Source: Nakazawaea peltata | Taxonomy: Eukaryota; Ascomycota; Pichiomycetes; Alaninales; Pachysolenaceae | NCBI GenBank assembly: GCA_001599355.1 | Contig: BCGQ01000010.1 | Location: 310,001 to 374,000 of the forward strand | Direction: 5' to 3' | Length of the DNA stretch: 64,000 bases | Shown here: piece after piece, positions 1-64,000 of the stretch | Numbering within the stretch: position 1 is the first letter of the stretch | How the letters are laid out: each line of letters begins with the position of its first letter | Notes under the pieces: generated by a model | Databases searched by the model: none | What the model saw: the letters and a program-made list of their open reading frames with translations, nothing else | What the model was told of the DNA's origin: nothing | Program-made: the position numbers and the translations under genes

Positions 1-251
1 TGTCTTCTTGGACTTGAGAAGGGGGACTGGATGCGTCCTGAGGAAGATCTGCGTAACGACAACCTTCTGCTGTATTGACTGCTTAAGCGCCCTTGTCTGG
101 TCAATAAACCAGGAGAGCAAGTACAGTTGTTGCAGGGTCTGAAGGAGCCTGAGGAACGACGGGTGGCGATACCTGGACGGGCTGAAGCGTGGGTGGTGTT
201 ACCGCCCAAAGAGTACATTGAGGGACGAGCAGTAATTCCTTGATGCGACAT
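1..251 (-). CDS. 5' end of an unknown gene running off the left edge
   Basis: An ATG at 251 opens a minus-strand frame that stays open for 83 codons to the window edge with no stop. The predicted start reads MSHQGITARPSMYSLG and is followed by a Ser/Arg-rich, basic, probably disordered stretch with an unusual NNCTCSPG cluster. I do not recognise the family. It could be the regulatory N-terminus of a larger protein. It is divergent to nothing: GCV2 also runs leftward, so the next 525 bases would be its promoter. The open frame alone is modest evidence. Confidence 0.5.
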   Translation of the reverse strand, partial: MSHQGITARPSMYSLGGNTTHASARPGIATRRSSGSFRPCNNCTCSPGLLTRQGRLSSQYSRRLSLRRSSSGRIQSPFSSPRR

Positions 252-380
252 GATTTGGGTGTTTTGAGGGGGGTAGTAAAGGTGTAGTTCTTTTAAATAA
301 GGAGGTTGCTTGGGGGTTGAGGAAAAATTTTCTATAGGCTGGGGGCTGGAGGGAGGGCAGGAAGGGAAAAGAATGAGATG

Positions 381-434
381 GGCGGAGAGTTGGCGGAGAG
401 TAGGTGGAGGGTAGGCGGAGGGTAGGCGGAGAGA
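381..434 (+). repeat. 11-nt tandem repeat, about five units
   Basis: Five imperfect units of consensus GGCGGAGRGTA start at 381, 392, 403, 414 and 425. On the minus strand, which is the coding strand of the left-edge gene, the tract is pyrimidine-rich like the leaders of other genes here. It may be a promoter or leader element of that gene. Confidence 0.8.
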
Positions 435-552
435 GGAAACAACGGGCAGACAGTAAATTGCGCGCAGATTCAAAAGCCGCCGTACGGCTTAAAAAGAAAG
501 GTGGTGTGTTTTTTTAGATGGCCCGATTGGGAATACGGTACACGACCTTTTT

Positions 553-594
553 GGGGGTTAGGTTCTAGGGGGGTTAGGGGGGTTAGGAGGGGGG
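553..594 (+). other. Candidate G-quadruplex with telomere-like GGGGTTA units
   Basis: Four runs of five or six G lie at 553-557, 568-573, 577-582 and 589-594, separated by loops of 10, 3 and 6 bases. This meets the usual pattern for an intramolecular G-quadruplex. The TTAGG/GGGTTA flavour resembles telomeric repeats but it is a short isolated block inside a gene-dense region. Confidence 0.6.
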
Positions 595-776
595 TTAGGA
601 AGGTACTTGGAATGGAGAAAATAAGACGACAATAAGGGGATAAAGGATAAAATATGTATGTGGATCAGTAGCAACATGTCATCCGATCTTTACGTAAATA
701 TCAGTAACTACCTCTCACTACATATCACTCAATCAAGTATATCACACTCTCATTAACTATACCTCTATTACTCTAT

Positions 777-3700
777 TTATTGCCCAGCAACTTCCTCAAC
801 ACTAGGACAAGTACACATCAAATTAATATCTCCATAAGTATCATCAAGTCTTGTCACAGTTGGCCAGCACTTGTTTTGTTTCAAGAACTCCAATGGGAAC
901 AGAGCTTGCTCTCTGGTATAACTTCTAGTCTCCCAATCTTGACTTTGAACAATGTCTTGTAAGTTATGAGGAGCATTATGCAAAATAGCACCGTCGGACT
1001 CTCCAGCCTCGACCAATGCAATTTCTTTTCTGATTTGGATCAAAGAATCGACGAATCTGTTCAACTCAGCAATGTTTTCAGATTCAGTTGGCTCGATCAT
1101 TAAAGTACCTGGGACTGGGAAAGACATAGTTGGAGCATGGAATCCGTAATCTTGTAATCTCTTAGCAACGTCAAGCAGCTCGATACCGATTGGCTTGAAT
1201 TGTCTGATATCAAGGATGAACTCATGTCCACAGTGCTCGGAAGCAGATGGGTTAACAAATAAGACTTTGTAGTGGTCTTTCAATCTGTACATCATGTAGT
1301 TGGCATTTAAGATAGCAATGACAGAAGAATATGGCAAATATTGACCTCCCATCATCTTGATGTAAGCATAACTGATGGTCAAAATGGAGGCGGAACCGAA
1401 ACCGGCAGAACAAATTGGATCAATGGAGTTCTCGGTCTTGTTAGTGGTCTTAGTCAATGGGTGACTTGGTAAGAATTCGGTCAAATGTTTCTTGACACAA
1501 ATTGGTCCAACACCTGGTCCTCCACCACCATGAGGAATAGCAAAAGTCTTATGTAAATTCAAGTGACAAACATCGGCACCTAAATCTCCTGGAGAGGTTA
1601 AACCAACTTGAGCATTCATGTTAGCACCGTCCATGTAGATTTGACCTCCGTTAGCGTGGACAGTGTCGATGGCAGCTCTAATTCCTGGCTCGAATAATCC
1701 ATAAGTGGAAGGATAAGTGATCATAGCAGCGGCCAAGTTGTCCTTGTGCTTCTCAGCCTTCAATTTCAAATCTTCCAAATCTAAAGAACCATCTGGTTGA
1801 CACTTGACAGCAACAACCTTCATACCAGCCATCAGCAGGGACAGAGGGTTGGTTCCGTGAGCAGAAACAGGAATAAGACAGATGTTTCTATGCAGTTCTC
1901 CCTTCTTCTCGAAGTATTGTTTAATGACACTCAAACCAGTGTATTCACCTTGAGCACCAGAGTTTGGTTGTAAAGTAGTAGCGTCGAAACCGGTAATATC
2001 GGCCAAATCAGCTTCTAATTCGTTGATCAACTCATGGTAACCGGCAGCTTGGTCTTCTGGAGCGAAAGGATGAATATCACTGAACTCTGGCCAAGTCAAT
2101 GGGATCATTTCAATGGTAGAGTTCAATTTCATAGTACAAGAACCCAATGGGATCATAGAATGGATCAAAGAGACATCCTTAGCTTGTAAACTGTGCAAAT
2201 ATCTCAACATGGCAGTCTCGGAATGGTGAGTATTGAAGACAGGGTGGGTCAAGAAAGAGTCAGTTCTAGCTAACAGTTCAGAAAGAGCTGGAAGAGAAGA
2301 GAAATCGACAGAAACTTCGGAAGAAGTGGTGAATAAAGAAATTAAGTTGGTAAGATCCTCTGGAGTGACGGTCTCATCAATAGAAAGTTGGACAGTGTTC
2401 AGATCAACCTTGTACAAGTTCAAGTTGTATTGAGCAACAGCAGAAGCCAATAATTGATCCAGAGAAACACCGTGTAATTTAATGCTTAAAGTGTCGAAGA
2501 AAGTGTCGTTTAAGACGGTGTGAGAAGAACCGGAGGAAATGGCTTGCAGTAAAATAGAAGCAAAACCGTGGATACGTTTAGAAATCTCGGTCAAACCATC
2601 TTTACCATGGTAAACTACGTAATTAGCAGCAATATTGGCCAATAACAGTTGCAGGGTACAAATGTTAGAGGTGGCCTTTTCTCTCTTGATATGTTGTTCT
2701 CTAGTTTGTAAAGCTAATCTCATCAGCTCGTTACCAAGACGGTCCTTAGAGATACCTACTAATCTACCAGGCATTTTTCTTTGTAAAGCATCAGTGACGG
2801 CGAAGAAAGCAGCGTGAGGTCCACCGAAACCAAGAGGAACACCGAATCTTTGGGAAGATCCAAATACGATATCGGCACCAAATTCACTAGGAGGTTTCAA
2901 TAAAGTCAACAGCATCAAATCAGAAGCTACACAGAATAAACCCTTCAGCTCATTATGAGTGAAGTCGGCCAATTCTTGAAGTTTGGCAATAGAGGCAACG
3001 GAACCGTCGGTGGCTGGGTATTGAACCATGACACCACATACTTGATCTTTGATCTCGGCGAGCTTGGAAAGGTCGGAACTCAAATCGAGAAAGGCCAATT
3101 CAATACCTTGAGTGTTAGCTCTACTCTTTAATACGGCGATAGTTTGGTCGTGCAACAACTCATCAACAACGAAAACCTTCTTTTTCCCTCTTTTACCTGT
3201 GAACAGCATAATCATCAGTTCCAGCAGTGCGCTTCCCTCATCTAAAAGGGAGGCATTGGCAACTGGCATACCGGTCAAATCGCAGATCACGGTTTGGAAA
3301 TTAAGCAAACTCGTCAATCTACCTTGGGAGACCTCTGGTTGGTATGGAGTATATGAGGTGTACCAACCTGGGTTTTCCAACAAGTTTCTTTGGATGACAG
3401 CAGGTAAGATGGTTCCGTAGTAACCTTTACCGATCAAACTCTTGACTGTCTTGTTCTTAGAGGCGATTTGCTTCATCTTTTGTAACATTTCTTGTTCGGA
3501 ATAACCTTGCGCTGGGGAAATAGATAAAGGTCTTTGGACGAGGACATTTTCTGGGACAGCGGCCTTGATGAAGTCCGAAAGATCTTTGTAGCCCATTTCT
3601 GAGAGCATGGTGGAGACTTCCTCTGGTTGAGGACCAAGATGACGTCTTGGGAAGGAATCTAATCTGGAGGTAGCTTCACTACTATAAATTTTGTTGTAAA

Positions 3701-3779
3701 CTTCAGAAGAGACATTTTTTCTGGCCACCGAGAGGTGGAAATGTCTTCTACTGGTCAAGCTGAGAGTTCTGAAAGACAT
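777..3779 (-). CDS. GCV2: Glycine dehydrogenase (decarboxylating), P protein of the glycine cleavage system
   Basis: This is the pyridoxal-phosphate enzyme that decarboxylates glycine and passes the aminomethyl group to the H protein in mitochondria. The 1000-residue product fits the family (about 1030 in S. cerevisiae). Residues 1-25 are basic and Ser/Leu-rich, a likely mitochondrial presequence. The PLP lysine is Lys744 in [15 protein letters not shown]. Two conserved motifs only read correctly if CTG is Ala: HGTNP-A-S-A-A-MAGM (CTG at 1842-1844, 1836-1838 and 1833-1835) and DEGSA-A-A-E-A-M near 3210-3240. The ATG at 3779 starts the presequence. Upstream lie a CACGTG and a cluster of TGACTCTG boxes, suggesting amino-acid control as for yeast GCV genes. 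Confidence 0.97.
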
Positions 3780-4332
3780 GGCTGTAGACTTGAGGAATTG
3801 TTAGTATTTGAATCTCTTATCGGTTGGGGGGTCATCGGCCTCGTCACGTGCATCGTCTTATCAAATTTGATAATCTACTGATAATCAGATTATGAAGGAT
3901 TGAAAGAGGGGGATTTTGGATTTGATTTGGCAACCTCGCCACTATATCACTTACCTAGACTTGAAGAACACACTTGGAAATAACTGATAACAAATCTGGT
4001 CGAATACTGGATCTGCAAAGATATATAAATGTTCCCCGGGAGGAATAGAGATCGATTGAGGATCTTTAGCCGACCGAACAGAGTCAGAAAAAAACGACGC
4101 GAAAATTAACTCTGCGCGCGGCATCTATTGACTCTGTCGTACGGAGTTAATTTTTGGTGTAGATATACTACGTAAACCCAGTCCCGCGCAGGCTCAGTTT
4201 CGTACAGAGTCAGTCCCACTTAGGTAGTCCCTCGCGCAGAGTCACTTTTACACTCATAGATAACCCACTTTTTGACTCTGTCCTACATAACTTCTACCGT
4301 ACAAAAAAATTTATTCAAATGCAATAGTATAT
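3780..4332. other. GCV2 promoter region
   Basis: This is sequence upstream of GCV2 and downstream of the WD40 gene. It carries CACGTG at 3845-3850 (66 bases before the GCV2 ATG, a Cbf1/Pho4-type E-box), an 11-bp inverted repeat (4102-4112 with 4144-4154) and five TGACTCTG boxes. No ORF is supported. Confidence 0.75.
4081..4280. promoter_or_regulatory. Cluster of five TGACTCTG boxes (Gcn4-core-like)
   Basis: TGACTC cores lie at 4129-4134 and 4273-4278 on the plus strand and at 4081-4086, 4207-4212 and 4239-4244 on the minus strand. All five extend to the same octamer TGACTCTG. TGACTC is the core bound by Gcn4-type bZIP factors, and GCV genes are nitrogen and amino-acid regulated in S. cerevisiae. 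The shared TG extension differs from the classic TGACTCA, so a related factor is equally possible. The target is inferred from position. Confidence 0.6.
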
Positions 4333-5874
4333 TCAATTAGCCGGAACATCGACAATCTGGAAACCTTTACCGGACACGACCCCGATCCAATCTCCAGATT
4401 GACTCCAACATACATTGTTAATTTCTAACTCATCGTTATAAGTCATGACAGGCATATTAGCAGAGCTTGAGAACATCGTTCCATCGGACTGAGATGGGGT
4501 CCTCAAATGTTCAAGCAGTGATAAGTCGTAGATGAGCAGTTGACAGTCATCGGATCCCGTGAGTAAGTAATTCTTTGACGGGTGCCATTTAATGCTATTG
4601 ACAGGACCCTGATGATGATCAAGGATTCGTACAGGCACTCCTGGATACCGTAAATCAAGTAATAAAATTCTGTTGCTGTTCAGTTCTATCAGCAGAAGAT
4701 GATTCACATTGTAGTTGGAGGTCAGGATTTTCAAGAGGGGTTGAGATTTGGCGACTTGTTGATTTGGTTGCAGAGGAACTTGATGTCCCGATGAAGGTGT
4801 ATTTGAATGAGATGAGCCCGCCGATCCCGACCCCGAAGAGTTGGAAGAATTAGACGTAGAAGCCAGTTGTGCTGCTAATTGAGGCTCATAGACAATAGTA
4901 GAATGCTCTAAAGATCTTAAATCGAAAACTCTAATTGATCCATCATTTCCACAACTGCTAAACAAGTACTTGGATCCATGCAAAAACTTGACATCAAACA
5001 CTTCGGTGTCATGAGCAATCAACTGAGTCTTAGCCATACTTCTAGTTCCCTTAGTTAAATCCCATAATGTACATGTAGTATCTATACTTCCAGTGATGAT
5101 TTCGTTGGGGTCAACTTTATTCCAGTCGAAACATGTTAATGGAGGCAATTGATTGAAATCTTTTGTCTTGGAATTGGTCAATGTCAACTTTTCTACCACT
5201 TTACTCTCTCCTGTAGTAAAATCTGTCTCTACTTCATAAACTCTCAAGCATTCCGAGGAAGTTGCAAGTCTTTCAACTCCGTTTTGAGGCATAGAAGGAT
5301 CCCATTGTAAATTTGTCACCGGATAATTCACATTTACCTCCCCAATCTTATACAAATTATATCCATTAATGCTTCTTGAAGAAGGAACACCTTCCATTAT
5401 GATATCTTCCTCCTCCTCTTCCTCCTCTTCTTCGTCATCTACTTCATCTTCACCACTATTACTCCTTCCTCGTTTCCCATAATTAGGAAACAGATGTAAA
5501 ATTTGTAACTTATTGACATTATCATCCCGATAAGTCGAGACCAGAATACTTTGAACGTCGACATCAGCTAAATGAGACCAATCACAATGATAAAGAGGGT
5601 AATGAGTCTCATAATATGATGATCTCTCGGTCTTAGTGTTATGTGGAGAGTTCAATAATGCATGCAGCAGAGCCAGTTGTTGTTGACGGTATTGCATGTA
5701 TCCGTAATCCGAAGCGCCAGGGCCCGACCCAACAAAAGGCGAGACTCCCGGACTTGGGGCGTTATTATTAGTGATGGAGTTAGGGAAACGAAGCCCGGAT
5801 CCCTGTGCGGAGTACATCCCCGCTGATACAGATGACCGCTTGGCTCTCATCTGTTGCCAATATTGATTATCCAT
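4333..5874 (-). CDS. WD40-repeat protein, DCAF7/WDR68/AN11 family (YPL247C-like)
   Basis: This 513-residue beta-propeller scaffold matches the family of human DCAF7 and yeast YPL247C (about 520 residues). Diagnostic stretches are FDWNKVDPNEIITGSIDTT, TQLIAHDTEVFDVKF, SIRVFDLRSLEHSTI and, near the end, EINNVCWSQSGDWIGV. The Asp/Glu run around residues 145-160 and a Ser/Gly-rich insert around 335-370 look disordered. CTG codons in the NHL..IE.NSNR stretch fit Ala, where relatives have small residues. Family members dock kinases such as DYRK/HIPK in animals; the role in yeast is unclear. ATG at 5874; the gene is divergent to the E2 gene across 222 bases. Confidence 0.93.
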   Translation of the reverse strand: MDNQYWQQMRAKRSSVSAGMYSAQGSGLRFPNSITNNNAPSPGVSPFVGSGPGASDYGYMQYRQQQLALLHALLNSPHNTKTERSSYYETHYPLYHCDWSHLADVDVQSILVSTYRDDNVNKLQILHLFPNYGKRGRSNSGEDEVDDEEEEEEEEEDIIMEGVPSSRSINGYNLYKIGEVNVNYPVTNLQWDPSMPQNGVERLATSSECLRVYEVETDFTTGESKVVEKLTLTNSKTKDFNQLPPLTCFDWNKVDPNEIITGSIDTTCTLWDLTKGTRSMAKTQLIAHDTEVFDVKFLHGSKYLFSSCGNDGSIRVFDLRSLEHSTIVYEPQLAAQLASTSNSSNSSGSGSAGSSHSNTPSSGHQVPLQPNQQVAKSQPLLKILTSNYNVNHLLLIELNSNRILLLDLRYPGVPVRILDHHQGPVNSIKWHPSKNYLLTGSDDCQLLIYDLSLLEHLRTPSQSDGTMFSSSANMPVMTYNDELEINNVCWSQSGDWIGVVSGKGFQIVDVPAN

Positions 5875-6096
5875 CTTGGTTGGTGGTGGTGTACTCTGAT
5901 ACGATTCTTAATCAATGGAGTTTTTGAATGACGTGACGTGGAGAGCAAAATATGGATTACCGAGAGAGCACATTACGAAGAAAGTGAGGATTAGGAAATC
6001 TGTGGACGAATTCTTTCCATAGCAGTTTACGAAAATATAATCATATAGTTAATTATCAGAAGACAACAGTAATCAAGGTAAGGGGATATAGTCACA

Positions 6097-6601
6097 ATGG
6101 CGTCAAAACGCAGAGTGATGCGAGAAATCACGATGATAGAACGTGATATACCTGCCTGTAAGTGAAAATCACGTCAATTGTCAATCCATAGCTCATATAT
6201 TAACAGTGGCGATAGATATCAAATTTGAGAGAGCAGATGAATCGATGGAGAAGTTTTATTTCGATATGACAGTACAAAATAATGTACTTTATCCGGATGT
6301 TTATCGATTACAAATAGTGGTAGACGACAATTATCCATATGAAAGTCCTACTGTACAGTTTATTACTACAAGAGATCACCCAAAAATCCCAATTCATCCA
6401 CACATTTATTCAAATGGACATATTTGTCTCGATCTTTTAGGGGATAATTGGGCCCCGGTGAATAGTTTATTGAGTACTCTGTTAAGTGTTCATAGTCTTC
6501 TTCTGTCTAATGATCGAGACGAAAGACCTCCCGATGATTCTACTTATCGGTGGAGTAATCCGAAGATGGCGCGGTTTGTATATCATGATGATACGGTGTA
6601 G
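6097..6601 (+). CDS. Ubiquitin-conjugating enzyme E2, UBE2W type, with a 49-nt intron
   Basis: The coding sequence is exon 1 at 6097-6157 and exon 2 at 6207-6601, giving 151 residues. The donor is GTAAGT at 6158 and the acceptor is AG at 6205-6206. Without splicing, exon 1 hits TGA within three codons, and splicing restores a frame reading ERDIP-A-LAIDIKFERADE. The UBC fold is clear: HPHIYSNGHICLDLL holds the catalytic Cys (about Cys94), followed by RPPDDSTYRWSNP and the C-terminal YHDDTV. The PPD-x-S and YHDDT signature is that of UBE2W, the E2 that ubiquitinates protein N-termini in animals. S. cerevisiae has no clear orthologue. The TTAAC branch motif abuts the AG, which is unusual. Confidence 0.9.
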
Positions 6602-7466
6602 TTACAGCTTGGCAATAATTTAATTATGAGTTTATGATAAGTGTAGGATAGGGGCGGTGTATGGGGAGATTTCTTGGCCGTTAAGGCGAAGTGATGAGTA
6701 GTCATCAATAGAGGTAGTGATACAGATCAGTACCACATCTCAGTAGCACATGGCAATAGCACAGATCAGTAGAGTCATAACTCCCCGATCAAGGCGAAGT
6801 CTCTCTCATCGCCCCTAGTCATCCCTAGGCGTAGTATCAGCTCATCGCATGACTTGTCAAATTTACACGACCTTTTTCAGTTTGAAGTGTATCTGCAAAC
6901 GCAACTGATAGGAGCAAATTGCGCGGCTTAGATAAGCACCGTATGCTCGGAGATGAGATGAAAGGAGGGTGCAGAATAAGACAGGAGAGAAGGAGAGAGA
7001 GAACCGATTGAACAAGTAAGTACAAAATAGAGCAATCCAGAACCCTCATCTGAACATACAACACTACCTCAATCTCTTAACTAACCCACCTTGCCTATCA
7101 TAGCAACCTTGTACTAACCACCCACGTTAATCCCCGCCTCGCACACGACCTTTTTTTGCCAAGCTTCTCTCACACATTTTGACTCAGCACAGCCTCCCCT
7201 TAGTATGCAATCCAAAGATTCGGATCGTTGCATGCATAAAGTTTTAAGCTATGAGTGGCTTCGGCGTGTGGCCGTTCCTGTGGCCGTTCCGGTGGGTGTG
7301 TTGCATCGAAATAGTCAGGAAATGGTTTGCATTTCCCTTAGCTGGCTTCACGGCAAGCATTGTATAGTAATTTCATCGTAAAAAATTCCACCATACAAAA
7401 CTAAGGTGAAATCTCTCTTGTTTGTAAGTTTAAGCCAGGTTTCCGACTAGACTTAAAGATTGAAAG
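6602..7466. other. PMC1 promoter region
   Basis: This is non-coding sequence between the E2 gene and PMC1. It carries two copies of ACACGACCTTTTT (6865-6877 and 7143-7155, same orientation) and a perfect tandem duplication of a 12-mer containing GTGGCC (7267-7290). Short open frames here look like chance. Confidence 0.7.
7267..7290 (+). promoter_or_regulatory. Tandem 12-mer upstream of PMC1
   Basis: The 12-mer TGTGGCCGTTCC is repeated head to tail with no mismatch, about 180 bases before the PMC1 ATG. The GTGGC core loosely resembles the calcineurin-responsive element bound by Crz1, the known activator of PMC1 in S. cerevisiae, but the match is partial. Confidence 0.4.
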
Positions 7467-10400
7467 ATGTCGATGACCGGGGATGAGGAACAGACCGTGG
7501 GATCTCCTTTTGGGATCCCCTTGGCCGAGTTCAGAGACCTTCACGATCCCAAATCGTTGGTCAAATTACAACAACTTGGGGGTATCGACGCTCTTACAAG
7601 GGACTTAAATACCGATCCACATAATGGGTTACCTGTTGAGGTGACAGATTTCTCACGTCGTCAAGAGATTTATGGTGAGAATAGAATTCCTTCTAAGCCA
7701 GCTAAGACTTTTTGGCAATTATGTTGGGAGTTACTTCAAGACAAGGTGTTGATCATGTTATCGATTGCCCTGTTGGTGTCGTTGCTGTTGGGATTATATG
7801 AGACTTTCGGACAACCTACTGAGTATGATGATGAAGGTAAACCTAAACCAAAGGTTGACTGGGTCGAAGGTGTTGCTATTATGGTGGCCGTTTTGATCGT
7901 TGTACTTGTTGGTGCTGTCAATGATTATCAGAAGGAACGTCAATTTGCTAAATTGAACTCTAAGAAGGAGGATAGAACCGTCATTGTGTACAGAGGTGGT
8001 GATAAAGAAGTGATTAGTGTTTATGATTTGGTTGTCGGAGATGTCATGGCTTTAGAAACCGGTGATATCATCCCAGCTGATGCTATATTGACCGAGGGTC
8101 GTTGTGAATGTGACGAGTCGGCATTGACCGGTGAAACAAACACTATAAAGAAGGTCCCTCTGCATGAGGCTTTGGCCAATTACAAACTTCCAGAAGGTCA
8201 CCAAGGTGAATATGATATCGGAACCAAAGGAGTCGAAGATCCAATGATGATTTCGGGTTCTAAAGTGTTGTCGGGAGTAGGAAGAGCCGTCGTCACTGCT
8301 GTCGGTCCTAACTCGATGAACGGTAGAACTATGATGTCATTGAAGGGGGATGCTGAAGAGACCCCATTGCAACTGAGATTGTCGGCCTTAGCTGATGGTA
8401 TTGCCAAGTTTGGTTTCCTCGCTGCCTTGTTACTTTTCATTGTTCTTTTCATCAGATTCTTATGTCTTCTTCCAAAGGGCCATAGTTATCATCACTTGAC
8501 TCCAAGTGAGAAGGGTGAAAAATTCTTAAACATCATCATTACTGCTATTACCATTATTGTCGTTGCCGTTCCAGAGGGATTACCTCTTGCTGTGACCTTG
8601 CTGTTGCTGTTTGCGACTACCAGAATGTCCAAAGATGGTAACTTGGTCCGTCATTTACGTGCCTGTGAGACTATGGGAGGTGCTACTCTGGTATGTTCCG
8701 ATAAGACAGGTACTTTGACCGAGAACAGAATGAGAGTAGTCAAAGGTATCTTTGGAGACGTAGAATTCGATGACACTGTCACTTCGATGGTATCCGCAGA
8801 GGAGGTCATCAACGACAAGAAGATTTCTACTGGGTTATCGGAGACAATTGTACAAAATATCACCATCAACTCGTCTCTGTTCGAGAATAAACAACCTGAA
8901 GAAGAACTGGCAGTTGCTCTGCCAGCTAAGAAGTCATGGTTCTCTTTCGGAACAGACGAACTGCCTGCTCCTGTAGTAATTACCGAGCCATATGTCGGAT
9001 CTAAAACTGAAACTGCTTTATTAATCTTATTGAACGATGCTTTCCATACCTTCAATGAGAAATCGTTGGAATCTTGGAGACAGCATTACAAATCTGATAT
9101 TGTCCAAGTCATTCCATTTGAGAGTTCTCGTAAATGGGGTGGTGTTATCATCAAGCAAGCATCTGGTTATAGATTTTATATCAAGGGAGCTTCGGAATTG
9201 GTATTTTCCCGTTGTAATTCTCGTTCTAAGAGTGATGGTACTATTGTGCCAGTCGATCTGGAGTTACGTTCTCGTATCGATGATCGTATTGAGGGGTACC
9301 TGAACCAACTGTTAAGAACTTTGTCTATTGCTCATCGTGATTTCCCTGGATTGACTTCCTGGCCTCCAAAAAGCTTGATCGGTGAAGAGGATCCTCATTT
9401 ACTGTCGGCTGAGAAGATCTTTGGGGAACCTGTTGATGCAGACCTGCCTCCACCATCGCCAGTATCTCCAGGAAATGTCCCTTCAATCGTTGTTGAAGAT
9501 GAGAATTCCGTCAAAGGTTCAACTGGGTTCATTTTAGATCTGATCGTAGCTATTCAAGACCCATTGAGACTGGGTGTACCTGAACTGGTATTGAAATGTC
9601 AACTGGCCGGTGTCACTGTTAGAATGGTCACCGGTGATAACCTTACTACTGCCAAACTGATCTCCATGGGATGTCATATTTTGACCGAGGAGGACTTGAA
9701 AGATTCGAGACTGTATATGGAGGGACCGGTATTCCGTAAATTGAGTGATCTGGAGCGTTTCGACGTTGTACCACACTTGAGAGTGCTTCTGAGATCCTCT
9801 CCAGACGACAAACGTGTTCTTGTAAAGACCTTGAAAGATATGGGAGAAGTTGTAGCTGTTACCGGAGATGGTACCAATGATGCCCCACTGTTAAAATTGG
9901 CAGATGTCGGGTTTTCTATGGGTATTGCCGGTACCGAAGTAGCCAGAGAGCTGTCTGATATCATTTTGATGACCGACGACTTCACTCTGATTGTAAATGC
10001 CATCAAATGGGGTAGAACTATTCTGATTTCTATCAGAAAATTCATCCAATTCCAATTGACTGTCAATGTTACTGCTGTTGTGTTGACTTTTGTTAGTGCT
10101 GTGGCTTCTAGTGATGGAGAATCGGTCTTGACTGCCGTCCAATTGTTATGGGTTAACTTAATTATGGATACTTTAGCTGCTTTGGCCTTGGCTACCGATA
10201 AACCAGACGAATCTTTCTTGAAAATGAAACCTGCCGGTAGACATAGACCTTTAATTACTGTTTCTATGTGGAAAATGATCATGGGTCAACTGATAATTCA
10301 ACTTGTGATCACCTTTGTCTTACATTTTGCTGGTGATAAGATCTTCTTCTCTTCAGGTCATGTCTCTGATCATAATTTGACCCAATTATCAGCCATGACT

Positions 10401-11144
10401 TTCAATACTTTCGTTTGGTTACAATTCTTCTGTTTCTTTGTGGCCAGAAAATTAGACGAAGGTGATGGAATTAGATCTATCAGAGAACGTATCTCGTTCA
10501 ATAACTTGAACTTCTTCCTGCATTTATTCAGAAACTATTACTTCATTGTGATTGCCATTATCATTGCAGCATTTGAGATTTTGATCATGTTTGTCGGAGG
10601 AAGTGCCTTCTCTATTGCTCACCAAACTGGGGCTATGTGGGGTACTCTGATCATCTGTGGATTGATTTCTATTCCTGCTGGATGGTTAATCAGAATTATC
10701 CCTGATCATATCGTAGTTAAGTACTTCCCAATGAGACTCTACAAGTTCTTATTGGCCGCCTTGACCTTGTCTTTCTTGAAAAAGAATAAAAAATCTTCTG
10801 AAGATGACTATTCGGAGAAGGATATTGTGATGTCACCATTATTTGAGTTCAGTCCATTTTTGAGGCTGAAGCTGGAGATCATCCTGATGAAGGAAAAAAC
10901 TGCCGCTTCAAGCTCGTATAATCCTATGAAGCTGTATAGAGAATGGCGTTCTAGATCTTCGTCGTCTATTGAGACTGCCAACAGTTCTACGATAGCTGAG
11001 AAGAAGTATCAACAAGTTTATGAAGATTCTGATGGTAACCTTGTACCGATGGGAATTTCGGCTTTGGCAATGGTGCCTACGGTAGTAGGAGGAGCAGTTG
11101 GAGGATGGCATCAGAAGAAGAGTGGGACTCCAGATGCCGAATAG
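7467..11144 (+). CDS. PMC1: Vacuolar Ca2+-transporting P-type ATPase (PMCA type)
   Basis: This 1225-residue P2B ATPase pumps cytosolic Ca2+ into the vacuole (Pmc1 is 1173 residues in S. cerevisiae). The phosphorylated Asp412 sits in CSDKTGTLTENRM. The TGE actuator motif appears as SALTGETNTIKK, the M4 motif as VPEGLPLAVT, and the hinge as VTGDGTNDAPLLK. About ten membrane segments are visible. CTG reads Ala in T-L-A-L-A-FATTR (CTG at 8601 and 8607) and in A-T-A-VCSDKTG (CTG at 8688), restoring invariant residues. The long Ser-rich C-terminus lacks an obvious calmodulin site. ATG at 7467 gives a typical cytosolic N-terminus. Confidence 0.95.
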   Translation: MSMTGDEEQTVGSPFGIPLAEFRDLHDPKSLVKLQQLGGIDALTRDLNTDPHNGLPVEVTDFSRRQEIYGENRIPSKPAKTFWQLCWELLQDKVLIMLSIALLVSLLLGLYETFGQPTEYDDEGKPKPKVDWVEGVAIMVAVLIVVLVGAVNDYQKERQFAKLNSKKEDRTVIVYRGGDKEVISVYDLVVGDVMALETGDIIPADAILTEGRCECDESALTGETNTIKKVPLHEALANYKLPEGHQGEYDIGTKGVEDPMMISGSKVLSGVGRAVVTAVGPNSMNGRTMMSLKGDAEETPLQLRLSALADGIAKFGFLAALLLFIVLFIRFLCLLPKGHSYHHLTPSEKGEKFLNIIITAITIIVVAVPEGLPLAVTLLLLFATTRMSKDGNLVRHLRACETMGGATLVCSDKTGTLTENRMRVVKGIFGDVEFDDTVTSMVSAEEVINDKKISTGLSETIVQNITINSSLFENKQPEEELAVALPAKKSWFSFGTDELPAPVVITEPYVGSKTETALLILLNDAFHTFNEKSLESWRQHYKSDIVQVIPFESSRKWGGVIIKQASGYRFYIKGASELVFSRCNSRSKSDGTIVPVDLELRSRIDDRIEGYLNQLLRTLSIAHRDFPGLTSWPPKSLIGEEDPHLLSAEKIFGEPVDADLPPPSPVSPGNVPSIVVEDENSVKGSTGFILDLIVAIQDPLRLGVPELVLKCQLAGVTVRMVTGDNLTTAKLISMGCHILTEEDLKDSRLYMEGPVFRKLSDLERFDVVPHLRVLLRSSPDDKRVLVKTLKDMGEVVAVTGDGTNDAPLLKLADVGFSMGIAGTEVARELSDIILMTDDFTLIVNAIKWGRTILISIRKFIQFQLTVNVTAVVLTFVSAVASSDGESVLTAVQLLWVNLIMDTLAALALATDKPDESFLKMKPAGRHRPLITVSMWKMIMGQLIIQLVITFVLHFAGDKIFFSSGHVSDHNLTQLSAMTFNTFVWLQFFCFFVARKLDEGDGIRSIRERISFNNLNFFLHLFRNYYFIVIAIIIAAFEILIMFVGGSAFSIAHQTGAMWGTLIICGLISIPAGWLIRIIPDHIVVKYFPMRLYKFLLAALTLSFLKKNKKSSEDDYSEKDIVMSPLFEFSPFLRLKLEIILMKEKTAASSSYNPMKLYREWRSRSSSSIETANSSTIAEKKYQQVYEDSDGNLVPMGISALAMVPTVVGGAVGGWHQKKSGTPDAE

Positions 11145-11342
11145 GCGAGTTACCGAATAAACGAGATACCGAATAATCCGAGTATTCCGGGGATTTTTCC
11201 GGGGATTCTCCGAGGGTAACCCCCCAATATACCACAATTAAATAGTATTTGCATTTAATATAAATATGATAATGAAACCAATGTAGCATCTCTCTCCGCC
11301 ACTTTACATCTACAATAATCTAATAACAATGCATTTATTCCC

Positions 11343-12158
11343 TTAATTCTTCTTTGTCTTAATTACCTCAACAAAACTCGAATACACAGCATAAAACTTG
11401 GGAAGGTTCTTGAACAACGGAAGTAAATTGACCAAATTATCGATCTTTTTAGAAATGACTTCAACGTCTCCAGTCTTCTTCAACTCTTCATCGAATGCAT
11501 CTTCTAATAACATCACCGACCTAGTAAATGAATCCAAATCTACATTAATTTTCTCAAGAGCTCGTTGACTAGTTGGAGCCATAGCTATGACGTCTTCATC
11601 ATCACCTAAATCTGACGTTGTAGCAACCAGTTTAGCCGTCTCGAATACTCTTAATACTTGTAACATCCTTAATTTGATTTCTTTAAGCTTTGTAAGTCTC
11701 AGTAATACCGCTTTATCTTCATCACGAGTCTCCAACAGTCCAATTTGATCGTTATATAATTGTAAATCATCATGCAAAGAGGAGATGGTATTGTTCAAAT
11801 TCTCAATATAATAGTCCAAACGAGTACTCTCCTCCTCTACATCTCCATCGTCTTCATCCAGAGGAAGAATCGCAGTTGAAACTGTCTTCAACTGAGTGAT
11901 TCTCAGCTCCAAATCATTGGTCAATTCTTTAGTATAATAGTCTAAATGCAGAAGTAAACTTGAACATTTGGATTGTAATTGTTGAAGTGTGGCCACATTA
12001 TCAAGTTTAGACCGCAATTGTGCTCTATTCGATGCTGTAGATCTATTTAGACTACTAACACCCAAAGTATCTTCGAATAAAGCGTCAAGATAAGTATGAG
12101 GGACGAAACTTTCGTTGAAGAACATAGCCAAAGCGGCTGATTCCGAGTTTTCTGTCAT
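11343..12158 (-). CDS. COG7: Conserved oligomeric Golgi complex subunit 7
   Basis: This 271-residue protein is close in size to S. cerevisiae Cog7 (279). It begins with the lineage-typical acidic stretch and MFFNESFVPHTYLDAL, resembling the Cog7 MFF..EFVPHAFVD signature. The rest is alpha-helical coiled coil (heptad-like Leu spacing at about 40-220), as expected for a lobe B tether subunit acting in retrograde intra-Golgi traffic. It is convergent with PMC1 across 198 bases. The identification rests on the N-terminal motif plus length, because Cog7 is poorly conserved. Confidence 0.75.
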   Translation of the reverse strand: MTENSESAALAMFFNESFVPHTYLDALFEDTLGVSSLNRSTASNRAQLRSKLDNVATLQQLQSKCSSLLLHLDYYTKELTNDLELRITQLKTVSTAILPLDEDDGDVEEESTRLDYYIENLNNTISSLHDDLQLYNDQIGLLETRDEDKAVLLRLTKLKEIKLRMLQVLRVFETAKLVATTSDLGDDEDVIAMAPTSQRALEKINVDLDSFTRSVMLLEDAFDEELKKTGDVEVISKKIDNLVNLLPLFKNLPKFYAVYSSFVEVIKTKKN

Positions 12159-12507
12159 AACTAAAAGAATTATCTAATGTATTTGCAGGTCTATTGCAAT
12201 TCTATAACTTTCTCTGTGTTCAATACTGTAATTCCTAACGCTGCACCACCACTGTATGACCGCTGTATCACTGCTGTGTCGCTCTGAAAGTTCCTGAAGA
12301 TTACCGTGAGCTGTCCTTATTTCCATTTATAGTATTTCCCTTATAGGCAGTCTAACGCTTTTCTATATATGTCAACAAATTTCCCCTTTCAGATATCCCA
12401 AATAGTCGTGCATTTTCACCCAATCGCCGCCCAAATTAAAACGCGTCTCGCGTTCTTTATCTATTCAATAACTCATTACTTACACTGAATAAAAGATACT
12501 AAAAGAC
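12159..12507. promoter_or_regulatory. COG7/RFA1 divergent promoter with an MCB box
   Basis: This 349-base divergent promoter contains ACGCGT at 12441-12446, 62 bases before the RFA1 ATG, followed closely by a second CGCGT. ACGCGT is the MluI cell-cycle box bound by MBF, which drives RFA1 at G1/S in S. cerevisiae. Nothing else stands out. Confidence 0.65.
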
Positions 12508-14301
12508 ATGACCAAAAGTATGGTAGAACTCACAGAAGGGTGTCTTTACGGATTGTTTGGCAAAAATCGCACGATCGGTGAGAATCAACCTCTCACTCTT
12601 CAGATTACCAACCTTAAAGTAATTGGAACCGAGCAAGGAAACAGAGCAAGATGTATCTTATTGGATGGTGAGTACACCGTCAATGGAGTATTAAACATCT
12701 CTTGTTATGATGCCGCCCAAGTTCAAGGTGTCCAGAAGTCCAGTATCGTCAAGTTATTGAACTATAGTGTTCAAAAAATGTCCAATAAGAGAGTCATCGT
12801 TGTCGATGAGTTGCAAGTTTTGGAGCCAACCGCCGCCAGATACACCGATAAACCAACTCCGATTATCGATCAATACTTTGCTAGTCATCCTGAAGAAGAT
12901 GGACTTGAAAGTGGTGATGCTTCTGCTTCTCTGCTGCCTCTGTCAGTTGCTCTGTCAGCTTCTCCTTCCACCACCGATGTCAAGAAGAGAGAAACTCGTC
13001 CTAATCTTTACGCCATCGACCAGTTGTCTCCATACCAAAACAACTGGACCATCAAGGCCAGAGTCTCTTTCAAATCCGACATCAGAACTTGGACTAACCA
13101 AAGAGGTGAAGGTAAATTGTTCAACGTTAACTTTTTGGATGAGACCAATGAGATCAGAGCCACTGCTTTCAACGATGCTGCTGAGAAATTCTACGATTTG
13201 TTGACCGAGGGTAAAGTTTACTACGTATCCAAAGCTCGTATTCAACAATCCAAACCTCAGTTCTCCGGTTTGAGTCATCCTTACGAATTACAATTCGACA
13301 GAGACACCGAAGTTGAGGAATGTGAGGACCTGTCAGACGTTCCAAAATTGAATTTCAACTTTGTCAAGTTGAACAAGATCCAAGATCTGGAACCAAATGC
13401 TGTAGTTGATGTTGTTGGTGTCTTGAAGGAAGTCAACCCTCTGTTCCAGCTTGTTGCTAAGGCCACCGGTAGACCATTTGATAGACGTGATATCATGATT
13501 GTCGACGAATCTCAATTTGCCGTCAATGTTGGTCTTTGGAACAAAGCTGCTTTGGATTTCAATTTACCTGTTGGTTCTATTATTGCTGTCAAGGGAGCTA
13601 AGATCCAAGATTTCGGTGGAAGAAGTTTGTCTTTGACCCAATCAGCCACTATTGTTCCAAACCCAGACATTCCAGAACTGTTCCAATTGAAGGGTTGGTA
13701 TGATAAGCAAGGTATTAACGAGCAATTCAAGTCCTTGAAAGTAGAACTGGGTACCTCTTCTAATGGTGTTGGAAACATCAGAGAAAGAAAGCTTATTGCC
13801 GAGCTGCAAAATGAGAACTTGGGTATGAATGACAAACCAGACTACTTCTCCATCAAAGCTCATATCAGTTTCGTTAGAACCGAGAATTGGAGTTATCCTG
13901 CTTGTCCTACCGAAGGATGTAATAAGAAGGTTCTTGAACAACCAGATGGTACTTGGAGATGTGAGAAAGACGATAAGAACTTTGAGGCACCAAAACACCG
14001 TTTCATTACCTCGATCACCGTCATGGACGAGTCTGGTCAATTATGGTTGACCGTCTTCAATGACGATATGGAGAAAATGTTAGGAGGTATCACAGCTAAT
14101 GATATCTTTGCTAGTGGAAAACCAGGAGCTCATTTCTTCCAAAAGTTACAACAACAAGAGTATAACTTCAGAGTCAGAGCCAGACAAGAAAACTACAACG
14201 GTAACGTAAGAATTAGATATACCTTAGCTGGTGTCGAAGCCGTTGATTTCAATGAAGAAATCAACGTTTTAGGTGAGAAGTTGAATGCAATGATGCCTTG
14301 A
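12508..14301 (+). CDS. RFA1: Replication protein A large subunit (RPA70)
   Basis: This is the large subunit of the single-stranded DNA binding heterotrimer used in replication, repair and recombination. Its 597 residues compare with 621 in S. cerevisiae. It has an N-terminal OB domain, a linker, DBD-A starting near YAIDQLSPYQNNWTIKARVS, DBD-B, and DBD-C with a zinc ribbon. CTG fits Ala in NPDIPE-A-FQLKGWYD (13678) and IAE-A-QNENLG (13804). The zinc ribbon is odd: Cys466, Cys471 and Cys485 are present with canonical spacing, but the fourth position (488) is Asp (GAC at 13969-13971). Either zinc is bound atypically or a neighbour substitutes. ATG 12508 is used; MTKSM offers a second Met four codons later. 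Confidence 0.97.
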   Translation: MTKSMVELTEGCLYGLFGKNRTIGENQPLTLQITNLKVIGTEQGNRARCILLDGEYTVNGVLNISCYDAAQVQGVQKSSIVKLLNYSVQKMSNKRVIVVDELQVLEPTAARYTDKPTPIIDQYFASHPEEDGLESGDASASLLPLSVALSASPSTTDVKKRETRPNLYAIDQLSPYQNNWTIKARVSFKSDIRTWTNQRGEGKLFNVNFLDETNEIRATAFNDAAEKFYDLLTEGKVYYVSKARIQQSKPQFSGLSHPYELQFDRDTEVEECEDLSDVPKLNFNFVKLNKIQDLEPNAVVDVVGVLKEVNPLFQLVAKATGRPFDRRDIMIVDESQFAVNVGLWNKAALDFNLPVGSIIAVKGAKIQDFGGRSLSLTQSATIVPNPDIPELFQLKGWYDKQGINEQFKSLKVELGTSSNGVGNIRERKLIAELQNENLGMNDKPDYFSIKAHISFVRTENWSYPACPTEGCNKKVLEQPDGTWRCEKDDKNFEAPKHRFITSITVMDESGQLWLTVFNDDMEKMLGGITANDIFASGKPGAHFFQKLQQQEYNFRVRARQENYNGNVRIRYTLAGVEAVDFNEEINVLGEKLNAMMP

Positions 14302-14365
14302 GTATCGAGATTTTATAATTAATTGATTCGTTTTTTTATGTATGTTATGGAAGATTATCGTTTGT

Positions 14366-17300
14366 TTAACCCATGTAGTTGAGTCCATTTGACTCGATCC
14401 AGAACTCCTTCACGCTACTCATAAACAGATGACCCCGTCCTCTGGTCATCATCACCTTCTTAATGAAAAGATCAGGTTTGACAAGAGTTCGTTGTTGAGA
14501 AATCTCATTCAATGCTTGTTGAAGCCATTGATTGGTCTGAAGAGGGAACTTCAGCACAAGCACTTTCAACACCTCAGAGTAAAGGTCAATATTTGACCGT
14601 TGAGACAGTAATAACGACCGGATAGTAGTCGATGTTAAAAGAGACCCAAGATTCTCGGCCTCCAAAAGCTGTTGAACAAGTTCATGATCTTGTTTCACCC
14701 CCTTCTTTAACTGTAAGAATTTGCACCAAAACTTGGACAGCAGTTTCAAGATGAACTTCTCTTTGGACTCGATCAGTTTAAGCAGGAACTGAACAATAGC
14801 TACGATGTTCAGTCGATCATAGATGAGTAACAGAGGTCTACAATCGACTAACAGAGATAATACTCCAATAGCTGACTCTTGAAGATCAGGATCAGCATCT
14901 ATAGATGGGAGATTTTGTACTAAAGTCACTTTTATCAGACCATTGATAGTTTCCGATGGAAGATCACGGTAATGAGCATTTATGACCGTCTCTAGAAGGT
15001 GAAATAAATGCAGAATGGAGTCAGAAGACAACGATTGTGTAATTGGACCAGTTGTCAAACTGAACTGACCCACAATGAATTCAATAATTGTCATCGCTGG
15101 CAATTTGAAAGGCCCTCCAATCTTCTCAGGTAACCCCTTCTGTAAGATTGAACAACATTTCTCTACAATTGAAGGGTATTGTTTCAAAGCTGTAGGATTA
15201 CAACTTACTGTGACTACTCTCAATACCTTCTGATGGACTTGATCTGGATCCAAGTCCCAAAATTTATCAATTCTCTCAATCTCTTCCTCATTATAGAATT
15301 CTTCATCATCATCTGGCAGTTGCATTCCTCTTCCAAGTTCACTAACACAATTAAGTAATGATAGAAGATATTCCAATTGCAGTTCAGTTCCCAGAGATTG
15401 TAAAAGACTGTCTATCTTAGAACTTATAAGCTCAAGAAGCTGTTGTAGATTCCGGCTTTGTAATTCCGGATCCTTCGTAGCTTGGAGTACCAGTGAATAG
15501 GACTTGGTGATCCGTTCTCGAACAATATTAACTACAGAGTCATTATTTATCATGTTAACTAGTACCGATTCGAAACTTGGGACGTAACTCGTCAAAGAGA
15601 GACGACAGTTGTCCGATATCGTTGCTACTGCTTTGGACAGAGGGAGCAGAAGACCTGTTTGGGGGGTTTCAGACCGTAAAATACAGCCAAATAAGAAATC
15701 CAAGATCTGTGACAAGAACAGCTGACCAGCCTTATGTTTATAGAAGAAGTCGATGCCCGACAAGAGTTGGATCATGGTATTCAATAGGAGCAGATCATTT
15801 GATTTCAATACTTCTTGAAGTAAAGAGCTATCCAAGAAGCGAGACAAAGCAGAGAGGACCTGAGAATTGATATTGTTCTCACTAAGACCTTGAGAGATCG
15901 CATTGAGGAAGAACAATGAAGCTTCGAGATCATAAATCTTTCTTGGATCACCCAGAACATCAGTACTGATTGTAGAAACCAAATTCTCGAATAACTCAGA
16001 TCCTAAAATGGGGTAAATGATCTCCAAGAAATCAGCCACATCTCTACGGAAAGATACAAACAGCTGTTTATGTTGAGGTGATACTGGGAAGTGTACTTTG
16101 TTCCAGTAAACTACCGAGACCCTGGCAAAGAGAGCCTTGCTCAGTTTGTCCAACAGAAGGATCTGATCTGGGTCATTTTTCAAAATAACATGGATTCTAT
16201 CGGTATCTTCTACGATCAGCTCAGCAAGCTCCGACCAAAACTCGAGGAAATCTTTGGATATCAACTCTTCTTCGATTGGTTTGGCCGGGAAATCTGAAAG
16301 ACTCAATAAGAACTCAACCTTGGAGTTACCAGTCTCGGTCAAAATGGACCCTGCAAAACTGAGAACATCTGACTCTAAAAATAAGGTACATAATCTAGAG
16401 AAACTATTTATAGCGTCATAATCTCCCTCTTCCTTCAATCTGGTCATATGTTGAACAGCCCAGTCACTGAATATAAGGCCCTCGATCTTCATTTTATTGC
16501 TCTTCTTAAACAAGGCCGGCTTGATATCAAGAGTATCTATGGTAACTGCCATCAGTTTTTCAGCTATCTGACTATCATCGGAAGTCATGAGACCGATCAT
16601 TACTTCCAAGACATGGGCTAAATCGTAACGTTCTGGAGCCTGATATTCCAGTACTCCAACATACTGGATCCAACTATTGAGACATTCAAGAGAGCCCAAT
16701 AAGTCGGAAGTCTGATCAGTGAACAAATTCTGTACTGTATAACTGAAAACATAATGGTGGATCAGTGGATACAACAACGACACTAATTGAGAAGGAAGCT
16801 CTTTACGAAGCAGTTCCTCTGTGATGATCTGAGAGAAGAGTAATACAAGAGATGTAGTATGGACAGAAACTTGTCCTCCATTACCAGTGCTATTGATGAC
16901 TGGATGGCCTATTTCAAGTGATTCCGATAAACTTTGTAAAGGGAATTGCCATATCTTGAAGCAATTAATGTATAAGATAGCCAAATTCGATAACAATTTC
17001 TTCAGTATGAACTGGTTTCCAGCATTGGTGATCACATGTCCTAATAATGTGGTGATAAGTTGGAGCAGGAAAGCTCGTTTGGCATCTTCCTCTGCCTTTT
17101 GCTCGTCGTCTACTCCACCAGCAACTTCCAAACATGAGAATTCCAGTGTATGATTGGTGATGTTCACAGTATAAGTCAAAGCACCGAAGAATCGACAATT
17201 GAGGGAGTCGCTCTTCAATAAAAGATCGGCTATAGTCCAACCTTCTGGGGAACGTTGAACCAGTTGCAACTGTTTCTGGATCTCAACTACCTGAGATGGG

Positions 17301-17479
17301 TCTTTACATGAATAGAAGGTCTCGACTAACTGAGGTTGGGGTTAGTACAATGATTGGTCTCATGACAGAACTGGATATCAAGGAGAAACTGAAGGCCTTG
17401 AGCCCTCTTTTCAGATCTCCAGCCAGTTAAATTCACTCTGGGTACAACTTACGTTAACAATATTCTCGATCTCTGTCAT
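14366..17479 (-). CDS. KAP122: Importin-beta family karyopherin, KAP122/importin-13 like, with a 5' intron
   Basis: Exon 1 (17479-17453) encodes MTEIENIVN and exon 2 (17329-14366) the rest, for about 996 residues (Kap122 is 1081 in S. cerevisiae). The intron at 17452-17330 has donor GTAAGT, a perfect TACTAAC at 17347-17341 and acceptor CAG. Read-through meets TGA in the donor side and TAA in the branch site, so splicing is required. The joined N-terminus reads LVETFYSCKDPSQVVEIQ then LQLVQRSPEGWTIADLLL, the first HEAT repeats of the importin-13/Kap122 group. The remainder is alpha-helical HEAT repeats. The expected role is nuclear transport of TFIIA and other cargo; the subfamily assignment is tentative. 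It is convergent with RFA1 (64-base gap). Confidence 0.8.
17330..17452 (-). other. Spliceosomal intron of the KAP122-like gene
   Basis: This 123-nt intron runs from GTAAGT at its 5' end to CAG at its 3' end. Its branch motif TACTAAC ends 11 bases before the exon. It interrupts the frame after codon 9. Confidence 0.85.
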
Positions 17480-17775
17480 TTCAACTGGTCTCACCTTCCA
17501 ATGATCTCATCTATCACCAAAACTGAACGAATTTGGGTCAATTTTTCAACCTTGGGCGGAATATGAAAAATGAGATGAGTGAACTTTGCAATGCTACACA
17601 AAAATACTATAGAGATGACTACTTCTTCGGCTCTAAATAACTCTAATTGAGCTCTAATTGAGATTTCTACCTTCTACATTATCTGACTAGATACATATAT
17701 TATCGTGATCAAAAATACTCAAAAAAAAGTATTGACATATTTAAATATAAAGACACAAATAAGAGATTAATCAGC

Positions 17776-20214
<2,439 letters not shown>

Positions 20215-20646
20215 ATGGATATTTCTCTCTCTGAGCTCGATCCCAATTCAACCTTAGAAAATTTAATCACCTATAAACTACCATCTCCAAGCTCTAAAGT
20301 CTCTGCGAAGGATCAGTTAAAGAATCCATACAATGTCACTGAGTCTCCAAAATTATCACCATCGTTTATTTTTGAGCCAGGCCATCATTCACCAGATAGT
20401 GGCGATTTATCAGCTTTGGTGATCTCACCTGGCTTGTATTCTCATGAGGAAAGATCAAAAAAGAAAGGTAAGATCCGTTCAGCCCTTGCTCGCTTTAAAC
20501 GTAAATTACTCTCTAGGGAGGAGATACCACAGCTGTGTTATGATTGCTCGTACATAGTAGGAGAGGCAAAAGCGATGTCGCTGTCTCCGGTACGTGACTC
20601 ACTGGTGTCTCCGACTACGCTGATCTTGCATAATAATCCCTCCTAA
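20215..20646 (+). CDS. Small Ser-Pro-rich hypothetical protein
   Basis: A 143-codon frame starts at ATG 20215. The product is Ser/Pro-rich with seven SP dipeptides, including a full CDK-type S-P-x-R site (LSPVRDS), and a basic stretch RSKKKGKIRSALARFKRKLL that could bind membrane or nucleic acid. I recognise no family. Its stop overlaps the stop of the convergent methyltransferase gene by three bases, so it is either a tightly packed gene or a chance frame. In favour of a real gene are the composition and a clean ATG; against are the short length and lack of homology that I can name. Confidence 0.45.
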   Translation: MDISLSELDPNSTLENLITYKLPSPSSKVSAKDQLKNPYNVTESPKLSPSFIFEPGHHSPDSGDLSALVISPGLYSHEERSKKKGKIRSALARFKRKLLSREEIPQLCYDCSYIVGEAKAMSLSPVRDSLVSPTTLILHNNPS

Positions 20647-21770
20647 TCAGTAGATTTCTTTTTGTAATGACCAATGTATACTGACTCATGCAAATTATGT
20701 AGCCAATTAGTATGAATGGGGGTGAAATCTTGATGTAGCTTCTCGAAAAACAGCATTTCTCCATGCAGATCTCGAAGTTTATGCAGAATTGTAAATATTG
20801 TATTTGCAGAACATTCTCTGTTGACCACATGTAATAAGTCATCGTAGTAACTTGGGTTGTATGTACAGTCAGTGACAATAACCAGATCCCATTCTCCTAC
20901 TTGGTCGGCCAGCTTGATATCATCACACCATTCCAATTCTTGAAACTCAAGTATGTCTTCTACGCTATTAAGTTGGATATTCTTGTCACATAATTCTCTG
21001 GCCTCAGCAAGGTCAGTCGCAACGATCTGATATGGACTCTTTTGATTCTTATGAGAAGGTTTATCAACGGTCTTCAGTAATGCAATGGCAACTAAACCAA
21101 CTCCAGTGCCCAATTCAAGGACCTTCTTTGGGAGATCCAAATTTACTTGTGTTAGAAGGGATCTCAATTCCATAGCTGTATGTAGCCCAGCATTCCATAA
21201 ATGTCTTTCTATTCCATTTCCCAACTCCTCTAAGATATACATTTTGTTGGAGCCAACAGGGACTTCTCGAGAACAGTATCTTTCAGCCTGAAACTTTTCA
21301 TCGGAGTCAGGTATCACTTGGGGAAGACTGGAGGCCGCAAGGAGGGTAATGGCAGTAGATCTGAACTCATTGGAAGGGGTGGCAGTTAACAGATGTGAGC
21401 ATTCTTCATAGACCAGCAGAATATTATCTTCCAAATCCATATTCATCAGATCTTCAACTCTCTGATTAGGAGAGGGTCCTATTCTCATATATATTGAGGC
21501 CAGTTTCGAAGTATCAATAGGTATAGTCTCTAATTTCACAGGTAATGCACGTGAATTACGAGTCCATTGGACATTAGTCTGTCCACATTGGGTGTCAGGA
21601 TCTCCCTTCGACTGAAGAATCAAATCACATTGAATCGTGGTGTCCCCATAAAAGAATTCCTCACCGAGGTCATTGGTAACTGTTATGACAGTTTCAACTT
21701 CCAACGGGGTTCTCCGTCTCTTTACCTGTCTTTGGAAACTAGGCGCCTTAAGAAATCTGATATGAAACAT
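20643..21770 (-). CDS. Seven-beta-strand (METTL21/EFM-type) lysine methyltransferase
   Basis: This 375-residue protein has a class I SAM-binding core: motif I VLELGTGVGLVAIALL (about residue 218), motif II QIVATDLAEA, and the D-x-x-Y variant of this family as VIVTDCTYNPSYYDDLL. An upstream W-x-A-G (HLWNAGLHTAMEL) is the usual SAM-proximal helix. The N-terminal 190 residues are a divergent family-specific domain, which resembles the layout of Efm2 (eEF2/eEF3A methylation in S. cerevisiae) more than the short METTL21 enzymes. The assignment to EFM2 is a guess from architecture. ATG at 21770. Confidence 0.85.
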   Translation of the reverse strand: MFHIRFLKAPSFQRQVKRRRTPLEVETVITVTNDLGEEFFYGDTTIQCDLILQSKGDPDTQCGQTNVQWTRNSRALPVKLETIPIDTSKLASIYMRIGPSPNQRVEDLMNMDLEDNILLVYEECSHLLTATPSNEFRSTAITLLAASSLPQVIPDSDEKFQAERYCSREVPVGSNKMYILEELGNGIERHLWNAGLHTAMELRSLLTQVNLDLPKKVLELGTGVGLVAIALLKTVDKPSHKNQKSPYQIVATDLAEARELCDKNIQLNSVEDILEFQELEWCDDIKLADQVGEWDLVIVTDCTYNPSYYDDLLHVVNRECSANTIFTILHKLRDLHGEMLFFEKLHQDFTPIHTNWLHNLHESVYIGHYKKKSTD

Positions 21771-22510
21771 GGACTTGATCTAAGGGCAGTTAAAGGTGTC
21801 GAAGTCAAAGCGAAATAAGGTTTGAAATATTTTAGTGCGTGCGTTTGAGTTCGTGCACACAAACAAAGGGAGAAATAGAGTGGTTAAGGGGGGTATTCTT
21901 AGCTAGCGAGATCTAAATGAGAATAAGAATTATTTAAAGAGATGAGATGAAGCATTGAAGTCAAAGGTCTCAAAAGCGGATATCAATTGATGAATAAGAT
22001 ATTACAGTTGTATCAGACCATAGGTCATCACCGTTTCATGGGTCAACCAAATAAATGGGACCTCACAACAGCGATGGTTTTAAGGCTGAAAACCAGCACG
22101 GGTAGTCCCCGTACTGGTATTGATTCGATCTATGAGCGAATCGAGACTAACGAGAAATATGTAGCGAGGGGAATATGGGTGACCAACTGACCATGCCAAT
22201 AAAAGAAATCTAAAAATACGGCAAGACCAGCGTTACTGACCACACGAACTCCCCAACACCACACTTCTTCCATCAGTGACGACCCCTTCAAATTGATTTC
22301 TTTAGCGCTTTTAAAAAGGCATCTGTAAAGGAGATTCTTTTCCGTTTAAATAGCGCTGGAGGGGGAAAATTTTTCGCCCTACAAAGGGGGAATGGTCATT
22401 TTAGTATTGTATACACGACCTCTCTCACCAGAGCATAAATTGAAAAAGAATCGAACCTTTTAATCAAGAGAAGTGGCGGTTGGCTGATTGAGTTGTTGAT
22501 TGGGGTCGAT
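21771..22510. other. Spacer between divergent methyltransferase and TFA2 genes
   Basis: This 740-base divergent region holds three consecutive short hairpins (22076-22142) that could belong to a structured RNA, and a variant of the recurring 13-mer, ACACGACCTCTCT (22413-22425), about 90 bases before TFA2. A 67-codon plus-strand frame at 21987-22190 spans the hairpins and has no recognisable features. Confidence 0.6.
22076..22142 (+). ncRNA. Candidate structured RNA (three hairpins in a row)
   Basis: Hairpin 1 pairs GGTTTT (22076-22081) with AAAACC (22089-22094). Hairpin 2 pairs CCAGCACGGG (22093-22102) with CCCGTACTGG (22108-22117) with one mismatch and a five-base loop. Hairpin 3 pairs GATTCG (22122-22127) with CGAATC (22137-22142). 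Hairpins 1 and 2 share two bases. The strand and RNA class are unknown; a snoRNA or a cis-acting leader is possible. Confidence 0.3.
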
Positions 22511-23365
22511 ATGTCGGAGTTACAGAAGTCATTAAGTCTGTTCAAACAGAAGATCAAGAACAGCTCATCGTTGCCCTCACAAAAGAGAGTACTGACTGAT
22601 AGTAACCTGCTGAAGGCGGCGGCGGCTCAGAAGGTGTCGATCTTGAGACAGCATCAGAATGCTTTGAAGCGTCAACATGAGGAGCTGAGACAACTGCAAC
22701 AGATGGAACGGAAACAGCAGAAGACTCTGATCCAGATCTCAGGTTCTCATTTGTCGACTCAGTTGCATTTGGCCGTCGAGTATATCAAGCTGCAAGACAA
22801 GGCTGTGTCATTGACAGAGATGGACAGTTATTTTGGGGAGCAAGTGATGAGAAATTTGTTGCCATTGTTGACTACAATTAAAAGGGTTCGTTATAATTCG
22901 CAACTGAAGACATTGGAGTATGCGTCTTTCCAAAATATCAAATCTCTGCTGGATTTACTCGAGTATTTACGGTCTCAACCCACCTTTAAAGGTACATCAG
23001 TCAAGGATTTGAAAGATGGATGGAATGGGTGCTTAGAACTGGTCAATGAGTTGGAAAAACAACAGAAAATCATCGTTTTACGTACTAAGAAGGAGAATTC
23101 CCCAAGATTGGTATGGCCAAATTTGGGAGGTGATGTCAGTGCCATCGATGATGAATTTGTCACTATGTGGGCCAAAATCAAGCTTCCTGAAGGTGATGAT
23201 TTGCAGGTCAAACTTACTCAAAATGGATTGAAACCTACAAGTCTTGATCCTTCACGTATAGAGAAGCTGGCTCCTGTAGCTGAACTGAAGAAGAAGAAAC
23301 CAAGACGTGGAAAAATCACTAACCAGCATTTGAAGGGTATCTTGAAAGATTATAGTATGGTCTAA
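22511..23365 (+). CDS. TFA2: TFIIE small (beta) subunit
   Basis: This general transcription factor subunit works with Tfa1 to recruit and stimulate TFIIH at RNA polymerase II promoters. The product is 284 residues from ATG 22511 (MSELQKSLSLFKQKI); an 18-base upstream extension would need a non-ATG start. Two winged-helix segments are expected between residues 75 and 200. The basic tail RRGKITNQHLKGILKDY is the signature of TFIIE-beta C-termini. The central helix around residues 40-80 is Gln/Leu-rich coiled coil. It is shorter than S. cerevisiae Tfa2 (328) but complete by motif. Confidence 0.9.
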   Translation: MSELQKSLSLFKQKIKNSSSLPSQKRVLTDSNLLKAAAAQKVSILRQHQNALKRQHEELRQLQQMERKQQKTLIQISGSHLSTQLHLAVEYIKLQDKAVSLTEMDSYFGEQVMRNLLPLLTTIKRVRYNSQLKTLEYASFQNIKSLLDLLEYLRSQPTFKGTSVKDLKDGWNGCLELVNELEKQQKIIVLRTKKENSPRLVWPNLGGDVSAIDDEFVTMWAKIKLPEGDDLQVKLTQNGLKPTSLDPSRIEKLAPVAELKKKKPRRGKITNQHLKGILKDYSMV

Positions 23366-23561
23366 CGTGACCTTTAATGTATTTTATTCGTAATCTGCTG
23401 ATGTAGATATCAGTCTATATTCGTATTTTGCTCTGTATTTTTATATTCGTATTTTGCTTCGAGGCCTCGTGTCATTTTGATTTTTCGCTCATGCACCTCA
23501 CTAGTCACTCTATATTTTCGCGTTAGTTGATGATAGTTGAACCGATCACAAATCAACCAGA

Positions 23562-26303
23562 ATGATCAGTAAACGTGTATCTTTCTTGGCAATTGGACTT
23601 TTGTTCCATTTGTTTTACTTATGGTCGATTTTTGACATATATTTTGTTTCACCATTGGTCCATGGTATGGCCCAAGTGAGATCCACTGAAAATCCTCCAC
23701 TGAAGAGATTGTTCTTGATTGTGGGGGATGGTTTGAGGGCTGACACCACTTTTGATAAGTTAACTCACCCTACAACTGGAAAGACAGACTTCCTTGCCCC
23801 TTATTTAAGAAATTTAGTCTTGAATGAAGCCACTTATGGTATTTCTCATACTAGAATGCCTACAGAATCAAGACCTGGACACGTTGCCATGATAGCTGGG
23901 TTTTATGAGGATGTCAGTGCCGTGACAAAGGGTTGGAAAGAGAACCCTGTTGATTTCGATAGCACTCTTAATCAATCTGTTCATACTTATTCGTTTGGTT
24001 CGCCTGATATTTTGCCTATGTTCCTGACTGGAGCCAGCGACCCTAGTAGAATCGACACGTGGATGTATGGGCATGAATTTGAAGACTTCAGTAAGTCGTC
24101 AATTGAGCTCGATGCTTTTGTTTTTGACCATTTAGATGCTCTTTTCCATGATTCAACTCAAAATAGTACCTTGAATGCCCAAATTAGACAAGAAGGTAAC
24201 ATCTTCTTCCTCCATTTACTTGGTATGGACACTGCTGGTCACAGTTATAGACCATATTCTGCTGAGTACTATGATAATTTGAAGTATATCGATGAACAAG
24301 TAAGCAAATTAGTACCTAAGGTTCATGAATTCTTCGGTGATGACGATACTCTGTTCATTTTCACTGCGGACCATGGTATGAGTGCTTTCGGATCCCATGG
24401 AGATGGTCATCCAAATAACACAAGGACTCCATTGATTTGTTGGGGTGCTGGATTAAATAAACCTGTAAAATTAAACCAACCTGACTTCGACGAGTACACT
24501 GAGACTTGGGAATTACATGATATCAAGAGAAATGATGTCAACCAAGCCGATATTGCTTCTTTGATGTCTTATTTAGTAGGTATAAATTACGCTGCTAATT
24601 CTGTAGGTGAGTTACCATTACTGTATATCGATGCCTCTGAGGAAGAGAAGCTTAAACTGTTATATAATAATGCCCAGCTGTTATTACAGCAATATTATGT
24701 CAAGGAATCTGAGTTGGAGCTGTCCCAATTCAATTTCAAACCATTCACAGGTTTTATTGAAAAACCAATTGTCGAGTATGAACTGGAGATTGAAAGACTC
24801 ATTAGTTTAGTTGAGGGGGGTGATTCTAGTGTGGAATCCCAGCTGATTGAATTAGTAGAAGAGTTGATGAAACAAACATTGACTGCTTTAGATTATTTGA
24901 CCAAGTATAATTGGTTGATGTTAAGAACTATTGTAACATTTGGATTTTTAGGGTGGATTCTCTACTCATTTATCAATTTCTTGGAGTTATTCATTCTTAA
25001 TTCTTCCTCTGAAGGGAAGTCTTCCATCGTAAATTATACCTTCTTTGGACTTATCACCATTGCCATGAACTACCTTTTATTCTACCAACAATCTCCATTC
25101 AATTATTATGTATATTTATGGTTCCCACTCTTCTTCTTCCAAAGAATCACCACCAATTTCTCCAAATTGAGCACCGGAACTTCTCTTCTCTTTAAAGATA
25201 TCTCAATCGTTGGAAGAGTCGCCATCTTCATTTCTATAGTATGTATTTATGAAGGTGTTGTCTACGGATTTTTCAACAGAATCATCTTCACTTACTTCTT
25301 TATTGTCTTGGGATTATATCCACCGGTATTTTTACATGCTTCTGCTCTTCAATCTGTAGTATGGTTCATCACTTGTTGTATAATGAGTACTTTTACTACT
25401 TATGATGCTGTTAAAGTGGAGAATTTGACTCAAATCAATATCGGTGCTGCAATGATGTCAACTATTGGTGTTGTAGGTTACTTCAGATTGAAACTGCACA
25501 TCAATGATAAAGCTCTGAGAATATTCATCATCTTCCAACTCTTATTATTACTGTTATCGATATTTGGTACTAATATTGCTGTGATATCATTACAAGCCAA
25601 GCTTGGATTACCAGGGCCCATTCAAATTTTGAATTGGTCGGTTCTTGTAGTATCTCTCATAGTGGTTCCGTTCCTCCAATTCACCAAATCCCAATTACCT
25701 AACTATTATAAGGTGAAGATGTTGGTTATTTTCTTGACCTTTGCTCCCTTCTTCAACATGACCACAATCTCATTCGAGAACATCTTCTATGCCACCTTCT
25801 CCTTGCTTCTCTATCAATTTGTACATTTAGAGAAACAAGGTGGTGGTAATTTACAATTAATCCGGATTAGTACTATAAGTTTCTTCTTATTGGAAGTTTG
25901 TTTCTTTGGTACTGGTAATATCTCGTCCATCAGTGCCTTCTCATTGGATAGTGTCTACAGATTAGTACCGATTTTCTCACCTTTCATGATGGGTGCCATT
26001 CTCATGGTGAAATTGATCGTTCCTTACTTGTTATTGAGTATAGAATTGGGGGTGATGAATTCCAAATTACGTTTGGGTGAATACGCTATTAGTTCATTAC
26101 TCATTTCAACCAATGAAATTCTTAGTTTGAATTTCTTCTACTTGGTCAAGACAAGTGGAAGTTGGCTTGATATTGGAGTAACTATCTCTAATTTCGTGAT
26201 TGGTGTTCTCTCGTCGTTATTCATGATCATTATTGAGGTCTTATCAAATAAGATATTGGGACAAGTCGAGATCGACTTGGTTACGGAAAAGAAAACTATC
26301 TAG
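23562..26303 (+). CDS. MCD4: GPI ethanolamine phosphate transferase 1
   Basis: This ER membrane enzyme adds phosphoethanolamine to the first mannose of GPI anchors. Its 913 residues match Mcd4 (919). An N-terminal signal anchor (residues 8-28) is followed by the lumenal alkaline-phosphatase-fold domain, with FLIVGDGLRADTTFD (metal and nucleophile region), RPGHVAMIAGFYEDVSAV, HLLGMDTAGHSYRP and FTADHGMSAFGSHGDG. The C-terminal half (from about residue 450) carries a dozen or more hydrophobic membrane segments. It is convergent with TOP2, with only 43 bases between the stops. Confidence 0.97.
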   Translation: MISKRVSFLAIGLLFHLFYLWSIFDIYFVSPLVHGMAQVRSTENPPLKRLFLIVGDGLRADTTFDKLTHPTTGKTDFLAPYLRNLVLNEATYGISHTRMPTESRPGHVAMIAGFYEDVSAVTKGWKENPVDFDSTLNQSVHTYSFGSPDILPMFLTGASDPSRIDTWMYGHEFEDFSKSSIELDAFVFDHLDALFHDSTQNSTLNAQIRQEGNIFFLHLLGMDTAGHSYRPYSAEYYDNLKYIDEQVSKLVPKVHEFFGDDDTLFIFTADHGMSAFGSHGDGHPNNTRTPLICWGAGLNKPVKLNQPDFDEYTETWELHDIKRNDVNQADIASLMSYLVGINYAANSVGELPLLYIDASEEEKLKLLYNNAQLLLQQYYVKESELELSQFNFKPFTGFIEKPIVEYELEIERLISLVEGGDSSVESQLIELVEELMKQTLTALDYLTKYNWLMLRTIVTFGFLGWILYSFINFLELFILNSSSEGKSSIVNYTFFGLITIAMNYLLFYQQSPFNYYVYLWFPLFFFQRITTNFSKLSTGTSLLFKDISIVGRVAIFISIVCIYEGVVYGFFNRIIFTYFFIVLGLYPPVFLHASALQSVVWFITCCIMSTFTTYDAVKVENLTQINIGAAMMSTIGVVGYFRLKLHINDKALRIFIIFQLLLLLLSIFGTNIAVISLQAKLGLPGPIQILNWSVLVVSLIVVPFLQFTKSQLPNYYKVKMLVIFLTFAPFFNMTTISFENIFYATFSLLLYQFVHLEKQGGGNLQLIRISTISFFLLEVCFFGTGNISSISAFSLDSVYRLVPIFSPFMMGAILMVKLIVPYLLLSIELGVMNSKLRLGEYAISSLLISTNEILSLNFFYLVKTSGSWLDIGVTISNFVIGVLSSLFMIIIEVLSNKILGQVEIDLVTEKKTI

Positions 26304-26346
26304 ATTCAATTAAGATATTTAAGGTATGCTTTGTAGATTAAGTAGG

Positions 26347-29300
26347 TCACTCATAGTCAGAATCATCTTCATCTTCATTGTAGTCTTCTTCGTCCTCTTC
26401 ATCATCGATAAAATCATCCATATCGTCGTCAGATTCAGATTCAGATTCGATTATCTTCTTTTTGGTTGTAGTAGTTCTACGACTTCTCAGTGGTTTCTTT
26501 ACTGGCTGACTCAAATCTATAACTTCGATGTCACTTTCATCAGCAACTGTTGCTTGAGATACACCAAATGTGGATGTAGCTTGAGATTGTTGTTGACTTT
26601 GAGATACACCAACACTTGACATTGGTTGTGAATCATCTTCACTATCACTGAAATCGAAGATCGATTTGGTTTTCTTCTTTGATAAGCTTTGAGCAACATT
26701 TTGAAGAGATCTATTCAGTTCGTCATCATCACTTTCAATCTTAGGCAGAGCTGTCTTAGTAGGTTTGACATCAAACTCGTCATCAGAATCGAGACTAAAG
26801 ATACTTTTAGTTTCGATTTTCTTAGACAGAGGCGAGATGCTTCCCCTAGAAGAGCTTGATCCACCAAAAACTGTTGGGAATTTTGGTTTCACAGGCTCCT
26901 CAGTCTTGACAAACGGAAGTTTGGATTGCTTTGTTGATTCAGCAGGAATTGGAGTAGATTCCTTCTTTATACTCTTAATCTTCTTCAGCACCGTAGGATT
27001 AGGGGTGATTTCTCTAATTTCTTTGATCTTTCTCTTAGTTGCTGCTCCCTTCTTCCCTTTAGCAGAACCGGAACCCTTGGCCTTGACTTCGGAATTTCTT
27101 TTCAGTTCATCATCAACTAAGAACTTCAGATATGCTTCCTCAAATAATGCCAAATCTTCTAACCATAAATCTTTGGAGGATTTCTTTAACAATGTAGTCA
27201 ATTTTTCTCTGAGCAGAGTCTCTTCTGCCAACAATTTTTGATACTTTTCATAAGTCAAACTATAAATGGCCATGGTCAATAAGTAGTCGTAAGAAGATAA
27301 TACTGATCTTTTGTTAATGACGGCACCTTCAGTATCGTTGAACTCATCCTCCATCTGCTCATCTTCTTCGGCAATCTCGATGTCATCTTGAGTAATTTCA
27401 TGAGATGCAGTATCAGTGATTGGAATCATGCGGTTCTTGGACCCTTGTTTAGGGAATTTCAAGACGATCAATTCTTCAATAATATCAATCTTTTTACGGT
27501 TGTTAACATTCAATTTTCCCTCCACAATCATCTTGATAAATCTCAGTTGAGAACTTAATTTGATCAATTGGTTGTTCATGTTATCGGACAAATGATCTTT
27601 ACGCTTTTGGTAGTATTCCAATCTCACATAGTAGTAATCAATCAAGATTTGTTCGGGAGTATCATACTTCTTGATACGTCCATTTGGATCAAATGCTACC
27701 ATATTACTCAAATTGATAGTCTGAGATAATTTGAATCTTTCGAAGAATCCAATTTGACGAGTCTTGGTCATTTCTTCAGCAGTCAAGTTAACCTCGAAAT
27801 GGACATTAACTCCATGTAATTCCTTCATGTCTTTTATCCAAGGTTTAGATTTCTCATTTCCAGCAAGTCCAGCTAATAAAAGTTCTTTCATGTTATTAAT
27901 CCACATCTTTACAGGTAATTCTGTGATTTGAACAGTATTCTCTCCTTCAATTTCCTGAATAATACCATTTACTCTGTACTTATCAGAAGCGACCTTCTCG
28001 ATTGATCCATTCCAAGCACGGTACCATGGAATCATCTCCTCCAACGGCTCATCGTTCAAGAGATGTCTAATATTCTTGACAAGATCTAATGGGTTAAAGT
28101 TAGGGATATTTGTACTCCATCCAGTACCAATACCATCGGCTCCATTGACAAGGATCATTGGAATCACTGGTAAATACCATTCTGGTTCAACTGTCTGTTC
28201 ATCATCTTGAACATACGAATACAACAGATCATCGGCTGGATTGAATATTAATGGAGTGATTGGGTTCAATTCAGTAAAAATATATCTTGCAGCAGAGGCA
28301 TCTTTTCCACCAGTTGTTCTGGTACCGAAACATCCATTAGGATTAAGCAAGTAAAGATTATTGGAACCGACAAAATCTTGGGCCAAACCAATGATTGTTT
28401 GAACTAAAGACTGTTCTCCATGGTGATATCCTGTCTTTTCACTGACATAACCTGCCAATTGAGCAACTTTGATCTCGTTTTTCAAGTTTCTTTTGAAACA
28501 AGCATACAATACCTTTCTTTGACCTGGCTTGAACCCATCTAGTACTGATGGTATTGATCTGATATTATCGGCCATCGAGAATAAGATCAATTCCTTATGA
28601 ATGAAATCGGAAATTGGGATCTCTTTGATAGCAGGATCCAAATGAGTACCTGGTTGATACCCTCTTAACCATTCTTTTCTGTCATCGGCTCTCTTCTTAC
28701 TGAAAGCCAAGTCGATATTTGTATCATCATCTCCTTGTAAGGCATGGAAGTTCTTCAAATGACGATCTAAATCACTGAAATATTCACGACCCTCTTGTTG
28801 AGAAGAAGTACCAAGACCCTTGTAGTATTTCTGTTTCCAGGAGCAAGTGGCACCTTCAGTTTCTCTCCATTGTTCATATTCAGGCATGGAATAGAAGGAT
28901 AAGGTACGTTTTTGACGACCAGAAATTGTTACCTTGACAATTGGAGTGATGAATTCTAAAAGGAATCCTGGAACTTGAAGTAAACCTCTAAATGTAGTTA
29001 AAAAGTTGATAATTAATCCCTTAATATGAGAACCATCTGTATCTTGATCCGTCATAATCATCACATGGCCGTATCTCAACGACTTGATGGTCTCTGGAGT
29101 GTAATTGACGTTCTGTTTCAACCCCATAATCTCTTTAATAGCTTGAATCTCGGCATTTTTCATGATTTGATCAATACTGGCATCTCGTACGTTAAGCATC
29201 TTACCTCTTAATGGGAAACACCCGTAGTAATCTCTACCTACAACAGCTAAACCTGCCACGGCCAAAGCTTTAGCAGAATCACCTTCTGTCAAGATCAATG

Positions 29301-30777
29301 TACATTTATATCCATCCCTTGTTCCTGCTTTATTTGCATCTTCCAACTTGACATACTTGGTAATTCTGTTCTTTTTAGATCCATCAGATTTCAGTAATGC
29401 TTTTTCAGCATTCAGAGCAGCCATATCTAATACATTGGCAATGATTTCTGTCTTTAATACCTTTTTAATGAACTCTTCAGGAATAACAAGCTTCTTTCCA
29501 CCAAATTGACCAGGTCTAGTAGTCAATTGCTCCTTGGTTTGAGAAGTAAAAGAAGGATTCTCAATAAGACAGTTGATGAACAAGAACATGGAATTTCTAA
29601 TTTGGAAAGGCTTGATCAACAGACGTTTGTTCTTCTTCTTGATACTCTCAGTAATCTCTTTAACAAGCATATCAGATACAAAAGTGACATGGGTACCTCC
29701 AGAAGTGGTAGCGATGGAATTCACAAAGGATACCTGTTTGAACAGATCGTTAGTTACGGCAAACAGAATCTCCCATCGATCATTAATGATCTCATGAACG
29801 ATTGTAGGTGTTTGAATTGGTCTTAATGTTCCATCTTCAGCTTTAACAGTAGTCCCACTCTTTTCGGCCTCTAATGCCTTCAAATACATCTCCACATATT
29901 GTTTGAAATTGGCTACTTTCACTTTACTCCCGTTCAAGTAAACCGACACTCCACGTACCGAACCGGCAATATCATAAACACGTCTACGCATAATACCCAA
30001 GATGTCCGGCTCTAATTCGGTCATATGAAATTTGGGTAAATCGGGCTGGAACGAGATTTTGGTGAATTCTTGTGGACGACCAATTGGTTTGATCACGGGC
30101 TTCCCACATACCGACATATTATTCTTCCAAACTTGTTTATAGCTCTGTTTCTTATCACATGTCTCAACTGTAAACTGAGTAGAGAAGATATTCAGCAATT
30201 TGGCACCGTACCCATTTCTACCACCGACAATTTTCTTCTCATTATCGTCATAATTCGAAGACGTCAACAAATTACCGAAAATTAACTCCGGGATGTACAT
30301 ATTTTCTTTGTCGTGCATTTCTATGGGGATTCCTTTACCGTCATTTTTGACCTCGATGAGATTCTTCTCCGGGTCAATTGTGACCTCGATCTTGGTCATC
30401 TTCGGATCACGGATCTTATTGTCGGCGGCGTTCACAAGGATCTCATCGAAAATCTTGAATAATCCAGGCACAATATTGACGGTGACAAGTTTCATTTGCA
30501 GCGCCTCTTCATCGTAGATCCACTGCTGAGTAGTGTCCTTCTCCACAGAACCAATGTACGTGTCAGGTCTCTTCAAGATGTGTTCGAGGGGCGACAATTT
30601 TTGGTATTGTTCAGACAGGGTCTTCTTTGCACGAGCAGCGCCGTTTGAGGAAGCGCCGTTGGAAGCGCCGTTTGATTTCTTGTTCGTAGCATCTTTGAGG
30701 GGGGCCTTCTTCGTTTTAGGAGGCGCTATGGATCCTAATTGGAAATCGTCATCATCACTAGGCTCGTAGTCGCTCAT
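26347..30777 (-). CDS. TOP2: DNA topoisomerase II
   Basis: This ATP-dependent type IIA topoisomerase decatenates sister chromatids. The product is 1476 residues from ATG 30777; a slightly longer frame begins only at GTG. The GHKL ATPase has GRNGYGAKLLNIFST; the TOPRIM domain has LTEGDSAKALAVAGL and QDTDGSHIKGL; PLRGKMLNVR follows. The catalytic tyrosine is about Tyr832 in ASAARYIFTEL. The C-terminal 250 residues are acidic, Ser-rich and low-complexity with Lys patches, the usual regulatory tail. The N-terminal extension before the ATPase is about 50 residues longer than in S. cerevisiae. An ACGCGT box lies 121 bases upstream. Confidence 0.98.
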   Translation of the reverse strand: MSDYEPSDDDDFQLGSIAPPKTKKAPLKDATNKKSNGASNGASSNGAARAKKTLSEQYQKLSPLEHILKRPDTYIGSVEKDTTQQWIYDEEALQMKLVTVNIVPGLFKIFDEILVNAADNKIRDPKMTKIEVTIDPEKNLIEVKNDGKGIPIEMHDKENMYIPELIFGNLLTSSNYDDNEKKIVGGRNGYGAKLLNIFSTQFTVETCDKKQSYKQVWKNNMSVCGKPVIKPIGRPQEFTKISFQPDLPKFHMTELEPDILGIMRRRVYDIAGSVRGVSVYLNGSKVKVANFKQYVEMYLKALEAEKSGTTVKAEDGTLRPIQTPTIVHEIINDRWEILFAVTNDLFKQVSFVNSIATTSGGTHVTFVSDMLVKEITESIKKKNKRLLIKPFQIRNSMFLFINCLIENPSFTSQTKEQLTTRPGQFGGKKLVIPEEFIKKVLKTEIIANVLDMAALNAEKALLKSDGSKKNRITKYVKLEDANKAGTRDGYKCTLILTEGDSAKALAVAGLAVVGRDYYGCFPLRGKMLNVRDASIDQIMKNAEIQAIKEIMGLKQNVNYTPETIKSLRYGHVMIMTDQDTDGSHIKGLIINFLTTFRGLLQVPGFLLEFITPIVKVTISGRQKRTLSFYSMPEYEQWRETEGATCSWKQKYYKGLGTSSQQEGREYFSDLDRHLKNFHALQGDDDTNIDLAFSKKRADDRKEWLRGYQPGTHLDPAIKEIPISDFIHKELILFSMADNIRSIPSVLDGFKPGQRKVLYACFKRNLKNEIKVAQLAGYVSEKTGYHHGEQSLVQTIIGLAQDFVGSNNLYLLNPNGCFGTRTTGGKDASAARYIFTELNPITPLIFNPADDLLYSYVQDDEQTVEPEWYLPVIPMILVNGADGIGTGWSTNIPNFNPLDLVKNIRHLLNDEPLEEMIPWYRAWNGSIEKVASDKYRVNGIIQEIEGENTVQITELPVKMWINNMKELLLAGLAGNEKSKPWIKDMKELHGVNVHFEVNLTAEEMTKTRQIGFFERFKLSQTINLSNMVAFDPNGRIKKYDTPEQILIDYYYVRLEYYQKRKDHLSDNMNNQLIKLSSQLRFIKMIVEGKLNVNNRKKIDIIEELIVLKFPKQGSKNRMIPITDTASHEITQDDIEIAEEDEQMEDEFNDTEGAVINKRSVLSSYDYLLTMAIYSLTYEKYQKLLAEETLLREKLTTLLKKSSKDLWLEDLALFEEAYLKFLVDDELKRNSEVKAKGSGSAKGKKGAATKRKIKEIREITPNPTVLKKIKSIKKESTPIPAESTKQSKLPFVKTEEPVKPKFPTVFGGSSSSRGSISPLSKKIETKSIFSLDSDDEFDVKPTKTALPKIESDDDELNRSLQNVAQSLSKKKTKSIFDFSDSEDDSQPMSSVGVSQSQQQSQATSTFGVSQATVADESDIEVIDLSQPVKKPLRSRRTTTTKKKIIESESESDDDMDDFIDDEEDEEDYNEDEDDSDYE

Positions 30778-31108
30778 TTTCACCACTTTCCTACCCCTTT
30801 TGATGTTTGATCGACTAGGATTTAAAGAAAAAGGAGCTTAAAGGGGGGGATTTTTTTTATAAACAAACGAAAAGGAGAGGGAAAATGAAGAGATGAGACG
30901 CGTGAAGTGAGACCGAAAAATATGTGAATATGTGGGGGGACACAGTAAGTAACTAGTGTAGTTTAGAGTGTAGTTGATAAGGAGTGGCTAGTCCTGATAG
31001 ACTTTAAATATAGAATCAAGCTAGTCCTATTCAGACTGTTTAGAACTTACATCTTGGTCCCTGGCCTCTACATATTCTACATCACACTAAACAATTACAG
31101 TCATCTCA
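30778..31108. promoter_or_regulatory. TOP2 promoter with an MCB box
   Basis: This 331-base spacer upstream of TOP2 contains ACGCGT at 30898-30903, an MBF-type site consistent with S-phase transcription. No ORF or RNA gene is seen. Confidence 0.6.
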
Positions 31109-31792
31109 TTAACGTTCATATTTCTTAGAAATCTTATCCTTAATCTCCAGCTTCTTAGCGGCAACATCTTGTTGAGTAGCATTGAAATCAACAGTATCTT
31201 GATTGAAAGGATTATCAGGATGTTTTTTGAACTCGTCATGTAAAATTTTTTCACGCTGGTTAAAGTTTAATCCAGGGTTCTCCAGTTTGAGACGATCCAT
31301 ATTAGCTTCTTTATACAGCAGGAACAGCAGTTTGTATCTTCTCTCTGGATGTCTATCAATCTTACCCTTAGTATTACCACTTTCTCCAGTCAATGCTAAC
31401 AGCTCCAAAGCATTGTCGATACCAGAGGCAGAAATTTCACTGGTGGCTCCACGACTGAACTCTGATAAGGCCGAGTCCAATTTGGCACTTCTCTTTGCTG
31501 CAATTTTGTCGGCTCCTCTTTTAGCACTCTTAATAGGCTTACTTGGCATAGAAGCTTCTTCCAGGGCCAATAATTCATCTCTTTCCTTCTTCTTTCTGGC
31601 CAGTTCCAGCTTCTTCTCTTCTTCGTCTTCTTTCTTCTTATTTCCTTTTTTCGATCCCTTGGACCATTTCTCATCTTCCAACAGTTCCAACTGAGCTTCT
31701 TCAGCTGCCTTCTTCTTATTGGCGGCCTCAGCTTTTCTGGCATTTCCAGCAGCTTTTTTCGAATTTTCAGCTCCTTTGTTTCCTTTACCCAT
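31109..31792 (-). CDS. CCDC124 family ribosome-associated protein
   Basis: This 227-residue, very basic and acidic mixed protein has a Lys/Ala/Glu-rich coiled-coil N-terminal half (residues 1-100) and the conserved C-terminal CCDC124 box: DRHPERRYKLLF, RLKLENPGLNFNQREKI, HPDNPFNQDTVDFNATQ. The family includes human CCDC124 and fission-yeast Oxs1-type proteins; CCDC124 and the related Lso2 bind idle ribosomes at the mRNA channel. Ribosome hibernation or recovery is therefore the likely role. ATG at 31792, MGKGNKGAEN. Confidence 0.88.
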   Translation of the reverse strand: MGKGNKGAENSKKAAGNARKAEAANKKKAAEEAQLELLEDEKWSKGSKKGNKKKEDEEEKKLELARKKKERDELLALEEASMPSKPIKSAKRGADKIAAKRSAKLDSALSEFSRGATSEISASGIDNALELLALTGESGNTKGKIDRHPERRYKLLFLLYKEANMDRLKLENPGLNFNQREKILHDEFKKHPDNPFNQDTVDFNATQQDVAAKKLEIKDKISKKYER

Positions 31793-32100
31793 TTCTGAAT
31801 CTAATTGGATCTCTAATTTATACTGATCACTTGGTTATAGTCGATTTACTGATCTGTCAATTTCTTCGTCTTCTGGACTTTTCGGTGATTTTTCAACTCG
31901 TTCGACCGATGTGAGCGATGGGATATGAATTAGGAAATTTAGGGGCTGTACCGAATATCAAAGAAAATAGGGGCTGTCTATGCTCCCAAAGGTTATGAGC
32001 CTTCCTCTCAAGGTTGGTGAACTTAGAAGAACACCATGTTTTATCTACACTACGTATCCTTACACAACCTATCCTCTATATCATCTACTCCTCTAAACTA
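31793..32100. other. CCDC124-homologue promoter
   Basis: This 308-base spacer lies between the start of the CCDC124-like gene and the end of the kinase gene. No distinct motif or gene is seen. Confidence 0.6.
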
Positions 32101-34242
32101 TCAATACATAGGATCCTCATCATTACCCTTACCCGACTCACAAACTTCAATATTAGATACCCATTTACTTCTCCATAACTCCCTCAACTTGATTCTCGAT
32201 TCTGGATCTGGATCTAAAAGCAGATATAACACCTTCTTCTTCGAATTTTTACACTTACCTCCAAGCTGTTCGATAACTTCGAACCGACCTTTCGTTCCCT
32301 CGGTCACAGAAGGACGACATTCAAGATAATACAGGTACAGTGAATCAACTTTCTCGTTAGCTACCTTCCATACAAACCCACCGTTGACCATGATAATATA
32401 GATGACTCCAAGCGACCATATATCCAGCATACGAGGATCATACTCTGGTTGTACAAACATCTCGGGACCACAATAAGGCTCAGAACCTTGTGGACCACTC
32501 AATCTGGAACATTTCAGCTCCCAAGAACATTTGACAGGAGTCGAGGTTCCAAAATCTATAATTTTTAACTGTCCTGTTTGGGTCAAAAGTAAATTCTCAA
32601 CTTTCAAATCATTATGAGAGATGCCCACAGAGTGTAAATAGCTCACTGCGTTTAAAATTTGTTTGAAGAAACAGTCGGCCTCCAAAGGATGAAGTCCTTC
32701 TCCATTGGTACATTGAATTAATGAGAACAAATCACCACATGGAATATAATCCATAACTTGTAAATAAGTGTTTGTAGAGATATCGACCATCAAATCATAC
32801 GTATTGATAATAGATTGGTGAGTCAATGAAGAGGCGATCATGAATTCCGAAGTCACACGATTACTGAAATGATGTAACTTCTCATTTGTCCGTTGTTTCA
32901 ATTCCTTGACAGCAAAGATCTTTTGAGTCTTCAGATTAACGGCCAATTGCACAACTCCATAAGCACCTTTGCCTACAATTCCTTGAATCTTACCATACTT
33001 GTCCACCAATTTCATCTTCTTCATGGCAATGATCTTATCTTTGTACTTATCGATATTCTCAATCTTCTCCACCAATTTATTAATGATCTCCAATTGAGAG
33101 TCTCCTATAATAGGATCTATATCTTCATCTGAATCATAATCACTATCGGTCTCATACTCAGAATTCGAGTCCAAATCATCCAAATAATCTTCATAATTAT
33201 AACGATAATTCTCAGGTATAGATTTAAACAGTATAAGCTCTTGGGAATAATTATCAGGGAGTAAACTTACGGCATTCTCCATCTTCACATCATGCAGATG
33301 ATCCTGACTACTCATGTCTTTCTTCTTTACCCCAATCAATGAGGAAAGAATACCACTTGGAGATGTCTGGATCGGGTCCTTCTTGAGCTTGGTGAAATCA
33401 TGAATATGCAGAGGGTTATTAGTTGGACAATCAAACAATATCAAGTGGCCTTCTTTATGATGTTTCGTGGTTTTTATTAGCTCTAATTTTGATCTAGGCA
33501 AAGTGGAATCTCTCTTTCTGGAAGTCGATGCCGATCTTGACCTTGATGCCCGCTCAACATTTGACACTGGCGATCTTAAACGGCCTCTTTGAGCAATTGG
33601 TGGTTGGATTGGAGCTGGGACCAGCAGTGGGATTGGGCTATGTGGTGGCTTCTTTGGGTTTTGAAGTGATTCTGCCTCTTCTAATACTTCATCGAGATCA
33701 TTTTCAATGACAGCAGGCATCAGCAATTTCAATTTGGCCATCGCTCCGGTCACATCACTGTTAGACGCTGTTCTTTTAGAAAGTTCCGGCAGCGCTGTGG
33801 GAGAATCCGGTCCACTAGAAACTGGGGAAGTTGGTCCCATTGGTGGAGTGCGCGGATCTTCAACTCCATTGGGAACTATTGGGGCTGTTGCTCCAGGAAC
33901 TCCAGAAGCTCCAGCACCTACTGCTCCTCCCTCTGGCAGTGGTGTAGACGCAGGGGAAAGCGCTCCGAGAGGAAGATGAACAGTGCTATTTTGAGGAGAT
34001 TTGTGGAATAAATTCTTCAATTTCAGTGATACCGAGTTAGTACGTGATAATGGTGGGGAACCCAGGTCGGATCCATTCTTCTTCATTGAATGGTCAACAT
34101 CGCTGAAAGATGAATAACTGGACGTTGCCGAAAGTGGGACAGGTTCTCCTGAAGCTTCCAATTCCAGATCTCGGAGGTCCTTATGATGCTTCGGCATCAA
34201 AGCCGAAGTCGATTTCAGGTGTGGTCGTAATGAAAGAGGCAT
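32101..34242 (-). CDS. Ser/Thr protein kinase, HAL4/HAL5 (NPR1) family
   Basis: This 713-residue protein has a disordered Ser/Pro-rich N-terminal 400 residues and a C-terminal kinase domain (about 415-700). The Gly-rich loop is GKGAYGVVQLAV, the ATP lysine is in FAVKELK, and the metal motif is IIDFGTST. The catalytic loop reads SHNDLKVENLLL, so the usual HRD Arg is Asn, and the APE motif is GPE. The family regulates plasma-membrane transporters such as Trk1 and Pma1 in S. cerevisiae; which member this is (SAT4, HAL5, RTK1 and others) I cannot tell. The catalytic Asp is kept, so it should be active. Confidence 0.87.
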   Translation of the reverse strand: MPLSLRPHLKSTSALMPKHHKDLRDLELEASGEPVPLSATSSYSSFSDVDHSMKKNGSDLGSPPLSRTNSVSLKLKNLFHKSPQNSTVHLPLGALSPASTPLPEGGAVGAGASGVPGATAPIVPNGVEDPRTPPMGPTSPVSSGPDSPTALPELSKRTASNSDVTGAMAKLKLLMPAVIENDLDEVLEEAESLQNPKKPPHSPIPLLVPAPIQPPIAQRGRLRSPVSNVERASRSRSASTSRKRDSTLPRSKLELIKTTKHHKEGHLILFDCPTNNPLHIHDFTKLKKDPIQTSPSGILSSLIGVKKKDMSSQDHLHDVKMENAVSLLPDNYSQELILFKSIPENYRYNYEDYLDDLDSNSEYETDSDYDSDEDIDPIIGDSQLEIINKLVEKIENIDKYKDKIIAMKKMKLVDKYGKIQGIVGKGAYGVVQLAVNLKTQKIFAVKELKQRTNEKLHHFSNRVTSEFMIASSLTHQSIINTYDLMVDISTNTYLQVMDYIPCGDLFSLIQCTNGEGLHPLEADCFFKQILNAVSYLHSVGISHNDLKVENLLLTQTGQLKIIDFGTSTPVKCSWELKCSRLSGPQGSEPYCGPEMFVQPEYDPRMLDIWSLGVIYIIMVNGGFVWKVANEKVDSLYLYYLECRPSVTEGTKGRFEVIEQLGGKCKNSKKKVLYLLLDPDPESRIKLRELWRSKWVSNIEVCESGKGNDEDPMY

Positions 34243-34953
34243 CTTGAGTTGAAAGCCTCACCTTGGAAATAGCAAAATCACACTAGAGTAAAATCCGATA
34301 AGAACTAAGGCAAAATTGACAGAGATCAACCCCTAGCGCTTCTCGTACGTCTATAGAGGTTTTTCAAACTGAATATTTGCTCTGTGCTGCTTTTACAGTT
34401 CCGGCCGGTCAGTATTATCTAAGGTTTCTCAGCCTTAGCCGCTCATATCGAAAATAAAAATCTCGCATAGTTAAGAATTTTGTAAATGAAGAGCATTACG
34501 TAATGTGATGAGGCGGGAGGAGATCAGGAGGGGGNGGNAAGAGAATGGATTGGTAATGGAAGGAGCAAAGCCTCCAAGAAAGGATGGCCACGGATATAAA
34601 GTTGATAGGCCGAAATCTAACCATTTGAGTAGCCTATATTAAGTGTGTGTAACGTACTATCTACGTAGTATATGTAAGCTACTATAAATTGTGCATTAGT
34701 CTGTGCTTCTCCATATATAAATTTTATATACCCAATCAGTAATTAACTTTGTATTCGCTTATCAGGCTGCTAGTTTTTAAGTATGCAGTTGGGTAATTTG
34801 GTGACCCTTTACGAGATAATTATTAAAGTTCAATTAGTTATATGTTCTGAAAGTTACGCCCCCTTAATCATTTTCACAGCTTTAATTATTAGGGATGAAA
34901 TTTACTCCTCTCCATATGCACAAACTATATATATTTATTTCAGGTCTATTTAT
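34243..34953. other. Kinase promoter and phosphatase 3' region
   Basis: This 711-base spacer contains a perfect 12-bp palindrome, CATTACGTAATG (34494-34505), whose core TTACGTAA is a bZIP (Yap/C/EBP-like) site, and two N bases (34535, 34538) in a G-rich patch, marking uncertain sequence. A plus-strand frame at 34783-35109 overlaps the phosphatase and is not believed. Confidence 0.6.
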
Positions 34954-36537
34954 TTAAATATGTGCTGCATGCTCATCAAAATGATGGTATTTGTCAACGC
35001 TCTCCTCGGAATCATCTTCTGCCATGTCCAATACGATTTGGTCAAGGTCAGAGTAAGAGGCATCTTCATGGTGTTTGGTCTTCTTTACCAATTTAGTAAC
35101 CTTCAGTAAATCGACCCCGGTCCAACTTTCCATGAACTTACCCATCTCAATGTTTTCATGGTTACCTCCTAATTCCCTATATAACTTGACCATTAAGTCA
35201 TCGTTACTGGCGTAAGCATAGATGTTGACATCGACAGCCGAATGGCCATGGGTGGACCATCCAGTTTGAGAACGCAACGAAACCAAGTTGTTACAAACTT
35301 CCAACAGAGGACCTTGTAAAATACGCTTGATATCATGTTTGGTGTAGTCGTGGATTCCCAAGTCTTTCTCCAAGATCTCTTTAGCGATGAACTTGTCGAC
35401 TTCCTTACGAGAAACACCCGAATCGCTAACGAAATCGGCCAACTTACGAGCAACAAACTCACCAGAATGATTGGCTTGAAGAAGCAGTTCAGGGTACCAA
35501 ATGTAATCAGGGTACTCTTTAGTGACTTGACGCAGGGTAGCCAATCCACCAGTCTCGTGGTCGGAGGTGGAAATCACAATAGTTTCCTCCTCATCACCAA
35601 ACTCAGCGGCGCTGGCATCGATGAAGTCCAAAACGGCCTTGAAAGCCTTGTCATACAGCAACACTTCTCTAACTTGAGCCAGAGGATCATTAGAGTGACC
35701 CAGATGATCGATACGAGAACCCTCAATAAGAAGGAAGAAACCTTTGTTGTCCTCACTTTCTCTACTCAGTTCCGACAACAACTTCAACAGTAACTTGGCC
35801 TCCTCTTCCAAAGAAGGATGAACAGCGTCATCTCTATCCAAGTCGTAAGGAATATCACCTTCCAGCAACAACAGCAACAACGGCAAGGTACTTGAGGCAT
35901 TACCGGTGGCGACGATGTCGTCAAACTCAGATCTAGAGCCAGCGTAAGTCCAACCTTGTCCCTTAGCGGTATCGATCAAGTTGACATCATCGGTTCTACA
36001 TCCACCATCTGAATGAGGGTGGAAATGACATCTACCACCTCCAATCATCAAGTCAACCATTCTTCCTAATGGATACTGGCCCAACTGTTGTTGTGCGATC
36101 AAGTCTTCCTCGAATCTGTAATCGACGTGAGACGAGAACAGCAGCGGAGTCAGATCGGTGATTCTAGTGGTGACTACCAAACCAGTGAAGTAGCCCTCTA
36201 ATTTTAACAGTTCTAAGATTGTTCCACATGGCTCATGTCTAGGGTCAACACCGACAGCATTGTTGTAGGTCTTCAAGGCACAACTGAACAGGGTGGCTCC
36301 AGCAGCAGAATCAGTAACAAGAGAACTTGAAGAACGAGTTCTAGAGGATCCAATCAAATGGTGGTCCAAATTCAAAATATCATCAATAGCTAACTGATCA
36401 CGGTGCTGTCTAAAACTTCTTGCAAGAGACAAGGAGGCTGGACCCATTCCGTCACTAACCATGAAGATGATATTCTTACGCTTCTCCTTCAGGAGAACAC
36501 TGACAAAGAAGGTTACCAATAATAACAACCACTTCAT
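34954..36537 (-). CDS. PHO8: Repressible alkaline phosphatase (PHO8-like), probably with a cleaved signal peptide
   Basis: This metal-dependent phosphomonoesterase has 527 residues (566 in S. cerevisiae Pho8). Motifs include MVSDGMGPASLSLAR and VTDSAAGAT with the phosphorylated Ser, then STSDHETGGL and TGWSTHGHSAVDV. CTG must be Ala: ITD-A-TP-A-A-FSSH (36151, 36142, 36139), GAT-A-FSCA (36289), DH-A-GHSNDP-A-AQV and VL-A-YDKAF (35701, 35680, 35656) all then match Pho8. The N-terminus is much shorter than Pho8, with no cytosolic tail before the hydrophobic stretch. With CTG16 as Ala it ends VLA before KEKRKN, a good signal-peptidase site. The enzyme may be secreted or soluble rather than membrane-anchored. 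ATG at 36537. Confidence 0.95.
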   Translation of the reverse strand: MKWLLLLVTFFVSVLLKEKRKNIIFMVSDGMGPASLSLARSFRQHRDQLAIDDILNLDHHLIGSSRTRSSSSLVTDSAAGATLFSCALKTYNNAVGVDPRHEPCGTILELLKLEGYFTGLVVTTRITDLTPLLFSSHVDYRFEEDLIAQQQLGQYPLGRMVDLMIGGGRCHFHPHSDGGCRTDDVNLIDTAKGQGWTYAGSRSEFDDIVATGNASSTLPLLLLLLEGDIPYDLDRDDAVHPSLEEEAKLLLKLLSELSRESEDNKGFFLLIEGSRIDHLGHSNDPLAQVREVLLYDKAFKAVLDFIDASAAEFGDEEETIVISTSDHETGGLATLRQVTKEYPDYIWYPELLLQANHSGEFVARKLADFVSDSGVSRKEVDKFIAKEILEKDLGIHDYTKHDIKRILQGPLLEVCNNLVSLRSQTGWSTHGHSAVDVNIYAYASNDDLMVKLYRELGGNHENIEMGKFMESWTGVDLLKVTKLVKKTKHHEDASYSDLDQIVLDMAEDDSEESVDKYHHFDEHAAHI

Positions 36538-37471
36538 AATGTTTTACCTCAATAGTATTCACAACCAAAAGCTTATACAACGGGAGTTATTTTATGTCTT
36601 TTTAAAGCGGTCGCTGAAGGTTCAGTAGCTTTTTCCTTAGTGCCTCGTGTGAGCTTTTATGCATGAAAACAACCGGCAGGCAGTCAAATGGTTTTAATCG
36701 AAGAGGTACAAGGAGAGGAGAAGAACAGAAAGAACAAGAAGACGAGAAGTCTACAAGGTTAGAAGATGTTTATAAATGGTTGGAATTGACATCTTGCCCC
36801 GATGAGGCGATGAGGTGCCACTAATTGTCCATTAGAGCAAAATATGAATTAATGTCACACGTGCCATAATAAGCTGCATGTAAACAGAGATTTACAGTGA
36901 TTAGTCGCTTATGAAATTGACAGCAGGAAATAAAAACAAACAACACATAACAAGAAGGTTATTTTCAAATATCTGAGCATCTCAACAATTCTGGACAAAC
37001 CCCTGATCATTTGACTTCAATGATACTCCCGAGCCAGAGTCTCTGGCCCTCTTCTTCTCTCCCCCAAAATTTCCTTCCCCAACCCAATCCATGCATTGCG
37101 CAGGAAAACAAGCAAATCAGGACGGAGCTAAAGTAATAAACAGCCTCGGTTACTGAGTGACAGATAGAGGGTCAAATTCATAGAAGAGTGTAATATTTTA
37201 TAGCCTATTAGTAATGCTTACTGTGACGTAGGTTCCCCACTGTTTATACCCTAAATCCACCGAGCATTCCGCCCCTTGCCCCCTCCCTCTTCTCTTCCCC
37301 TGCACTTTCTTTGCGCTTTTTCTGCGCTTCTCTTTGCGCTTTCCCCGATGAGCAAAGCACATGATAACCCAACTACGCGAGCGCTTTACCAACAAAATCT
37401 CATCGCATTTCAAATTATTTAAATATCACAAAAGACTTGATCGAAAACACGATTGCACCACTAAACACAAA
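36538..37471. other. Divergent PHO8/GPC1 promoter
   Basis: This 934-base region holds one CACGTG (36858-36863) and, near GPC1, a pyrimidine-rich leader with repeated TTTGCGCTT (about 37260-37345). Short frames inside it, including one from ATG 37361 that would extend GPC1 by 37 codons, are not favoured. Confidence 0.65.
36858..36863. promoter_or_regulatory. CACGTG E-box, possible Pho4 site
   Basis: CACGTG lies 321 bases upstream of the alkaline phosphatase ATG. Pho4 activates PHO8 through CACGTG-type sites in S. cerevisiae, and Cbf1 binds the same core, so phosphate control is plausible but unproven. Confidence 0.5.
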
Positions 37472-38710
37472 ATGTCGTTAGATGAGTCTATGAACGAGTC
37501 GTCAGCTGACTTGGTCGGCACTCATTTGAGGAGATCTTCTTCATCCTCAATCTCATCTTTAAAGGGCGCCGTTGTTGATTCCAGCAGTTTCTTCGAGTTA
37601 TTGAACCCATCACACCTGGAATTGAGCCTCAGAAAGACCTATAACAGGGTCAAGAACCTTCAAACTACCAAAAATTTGACCGAATTCACTAAAAAACAGA
37701 GGGAAAAACTCCAGATCCCTCTGGATCTTGAGATGGACAAATGGCGTCTGAATGTCATCAAAAGATTGGACTCATTGAATGATAAGCTCCTGGAAACTGT
37801 ACAGACATCCAAAACCGAGAAGCTGTTTTACTCATTTGCGATTTACTCGTTGTTTTTTGCCGGTTTCATCCTTGGAAAATACCCTATTTATTTCCACTTA
37901 TTCTATACACTGTTATGTGTTGTATTGTTACCTATTAGAATTCTCACTTATTGGCAGAAGGGATATGGTTACTTTCTTGTGGATCTTTGCTATTATGTGA
38001 ATGTGCTTTTGATTATGTTCATTTGGGTCTTCCCACATTCGCGTCATTTATTCGTGGTATGCTTTGCATTCACTTTCGGTACCCTTTCATGGGCTGTAAT
38101 TACATGGAGGAATTCATTGGTATTACACTCTGTCGAAAAGACAACTTCCCTGTTCATACATGTAACCCCTCCAGTGGTGATGTTTGTCATCACACATCAA
38201 CTCCCAGAAGAATTCAGACTGCAAAGATTCCCAGGAGCTCTGAGAGTAGAGAATTGGAACCTTGTAAGTGGTATACTTTGGACTTCGTTATACTACTTAG
38301 TTTGGCAATCATTGTACCATTATTTCATCACCATAAGAAGAGCCGATAAAATCAAAGCTGGAAGAGTCACTTCATTCTCATATCTTCGTCAATCATATGC
38401 TAAAAAACCCCTTGGTAAATTTGTGAACTCATTACCCGGCCCATTCCCAGTGATCCTGTTTACCCTCATTCAATATTGTTACCAATTATTGACAATGATT
38501 TTATGTCCTATCTGGTTTAAACATAACCATCTTGCTGCCATTTTCCTTTCCTTTATTTTCATTTGGGCTAGTTATAATGGAGCTACATATTATGTTGATA
38601 TTTTCGGGAAGAAATTCGAGAAAGAAGTATTCAAACTTCGACAAGAACTTGCAGAGCTCCAGAAAGATTCGACTTCTTCTTCCACCACCTCCATAGATAA
38701 ATCAGACTAA
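37472..38710 (+). CDS. GPC1: Glycerophosphocholine acyltransferase
   Basis: This multi-pass membrane enzyme acylates glycerophosphocholine to lysophosphatidylcholine in the phosphatidylcholine recycling route (yeast YGR149W, 432 residues). From ATG 37472 the product has 412 residues, MSLDESMNESSADL. An in-frame ATG at 37361 adds 37 residues, but the later start has the better A-rich context and matches family length. Hydrophobic segments run from about residue 135 to 375, with the conserved family stretch ILTYWQKGYGYFLVDLCYY and HQLPEEFRLQRFPGALRVEN. The C-terminus is a short Ser-rich coiled coil. Confidence 0.9.
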   Translation: MSLDESMNESSADLVGTHLRRSSSSSISSLKGAVVDSSSFFELLNPSHLELSLRKTYNRVKNLQTTKNLTEFTKKQREKLQIPLDLEMDKWRLNVIKRLDSLNDKLLETVQTSKTEKLFYSFAIYSLFFAGFILGKYPIYFHLFYTLLCVVLLPIRILTYWQKGYGYFLVDLCYYVNVLLIMFIWVFPHSRHLFVVCFAFTFGTLSWAVITWRNSLVLHSVEKTTSLFIHVTPPVVMFVITHQLPEEFRLQRFPGALRVENWNLVSGILWTSLYYLVWQSLYHYFITIRRADKIKAGRVTSFSYLRQSYAKKPLGKFVNSLPGPFPVILFTLIQYCYQLLTMILCPIWFKHNHLAAIFLSFIFIWASYNGATYYVDIFGKKFEKEVFKLRQELAELQKDSTSSSTTSIDKSD

Positions 38711-38871
38711 TTACCTATCACTCCTCTTTAATCACCCCTCTTTGTAGTTCAGTAGTGCAAATCACACCAATAATCCCAAATAGGAAACTTTCGTTGTTGA
38801 AAAAAATGGATAAAAATTTTCTCAATTCTCATTGAAGGTGACGGCGGTTAAGGCAGTAAAGTGAAACCAAA

Positions 38872-39804
38872 ATGTATGGACTCAGACTGCTTTGGAGAGC
38901 TCCTAGAGTGTCTGGACGCAGATTGTTATCACAGACAGGGGTTAGACTCACGACAAACCCAGATCAAACCAAACTGGAGCATTTGGAGTTCTTGAAAAAA
39001 TACTACACCCAAGATTTCATCGATGCCATCACAACGACAGAGCAAGTAGTGGATCCAAAGAAATGGGATGAACGTAAATTGAATCATTTGGAGTTTGCTC
39101 CTCCATATTTAGACGATTTCTCCAAATTGGACCCATTCTGGGATTATAAAAAGACCCCACAAGAAGACTATACCACTCCACATCAACCGGTGCCAAAGAT
39201 CATCCCACCGGGTATTCTGCTGCAAGATTCTGGAAACTTGTCACCAAAGAGAATGCTTGCCAGAGAGTTGTCGTTATTAACTGGGTTAAACGAGAGATAT
39301 ATTTCACAATTGCAATTCAAAACCCTTGTCGTGAAGATGGTATCCAATCAAACTAAGAACGGTAAGGTTCCAACTTTCTATGCTTTGGTTGCCGTTGGTG
39401 ATCAAAATGGTATGATTGGTTTAGGTGAAGGTAAGGATAAAGTCGAAGTACTGTTACTGATCAAGAAACTGCATTGGAATGCTGTCAAGAATTTGACCTA
39501 TGTTCCTCGTTTGGAAGACAGAACTATCTTTGGTGATATGAAATACAAATATCATTCCACTTTGGTGCATTTGAACTCTGCTCCTTCCGGTTTCGGTTTG
39601 AGAGTCAACCATGTTATCTTTGAGATGTGTGAATTGGCCGGTATTAAAGATCTCGGTGGTAAAGTCTTCAGATCTAGAAACCAAATGAACGTCCTGAAGC
39701 TGACATTTGAAATGTTAACTAGACACCAAAGAACTATCGAAGAATTGGCAAAGGAGAGAGGTAAGAAGATTGTCGACTTGAAGAAGGTGTACTACTCTGT
39801 CTAA
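38872..39804 (+). CDS. MRPS5: Mitochondrial ribosomal protein uS5m
   Basis: This 310-residue small-subunit mitoribosomal protein compares with 307 in S. cerevisiae. The N-terminus MYGLRLLWRAPRVSGRRLL is a typical cleavable presequence. The S5 double-stranded-RNA-binding fold begins near FKTLVVKMVSNQTKNGK and contains FYALVAVGDQNGMIGLGEGK; the S5 C-terminal domain has SAPSGFGLRVNHVIFEM. It is convergent with the J-protein gene (49-base gap). Confidence 0.94.
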   Translation: MYGLRLLWRAPRVSGRRLLSQTGVRLTTNPDQTKLEHLEFLKKYYTQDFIDAITTTEQVVDPKKWDERKLNHLEFAPPYLDDFSKLDPFWDYKKTPQEDYTTPHQPVPKIIPPGILLQDSGNLSPKRMLARELSLLTGLNERYISQLQFKTLVVKMVSNQTKNGKVPTFYALVAVGDQNGMIGLGEGKDKVEVLLLIKKLHWNAVKNLTYVPRLEDRTIFGDMKYKYHSTLVHLNSAPSGFGLRVNHVIFEMCELAGIKDLGGKVFRSRNQMNVLKLTFEMLTRHQRTIEELAKERGKKIVDLKKVYYSV

Positions 39805-39853
39805 ACATATACTTGTAAATACTACAAATAAAATAATTCATGTTATATATACA

Positions 39854-41299
39854 TTAGGTTCTCTTGTTCTTTTTAGTTTTGGCATCAGCTACCAATTCTT
39901 CAAAGACACGTACTTCTTCATCTTCAGCCTCTGTACGTTCAGCATTCAAGAAGACTTCACCGATCAACTTCAACAGCTGAGCTCTTTCACGCTTCTTCTC
40001 CGACGATATCGAACTATCACCCAAGACATTATCACATACTGCTTTCAAAGTGGAGGTGATTTCAAGTCTTGAAGCATTCCACAGAGACAGTAAGATTTGT
40101 CCGATCAAGTACTGTTGTAATTGCAGGATATCTTCTTCTGTAGGCATTGGTTTAGACAGATCTTCTTCTTCTAATTTCTTCAGTTTAAGTTGCTCTTCAG
40201 TTAATGGGCCGTGGTCTTCTCCAAGAGCTTCAGGTGCAACTTCAGGAGCACTTTCCAGAGCACCTTCCAGAGCACCTTCAGTTTCTGTCGAAACTTCAGG
40301 TTTCACATCCAGATCTTTTTTCTCTTCTGCCTCCAGTTGCAGCTTCTCTTGTTCCCTCTTCAACATACGTTCTCTTCTTTCATTCAACTCATCCAACTCC
40401 TCTAATGTCCTCTGCAGATCAAGTGCAGAACTAATAGTCCTAAATGTATCCCCCACAGTATTCATCTTCATCTTTACAGACCCCCACATACCTCCAACTC
40501 CCAAGAATTTCTGGTTCTTCAAATATATATCTCCTTTGGAGTAATAAATATGACCAATTGTATGCAAAATCTCCAAACCAAAACTCTGCATCTTCAACTC
40601 ATTCAGTTGTTCTCTCAGGATCTGGACAAATGACTCGGTGACATCCTTCAGTTTATCAGTTTCGGTCCATAACGAGATCTTGCCGATTAATTTTTTAGTC
40701 AACAGCTCTTCTTTCTCCTTCTTTTCCAGCATAAGTTGTTCGTTATACTTATCTAATTCTTCTTGCTTCCTCTTTTCCAACTCTTTCTCTTGCTTCTTCT
40801 GTATTTCTTCTATAGTGAGACCCTCATATTCTTCGGTAGATGCAATCATTAATTGAGAGAGTTTATTATTGAGATCCAGTTCTAAAGACTCCAGTGTCAG
40901 AGGTGTATCACTTTCAGAACTGTTCTGTTGTGGTGTATCATAAGTAGCATGAATTTCGGTCGCCTTCGTCAACTCTTTCAACATAGTTAACTCTCCAATA
41001 TAATCCAAGAACAGTTCACCTCCAAAGATCATAGCGAAGAACTCGTTAGGATCTTCGAACCCCTCCTTAGGCACAGCATCCTCTTTACCATAAATGTCAT
41101 ATCTCTTCCTTAATGCATCGTCACTTAATACTTGGTACAGTTCACCAATTGCCTTGAAGCGCTCAGCCAGTTCTGGATCGTCTGGGTTCTTATCCGGGTG
41201 GTGAATGATGGCTTTTTTTCTATAAGCTTTTTTGATTTCATTACTTGAGGCGTCTACTGAGACTCCCAAGACGTCATAATAAGACGTGTCTACTACCAT
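39854..41299 (-). CDS. J-domain protein of the CAJ1/DJP1 family
   Basis: This is a type III Hsp40 of 481 residues. The J domain (6-75) has [20 protein letters not shown] and the HPD motif in [13 protein letters not shown] at 41138 makes IGE-A-YQVLSD, the family consensus. The Caj1/Djp1 X domain follows ([17 protein letters not shown]), then a charged coiled coil. The C-terminal part ([16 protein letters not shown] and [14 protein letters not shown]) looks closer to Djp1, the cytosolic chaperone for peroxisomal and mitochondrial protein import, than to Caj1. The Lys/Glu-rich middle is longer than in either S. cerevisiae protein. ATG at 41299. Confidence 0.88.
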
Positions 41300-41704
41300 T
41301 TTGTACTGTTAACGGTGTGTCTTGTGGCGTGAGTTGAAGTGACGTCTTAAATCGGTGGACTAAAATTTTTTCTTAGCTGAGACAGGGCAGAAGCGCAGTG
41401 ATGAGCGGAATAGCGAAGCGTGGCAGAGAAAAGCGAAGGAAAGCAGAGAAAAGCAAAGAAAAGCAGACTGAGTGAGCGAGTAATGATGAGCAAAATATTA
41501 ATACTCATGCGATGAGATGAGAGGATTGGAGAGGATTAAGAAGACCAATTGGACAGTGAACTCGGGCAGTGAGTTGGGAGTTGGGAATTGCGAGTTGGAT
41601 GATACACTACAGTACATTGATTAGTGAATTGCTCCACCTACCTTTAAGAGAGAAAATTTCATACAACAGAGATACTCTTTCATCTAATTCATTACTCCTA
41701 TACT
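41300..41704. other. Promoter of the CAJ1/DJP1 gene and RraA 3' flank
   Basis: This 405-base spacer holds a purine-rich stretch with repeated GCGAAG and AGAAAAGC (about 41390-41475), which is pyrimidine-rich on the coding strand of the J-protein gene. A plus-strand frame at 41569-41886 overlaps the RraA gene and is not believed. Confidence 0.6.
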
Positions 41705-42439
41705 TTATATCTTACTCCTTCTCAGCTTCTGAGATTCTACTGCCTCTTTACCCAGTAAAATATCTTGAGCTACCAACTTATCAGCTGCGATTCTTTTCGG
41801 AATATATTCGAGTATCGCATCAAGTTTATCTGAATCTACAGGAAGAATCACACACCCATTCTCATCTCCAATCAAAAAATCACTAGGATTAATTGTAATT
41901 GTCGATTCTTCTTCAGGATACAGCAAAGTCTTGATCTGTAAGGGTACATTGATTCCTACAACTTTGAGTACAGGTTTTGGAGCCAGTGTCCCTAACCCGT
42001 AGCTCATCACTGGGTATTCCAAAGCACGATGTTCATCAATGTCTCGTATGTTCCCTAAAATAATCGATCCATTACAGCCCAAATAACGGGCTCTTGTAGA
42101 CATCAATCCCCCATACATCAGATTGGAAATTCGAGTGTATGGAGCAGTAGTCAATTGTAATTCTGGGGATTGTCCAATAACCAAGACACTACCAGCGGTA
42201 AGTCTGTCAATGTAACTTTCTTTTACTGCCGGTCTTGGGTCATCTAATGGTGCATATAATACTGTATACAGAGGACCTGCAATAGACGTGCCATCTTTGG
42301 GCTTCACTTGCAATTTAAGGTTAGGAATGATCCCACCAGTTTTGAATCCATATTTGACAAGGGCATCTGAGATATCACAAGCACTATATTCACGTAAGGC
42401 AGCTGTTATTGAGGCCACTTTTTGAGGGTCCATTTTCAT
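41705..42439 (-). CDS. RraA-like HMG/CHA aldolase family protein (YER010C-like)
   Basis: This 244-residue protein resembles yeast YER010C (234), whose family includes 4-hydroxy-4-methyl-2-oxoglutarate aldolase with oxaloacetate decarboxylase activity. Family features are CDISDALVKYG near the start, the phosphate-loop region YGGLMSTRARYLGCNGSIILG, and the metal/substrate motif GNIRDIDEHR. The closing DENGCVILP is also typical. Either Met1 (42439) or Met3 (42433) could start it. The enzyme's physiological substrate in yeast is unclear. Confidence 0.88.
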   Translation of the reverse strand: MKMDPQKVASITAALREYSACDISDALVKYGFKTGGIIPNLKLQVKPKDGTSIAGPLYTVLYAPLDDPRPAVKESYIDRLTAGSVLVIGQSPELQLTTAPYTRISNLMYGGLMSTRARYLGCNGSIILGNIRDIDEHRALEYPVMSYGLGTLAPKPVLKVVGINVPLQIKTLLYPEEESTITINPSDFLIGDENGCVILPVDSDKLDAILEYIPKRIAADKLVAQDILLGKEAVESQKLRRSKI

Positions 42440-42943
42440 TATGACTCTATTGGACTTGTGTAGAGTTTTGTACTACAAACGTGGAGACTCTTCTTTATAT
42501 AAAACTGTGCGTATTTAATAGGGTGGGCGAACGGAGAATGCAGGAAAATATTGACGATGGTTAAGGGGTATAAAAAAGAGTGCAGATCAGTATTCAAAGT
42601 CGACGTTTAGGGACTGGAATAAGGTTTTGGACATGTGACTCGAGTCATGTGATCATTATCTAGATCATTAGATTATTATCTGGGGTATATCGGTTGAAGA
42701 ATCTATGTTAGCAAAATACGAATTTATTAAATTTATTAACACATGCTTAAGGAAATATTTTAATAGATCTGTAGTGGTAAAGCTTACATAATAAGAGAAT
42801 TCATAGTTAATTAGCAAATCTTAAGGGTGGAGTGATAAAGAGGGGACCAGAAGTATTTGTAGTGGCAGTGCCAGTGAAATCCACATAGATTACCAATATA
42901 CGCTCTTTACACCTCTCAATTCTTTATAAAATCTATTCCTCAC

Positions 42944-42980
42944 TTCGTTTCCCCTTCGTTTCCCCTTCGCTTCCCCTTCG
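42944..42980 (+). repeat. 11-nt pyrimidine tandem repeat
   Basis: Three full units and part of a fourth of TTCGTTTCCCC (third unit TTCGCTTCCCC) start at 42944, 42955, 42966 and 42977. The tract sits about 90 bases before the small ORF at 43069 and resembles other CT-rich leaders in the window. Confidence 0.8.
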
Positions 42981-43068
42981 CTCACTTCGCCTCCACATCG
43001 CCCCCTATCTATCTCCGCTGATCTCTTAGATAACAATACAATTGCCCTCTTACACTACCACCCAAAAA

Positions 43069-43239
43069 ATGCTCACACGTTCCGTGTCCACTTTCTCTCT
43101 TGCGCCGCAGTCGGATTTCTTGGCATCGATGAAACAGAGCAATTTAATCCCTCACCCGTTTCCCACTATACACCATTTCATTAGTAAAAGCAGGGACATT
43201 GTTTTCCCGCGCATTCCAGCAACTCCACACATAGGCTAA
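43069..43239 (+). CDS. Small ORF with a mitochondrial-presequence-like start
   Basis: This 56-codon frame begins MLTRSVSTFSLAPQSDF, which looks like a mitochondrial targeting sequence, with no recognised domain after it. It is preceded by an A-rich ATG context, a TATA-like stretch and a pyrimidine tract, the arrangement seen before real genes here. It could instead be an upstream ORF or leader of the F-box-like gene that starts 128 bases after its stop. No good splice donor to join the two was seen. Confidence 0.3.
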   Translation: MLTRSVSTFSLAPQSDFLASMKQSNLIPHPFPTIHHFISKSRDIVFPRIPATPHIG

Positions 43240-43366
43240 GCTAAGCTTGTGGATCTTATGCGGGTGGAACTGGGGCTACAAAAAAGTGACATTTATTTAA
43301 GGTCAAGTGATCTTGAGGGGCGATAAGAACGAATAACAAAGTATAGGTGATTGGAGAGAAGAGGAT

Positions 43367-45454
43367 ATGGAAGTACGATGCTACCCGCTGCGCTCAGGGT
43401 CCCCTATCTACGATGTGGGGGTTCATAGGGGCGATATGCATCATGATGCGCCTAATCAAATGACCTATTGGCCGCCTTATCGATCACTTCTTACGCCGAA
43501 TATGAAGTACGATTATCAACTTCACCGGGTAGTGGAAGTCACGAGTGAAGACCACTTCCGGCCTAATTATGTGATTATGGATCAACCGACTCGTAACAAG
43601 TCTCAAAAGATCAAGATGAAGTACAAATCTTTGCTTACTGATACTAAGAAGAAGTTGTTTAATAGTGACTTGTTCTCACTTCTGTCCAATATTAGTATAA
43701 CCAGTGCTAGACCACTGATAACACCTCAGAGTTTACTGACTTTTGACTCCTTACCTTTAGAGGTTTTGGAGACTATTATGTGGTGTTTGAGAGATGACCA
43801 GGCGTCTCTTGTTAATTGTTTGTACGTTTGCCGCAAGATGTACGAAGCTTCTTTACATCTGCTTTATTGTAAACCTGTTTTCACTTCGACTTACAGAGTT
43901 GGACAGTTTGTCACCACCATTCAAGAAAGTCCACATTTGGCCAAATATGTACGGGTAATGGACCTTAGTCGTTTGGAACCAGGTTATTCTGTGGATCAAG
44001 ATGGTAGTGATGCAGAAGATATTGATATTTTCCAATTGGTTTTCAATACTGATCCTGATAATTTGGATGATCTTCTTAATACTCGTACCAACTCAACCAG
44101 CACCAATAAAAATGATTTGGATTGGTATGAGAACCCTGCTCGTGCTGGTTGGAGAGATTGGAAATTCAGAGATAATCCATTGTATGGACGTAGACCTTCT
44201 CTTGTTCCTAAACAGCCTGTATTAACAAGGCAACATACAAATTCAACTCTTGTCTCAAATGGCACTACAAATTTTAAGTACCAGCATCGGTCGAGATCAA
44301 ACTCTGATGCTACTTTGGTGAAGACTCATGAATTCCTGGAAATGTACAGAAATTTCGATATGCTTCTTCCTTCTAGTTCGACATTGCTGTCATCTTCATC
44401 ATCATCTTCGCGTCCTTCTTCAATAATTCTTAACCCCTCATCTATGCTGCTGAAGGTAAGACATTCGGAGAAGTATAAAAAGCTTCGTAAAGTGATGCAG
44501 AAAAGACATCACCATAAAAGAGATTCCTCGAAGAAGCAACACAATCACAACCACAGAGTACAAAGAGCCCCTCAATCTGTAACGTTTGACTTGAAGCAAA
44601 GTAACAGAAGCCCCTTCTATGAGCCGTTCAAAGAGGCCCATCCTCTCACAAACAAATTCCTAAGTAAATATGCGATCACAAAAGATCTCCCAATTGGATA
44701 TATTCTTCATATACTCCAATTGTGTACTAATATAACGGAGTTAAATATGAGTAACTTGTCGTTATCGCTGGATTTCAGAATTGTACCAAGTGCAGACTTG
44801 AAATTGGTTTGTAGATCCGATGCAAACTACGAGAATGACAGTTACGAACGTAAAATCAAAGAAAATGGTTACTATATCCAGTCGTTAATCCCTAACCACT
44901 CCAAAGATGACGATGCGCATTCGAGGCTGTTTGCACCTCACTACAAATCGAGAAATTTAAAGCAAATTTCAAGGACGGAACTTTCATCTAATTTGGTGTG
45001 TCTCAGCGATATTGGTGTGATGACCATTGACACATATGCACGCGCAGAGCCCTCGTCAGATTTCAGAGACGCTTCTATGTCCCCTCATAGAGGCCAACCT
45101 GCAAGGAAAAGAGCCAACAAAAATCATCTGTCAGTGAAATTAACTGCAGCAGATGTTATTGTTCTGATGAAAGATCTTTCCGAATTGCGCACGATCAATC
45201 TTCGGAATTGTGTTTGGTTGGATAAAAAACTCGTTCTCAAATTTATGGATCTGTTCTACGGAGACGGAGATTTGCGCAGGAAAATGCGGGGATTACAAGT
45301 CAATTTTGTCGATTCGGGATTAATGAAGGATTCAAGTTGGTGTATTGAAGGATCGGTAAGAGATTTGGCTAACGTATTCCGTAATGAACAAAGACTCCTT
45401 CGTAATTGGGAGCTGATGAATTCACTTATTCATCGTATTGGAGAGAATTATTGA
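43367..45454 (+). CDS. F-box-like protein, possibly related to Cos111
   Basis: This 695-residue protein has a degenerate F-box around residues 125-175 (FDSLPLEVLETIMWCLRDDQ, then VNCLYVCRKMYEASLHLLY), followed by a short LRR-like stretch (VRVMDLSRLEPGY; later LRTINLRNCVWLDKKLVLKF). The middle (230-430) is disordered, Ser- and His-rich with basic runs. This looks like a substrate receptor for an SCF ubiquitin ligase. The layout recalls yeast Cos111 (YBR203W) but I am not certain. ATG at 43367. Confidence 0.7.
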   Translation: MEVRCYPLRSGSPIYDVGVHRGDMHHDAPNQMTYWPPYRSLLTPNMKYDYQLHRVVEVTSEDHFRPNYVIMDQPTRNKSQKIKMKYKSLLTDTKKKLFNSDLFSLLSNISITSARPLITPQSLLTFDSLPLEVLETIMWCLRDDQASLVNCLYVCRKMYEASLHLLYCKPVFTSTYRVGQFVTTIQESPHLAKYVRVMDLSRLEPGYSVDQDGSDAEDIDIFQLVFNTDPDNLDDLLNTRTNSTSTNKNDLDWYENPARAGWRDWKFRDNPLYGRRPSLVPKQPVLTRQHTNSTLVSNGTTNFKYQHRSRSNSDATLVKTHEFLEMYRNFDMLLPSSSTLLSSSSSSSRPSSIILNPSSMLLKVRHSEKYKKLRKVMQKRHHHKRDSSKKQHNHNHRVQRAPQSVTFDLKQSNRSPFYEPFKEAHPLTNKFLSKYAITKDLPIGYILHILQLCTNITELNMSNLSLSLDFRIVPSADLKLVCRSDANYENDSYERKIKENGYYIQSLIPNHSKDDDAHSRLFAPHYKSRNLKQISRTELSSNLVCLSDIGVMTIDTYARAEPSSDFRDASMSPHRGQPARKRANKNHLSVKLTAADVIVLMKDLSELRTINLRNCVWLDKKLVLKFMDLFYGDGDLRRKMRGLQVNFVDSGLMKDSSWCIEGSVRDLANVFRNEQRLLRNWELMNSLIHRIGENY

Positions 45455-45788
45455 TGGTATGGTATGTATTGATATAATGAATGGAAGGTGTTAAGGTGTG
45501 ATATATTGTAGGTGGTGGTGTTAAGTTTTTCTTTTCTTACCTTTAAGCGAGTTCTTCTCTTCTTTCTTCTTTCTCCTTTCCCCTTTCCCCCTCTCCCCCT
45601 TTTCCTCGCCCCCTTTGCTTTTTCTTTCCCTTTCCTCTCCCCCAAAGTAGTGCACCCCTCCCCATTTCCCAATCAGGAATCAATAAGAAAAATTTTCCCC
45701 TTCTTTCCTCAACGTTTCGAACAAAAAAGCGACGAGTCAGCGGTTAGTTCAAAGCCAGATCAACCAAACAAGATACTCCATAGATACA
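45455..45788. other. eIF3l promoter with a polypyrimidine tract
   Basis: This 334-base spacer is dominated by an almost pure C/T run on the plus strand from about 45548 to 45653, ending some 135 bases before the eIF3l ATG. Such tracts are typical of strong promoters in this window. Minus-strand frames over it are composition artefacts. Confidence 0.65.
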
Positions 45789-47543
45789 ATGTCTGCCGCC
45801 GTTGAAGAATTAGGAAACTTATCGGACCAAGAATACATCGATGTCGATGATTTGGTGAACGAATTTGAGGGTTCTGACGATGAAGATGTCAGATATGAAC
45901 AAAGAACCTCCGTCAAGAAGACCGTTCAACAAAAGGGAGGTATCCCAGACGTTGTTGTCAAGTTCGTAAAGGTCTGGTACAAGCTGTTCTTGACCAACAA
46001 CAGTTACCAATTATATGGATGTTACAATAACAATTTGAACAGAATTTTTGACAAGTTCTTTGCCAAACAATGGCCTTCTCCAATGGAGATTTCAAGATTA
46101 GTAGACGAGGATCAGATCTTCACCATCTTGTACTCCGAATGTTACTATAGACATGTTTACTCCAGAATCACATCTCCTTCTTTGGATGTGCGTACTCTGA
46201 GTTTCAACAACTACTGTAACTTGTTCAATTTGATCTTGAACAACGAACAAGGTCCAGTTGGTTTCGAGTTACCAAACAAATGGTTATGGGACATCATTGA
46301 TGAGTTCATCTACCAATATAATGAGTTCCAGATCTATAAGAGTAAATTGAGCAACAAACAAACCAAATCTGACGACGAGAAGCTGGAATTGGACTACTTA
46401 GTTGCCAACCAAGAAGTCTGGTCTACTTACAGTGTCTTGAACGCTTTGTACTCTTTAGTCGGCAAATCTAACATCATTGAGCAGTTGAAATACACAAAGT
46501 TGGGTAAGCAAATCACTCCAGAGGTTGCTGGTGAATACGGTTCTTTACCATTATACAAAAATTTGGGTTACTTCTCGATCATTGGTTTATTGAGAATTCA
46601 TACTTTCCTTGGAGATTACACATTACTGTTGAAGACCATTCAACATATCGAATTGAACAAGAAACTGTTCTTCACCAGAATTCCAAGTTGTAACTTCACT
46701 GTCTATTACTATGTCGGGTTCTGTTTCTTGATGATGAACAGATACCATGATCTGATCAAGTCTTTCCAACATATTTTATTGTTCTTCTTAAGAACCAAGA
46801 ACTTGCACAACAACAAGCTGTCATTTGATATCACCACCAAGAAATCCGAGCAAATGTTTGCCTTGTTGACCATCTGTATCTCTTTATGCCCAGTAAGATT
46901 AGACGATGTTTTGCATCAACAATTGAGAGAGAAGTTCCAAGATCAATACTACAAGTTGACCAGATCCGAAGATAAGAATGTCATCTTGTCCACATACGAA
47001 GAATTATTCAGATTTGGATCCCCAAGATTCATCGACAGTAACGTCTCCACTGAGGTCTATTCAGATCCATTGGCCAAGCATTGGAAGATCTTCAAGTTGA
47101 GTTTGTTGAAGCATTTGAACACCCCTAACTTGAACTTCTACTTGAACTTGTACAGCTCTTTGGAATTATCCAAGTTACAAAAATTGATGGAACTGTCTTC
47201 CAGTGATGAATTGAACGAATTGTTATTGGCTTTCAAGTTGAATAACAGACAATTGAAATTGGATTACTCCAAGGATGAATCTGCCGAACACTCTGTTGCC
47301 TCTGAGTCTGCTCTGGATGTCTCTGCTGCCATCGACGATGACGCTTCTTCTTTATTACAAGGCTCTTACAAGACTATTTATGACATCGACATTAAACTTG
47401 ATGGTGATCATATCAACGTCTCCAACTTCAAGAACTCCAGAAAGTTCGGCGACTGGTTCATCAGAAACTGGTACAAGAACTACGCTGTCATTGACAATAT
47501 CGAAAACATGAACAACCAAGACTCTAAGAAGGAGGTTAAATAG
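45789..47543 (+). CDS. Translation initiation factor eIF3 subunit l
   Basis: This 584-residue protein compares with 564 for human EIF3L. Matching stretches are NLGYFSIIGLLRIHTFLGDY, IQHIELNKK and TRIPSC.FTVYYYVGFCFLMM, then KSEQMFALLTICISLCPVRLD and LREKFQDQYYKL. A PCI/TPR-like helical domain occupies roughly residues 250-540. CTG at the YTL-A-LKTI position matches Ala in human YYQAIKVL. eIF3l is part of the larger eIF3 of animals, plants and filamentous fungi and is missing from S. cerevisiae, whose eIF3 has about six subunits. Codon use is biased, as for an abundant protein. Confidence 0.95.
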   Translation: MSAAVEELGNLSDQEYIDVDDLVNEFEGSDDEDVRYEQRTSVKKTVQQKGGIPDVVVKFVKVWYKLFLTNNSYQLYGCYNNNLNRIFDKFFAKQWPSPMEISRLVDEDQIFTILYSECYYRHVYSRITSPSLDVRTLSFNNYCNLFNLILNNEQGPVGFELPNKWLWDIIDEFIYQYNEFQIYKSKLSNKQTKSDDEKLELDYLVANQEVWSTYSVLNALYSLVGKSNIIEQLKYTKLGKQITPEVAGEYGSLPLYKNLGYFSIIGLLRIHTFLGDYTLLLKTIQHIELNKKLFFTRIPSCNFTVYYYVGFCFLMMNRYHDLIKSFQHILLFFLRTKNLHNNKLSFDITTKKSEQMFALLTICISLCPVRLDDVLHQQLREKFQDQYYKLTRSEDKNVILSTYEELFRFGSPRFIDSNVSTEVYSDPLAKHWKIFKLSLLKHLNTPNLNFYLNLYSSLELSKLQKLMELSSSDELNELLLAFKLNNRQLKLDYSKDESAEHSVASESALDVSAAIDDDASSLLQGSYKTIYDIDIKLDGDHINVSNFKNSRKFGDWFIRNWYKNYAVIDNIENMNNQDSKKEVK

Positions 47544-47742
47544 TCGACTAATAAATGAATATACCTTGATTAATCTCCTATTTAAGTAGTTTCTCCATAA
47601 GGAAGTTAAAATTTTGATTTCCTCTTCGAGCTCATCTCTTCGATTTCCCCATTTGGAATCCGGCGTAAAATTTTTTCTTAAAATTTTTTTTCACATATTA
47701 ACAGAAGAAGTCGATGGATGAGAAGATCAAAGGAAGGTAAGG

Positions 47743-48417
47743 ATGTCAAAGAATAAGGAACTGCTTTCAAAAGCTTATATTTCCGACTCAGATTCGGACT
47801 CTGATCTGGAACAACAAGAATTCCAACTGCCTAGACATTTCCATGAGTTAAAGGCCAAGAAGAAGGCATTGGAATCCAGCTTAAAGAGCGGTACTGGCAA
47901 AGAGATTTGGTTGTTCAAGTTACCGCTGTCATTGGAATTGAAGGATGTTAAAGAGATTCCTGTCACCGTAAAAAGTGAAGGTGTAGTATACAAGCATAGC
48001 AATGGAATATTGTACAGAATAACACAAGAAGTGTATCTGCAGCTGGAGGGAAGCACTGACAGATACTCTCTTTTATTGCCTAATGGAGACTCCAGTTACA
48101 AAGTGAACAAAAAATTACAAGTCAAGCGTGTCTTCACCATTGCTGAGACCGTTGAAATCCCAAAAATCGATTTACTGAAGGTAAAGATCCCCAGATCTGA
48201 CGTACCGAAGGAGGAAAACTTAAGAATGAGACATTTCCCTACCGGTTATGGAGCCAATGATTTCGAGGAACTGAAGCCTGTAGCTACCAAGAGAAAGCAT
48301 GAATCTTCTTCTGAAGATCACTCGTCCGAGAAAAAATCCAAGAAGGAGAAGAAAGATAAGAAAGATAAGAAAGACAAGAAGGAGAAGAAGGAGAAGAAAT
48401 CCAAGAAGAAGGATTAG
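47743..48417 (+). CDS. RPA34: RNA polymerase I subunit A34.5
   Basis: This 224-residue protein (233 in S. cerevisiae) forms the TFIIF-like A49/A34.5 heterodimer of RNA polymerase I. The start has the acidic AYISDSDSDSDLEQQEF seen in Rpa34, the middle has EIWLFKLP and VFTIAETVEIPKIDLLKVKI followed by DVPKEENLRMRHFPTGYGA, and the C-terminus is the long Lys/Glu/Asp tail. The leader contains a short upstream ORF (47714-47740, MDEKIKGR) that ends two bases before the main ATG. Confidence 0.92.
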   Translation: MSKNKELLSKAYISDSDSDSDLEQQEFQLPRHFHELKAKKKALESSLKSGTGKEIWLFKLPLSLELKDVKEIPVTVKSEGVVYKHSNGILYRITQEVYLQLEGSTDRYSLLLPNGDSSYKVNKKLQVKRVFTIAETVEIPKIDLLKVKIPRSDVPKEENLRMRHFPTGYGANDFEELKPVATKRKHESSSEDHSSEKKSKKEKKDKKDKKDKKEKKEKKSKKKD

Positions 48418-48494
48418 AGCATCTGTAATGAGATGAGTATAATTTAGATCTCTAGAATATATATTAGCACATCATAACGATACTTATGTAGATT

Positions 48495-49469
48495 TCAATG
48501 TTTGTGACCTGGAAGGTCACCAGTGAGAGAACAAGGAAGAGCATAAACTGGATCTATAGGGACGAGATTGTCAAATTTCATCAATGAGAGTCCGGCAATA
48601 CCGAAAAATGTGTGATATACATCGACTTGATTGTCTTCTCTGTCGGCAATACCACCTGTTTCTGGGTCTTGCAGCTTGTAAATGAATTGTCTTAATTTTT
48701 CATGATCTATAACATGTAAACTGTCAAGGGCAGCAAGAGAACTCAATACCCACCAACTGTAGCACACGTCAGGTAATTTTTCCGGTCTCCCATTCAACCC
48801 TCCATTAGGTACCTGTCTTTCTGAAAGGTATTGAACTAAGACTTGTTTGTTCACGAGGTCAAGACGACCACAAATCAGAAGAGTTCCAACGCAAACAAAC
48901 ACTTGAGCAGCATGACTCTCAGCTCCAGGTACCATTCCATAACCACCATCAAAATTCTCACATCTTTTGACAAAATCACATGCAGATTCCAGGATTTCAG
49001 GTGTCAATTTCCCAAGGAGGGCCAACGCATTGACCGCAATATATACAAACCTAGTATCCACTTCACCAAAACGATCACCTTGGAAACTTCCATCCTCCAA
49101 TTTCATCGAAAGTATGTAGTTGGTTATTTTGTCCACAATCTCCGGCTTCAAACTGTCAAGTTCTCCTATAATCTTCAAGATCTGAATCGCACTTAAAGTA
49201 CTGGTCATATGAGAGTCATGACCTGGGAAGGCTCCAAATCCACCATCAATTTGATCATTGAAACAACTCATCACAAATTCCACCATCTCTTCCTTTGATC
49301 CTAGCACTTTAATGCCCTCTTTTTCTCCTAATAACAACGTCACCGCCATAAGTCCCCAGTAAGTTCCGTTCATTCGAAGGTGCTCGGTGAGCCAGAATTC
49401 GTACTCGGTGAGCCTCTTCCCAAGGGATGCTACGTAGTCGATGTGTTTCTGTTTTAGTAATTCCGCCAT
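48495..49469 (-). CDS. BET2: Rab geranylgeranyltransferase beta subunit
   Basis: This 324-residue prenyltransferase beta subunit works with Bet4 and Mrs6 to add geranylgeranyl groups to Rab GTPases such as Ypt1 and Sec4. It has the alpha-alpha barrel repeats: FGAFPGHDSHMTSTLSAI, GSFQGDRFGEVDTRFVY, NFDGGYGMVPGAESHAAQ, and PNGGLNGRPEKLPDVCYSWW. Zinc ligands are the Asp/Cys of LPDVCYSWW and the His of VDVYHTFFG. The end NLVPIDPVYALP is typical of Bet2. ATG at 49469. Confidence 0.96.
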   Translation of the reverse strand: MAELLKQKHIDYVASLGKRLTEYEFWLTEHLRMNGTYWGLMAVTLLLGEKEGIKVLGSKEEMVEFVMSCFNDQIDGGFGAFPGHDSHMTSTLSAIQILKIIGELDSLKPEIVDKITNYILSMKLEDGSFQGDRFGEVDTRFVYIAVNALALLGKLTPEILESACDFVKRCENFDGGYGMVPGAESHAAQVFVCVGTLLICGRLDLVNKQVLVQYLSERQVPNGGLNGRPEKLPDVCYSWWVLSSLAALDSLHVIDHEKLRQFIYKLQDPETGGIADREDNQVDVYHTFFGIAGLSLMKFDNLVPIDPVYALPCSLTGDLPGHKH

Positions 49470-49708
49470 TGAGATGATGACAGCGAGTGAAGTTGTCTAT
49501 CTGGTTGAGTATTTAAATCGATCTGACGCCGTCGAGGGGTTTTTATATAGAGATGAGCATATTACGACTTTTATTGTTTGTACGGTTATGAAGGGGATGA
49601 GTATGTACGGTTATAAGGGGTATTATCCCCTTTCTACTAAGGTATAAAATTAATATTGTATTAGAGGAACATATACCACAAGGCGAGCCATTGTGAATCT
49701 TTAACAGA

Positions 49709-50746
49709 TTAGTGCTTCAGTTTATAAGCAAGAATTTGGTTAACGGAATCAATAGTTGATTGTTCTAAAGAAATCAATTCGATACCAGCTAATTTCAAAG
49801 TGGCAGAACAGTCAAATTTATCACATTCTTCATCCAATGATTTAACTGTTTCTTCAGTGGCATTAGGAATTTTCCCTTGAAGTTCTGGAAAGTTCTTGTT
49901 GATGAGGAAAGCAATTTTCTCATTACTGAACGACTCTGAAGTAACGAATAATCTCTTACCAGCTAATTCGGATTTTTGCAAAGGTAAAACATGCATCCGT
50001 GCAACATCTCTAACATCAACAAACAAACCACAAGTTTTTGTAAGTTCATCATCTGGCTTACTCTTCAAAATAGCATTAGTGAATTCTGAACTCGTATTCA
50101 AAGTTGGTTTGGACAAAGAATCCTCGAACACTTGAGGACCTAAAATGTAAGGGGGGGTGACGGTAGATAAAGTGAAGTTTGGCTTTTCAGTCTCAACAAA
50201 GTCCCAAGCAGCTTTCTCCGCAAATGTCTTAGAGGCAAAGTAAGCATAAAATTCGTTCACATTGGCTTGTTCAAGGGTCATTGGATTCCAATCCTTCTCT
50301 GTGAAAATATGATCTTTATCAGGGTTGTCCAATTTCAACATTGCGCCATATGAAGAAGTAATAACAAGTGTCTTCACTTGAGGGGCATATTGCTTAATAC
50401 CTTTCAACATGTTGAGAGTTCCTTGGATTCCCGGTTTCAAATAGATCTCTTCGAAATCGGTTCCCAACCCGAAAGAGACTGGAGAAGCTGTATGCAAAAC
50501 ATGATTGATCTCTGGGTGCTTCTTCAAAGCTTCATCAAAAGCTCCATCAGAGCTAATATTCCCAACGATTTCGTAAGAAAATTGTCCTTCAGGGTAAAGT
50601 TTTTTAAAGTTGGTAATCAAATTATCGCCCTTGGCTTCAGATCTAACAGTACCAATTACCTTATAACCAGACTTCAACAAGTAGCTGATGGTATGTAAAG
50701 CAAGAAAGCCAGTGGCTCCAGAGATGAAGACAGTTTCAGTAGACAT
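49709..50746 (-). CDS. NADPH-dependent carbonyl/methylglyoxal reductase, GRE2 family
   Basis: This extended short-chain dehydrogenase of 345 residues compares with 342 for Gre2. The nucleotide loop is VFISGATGFLALHTI, the catalytic Tyr and Lys are in YAYFASKTFAEKAAWDF, and FVDVRDVARMHVLP is the family-typical segment. These enzymes reduce methylglyoxal, isovaleraldehyde and many ketones, and are stress-induced. Yeasts often have several paralogues, so orthology to GRE2 itself is not claimed. A CCG-N6-CGG palindrome 295 bases upstream may be a zinc-cluster activator site. Confidence 0.92.
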   Translation of the reverse strand: MSTETVFISGATGFLALHTISYLLKSGYKVIGTVRSEAKGDNLITNFKKLYPEGQFSYEIVGNISSDGAFDEALKKHPEINHVLHTASPVSFGLGTDFEEIYLKPGIQGTLNMLKGIKQYAPQVKTLVITSSYGAMLKLDNPDKDHIFTEKDWNPMTLEQANVNEFYAYFASKTFAEKAAWDFVETEKPNFTLSTVTPPYILGPQVFEDSLSKPTLNTSSEFTNAILKSKPDDELTKTCGLFVDVRDVARMHVLPLQKSELAGKRLFVTSESFSNEKIAFLINKNFPELQGKIPNATEETVKSLDEECDKFDCSATLKLAGIELISLEQSTIDSVNQILAYKLKH

Positions 50747-51662
50747 TATATTATTTTGATTGTAGTGTTATTGAATGATTCAATGATGAGTTTAGAGTCC
50801 AAGAAAGGGGGTTTCTAAGTTTTAAATATGATTTGAAATCAGACTACATTGTTACTGAAGGCGATATCTCGGGCACACTTGATATCAATTTATTTCATGA
50901 CTGTACCGAGCTTTTTTATTACACCTGGTTTTAAGCGAGATCCTAATGAAATTGTTAGAGAACCAATAGGGTCTAACGCTCCTTCAAATTTTAGATTTTT
51001 TAAGATGAAAATTCAGTAGCGATACACACGGCAGGATAAGTACCGAAGTTTCGGTATCGGTGATTATCTTTCTTCGGTGCGAAAGATGAGATTACTAATA
51101 AGGAAATCCGCAGGAATTTCCTGTGTAGCGTTTTGGTTACAGCCGCAGCATTTTGAAGCAGCATGCGAAATACTCGGCAAAACGGTATTTGATTCGGGTA
51201 AAATAATTTAAATGTGTTATTGGCTTAGTTAGGGGCTATTCAATATATTAATGCGGAGAGAAGATCTGGAAAGCACAAGTTGAAAGAAGGTTCGGAAAGA
51301 AGGTTCGGAAAGAAGTTGCTGGAATTATAATCAGTGAGGAAGTATGGGAAGGAAGAGTAAAGGCTGCGAGTGTGGTCGGATAGAACCGAATGCGAAAAAG
51401 GAAAGCTTCGGTAATATGTGAGTGGTAGACGCTAGATGGCCAATTTAGCCTTATCATCGCCCTGCTCAGCTCTCAACCTAAACTGATTAACAATTATTTC
51501 CCTCGCTCTTCTCGTTTCCCATTTTATACATTTTCGTACTCTGCTCGTCTTACCGCATATGTGACGCGTCTCATTTCATTTCGTAATTTGCTCCTCCACC
51601 AATGAAATACAAAAACAAACAGAGCGTCTCTTCACCCAATTGAAAGAAGTCACCAGAACAAG
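50747..51662. other. Divergent promoter of the reductase and J-protein genes
   Basis: This 916-base region contains the palindrome TACCGAAGTTTCGGTA (51041-51056), a 13-nt tandem repeat with GAAGGTTC cores (51282-51315) and an ACGCGT box (51564-51569) 94 bases before the J-protein ATG. Antisense frames here are not believed. Confidence 0.65.
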
Positions 51663-53459
51663 ATGCAAGACGACCATTATCATGTGCTAGGACTTCAGCG
51701 CTTTGCAAGTCTGAACGAGATCAAGAAGTCTTATAGACGGCTTCTGTTGCAGTACCACCCTGATAAAAATAAAGCGGCGGGTGCTGAAGAAAGATTCAAA
51801 AAAATCCATGAAAGTTACAAAGTGTTATCGGATGCGGGTGAGAAGTCACTGTATGATATGAAATTGAGGTCGTCTTCCTCCTCTACTGTGAGATCTACTA
51901 CCACATCTTCTACCGCCCGCACCAATTTCAATCCAAAGGCGACTAATAATTCTTTTGCTGGATCTCCAAGTCAAAGCTATAGAAATAGGAATTTTGATCA
52001 TCTCTTTTCGAAACAGAACAGTTCATTCCGTGAGTCACCTTCCTCTAAATTTCATTATTCAAACTTTGGATCGAGTCCAAGTAAACCGCGACTGACACCA
52101 GTGGATCCAGAAAGAAGAGAGAACCCTTATCGGACACTGTTCTCTAGAAGAAGTGCATCGGGTCATAACACAAGAGCTCAAACACTGAGTCAGAATGATG
52201 GTTCCTCACCTAATGTCAGCGTAGAAATTGAAGATAGTAGTGATGAAGATGATGATACTAAATATGAAGATCTGAAACCTATGCCTAGTGTGAATACACG
52301 AAGGACTCGTGGAAGTACAGATCTTCCAGATTTATCTGGTGAGGGTAAGGAAGAAGATCCAATTGTGTTGGATGAGACAGATACTGACACTAAAAATAAT
52401 GGAGGAGAACCATCTGAGCCATCGTCTGCTAATGTTGAAAGCTCTGCTAGTGCTCCATCCTCAGCAAGCTCATCCAATCCTAGACCTTCAAGGACTAAAA
52501 GATCTAGTGGTCCATCTCTTCAGCAATCTAAAAGACAAAGATATACACCAGCAGAGAGAACTCCAAATGCTCCAAGAATGAAGGGACCAAGTGGCCGTAT
52601 GAATAGAACACTGATGGAAGAAGATGCCGAGACTTCAAGTAGTACAGACCCAATATTCAATGTCTCTGACTTTGCTAAAACTTCTCCGTTTACAAAAAAT
52701 TATGGAGATATCTCTATGGAAGATGTAGGGGAGTCAATTAATAGTATTCCTGCGAGTCCGGGACCTTCCAAAACTCGTACCAGAGTCACTTCTACTAGTG
52801 TCAGATTTGAAAATGGGAAGAGATTCAGACGTTCTAATGACACTTCTTCTAAACTTGCCCATGAACCTGTCAACAGCTTTGCACAGCGATTCACAAAACC
52901 CGTTCAAGAGAATCCTCCTCAACAATCAATGGGGGAAGACTCAAGAAGAGCTCAATTCACTAACGATCATCCCGATTTCCATTGTACTCTCCCTATATTT
53001 TATGATTCTGCAAAGGCCATCCACAAGATCTCGCTTGGAGATCTCTTGAAAGCTCAATTCGAGTTAATTCCTCCCTCTCCACCAATGTTAGAAAGAGCTT
53101 TCATGACACCGACCGAATTCCGCCAATTACTTACGGCCTTCTACCTGTACGAAGAACACTTCAAAGTATACCAAACCAGTTATCTCTCCTATATGAAAAT
53201 CCGAGTCGAACTGGACGTGTTCCACATGAAAAACATCCTCGGATATCACAGCATCACTGAAAGTTCCGTGTCTCGTGACCTGAATATCGACCTTCAAAAT
53301 TTGAAATTGTATAAACAGGTAGCAGATGTCGATACTCGGATCACTCTGATGTATCATCAAGTCTTAGCTGAGCATTCATCGGCATTGGACAAGTTTGGTT
53401 CGATATGTAAAGTGTTCTCCAAACCCGTTCCTGATTCCGACTACGATAGTGACGATTAA
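51663..53459 (+). CDS. J-domain protein with a long disordered region and a conserved-looking C-terminus
   Basis: This 598-residue protein has an N-terminal J domain (1-70) with YHVLGLQRFASLNEIKKSY and the HPD motif in LLQYHPDKNKAAGAEERF. Residues 75-430 are Ser/Thr/Arg-rich and disordered, with an acidic SUMO-interaction-like stretch (SVEIEDSSDEDDDT and PIVLDETDTD) and basic clusters suggesting a nuclear location. The C-terminal 150 residues form a helical domain ending CKVFSKPVPDSDYDSDD. I cannot name the family with confidence; fission-yeast Mug184/Mug185-type J-proteins are one possibility. An MCB box and HSE-like repeats lie upstream. Confidence 0.8.
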   Translation: MQDDHYHVLGLQRFASLNEIKKSYRRLLLQYHPDKNKAAGAEERFKKIHESYKVLSDAGEKSLYDMKLRSSSSSTVRSTTTSSTARTNFNPKATNNSFAGSPSQSYRNRNFDHLFSKQNSSFRESPSSKFHYSNFGSSPSKPRLTPVDPERRENPYRTLFSRRSASGHNTRAQTLSQNDGSSPNVSVEIEDSSDEDDDTKYEDLKPMPSVNTRRTRGSTDLPDLSGEGKEEDPIVLDETDTDTKNNGGEPSEPSSANVESSASAPSSASSSNPRPSRTKRSSGPSLQQSKRQRYTPAERTPNAPRMKGPSGRMNRTLMEEDAETSSSTDPIFNVSDFAKTSPFTKNYGDISMEDVGESINSIPASPGPSKTRTRVTSTSVRFENGKRFRRSNDTSSKLAHEPVNSFAQRFTKPVQENPPQQSMGEDSRRAQFTNDHPDFHCTLPIFYDSAKAIHKISLGDLLKAQFELIPPSPPMLERAFMTPTEFRQLLTAFYLYEEHFKVYQTSYLSYMKIRVELDVFHMKNILGYHSITESSVSRDLNIDLQNLKLYKQVADVDTRITLMYHQVLAEHSSALDKFGSICKVFSKPVPDSDYDSDD

Positions 53460-53500
53460 ATATATAAAACTACTTCGAATTAATAAATCTGTATCATTAT

Positions 53501-54373
53501 TTAATCTATTTCCAGAGTGATTTGTTTGCTGAGAAGATGGGCCAGGTAAGGAGCCAATTTGAAGCTGGTATTCAGCTCGCTATCGAATTCAAATTGTTGT
53601 TCTTCTAAAGTTTTAGAACTTTTACCTCCATATTCTTTAGGTAACTGCGATCCCAAGTATTTTCCAACGTCTTTACCGTCACCTAAGACTTTGAACTTCT
53701 TTCTGGTCTCATCGCTGACGAATTTGGATACAAAAGCGAACACCCAAGATAAGAGAGCCGGGATGTTGACGAAGAACTTCTCACTTAATACTTCAGGATA
53801 ATAACTTTGGAATAACTTGATTACCGATTTGGATCCCTTCTTAACGTTTGGGTCCATTCTTAAGAATGAAAGCTTTTTGTAGTCATGAACTTGTACCATA
53901 TAATCGTTCAGGGGGTCCTTAAAATCCAACAATTGAAGACCACGTTCCATTACACCGACTCTCCAACGTAAGAAAGAATCGACATCTCCGAAGATCTTCA
54001 GTGGTTCGGTCACATTTCCGTACACATTGAACGTACAAACCTTCTCATTGGCCGGGTTTTCCAGGTACCAGGTAATAAAGCTGATGACATCGAATTTCTT
54101 GTCGTGTTCCTCTTTGAATCCGGCACTGAGTGGGTTGTATTCCTTTCTCCATACTAAAGTCTTGGACAATTGGTCTTTAGCCTTCTCATAATCAAAGGCA
54201 TTTGCCCGGAGGAACTTGGTGACAATCACCTTAGTAATTTGCTCGTCATAAAACTCACCTTTACTGTCTAATTGGTAGCCATAAATTTCATCATATTCAC
54301 TATCGTCGATGATTTCATGAAGCTCGGCAAGAAACTTGGTCAAGAGACCTTCTTCTTCTTTAGTTAAACTCAT
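53501..54373 (-). CDS. SFH5: Phosphatidylinositol transfer protein, SEC14 homologue
   Basis: This 290-residue CRAL-TRIO protein from ATG 54373 (MSLTKEEEGLL) compares with 294 for S. cerevisiae Sfh5. A longer frame needs a non-ATG start. It has the CRAL-TRIO N-terminal helices (KFLRANAFDYEKAKDQL, LVWRKEYNPL) and the lipid-binding fold (YKKLSFLRMDPNVKKG, then YYPEVLSEKFFVNIPAL). Sfh5 moves phosphatidylinositol between membranes at the plasma membrane and ER, and in S. cerevisiae also binds heme. It is convergent with the J-protein gene (41-base gap). Confidence 0.92.
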   Translation of the reverse strand: MSLTKEEEGLLTKFLAELHEIIDDSEYDEIYGYQLDSKGEFYDEQITKVIVTKFLRANAFDYEKAKDQLSKTLVWRKEYNPLSAGFKEEHDKKFDVISFITWYLENPANEKVCTFNVYGNVTEPLKIFGDVDSFLRWRVGVMERGLQLLDFKDPLNDYMVQVHDYKKLSFLRMDPNVKKGSKSVIKLFQSYYPEVLSEKFFVNIPALLSWVFAFVSKFVSDETRKKFKVLGDGKDVGKYLGSQLPKEYGGKSSKTLEEQQFEFDSELNTSFKLAPYLAHLLSKQITLEID

Positions 54374-54498
54374 CCTCAATTGATCGCCATCAATTTTATC
54401 TAGAAGATCTAGAAGGCAATTAAAAATTATAAGAGAAAACGATCTCGGCCTCGGGGAGTGCTTTCCTAGTTGGGAAGTTTTATCCGAAAAAAGTAAAT

Positions 54499-55368
54499 TT
54501 ATTGAGTTTTGACTTTAGGGGGTTTAGAGGGTTTGGCAATCACATTGTAATAGACCAATTGAAGAGCAAGGATCAGATTGAAAATTGCTCCGAGGAAATA
54601 ACCTATAAGGATTTTGTTGTCATTAACATTTCCCAGGATAGTGGTGAAAATTCTCAGAATAGTACCAAAGTTGTAATTTGCGACACCAAAAGCACTCAAA
54701 TTCCCAGTAGATTTGTTCTTAAAGTTAGAGATGATTTGAGGAAGCTTACTCAGGATGGAGATTGGGATAGTGAGTGTGAACAAATTCGAAACTAGACTGT
54801 CATCCAATGCTGCGAACATTCCTTTTGGAGCGAACATTAGGTAGACACTAACGAACAAAACAGTGAAGAAAAGTTGGAAAAGGTCAAATTTTTTGGAGAA
54901 TCCAATGAACAAGATCAAAATCACAACGTTCTGAATAAATAACATGACCGACTCTCCAAATGTAGAAAATGAGTTTCCTTGTCTGAAATTGTAAGCACAT
55001 GTGATCAAATAATTAATAGCCTCCAATGCATAACTTAAGAATGATAATCCTGCTACGCTTTGAGTCTTCAAAATGGTGCGAATTTGAGGGATCTTGACAA
55101 TCGATGACGCCGATACCATCAGTACTCCGAGGACCTTAGAAAGAGCAAATTTGATCAATTCAGGAGAGTCTTCTGAGAAGAAATCCAATTCCATCACCAA
55201 TCTTTGAAATGCCAATGGTCCAATCAATTGTGATCCGACTTTGATCATCGGATCAGGGATCTTGCTGGTCAAGGGTCTCAAATATTTGAGTACAAACTCG
55301 GCACGTTGTTGCAACTCTTCCAAATCGATATTTTTCATGAAATCTTGTAATCCTTCTTTCAGATCCAT
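54499..55368 (-). CDS. PQ-loop membrane protein, MPDU1 family
   Basis: From ATG 55368 the product has 289 residues with about seven hydrophobic segments. It has two PQ-loop motifs: VKIPQIRTILKTQSVAGLSF and LSKLPQIISNFKNKSTGNLS. The first resembles the MPDU1 signature of a PQ motif followed by K-S-x-x-G-L-S. MPDU1 (Lec35) is needed in mammals for use of dolichol-phosphate mannose and glucose in the ER. To my knowledge S. cerevisiae has no clear MPDU1 gene. An upstream GTG would add six residues but is unlikely. It is divergent from the cyclotransferase gene. Confidence 0.85.
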   Translation of the reverse strand: MDLKEGLQDFMKNIDLEELQQRAEFVLKYLRPLTSKIPDPMIKVGSQLIGPLAFQRLVMELDFFSEDSPELIKFALSKVLGVLMVSASSIVKIPQIRTILKTQSVAGLSFLSYALEAINYLITCAYNFRQGNSFSTFGESVMLFIQNVVILILFIGFSKKFDLFQLFFTVLFVSVYLMFAPKGMFAALDDSLVSNLFTLTIPISILSKLPQIISNFKNKSTGNLSAFGVANYNFGTILRIFTTILGNVNDNKILIGYFLGAIFNLILALQLVYYNVIAKPSKPPKVKTQ

Positions 55369-55597
55369 CTTTACTTCTCTTATCACGTCCGATAGCCTAT
55401 GTCTCCTTGAAGCGATGATGTCTTGAACTAACTCCCTTGACGTGGCATCGCCTTTCGACCTGAAAAGGCAATTAATTTTTCATGCACGACTCCCTCGGGA
55501 AATTCCAAATCGGGAGATTTTCATAACGCCTTGGGAGCTGATAAGAAAACCGGCGGATCTCGATAAGAGTTTGAGAAGGATTAACCAGCTAGACAAG

Positions 55598-56103
55598 ATG
55601 AGTATGACATTATTGTGAGTATTAGAGGATTATTTGAGTGTTGGAAGGTGTCACTAACCGTATATTTTAGTTGCTACGGCACCCTTATGAATGAAAACAT
55701 CTTTTATACTGTTACCAAGCTTCCTCGTGGAAGCATTGAAATGAAAGAAGCCACTTTACTGAAATTCAAGAGAACTAGAGTTAAGGATGAGAAGTATCCT
55801 GGTGCATTTGAGACCGGTAAAGATGAGGATAGTATCTTGGGTATGATGATCACAGGTCTTACTGAGAAGGATTTCAAGTTTCTCGACTGGTTTGAAGGTG
55901 ATAACTATGATAGAATCGCTGTTGATGTGACTTTGAAGGGTACCGGAGAGACTCACGAAGCTTATGTGTACTCTTGGAAGGATATGAGTCGTCTTTTGTT
56001 GGATACTCCTTGGGATGCCGAATGGTTAAAGGATGAGGAGCTGACTAAACATTGGTTACACAATGAAATTGAATCTTTCCAAACTATGCCTTCATTCGAC
56101 TAA
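55598..56103 (+). CDS. AIG2-like gamma-glutamylcyclotransferase family protein with a 5' intron
   Basis: Exon 1 (55598-55614) and exon 2 (55671-56103) encode 149 residues. The intron has donor GTGAGT, branch CACTAAC (55652-55658) and acceptor TAG at 55670; unspliced reading stops at once (TGA after six codons). Splicing creates MSMTLFCYGTLMNENIF, the substrate-binding YGTLM motif of the AIG2/GGACT/GGCT-like fold. The likely acid residue is in FLDWFEGDNYDR. The family releases 5-oxoproline from gamma-glutamyl amines or dipeptides, but the substrate of the short fungal members is not established. Confidence 0.88.
55615..55670 (+). other. Intron of the AIG2-like gene
   Basis: This 56-nt intron runs from GTGAGT to TTTTAG with branch motif CACTAAC 12 bases before the acceptor. 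It interrupts codon 6 between its second and third bases. Confidence 0.85.
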
Positions 56104-56181
56104 ATCAGATTTTAATGGTATGTAAAATGCTAATATTATTATTATATAGAAATGCTAGAAATTATTAGTTTTTTTATTCAT

Positions 56182-57009
56182 TCAAACCGTTACCTTCTCT
56201 ACTGTGGTCTCAGAGGCATCCAATGTGTCTTCGATGTCTTCTTTGACTTTTGTCTCTGTTTGAGCTACTGAAGTTTCTTGGAGCGAGAGATCTAAGCTTT
56301 CATCACTGGCATCAATATCTTTGTCTTCTGTGTCATCATGGCGGAACACTCTAAATCTAAGTAACCAAATACCTTGACTAATGAAAATTCCCAACTCCAT
56401 GACACCAACAATGGCATATAATATTATTCCCATGATATCAATCTTTCCTGAACAACCAAGTGACAGAGCGCTGAAAACAGCTCCACTGAAATCCATCAGT
56501 AAGAAGATGAAATTGATTCCAACAACTCTTCCTTGTCTCTTTGCAAGCTCGAAATAAGGAGGAATTAAACCAACGGCCAATAAAAGAGACGCAATACCAC
56601 CGAAGATCATGGCTGGCCATTCAAGACCTTTTTCCAAATACAATTTCTTCAATGGGATGATAAAGGCTATTTCCAATGCCAAAGAAATACCCAAGAATAA
56701 CCCACCGAGGAGGTAAATCTTATTCTTCTTCATCGAAATAGGAGGGTAATATAAGGATTGTAACCATGAAATAAAACATAACGTGGTGAACAATTGAGGT
56801 TGTACCTGCAATGCAATGGCACTGTCAGTCGAACAAAGATAAATTGAAAATGGAACACCACAAGCAGACCATAAAAACAACATAATTGGTGGTAATCCCT
56901 CACAGTTCTTCCTTCTGTAATTGTAGATTACTTGAGGAATCAACTGCACCGACCATAATACTGTACCAATGGTACTTAAAATATTAACAAGACTTGAATC
57001 GTGGGCCAT
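56182..57009 (-). CDS. PQ-loop repeat membrane protein
   Basis: From ATG 57009 (MAHDSSLVNILSTIG) the product has 275 residues; 27 extra bases upstream need a TTG start. Seven membrane segments are visible. PQ-loop 1 reads SVQLIPQVIYNYRRKNCEGL; the second loop is degenerate (VGLIPPYFELAKRQGRVVGI). The C-terminal 60 residues are acidic and cytosolic-looking. The family includes lysosomal/vacuolar cystine and cationic amino-acid exporters (cystinosin, Ypq1-3), but this one is not clearly a Ypq protein. It is convergent with the AIG2-like gene (78-base gap). Confidence 0.85.
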   Translation of the reverse strand: MAHDSSLVNILSTIGTVLWSVQLIPQVIYNYRRKNCEGLPPIMLFLWSACGVPFSIYLCSTDSAIALQVQPQLFTTLCFISWLQSLYYPPISMKKNKIYLLGGLFLGISLALEIAFIIPLKKLYLEKGLEWPAMIFGGIASLLLAVGLIPPYFELAKRQGRVVGINFIFLLMDFSGAVFSALSLGCSGKIDIMGIILYAIVGVMELGIFISQGIWLLRFRVFRHDDTEDKDIDASDESLDLSLQETSVAQTETKVKEDIEDTLDASETTVEKVTV

Positions 57010-57837
57010 CTTACTTAGCAAATAATGAAAACGCAAAGGGGGTGTTTCTGTTTCTTTTAGGGATAAATTCTAAGCAGAAATATCGATTTGTGTGGGGAAA
57101 CAACAAAATAATAGGGATCAACTTTGGACTACACGTTAATGATATGAACTATAGAATAACTGTCTGAAACCTGGGTTGCAATTCTTATTTATATATTTAC
57201 ACAGAGTGACACCTTAGAAGTTCCGATGGAAAAATTTTTCACCGGCTAGAAGACACCTCTAACTAAGAGACCCTTTAGAGTTGACTAAGGCGGAGAAGGG
57301 CATCGCGGTGGCGCAATAGTTAAGATTTTTTTTCTATTCCTCAACTGAGAGACCCTCGAAGGAGAATCGCAAATACATTCCTAATTAGGAAGGTAGAATC
57401 TGACTGAGCCTTACACGTCTCCTCCACAGTCCGAATTTCTTTTTTCTGCTCATTTTGGTGTTTTAGACGGAGTTTTCACATGTGGGTCTGGGGGTCTGGA
57501 ACGTCAGTGACTAGTATTAGCACCGGACAAGTCCACTATCCAAAGGGTGAAGTCGCATACAGAGTGGATTAGGTCAAAAGGGGTAACTCCATTAGTAGAG
57601 TGCCTTTATTTGGGTACCTCACCTGAATTGGAAATTTCAGGAAGCTAAGCGAAAAGGGGCATCTCTCTGGGGATTGGAGTTGCCAAATTTAGTAATTGTG
57701 TCATCTACCGGATACAGTAGCCTAACTGAGGCGTATAATCTGAACTAGAACTTAACACTAGAGAATTCTCTACCGAATACACCCGGTGTAACCTTTAATC
57801 TTCAATATGATCTGCAATTGTAAGCTCGTCCTTGAAA
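57010..57837. other. Intergenic, nothing clearly coding
   Basis: This 828-base spacer upstream of the PQ-loop gene contains two copies of AACTRAGAGACCCT (57261-57274 and 57343-57356) and a GGTGGCGCAATAGTTAA stretch (57308-57324) that looks faintly like a tRNA A-box, but no B-box or cloverleaf follows. No ORF is supported. Confidence 0.6.
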
Positions 57838-58131
57838 TCACTTAGAACTATAATGACTCATAACTAAATTGGTAGTTCCATATTTGTAATACTGTAAATT
57901 TCTCAACGCAGATTCACAATCTGCTTCATTATGGTATTCTACAACCAAACCTTTGTTGTTCTCGGTATATTTTGTTGATTCGACATTCCCAAACTGAACA
58001 AACACCTTCAATAAGTCTTTAGCAGGATCTGAATCCTTGGAGAAGTTAGCTAATTCAACGGTTAGTAAAACTTCATGACTCGATAATATCTTCAACACCC
58101 ACTCACTGATCAATAAACTCCTTGATGACAT
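57838..58131 (-). CDS. Small RRM-like protein
   Basis: This 97-residue protein begins MSSRSLLISEWVLKIL. The order beta (VLLTVELANF), helix (DPAKDLLKVFVQFGNV), beta (ESTKY, then GLVVEYHNEADCESALRNLQ) follows an RNA-recognition-motif fold, with a degenerate RNP2 (LLTVELAN) and RNP1 (KGLVVEYH). It lacks strong aromatic RNP residues, so RNA binding is uncertain. I do not recognise a specific family. ATG at 58131 is the only sensible start. Confidence 0.6.
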   Translation of the reverse strand: MSSRSLLISEWVLKILSSHEVLLTVELANFSKDSDPAKDLLKVFVQFGNVESTKYTENNKGLVVEYHNEADCESALRNLQYYKYGTTNLVMSHYSSK

Positions 58132-58356
58132 CTCTTACACTCTCTTGAGTATATCTCTCCGTATCTCCTATGGTATCTCCCTCTGTATCTCCTCCTAATT
58201 CTTTGTTTTTGTCTCCTTTTCGTTCCCTTTTCTCTTCGCGTCGAAAGCTTAATTTAGATGAAAATTTCCCTTTTAGGAAAGCTCATCGCCAGTGCCAAAT
58301 CAGGAAAGAAAGCTACAGCGGGGTTAGTTCTATGATACGTTAAATAGTTTATTCAT

Positions 58357-59922
58357 TTAAGCAGAAGTTCCGGTGACAGCAGCAACGACTCTGTTCAAGC
58401 TAATCTTCTTTTCATGGTAAATTTTGGCTTGTTGATATACAAAAGTGACGGTGACTGTTCCGATCACCAGAGTGAGCAGGATCAAGATTAAGTTGACAGG
58501 AACTGGGTTCATCTTGAAAGTGCTATGGGTTTCTTTGTCCAAGAAACTTTGTAAGAAGTTGAAGATACCACTGACACACATGATGGTACCGTATAATTTA
58601 CCGAAAGTCTTGAAACCGAATACCTTAGCACAGAAGTCGGAAATTGAGGTGTAGAAGAAAGGTCTGTAAGCGACAAATACCAAGACATGGACGAAACCGA
58701 CCAATAATGAAGGAATGACACCCATAATACCGATAACCAAAGAGAATCCCAATAAGACGGTGAGAACAGTGAATGTAGTACAGTTGTCCAAGAAGATACC
58801 GACAAATGGAATGGAAACAATACCTCCTAATGGCAAGGCAATGTCGAAGAATTTGTTCAAAGTTTCGGCACGCAGAGGGTCCAAAAGGTAGCTGTACTGG
58901 GTATTGATGGTAGCGACAAAGTAGTTCAATCTTAACATTTGGATTGTTGTGAACATGGCAATCAATAAGAACCAGTAAGATCTGAATTGATAAGAGCTGT
59001 CAAATCCATGTAAAATACCAAAGATAGATCCGGCAACGTGGTTGGTTTCTTCTTGTTCAACTTCCTCGGCGTAACTTTGCTTCAAAGCATCACCAATAGA
59101 GTCTCTTCTTTGCATGCTGACATGCAGTTGTTCAGAAGCAGGCAACAAAGCGGTGTTCTCATTGATCAAAGCTTCTTCAGTCAGGTCGACTCTGTTATTC
59201 TCTGGCAGAACTTCATATGACTCGGAGGACATGATGAAGATTTGCAGAAGAGTAATGAAAGTTGGAATGATCAAATATAACTTGAAGAAAGATTCAATTG
59301 GAATAGAACCATCGTGCAGGTTGTAGACCATTTTGTAAATAGCGAAAAGCAGAGAAGAAGCATCAAATGCACCAGTCAACAACAGCAAAACAGTTCCAGA
59401 TTTATCTGGGAAAGCATTGGACAATTGGAACGATGAGATGAAAGCAAATGGACCACCAAGAGCCATGAAAGCATAACCTACTAAGTATGGGTCGAAGAAA
59501 GTGATACTTCTGGAGAAAACAAAAGTCAGACAAGCCATGTATAAGAAGGCAGCACCGGCCAAACCACACAGTTTAGGACCGTAGTTGTCCAAGGTGAATC
59601 CAATGGCCAATGCAGCAACATTGGTCAAAACAGCACCAACAGTGAACATCATATTCAATTTCAAATCTTGGTCAACACACAATGCTTGGCCTGGATTGGA
59701 ACCATCTTCTTGCACAGACATGAAAGTACGCAGCATTTGTAACATGATGTCAGGACTCAGAGTGTCAAGGTCACAATATTGCTCATAAATGCCCTGCTTA
59801 ATCAAAATAGGTTTCAAAGCAGCAAACCCGAAGATAGGTCCTCCGGAGAAGAGACACCATACAATTGCACAGGCAACTTGCAGCAATCTTCTCAGTTTAG
59901 GAACTTGATAGTCATAAATCAT
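58357..59922 (-). CDS. FMP42: Major facilitator protein of the FMP42 / SLC43-like family
   Basis: From ATG 59922 (MIYDYQVPKLRRLL) the product has 521 residues with twelve hydrophobic segments and a central hydrophilic loop (about 255-310), close to yeast Fmp42 (YMR221C, 504). Motifs include FSGGPIFGFAALKPIL in segment 1 and FTLDNYGPKLCGLAGA, the family version of the MFS A motif. The family is related to the vertebrate LAT3/LAT4 amino-acid transporters, but the yeast substrate is unknown. An upstream extension of 19 residues would need a TTG start. Confidence 0.88.
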   Translation of the reverse strand: MIYDYQVPKLRRLLQVACAIVWCLFSGGPIFGFAALKPILIKQGIYEQYCDLDTLSPDIMLQMLRTFMSVQEDGSNPGQALCVDQDLKLNMMFTVGAVLTNVAALAIGFTLDNYGPKLCGLAGAAFLYMACLTFVFSRSITFFDPYLVGYAFMALGGPFAFISSFQLSNAFPDKSGTVLLLLTGAFDASSLLFAIYKMVYNLHDGSIPIESFFKLYLIIPTFITLLQIFIMSSESYEVLPENNRVDLTEEALINENTALLPASEQLHVSMQRRDSIGDALKQSYAEEVEQEETNHVAGSIFGILHGFDSSYQFRSYWFLLIAMFTTIQMLRLNYFVATINTQYSYLLDPLRAETLNKFFDIALPLGGIVSIPFVGIFLDNCTTFTVLTVLLGFSLVIGIMGVIPSLLVGFVHVLVFVAYRPFFYTSISDFCAKVFGFKTFGKLYGTIMCVSGIFNFLQSFLDKETHSTFKMNPVPVNLILILLTLVIGTVTVTFVYQQAKIYHEKKISLNRVVAAVTGTSA

Positions 59923-60633
59923 GGCGTCAGAATCAATATACAAACCCCAATATGAAAAACTTTTTACCTCTGCCTTCAAATTCCTTAAATACTTTTCTTG
60001 CTGCTTGAGCTTATCAGTAGTGGACTGCAGATTTTAGAGGGAAAAAGTTTGCTTTAAGCAGCAGAGAAGAGCGGAAACAGCCGAAATGTATGGACAGTGC
60101 ATTAGAGGGGGAAGGGGAGGGGGGTTACAGGAGTAGCGTAAGCTTGGGGGATGCGAGGGATGATGCGAGGGAGGGATTGCAGTATTGTTGAAGGAGGGAG
60201 TGAAGGGCATTTGACTACTGAGGTGTTATGACGTTCGAGTCTTTCAATGACTGAAGTGTTCCTGAATAAATCTATGTATAACTTTAGAGAAGGTTTTACT
60301 AAGGCAAGGGAAGGCCGCGGGTGAATAGGATGTAATAAATTGAGCCGATGATCTCGCCGGTTTCAATTCATATTAGTGTTTCTAAAAGGGACCCCGTCCC
60401 CTCTAAACTCCCTTTGTTGTTTCCCTCTTGGCCCACACTAATTGTCCCAAAAAGGCCCCCAAACAACCAGCTTAGGAAAAAACTTAAGCACAGTCTTATC
60501 AACACGGCTTTTTTTCTTTGTGTTTTTTTTTTTCCTTTCTTTCGCTTGTTTCTTTTTTATTTCCTTTCTAGGATTGTGTCATGCAATGAGCTTCGGAGAA
60601 TTCCGAAGGCGTTTTGGCGATGAGCTTTATATA
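59923..60633. other. FMP42 promoter region
   Basis: This 711-base spacer has a G-rich block with a duplicated 12-mer GATGCGAGGGAK (60150-60173) and a T-rich block near 60505-60560. Short plus-strand frames at 60348-60645 are low-complexity and not believed. Confidence 0.6.
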
Positions 60634-61467
60634 TCATCTTGCTAAGATCCAAGTCACCAATTCTTGAATGTTGACGATTTCTTTGCAACTAACTAGGAAA
60701 AGACCAATATCACGGTTCAATTCTATGATCTCTTCTTCGTTATGTTGTATAATTATGCTGGGTTTCTTTTTTAATTCCCGCTGAATTCCTCCTGAGGGAG
60801 ATGACGAGGTAGGATCGGCTGTAGCAACAGTATTGATATGAGGACTGGTTACTTGTCGCTTAAGAGTAAATCTATCACCGGGTTCTTGTTCTAATCCAAT
60901 GAATCTTTTAAGTAACCCGATTTTTCCATCCGCTTGCAAAAGAGAAGTTGTACTATCAGTTTTGGGTAACTGCGATGACGTTCCTGACGAAATACCGAGT
61001 CCTGTGCCCTCAATAGTTGATAAATTCCTGACATAGTCAACATCCTCTAGTAAATCAATTTTGTTTGCGACAATCAGAATTGGTACATGTCGAGATTTTT
61101 CATCTTGTAATAATTCCAATAGCTTTCGTCTGGCCCGCGGTAACGTCATCGTATCACTTAAATCTATCACATAAACTATTATATCCGCAGTCTCTTGATA
61201 ATACTCTCTCCATATCGAATTCTGAAATCTTTCCTGTCCTGATAAGTCAAATACTTTGAGTAATAAGTTATTCTTAGTAAAATACTTGAAATCCATCCCA
61301 ATGGTGGGTATCGTGTCCTCCTGGAATTCTTTCCCCATTAGCACATCACAAAGCGATGTTTTACCACTGTTGGAAAAGCCTAGTATCACAATGTCAAGTT
61401 CTTGTTGATAAAACAAGTGTAATACCGAGTAATACAAGTTCTTGAATAACTTGTACAACGAATACAT
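60634..61467 (-). CDS. Arf-like small GTPase (Arl8-like) with a large insertion
   Basis: From ATG 61467 (MYSLYKLFKNLYYSVL) the product has 277 residues, against about 185 for a normal Arf-like protein. G1 is LGFSNSGKTSL, the switch I Thr region is TIPTIGMDFKYF, switch II is FDLSGQERFQNSIW, and G4 is ANKIDLLED. About 90 residues rich in Ser/Thr/Gln separate G4 from a late G5-like FLVSCKE, so the insert sits in the C-terminal half. No myristoylation Gly is present; an amphipathic aromatic N-terminus could insert into membranes as in Arl8. Subfamily is inferred from overall pattern only. Confidence 0.82.
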   Translation of the reverse strand: MYSLYKLFKNLYYSVLHLFYQQELDIVILGFSNSGKTSLCDVLMGKEFQEDTIPTIGMDFKYFTKNNLLLKVFDLSGQERFQNSIWREYYQETADIIVYVIDLSDTMTLPRARRKLLELLQDEKSRHVPILIVANKIDLLEDVDYVRNLSTIEGTGLGISSGTSSQLPKTDSTTSLLQADGKIGLLKRFIGLEQEPGDRFTLKRQVTSPHINTVATADPTSSSPSGGIQRELKKKPSIIIQHNEEEIIELNRDIGLFLVSCKEIVNIQELVTWILAR

Positions 61468-61857
61468 CGCAAAAGGTATCTTCACCACTTATCTCTTATC
61501 CCCTTGCTTGCTCTCTTTAAACTAAAACTCTTGTTTATTTTCTGCTTTCCTCGGGGGTGCTTTTTTTTCCTTTCGAAGCACGTCAATCAAGCTTGATTAA
61601 TTGATATTTTGCTAATGGTAACCCCCCAACACTACAAGAAAGGTGATAGTTATTTAATTTCTATTGAGTAAATATAAGAAGCCATAATTAAATTACTGTT
61701 GAAGCAGTAAGATGCAAAAAAAGTATATAAGTTTGAGTAAGAAATATTGCAAAATCAGCTGTTTATGAGGAGAGACCCTTGGAACATGACAGAGTCTTAC
61801 CACACAGCTTTTGAAGCGTAGTAGAAGAGAAATAAATTAGAGAGAATTGATCTATGT
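61468..61857. other. Spacer between GTPase gene and PIR gene
   Basis: This 390-base region upstream of the GTPase gene and downstream of the PIR gene holds a short T run near 61561-61570. I see no gene or distinct motif in it. Confidence 0.6.
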
Positions 61858-62715
61858 TTAACAGTCGATCAACTCAACAACATTGAACTTAACAGGAACA
61901 CATTGAGCACCAATGGACTCATCGTACAAGTTGTAGAAGGTACCACTCAAACATTGGTAGAAAAGATCGTTGTCACCAAGGGCCAAGTTTCCTTCTTCAG
62001 TGATAGACCATCCAACAGCGTAGATAGCACCGGCTTGTGGGACTGGGTCGAATTGGAATTGGTGGTTGGCGACAATGGATCCGATTCTACCAGCAGAGTC
62101 GGTCAAAATGGAGTTCTTCAAAGTCATGGACAAGGTACCTTCGGCGTTACAAGCGACCTGGTCGACAGAGTCGGAACCGGAGGAAGCGGAGTCGGTAGCT
62201 TGGACTTGACCGTCAGTGATTTGGGAAGCACCTGCAGCGGTGGCAGTGGTAGCTTGGATTTGACCGTCACCGATTTGAGTAACAGCATTGGCGGTAGCGG
62301 TGGTAGCTTGGATTTGACCATCACCAATTTGGGTGACTACTTGCAGAGTAGCAGTAGTAGCTTGAATTTGACCGTCACCAATTTGAGAGACAACTTCAGC
62401 AGTCTTCTTGGTGGCAGTAGTAGCTTGGATTTGACCGTCGCCAATTTGAGTGACTACTTGCAGAGTAGCAGTGGTAGCTTGAATTTGACCATCACCAATT
62501 TGAGTGACAACATCTCTCTTATCCAAAGAAGCGGAAGCAGATGTGACTGGAGAAATGGCAATAGCGAAAGAAGCAGTGTAGTCAGTGACAGCACCACTTG
62601 GAGCAGTACCACTTGGGGTCAAAGTAGACCATGGTTCAGAAGGAACGTAAGCAGCATAAGCTTGAGAGCTGGTCAAACCAAGGGCCAATAAAGCGGAAAC
62701 TAATTTGTATTGCAT
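61858..62715 (-). CDS. PIR-family cell-wall protein
   Basis: This is a covalently linked cell-wall protein of 285 residues. The signal peptide is residues 1-21 (ending AYA), a Kex2 site LDKR ends at residue 67, and six PIR repeats of type [13 protein letters not shown] span residues 71-175 (the sixth, [12 protein letters not shown], is divergent). The C-terminal domain has the four conserved cysteines (Cys189, YQC, AQC and the terminal DC) and the family motif [23 protein letters not shown] repeats attach to beta-1,3-glucan through an alkali-labile Gln ester. In two repeats the spacer has CTG where the others have GCN alanine, in line with CTG as Ala. Confidence 0.95.
62191..62505 (-). repeat. 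PIR tandem repeats within the coding sequence
   Basis: Six in-frame units of about 14-20 codons sit within the PIR gene. The GC-balanced repeats also open a 262-codon antisense frame (61903-62691) that is an artefact of this repetition. Confidence 0.85.
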
Positions 62716-63657
62716 TATGATTGTTGCTAAAACTTTGAAATGTTTGGATCTATCAGTTTCTTGTATTAGTCGTTGATATTTATTCTAATTAAACTTAGTC
62801 AAAGACAGTTATTTGAAGTCATATTTATATTGTCTCAAGTTGATTCCACGAAATCAATCAACCTCACCCCTAACTTATTAATAGAAACAACTTAGAGCGT
62901 ATGCGAGTAATTTAACCCTCGCAAACAATACATTTACAACTCTAATAATCTATATATAGCCCATTTACAGTTTACCAGAGGGTTTCCTCGAAGTTGGCTA
63001 AACTTTGAGTGCAAATAATTAGCGCACAATAGACTAAATTCAATATCTTCTTCGGGCCCACCCCAGTCAGGGGTTAAAGGCTTGCAAAATGCTTCGATCT
63101 GCAAGACTTCATGCGCGCAAGCTTATTTCTCGCAAACTTTTTTTTAGAAGTGAACGGTTTAGCCGGGGCTTCCCTTGCGCGAGCTATTGTATTTTGAGGT
63201 GGAGGCTGGTGGCTTGAGGGAGCGATTTCAGCGTATATTTCCCAATGGAGCAAAATGTCAACAAAGATCATTACATTTCTTAATTAGGATATGTAATGAC
63301 GACATTAAAACGGTGTCGGAATTTGAGGGGGCTTGATTTAATGATCCGAGATGTGGAGTGCATTGCAGGTAAATCAATACCAAGCCATCTGACAACCATC
63401 AGTTCTTGGTTGATCTAGGTCCCCTAATGCTTCATCTTACAGTTTTAACGGGCTAGTTTGTCTTGGCTTAGACACACCTTCTCTTTAAAAGCCTCTGATT
63501 CTCAACCGTTGCCAGGATATACTACAGTTCGATTGCATTGCATGGCAGGACATTGACTAAATTCAAAAATAGAAACATGCTACAGCAGTGAAATCAACTG
63601 AAATCATGTACAAAAACTTATATTTATTAAGGGAAATCAGTTTGCACCATCACAGAA
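62716..63657. other. PIR promoter and STI1 3' region
   Basis: This 942-base spacer has an imperfect hairpin (ACCAAG at 63379-63384 pairing with CTTGGT at 63405-63410, with inner CTGA/TCAG). No ORF longer than chance is believable. Nothing else stands out. Confidence 0.55.
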
Positions 63658-64000
63658 TTAACGAGTTCTAATAATACCAGCAGCAACTAAGATGTTTACC
63701 TTCTTTGCAATATCCGGGTTCTTCATATGTTCTTGCAAGGCAGCTGGATTATCTCTGGCTTGTTGCAAAATGCTATTCATGATTGGGTCTTGTAAAATCT
63801 TGACAACTTCTGGATCTCTTGAAGCTCTTTCCAAAGTTTGTTCTTCGGTTTCACCAGCGGTAGATGAGAATCTTTGAGACATGGCCTTGTAGTTCAATTG
63901 ATCAATTTCCATGATAGACTTCTCGTCGTTCAAAGCAACAGCCTTTTCTCTGGCATCACTCAAGGTTTCAACAGCCTGGCTGAAATCTCTAGTCAGAATT
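63658..64000 (-). CDS. STI1: Hsp90 co-chaperone Sti1/Hop, C-terminal part (runs off the right edge)
   Basis: This is the last 113 codons of the TPR co-chaperone that links Hsp70 and Hsp90. It includes the end of TPR2B (AVETLSDAREKAVALND, EIDQLNYKAMSQRF) and the DP2 domain: ASRDPEVVKILQDPIMNSIL, ARDNPAALQEHMKNPDIAKK and the terminal ILVAAGIIRTR, matching Sti1 almost residue for residue. The frame is open to the edge, so the true start lies beyond the window. The CTG at the edge fits Ala (QIA in Sti1). Confidence 0.96.
   Translation of the reverse strand, partial: ILTRDFSQAVETLSDAREKAVALNDEKSIMEIDQLNYKAMSQRFSSTAGETEEQTLERASRDPEVVKILQDPIMNSILQQARDNPAALQEHMKNPDIAKKVNILVAAGIIRTR

What the first reader, a model, noticed from the sequence alone, without database searches (positions are those of the whole stretch)
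1..64000. The window uses CUG as alanine (CUG-Ala nuclear code)
CTG codons sit exactly where family motifs have alanine. Alkaline phosphatase: ITD-A-TP-A-A-FSSH, GAT-A-FSCA, DH-A-GHSNDP-A-AQV, VL-A-YDK (CTG at 36151, 36142, 36139, 36289, 35701, 35680, 35656). GCV2: HGTNP-A-S-A-A-MAGM (1842, 1836, 1833). PMC1: TL-A-L-A-FATTR and AT-A-VCSDKTG (8601, 8607, 8688). RFA1: PE-A-FQLKGW and AE-A-QNENLG (13678, 13804). J-protein: GE-A-YQVLSD (41138). Reading Leu or Ser breaks all of these; in the motifs I checked no CTG fell on an invariant Leu. The reassignment is known from Pachysolen and relatives, so it identifies the lineage, and standard-code annotation of this contig is wrong at every CTG.
Basis: partly seen in the sequence, partly recalled or inferred. 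Interest (0 to 1): 0.95.

Follow-up and report, generated by a model that had tools for sequence, protein, structure and literature searches.

The report
Yeast contig reading CUG as alanine
This stretch of yeast nuclear DNA spells alanine with the codon CUG, which nearly all other organisms read as leucine; the change is real here, but it is already known from one order of yeasts.

Summary
All 16 coordinates named are in-frame CTG codons. I aligned seven window proteins with bacterial homologs and scored all 20 residues at 67 CTG columns: alanine +78.7 bits, serine second at -31.2, leucine eleventh at -104.7. The same method returns the standard meaning for 47 of 58 other codons, 43 of the 44 with 10 or more columns. 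Of 49 columns at least 90% Ala, 13 are written CTG; of 85 columns at least 70% Leu, none is. Summed Pfam scores rank Ala > Ser > Leu. CTG supplies 339 of 1157 alanine codons in 30 ORFs, 29%. The tRNA test could not be run: no tRNA gene was found in the window and no genome is held. CUG-Ala (NCBI code 26) is known from Pachysolen, Nakazawaea and Peterozyma, now order Alaninales (PMC5951914, PMC11540330). The contig most likely comes from that order. Real, already known; species not identified.

The parts
777..3779 (-). GCV2 (glycine decarboxylase P-protein), 19 CTG codons; Ala-dominated columns include CTG at 3225-3227, 2724-2726, 2652-2654, 1842-1844, 1836-1838, 900-902
   Evidence: Ala in 78, 73, 79, 79, 78 and 69 of 80 bacterial homologs at codons 185, 352, 376, 646, 648, 960
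7467..11144 (+). PMC1-type Ca2+-ATPase, 35 CTG codons; Ala-dominated columns include CTG at 8607-8609, 9789-9791, 9888-9890
   Evidence: Ala 13 of 14, 21 of 25, 24 of 25 at codons 381, 775, 808; Pfam
34954..36537 (-). Alkaline phosphatase (PHO8-like; gene name recalled), 17 CTG codons; Ala-dominated columns include CTG at 36289-36291, 36151-36153, 36142-36144
   Evidence: Ala 26, 29 and 25 of 30 at codons 83, 129, 132; Pfam score 340.1 (Ala), 325.2 (Ser), 304.5 (Leu)
38872..39804 (+). Ribosomal protein S5 family (probably mitochondrial), 9 CTG codons; CTG at 39457-39459 and 39700-39702 on invariant Ala
   Evidence: Ala 25 of 25 at codons 196 and 277; Pfam
39854..41299 (-). J-protein with DnaJ-X domain, 23 CTG codons; CTG at 41138-41140 and 41168-41170
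   Evidence: Ala 30 of 30 at codon 54, 27 of 30 at codon 44; Pfam
51663..53459 (+). Second J-domain protein, 12 CTG codons; CTG at 51744-51746 on invariant Ala
   Evidence: Ala 30 of 30 at codon 28; Pfam
12508..14301 (+). RFA1 (replication protein A large subunit), 10 CTG codons
26347..30777 (-). DNA topoisomerase II, 18 CTG codons
22511..23365 (+). TFA2 (TFIIE beta), 14 CTG codons
14366..16600 (-). Kap122-like importin, 26 CTG codons
   Evidence: count; best solved-structure match Kap122
17776..19155 (-). TEF1 (eEF1A): no CTG, 33 unambiguous GCN alanine codons
61858..62715 (-). PIR cell-wall protein: CTG alternates with GCC, GCT and one AAG at the same position of its internal repeat

Best explanation
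The window is nuclear DNA of a budding yeast of the CUG-Ala clade (order Alaninales), which translates CUG as alanine (NCBI table 26). Shown here: CTG codons occupy alanine positions much as ordinary GCN codons do and avoid leucine-conserved positions, while the other common codons keep their standard meanings. Inferred from published work on the clade: a tRNA of alanine identity with anticodon CAG, formed by an anticodon change in one member of a tRNA-Ala gene family, decodes CUG; this is possible because alanyl-tRNA synthetase needs no particular anticodon bases. Inferred by me: the ancestral tRNA-Leu(CAG) is gone, and leucine is carried mainly by UUG and UUA.
For: Of the 121 CTGs in seven proteins, 70 lie in columns with at least 5 bacterial homologs; 67 remain after dropping the GCV2 stretch that served as an Ala-coded search pattern. 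Scores: A +78.7, S -31.2, T -56.0, L -104.7 bits. Every leave-one-protein-out set keeps A on top, e.g. +46.6 against -25.3 without GCV2. p(Ala) exceeds p(Leu) in 54 of 67 columns and p(Ser) in 58 of 67. Of the 44 other codons with 10 or more columns, 43 return the standard meaning. Mean column make-up at CTG sites is A 0.388, L 0.032, S 0.064, close to GCN sites (0.459, 0.034, 0.061) and unlike TTR sites (A 0.044, L 0.464). Pfam: 27 families found under all three codes sum to 3445.5 (Ala), 3361.2 (Ser), 3273.3 (Leu) bits; A beats L in 22, ties 1, loses 4; A beats S in 18, ties 5, loses 4 (summed). PIR repeat copies use CTG where other copies use GCC or GCT. Yeast-type gene content: PIR repeats, TFA2, RPA34, LSO1/2-like. 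The literature gives the Ala clade as Nakazawaea, Peterozyma and Pachysolen with a novel CAG tRNA.
Against: No tRNA gene was found in the window and no genome is held, so the decoding tRNA is not seen. Some CTGs sit in columns conserved for something else: of 26 columns at least 70% alike, 21 are Ala, 3 Gly, 1 Val, 1 Lys; PMC1 codon 692 faces Gly in 17 of 17 and codon 853 Tyr or Phe in 25 of 25. Leu is commonest in two weakly conserved CTG columns of 70. Four Pfam families score slightly higher with Leu (REPA_OB_2, tRNA_anti-codon, TFA2_E-tether, Toprim, by 0.1 to 0.7 bits), and RFA1 as a whole shows no preference. In alignments to solved Top2, RPA and TFIIE only 7 of 27 CTG cells face Ala, with 5 V, 4 K, 3 S and 1 L, against 37 of 69 for GCN, so CTG there sits at more variable places. 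No mass spectrometry. The species is not identified.
Confidence: 0.97

Rival explanations
1. CUG is serine, as in the Candida (Ser1) or Saccharomycopsis/Ascoidea (Ser2) clades; Ala and Ser columns overlap, so the signal could be misread.
For: Ser is the second-best meaning at CTG columns, and four of 27 Pfam families score higher with Ser than with Ala.
Against: Ser scores -31.2 against +78.7 for Ala; p(Ala) > p(Ser) in 58 of 67 columns; 0 of 29 columns at least 70% Ser are CTG while 19 of 108 columns at least 70% Ala are. The common Ser codons give Ser as best in the same test (TCT 52.1, AGT 21.2, TCC 19.8).
Confidence: 0.01
2. CUG is ordinary leucine and the alanine motifs are chance or selective reading.
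Against: Leu ranks eleventh of 20 at CTG columns (-104.7); 0 of 85 columns at least 70% Leu are CTG, where TTG takes 36 and TTA 26; none of 2000 random column sets came near the observed Ala score.
Confidence: 0.005
3. CUG is mainly alanine but decoded ambiguously, with a minor share of Leu or Ser, as described for Candida albicans and Ascoidea asiatica.
For: Column statistics cannot see a few per cent of a second residue; the Nature Communications and eLife papers state this limit for mass spectrometry and for Codetta.
Against: Column make-up at CTG shows no more Leu or Ser than at GCN codons (L 0.032 and 0.034; S 0.064 and 0.061).
Confidence: 0.05

Closest known systems
NCBI genetic code 26 (Pachysolen tannophilus nuclear code), CUG-Ala clade / order Alaninales
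   Same: CUG occupies Ala columns; other common codons standard; UUG and UUA are the main Leu codons; yeast gene content
   Different: No difference found. The tRNA, the phylogenetic position and the species could not be tested; window GC is 40.5%, near the 42.3% published for Nakazawaea ambrosiae, which alone identifies nothing.
CUG-Ser1 and CUG-Ser2 yeast clades (code 12)
   Same: Same codon reassigned, in budding yeasts
   Different: Serine reading tested and rejected
Ashbya gossypii mitochondrial CUU/CUA to Ala
   Same: Leu-box codons moved to Ala
   Different: Mitochondrial and other codons; seen only as title and abstract start in a search listing (PMC3874161). Here the CTT/CTC/CTA columns have Leu as commonest residue on average (0.277 over 43 columns)

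Membership tests
CUG-Ala code (NCBI table 26) | CTG codons fall in alanine columns of conserved proteins | tested here: met
   Ala +78.7 bits; 21 of 26 columns at least 70% alike are Ala, or 19 of 24 once the pattern-biased stretch is dropped
CUG-Ala code (NCBI table 26) | All other sense codons keep standard meanings | tested here: met
   47 of 58 other codons return the standard residue, a few of them by little (TCG -0.3, TCA 0.1, ACA 1.0 bits). Of the 11 misses ten have 8 columns or fewer; CTT (33 columns) gives Ile 18.2 over Leu 13.9, which I take as noise because 5 of the 85 columns at least 70% Leu are CTT. CCC and CGA had no column.
CUG-Ala code (NCBI table 26) | tRNA with anticodon CAG and alanine identity (G3:U70, recalled), no tRNA-Leu(CAG) | not testable with these tools
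   No tRNA found in the window; no genome held
CUG-Ala code (NCBI table 26) | Ala at CUG sites in peptides (LC-MS/MS) | not testable with these tools
   No proteomics at hand
Order Alaninales (Pachysolen, Nakazawaea, Peterozyma) | Phylogenetic position within the clade | not tested
   The genome collections offered are prokaryotic, viral and plasmid, so no yeast relatives were fetched; inferred from the code alone, which the papers I saw report for this order
CUG-Ser clades (NCBI table 12) | CTG codons fall in serine columns | tested here: not met
   Ser -31.2 bits; 0 of 29 columns at least 70% Ser are CTG

The most novel reading that the evidence does not exclude
The contig belongs to a yeast outside Alaninales that reached CUG = Ala independently, which would be a fourth reassignment of this codon in budding yeasts. 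Nothing here excludes it because no phylogeny could be made.
Probability: 0.02. Interest if true: 0.8.

Novelty: already known. Interest (0 to 1): 0.3.

Why it matters
A sense-codon change in a nuclear code is rare, so a contig that carries it must be annotated with table 26: 339 residues in the 30 ORFs counted (29 of them hold at least one CTG) would otherwise be given as Leu. The case also shows that 64 kb suffice to infer the code with a wide margin. Scientifically it confirms known biology (reported for P. tannophilus in 2016 and for the clade in 2018, as stated in PMC5951914) and adds at most one more genome region.

Tried and rejected
Tried without result: tRNA search in the window by ARAGORN in bacterial mode and intron mode and by Rfam at gathering thresholds, all empty. 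Topoisomerase II relatives in viral contigs: 3 pattern matches, none a relative. RraA-like protein: only 5 homologs passed and no CTG column had 5, so its 6 CTGs were not scored. Kap122 alignment was not tallied because the match is weak.

Considered and rejected: CUG = Ser, CUG = Leu (see rivals). Also that CTT is altered as well: the Ile over Leu margin is small, CTT fills 5 Leu-conserved columns, and CTT/CTC/CTA face Leu in 11 of 23 solved-structure cells. Also that the CTG share falls with codon optimality across genes: with TEF1 and one gene of few alanines left out, Spearman -0.26, p 0.19 over 28 genes, so not shown.

Dropped before counts: 2 antisense ORFs of 32; GCV2 codons 186-194, part of the Ala-coded search pattern, with 3 CTGs (two Ala columns and one, 192, with Leu commonest); columns with fewer than 5 homologs; hits under 22% identity or 50 columns. 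Three Pfam families not found under all three codes were left out of the sum (named in the full report). In one search I used 13 of the alignment blocks printed. Left out there: 4gfh residues 557-757 and beyond 858 (no CTG in the part printed; CTG 386 of the blocks used faces a gap); 4gnx outside 270-466 (no CTG); 6i52 beyond 526 (no CTG); 8rk2 before residue 289, which holds CTG 275 (facing Asp) and CTGs 142, 143, 145, 149 in a poorly aligned linker; and the rows of 6zy5, 7yq8, 1jmc, 1l1o, 5fmf and of PMC1, PHO8 and GCV2. CTG positions were rechecked.
Full report
What was checked. Each lies in an in-frame CTG codon of the gene stated. Thirty ORFs of at least 150 aa contain 339 CTG codons, 21.8 per thousand, more than CTT (270), CTC (113) or CTA (24). 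The gene set is that of a budding yeast nucleus: glycine decarboxylase, PMC1-type Ca-ATPase, RFA1, TFA2, topoisomerase II, PIR cell-wall protein, RPA34, LSO-like and others (some gene names recalled). The 30 ORFs end in TAA, TAG or TGA (17, 5 and 8).

The test. I masked CTG as X, aligned seven proteins (GCV2, PMC1, PHO8, an RraA-like protein, an S5 ribosomal protein, two J-proteins) to ORFs from 215 bacterial loci, and collected the residues facing each codon. The GCV2 homologs were the 80 loci kept of 586 confirmed (a capped list), found with an Ala-coded query. The others were fetched by Pfam family, which carries no assumption about CTG. One of the six peptide patterns covered CTG sites, so GCV2 codons 186-194 were dropped. 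Of 121 CTGs in the seven proteins, 70 had at least 5 homologs and 67 were scored. The score is the summed log ratio of column probability to background, with BLOSUM62 pseudocounts.

The result. Ala +78.7 bits, Ser -31.2, Thr -56.0, Val -66.4, Gly -69.7, Leu -104.7. Each of the six proteins with scorable columns gives Ala as best by itself, and leaving out any one protein keeps Ala best. 2000 random sets of 67 other columns gave at most -17.1 for Ala. Run on every other sense codon, each masked in turn, the method returns the standard residue for 47 of 58, and for 43 of the 44 with at least 10 columns. The one exception among these is CTT, Ile 18.2 against Leu 13.9; a few right answers are narrow (TCG -0.3, TCA 0.1, ACA 1.0). 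Read the other way round, conserved columns show which codons the yeast uses: of 49 columns at least 90% Ala, 16 are GCT, 13 CTG, 9 GCC, 3 GCA, 8 other; of 46 columns at least 90% Leu and 85 at least 70% Leu, none is CTG; of 29 columns at least 70% Ser, none is CTG. CTG columns average A 0.388, L 0.032, S 0.064, close to GCN columns (0.459, 0.034, 0.061).

Further support. Ten proteins scanned against Pfam under codes 26, 1 and 12 give summed scores of 3445.5, 3273.3 and 3361.2 bits over 27 families found under all three (sums). Left out of the sum: Importin_rep_3 (Ala 23.9, Ser 22.2, not found with Leu), Cys_Met_Meta_PP (Ala 27.2, Ser 27.9, not found with Leu) and Hydrolase_3 (20.5, Ala only). 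In the PIR protein, the residue after the repeat unit QATTAT is CTG in two copies, GCC and GCT in one each, AAG in one; a sixth copy diverges. The two CTG copies may be one duplication.

What speaks against or limits it. Of 26 CTG columns at least 70% alike, 21 are Ala, 3 Gly, 1 Val, 1 Lys; PMC1 853 is a Tyr/Phe column. Leu is the commonest residue in 2 of 70 CTG columns, both weakly conserved. RFA1 shows no Pfam preference, and four families score 0.1 to 0.7 bits higher with Leu. In printed alignments to solved structures, which used the Leu reading of the query, 7 of 27 CTG cells face Ala, 5 Val, 4 Lys, 3 Ser, 1 Leu; GCN codons face Ala in 37 of 69 (blocks left out are listed under Tried and rejected). 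CTG alanines there sit at more variable places than GCN alanines; in the bacterial comparison the difference is slight.

How it works. Shown: the meaning of the codon. Inferred: a tRNA-Ala with anticodon CAG. Krassowski et al. 2018 (PMC5951914; I read the abstract, Results part 1 of 2, the bioinformatics methods, and passages) report five clades. CUG-Ala comprises Nakazawaea, Peterozyma and Pachysolen; each altered clade uses a novel CAG tRNA made by anticodon mutation of a tRNA-Ala or tRNA-Ser gene; and AlaRS and SerRS alone need no particular anticodon bases. A 2024 codon-usage paper (PMC11540330, passages) names the order Alaninales; the taxonomy places Nakazawaea in it. A screen of 462 yeasts by Codetta (PMC8629427, passages) found 453 in line with the known distribution. 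The two discovery papers of 2016 are not held; I know them from citations and memory.

What is not known. No tRNA was found in the window and no genome is held, so the tRNA test and the placement of the species could not be made. GC of 40.5% is compatible with Nakazawaea (N. ambrosiae 42.3%, PMC10106607 Table 2) but identifies nothing.

Usage. CTG supplies 339 of 1157 Ala codons (29%), but none in TEF1, which has 33 GCN codons; at the share of the other genes the chance of none would be 7e-6 if codons were independent. Across the other genes the trend with codon optimality is not significant. I saw no published figure for the CUG share in this clade: a 2019 survey left its five species out (PMC6701816, passages), and from the listings I read no paper that gave one; I did not read the 2024 survey's tables.

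Verdict.

Noticed in passing
17776-19155 (TEF1): The eEF1A gene has no CTG beside 33 GCN alanine codons, against a 30% CTG share in the other genes; CUG may be a poorly supplied Ala codon avoided in highly expressed genes.
   Followed up: partly
18100-18937: Nine single N bases, all at third codon positions of TEF1 (ATN, GAN, GCN, TCN, ACN, ATN, GCN, GTN, ATN), as if two near-identical gene copies or alleles were merged in the assembly. Two more N lie at 34535 and 34538.
   Followed up: partly
45789-47543: A PAF67-family gene (Pfam PF10255, 429.9 bits), that is eIF3 subunit l; from memory, Saccharomyces cerevisiae lacks this subunit.
   Followed up: no
window, CTT codons: CTT columns score Ile slightly above Leu (18.2 against 13.9 bits over 33 columns); taken as noise, but CTT sits at Ile/Val-tolerant places more than TTR does.
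   Followed up: partly
12508-14301, 22511-23365, 26347-30777: CTG alanines face Ala in solved-structure homologs less often (7 of 27) than GCN alanines do (37 of 69): the reassigned codon sits at more variable positions.
   Followed up: partly
61858-62715: PIR cell-wall protein with six PIR repeat stretches by Pfam; CTG and GCN interchange between repeat copies.
   Followed up: yes
54499-55368 and 56182-57009: Two neighbouring PQ-loop membrane proteins on the same strand.
   Followed up: no
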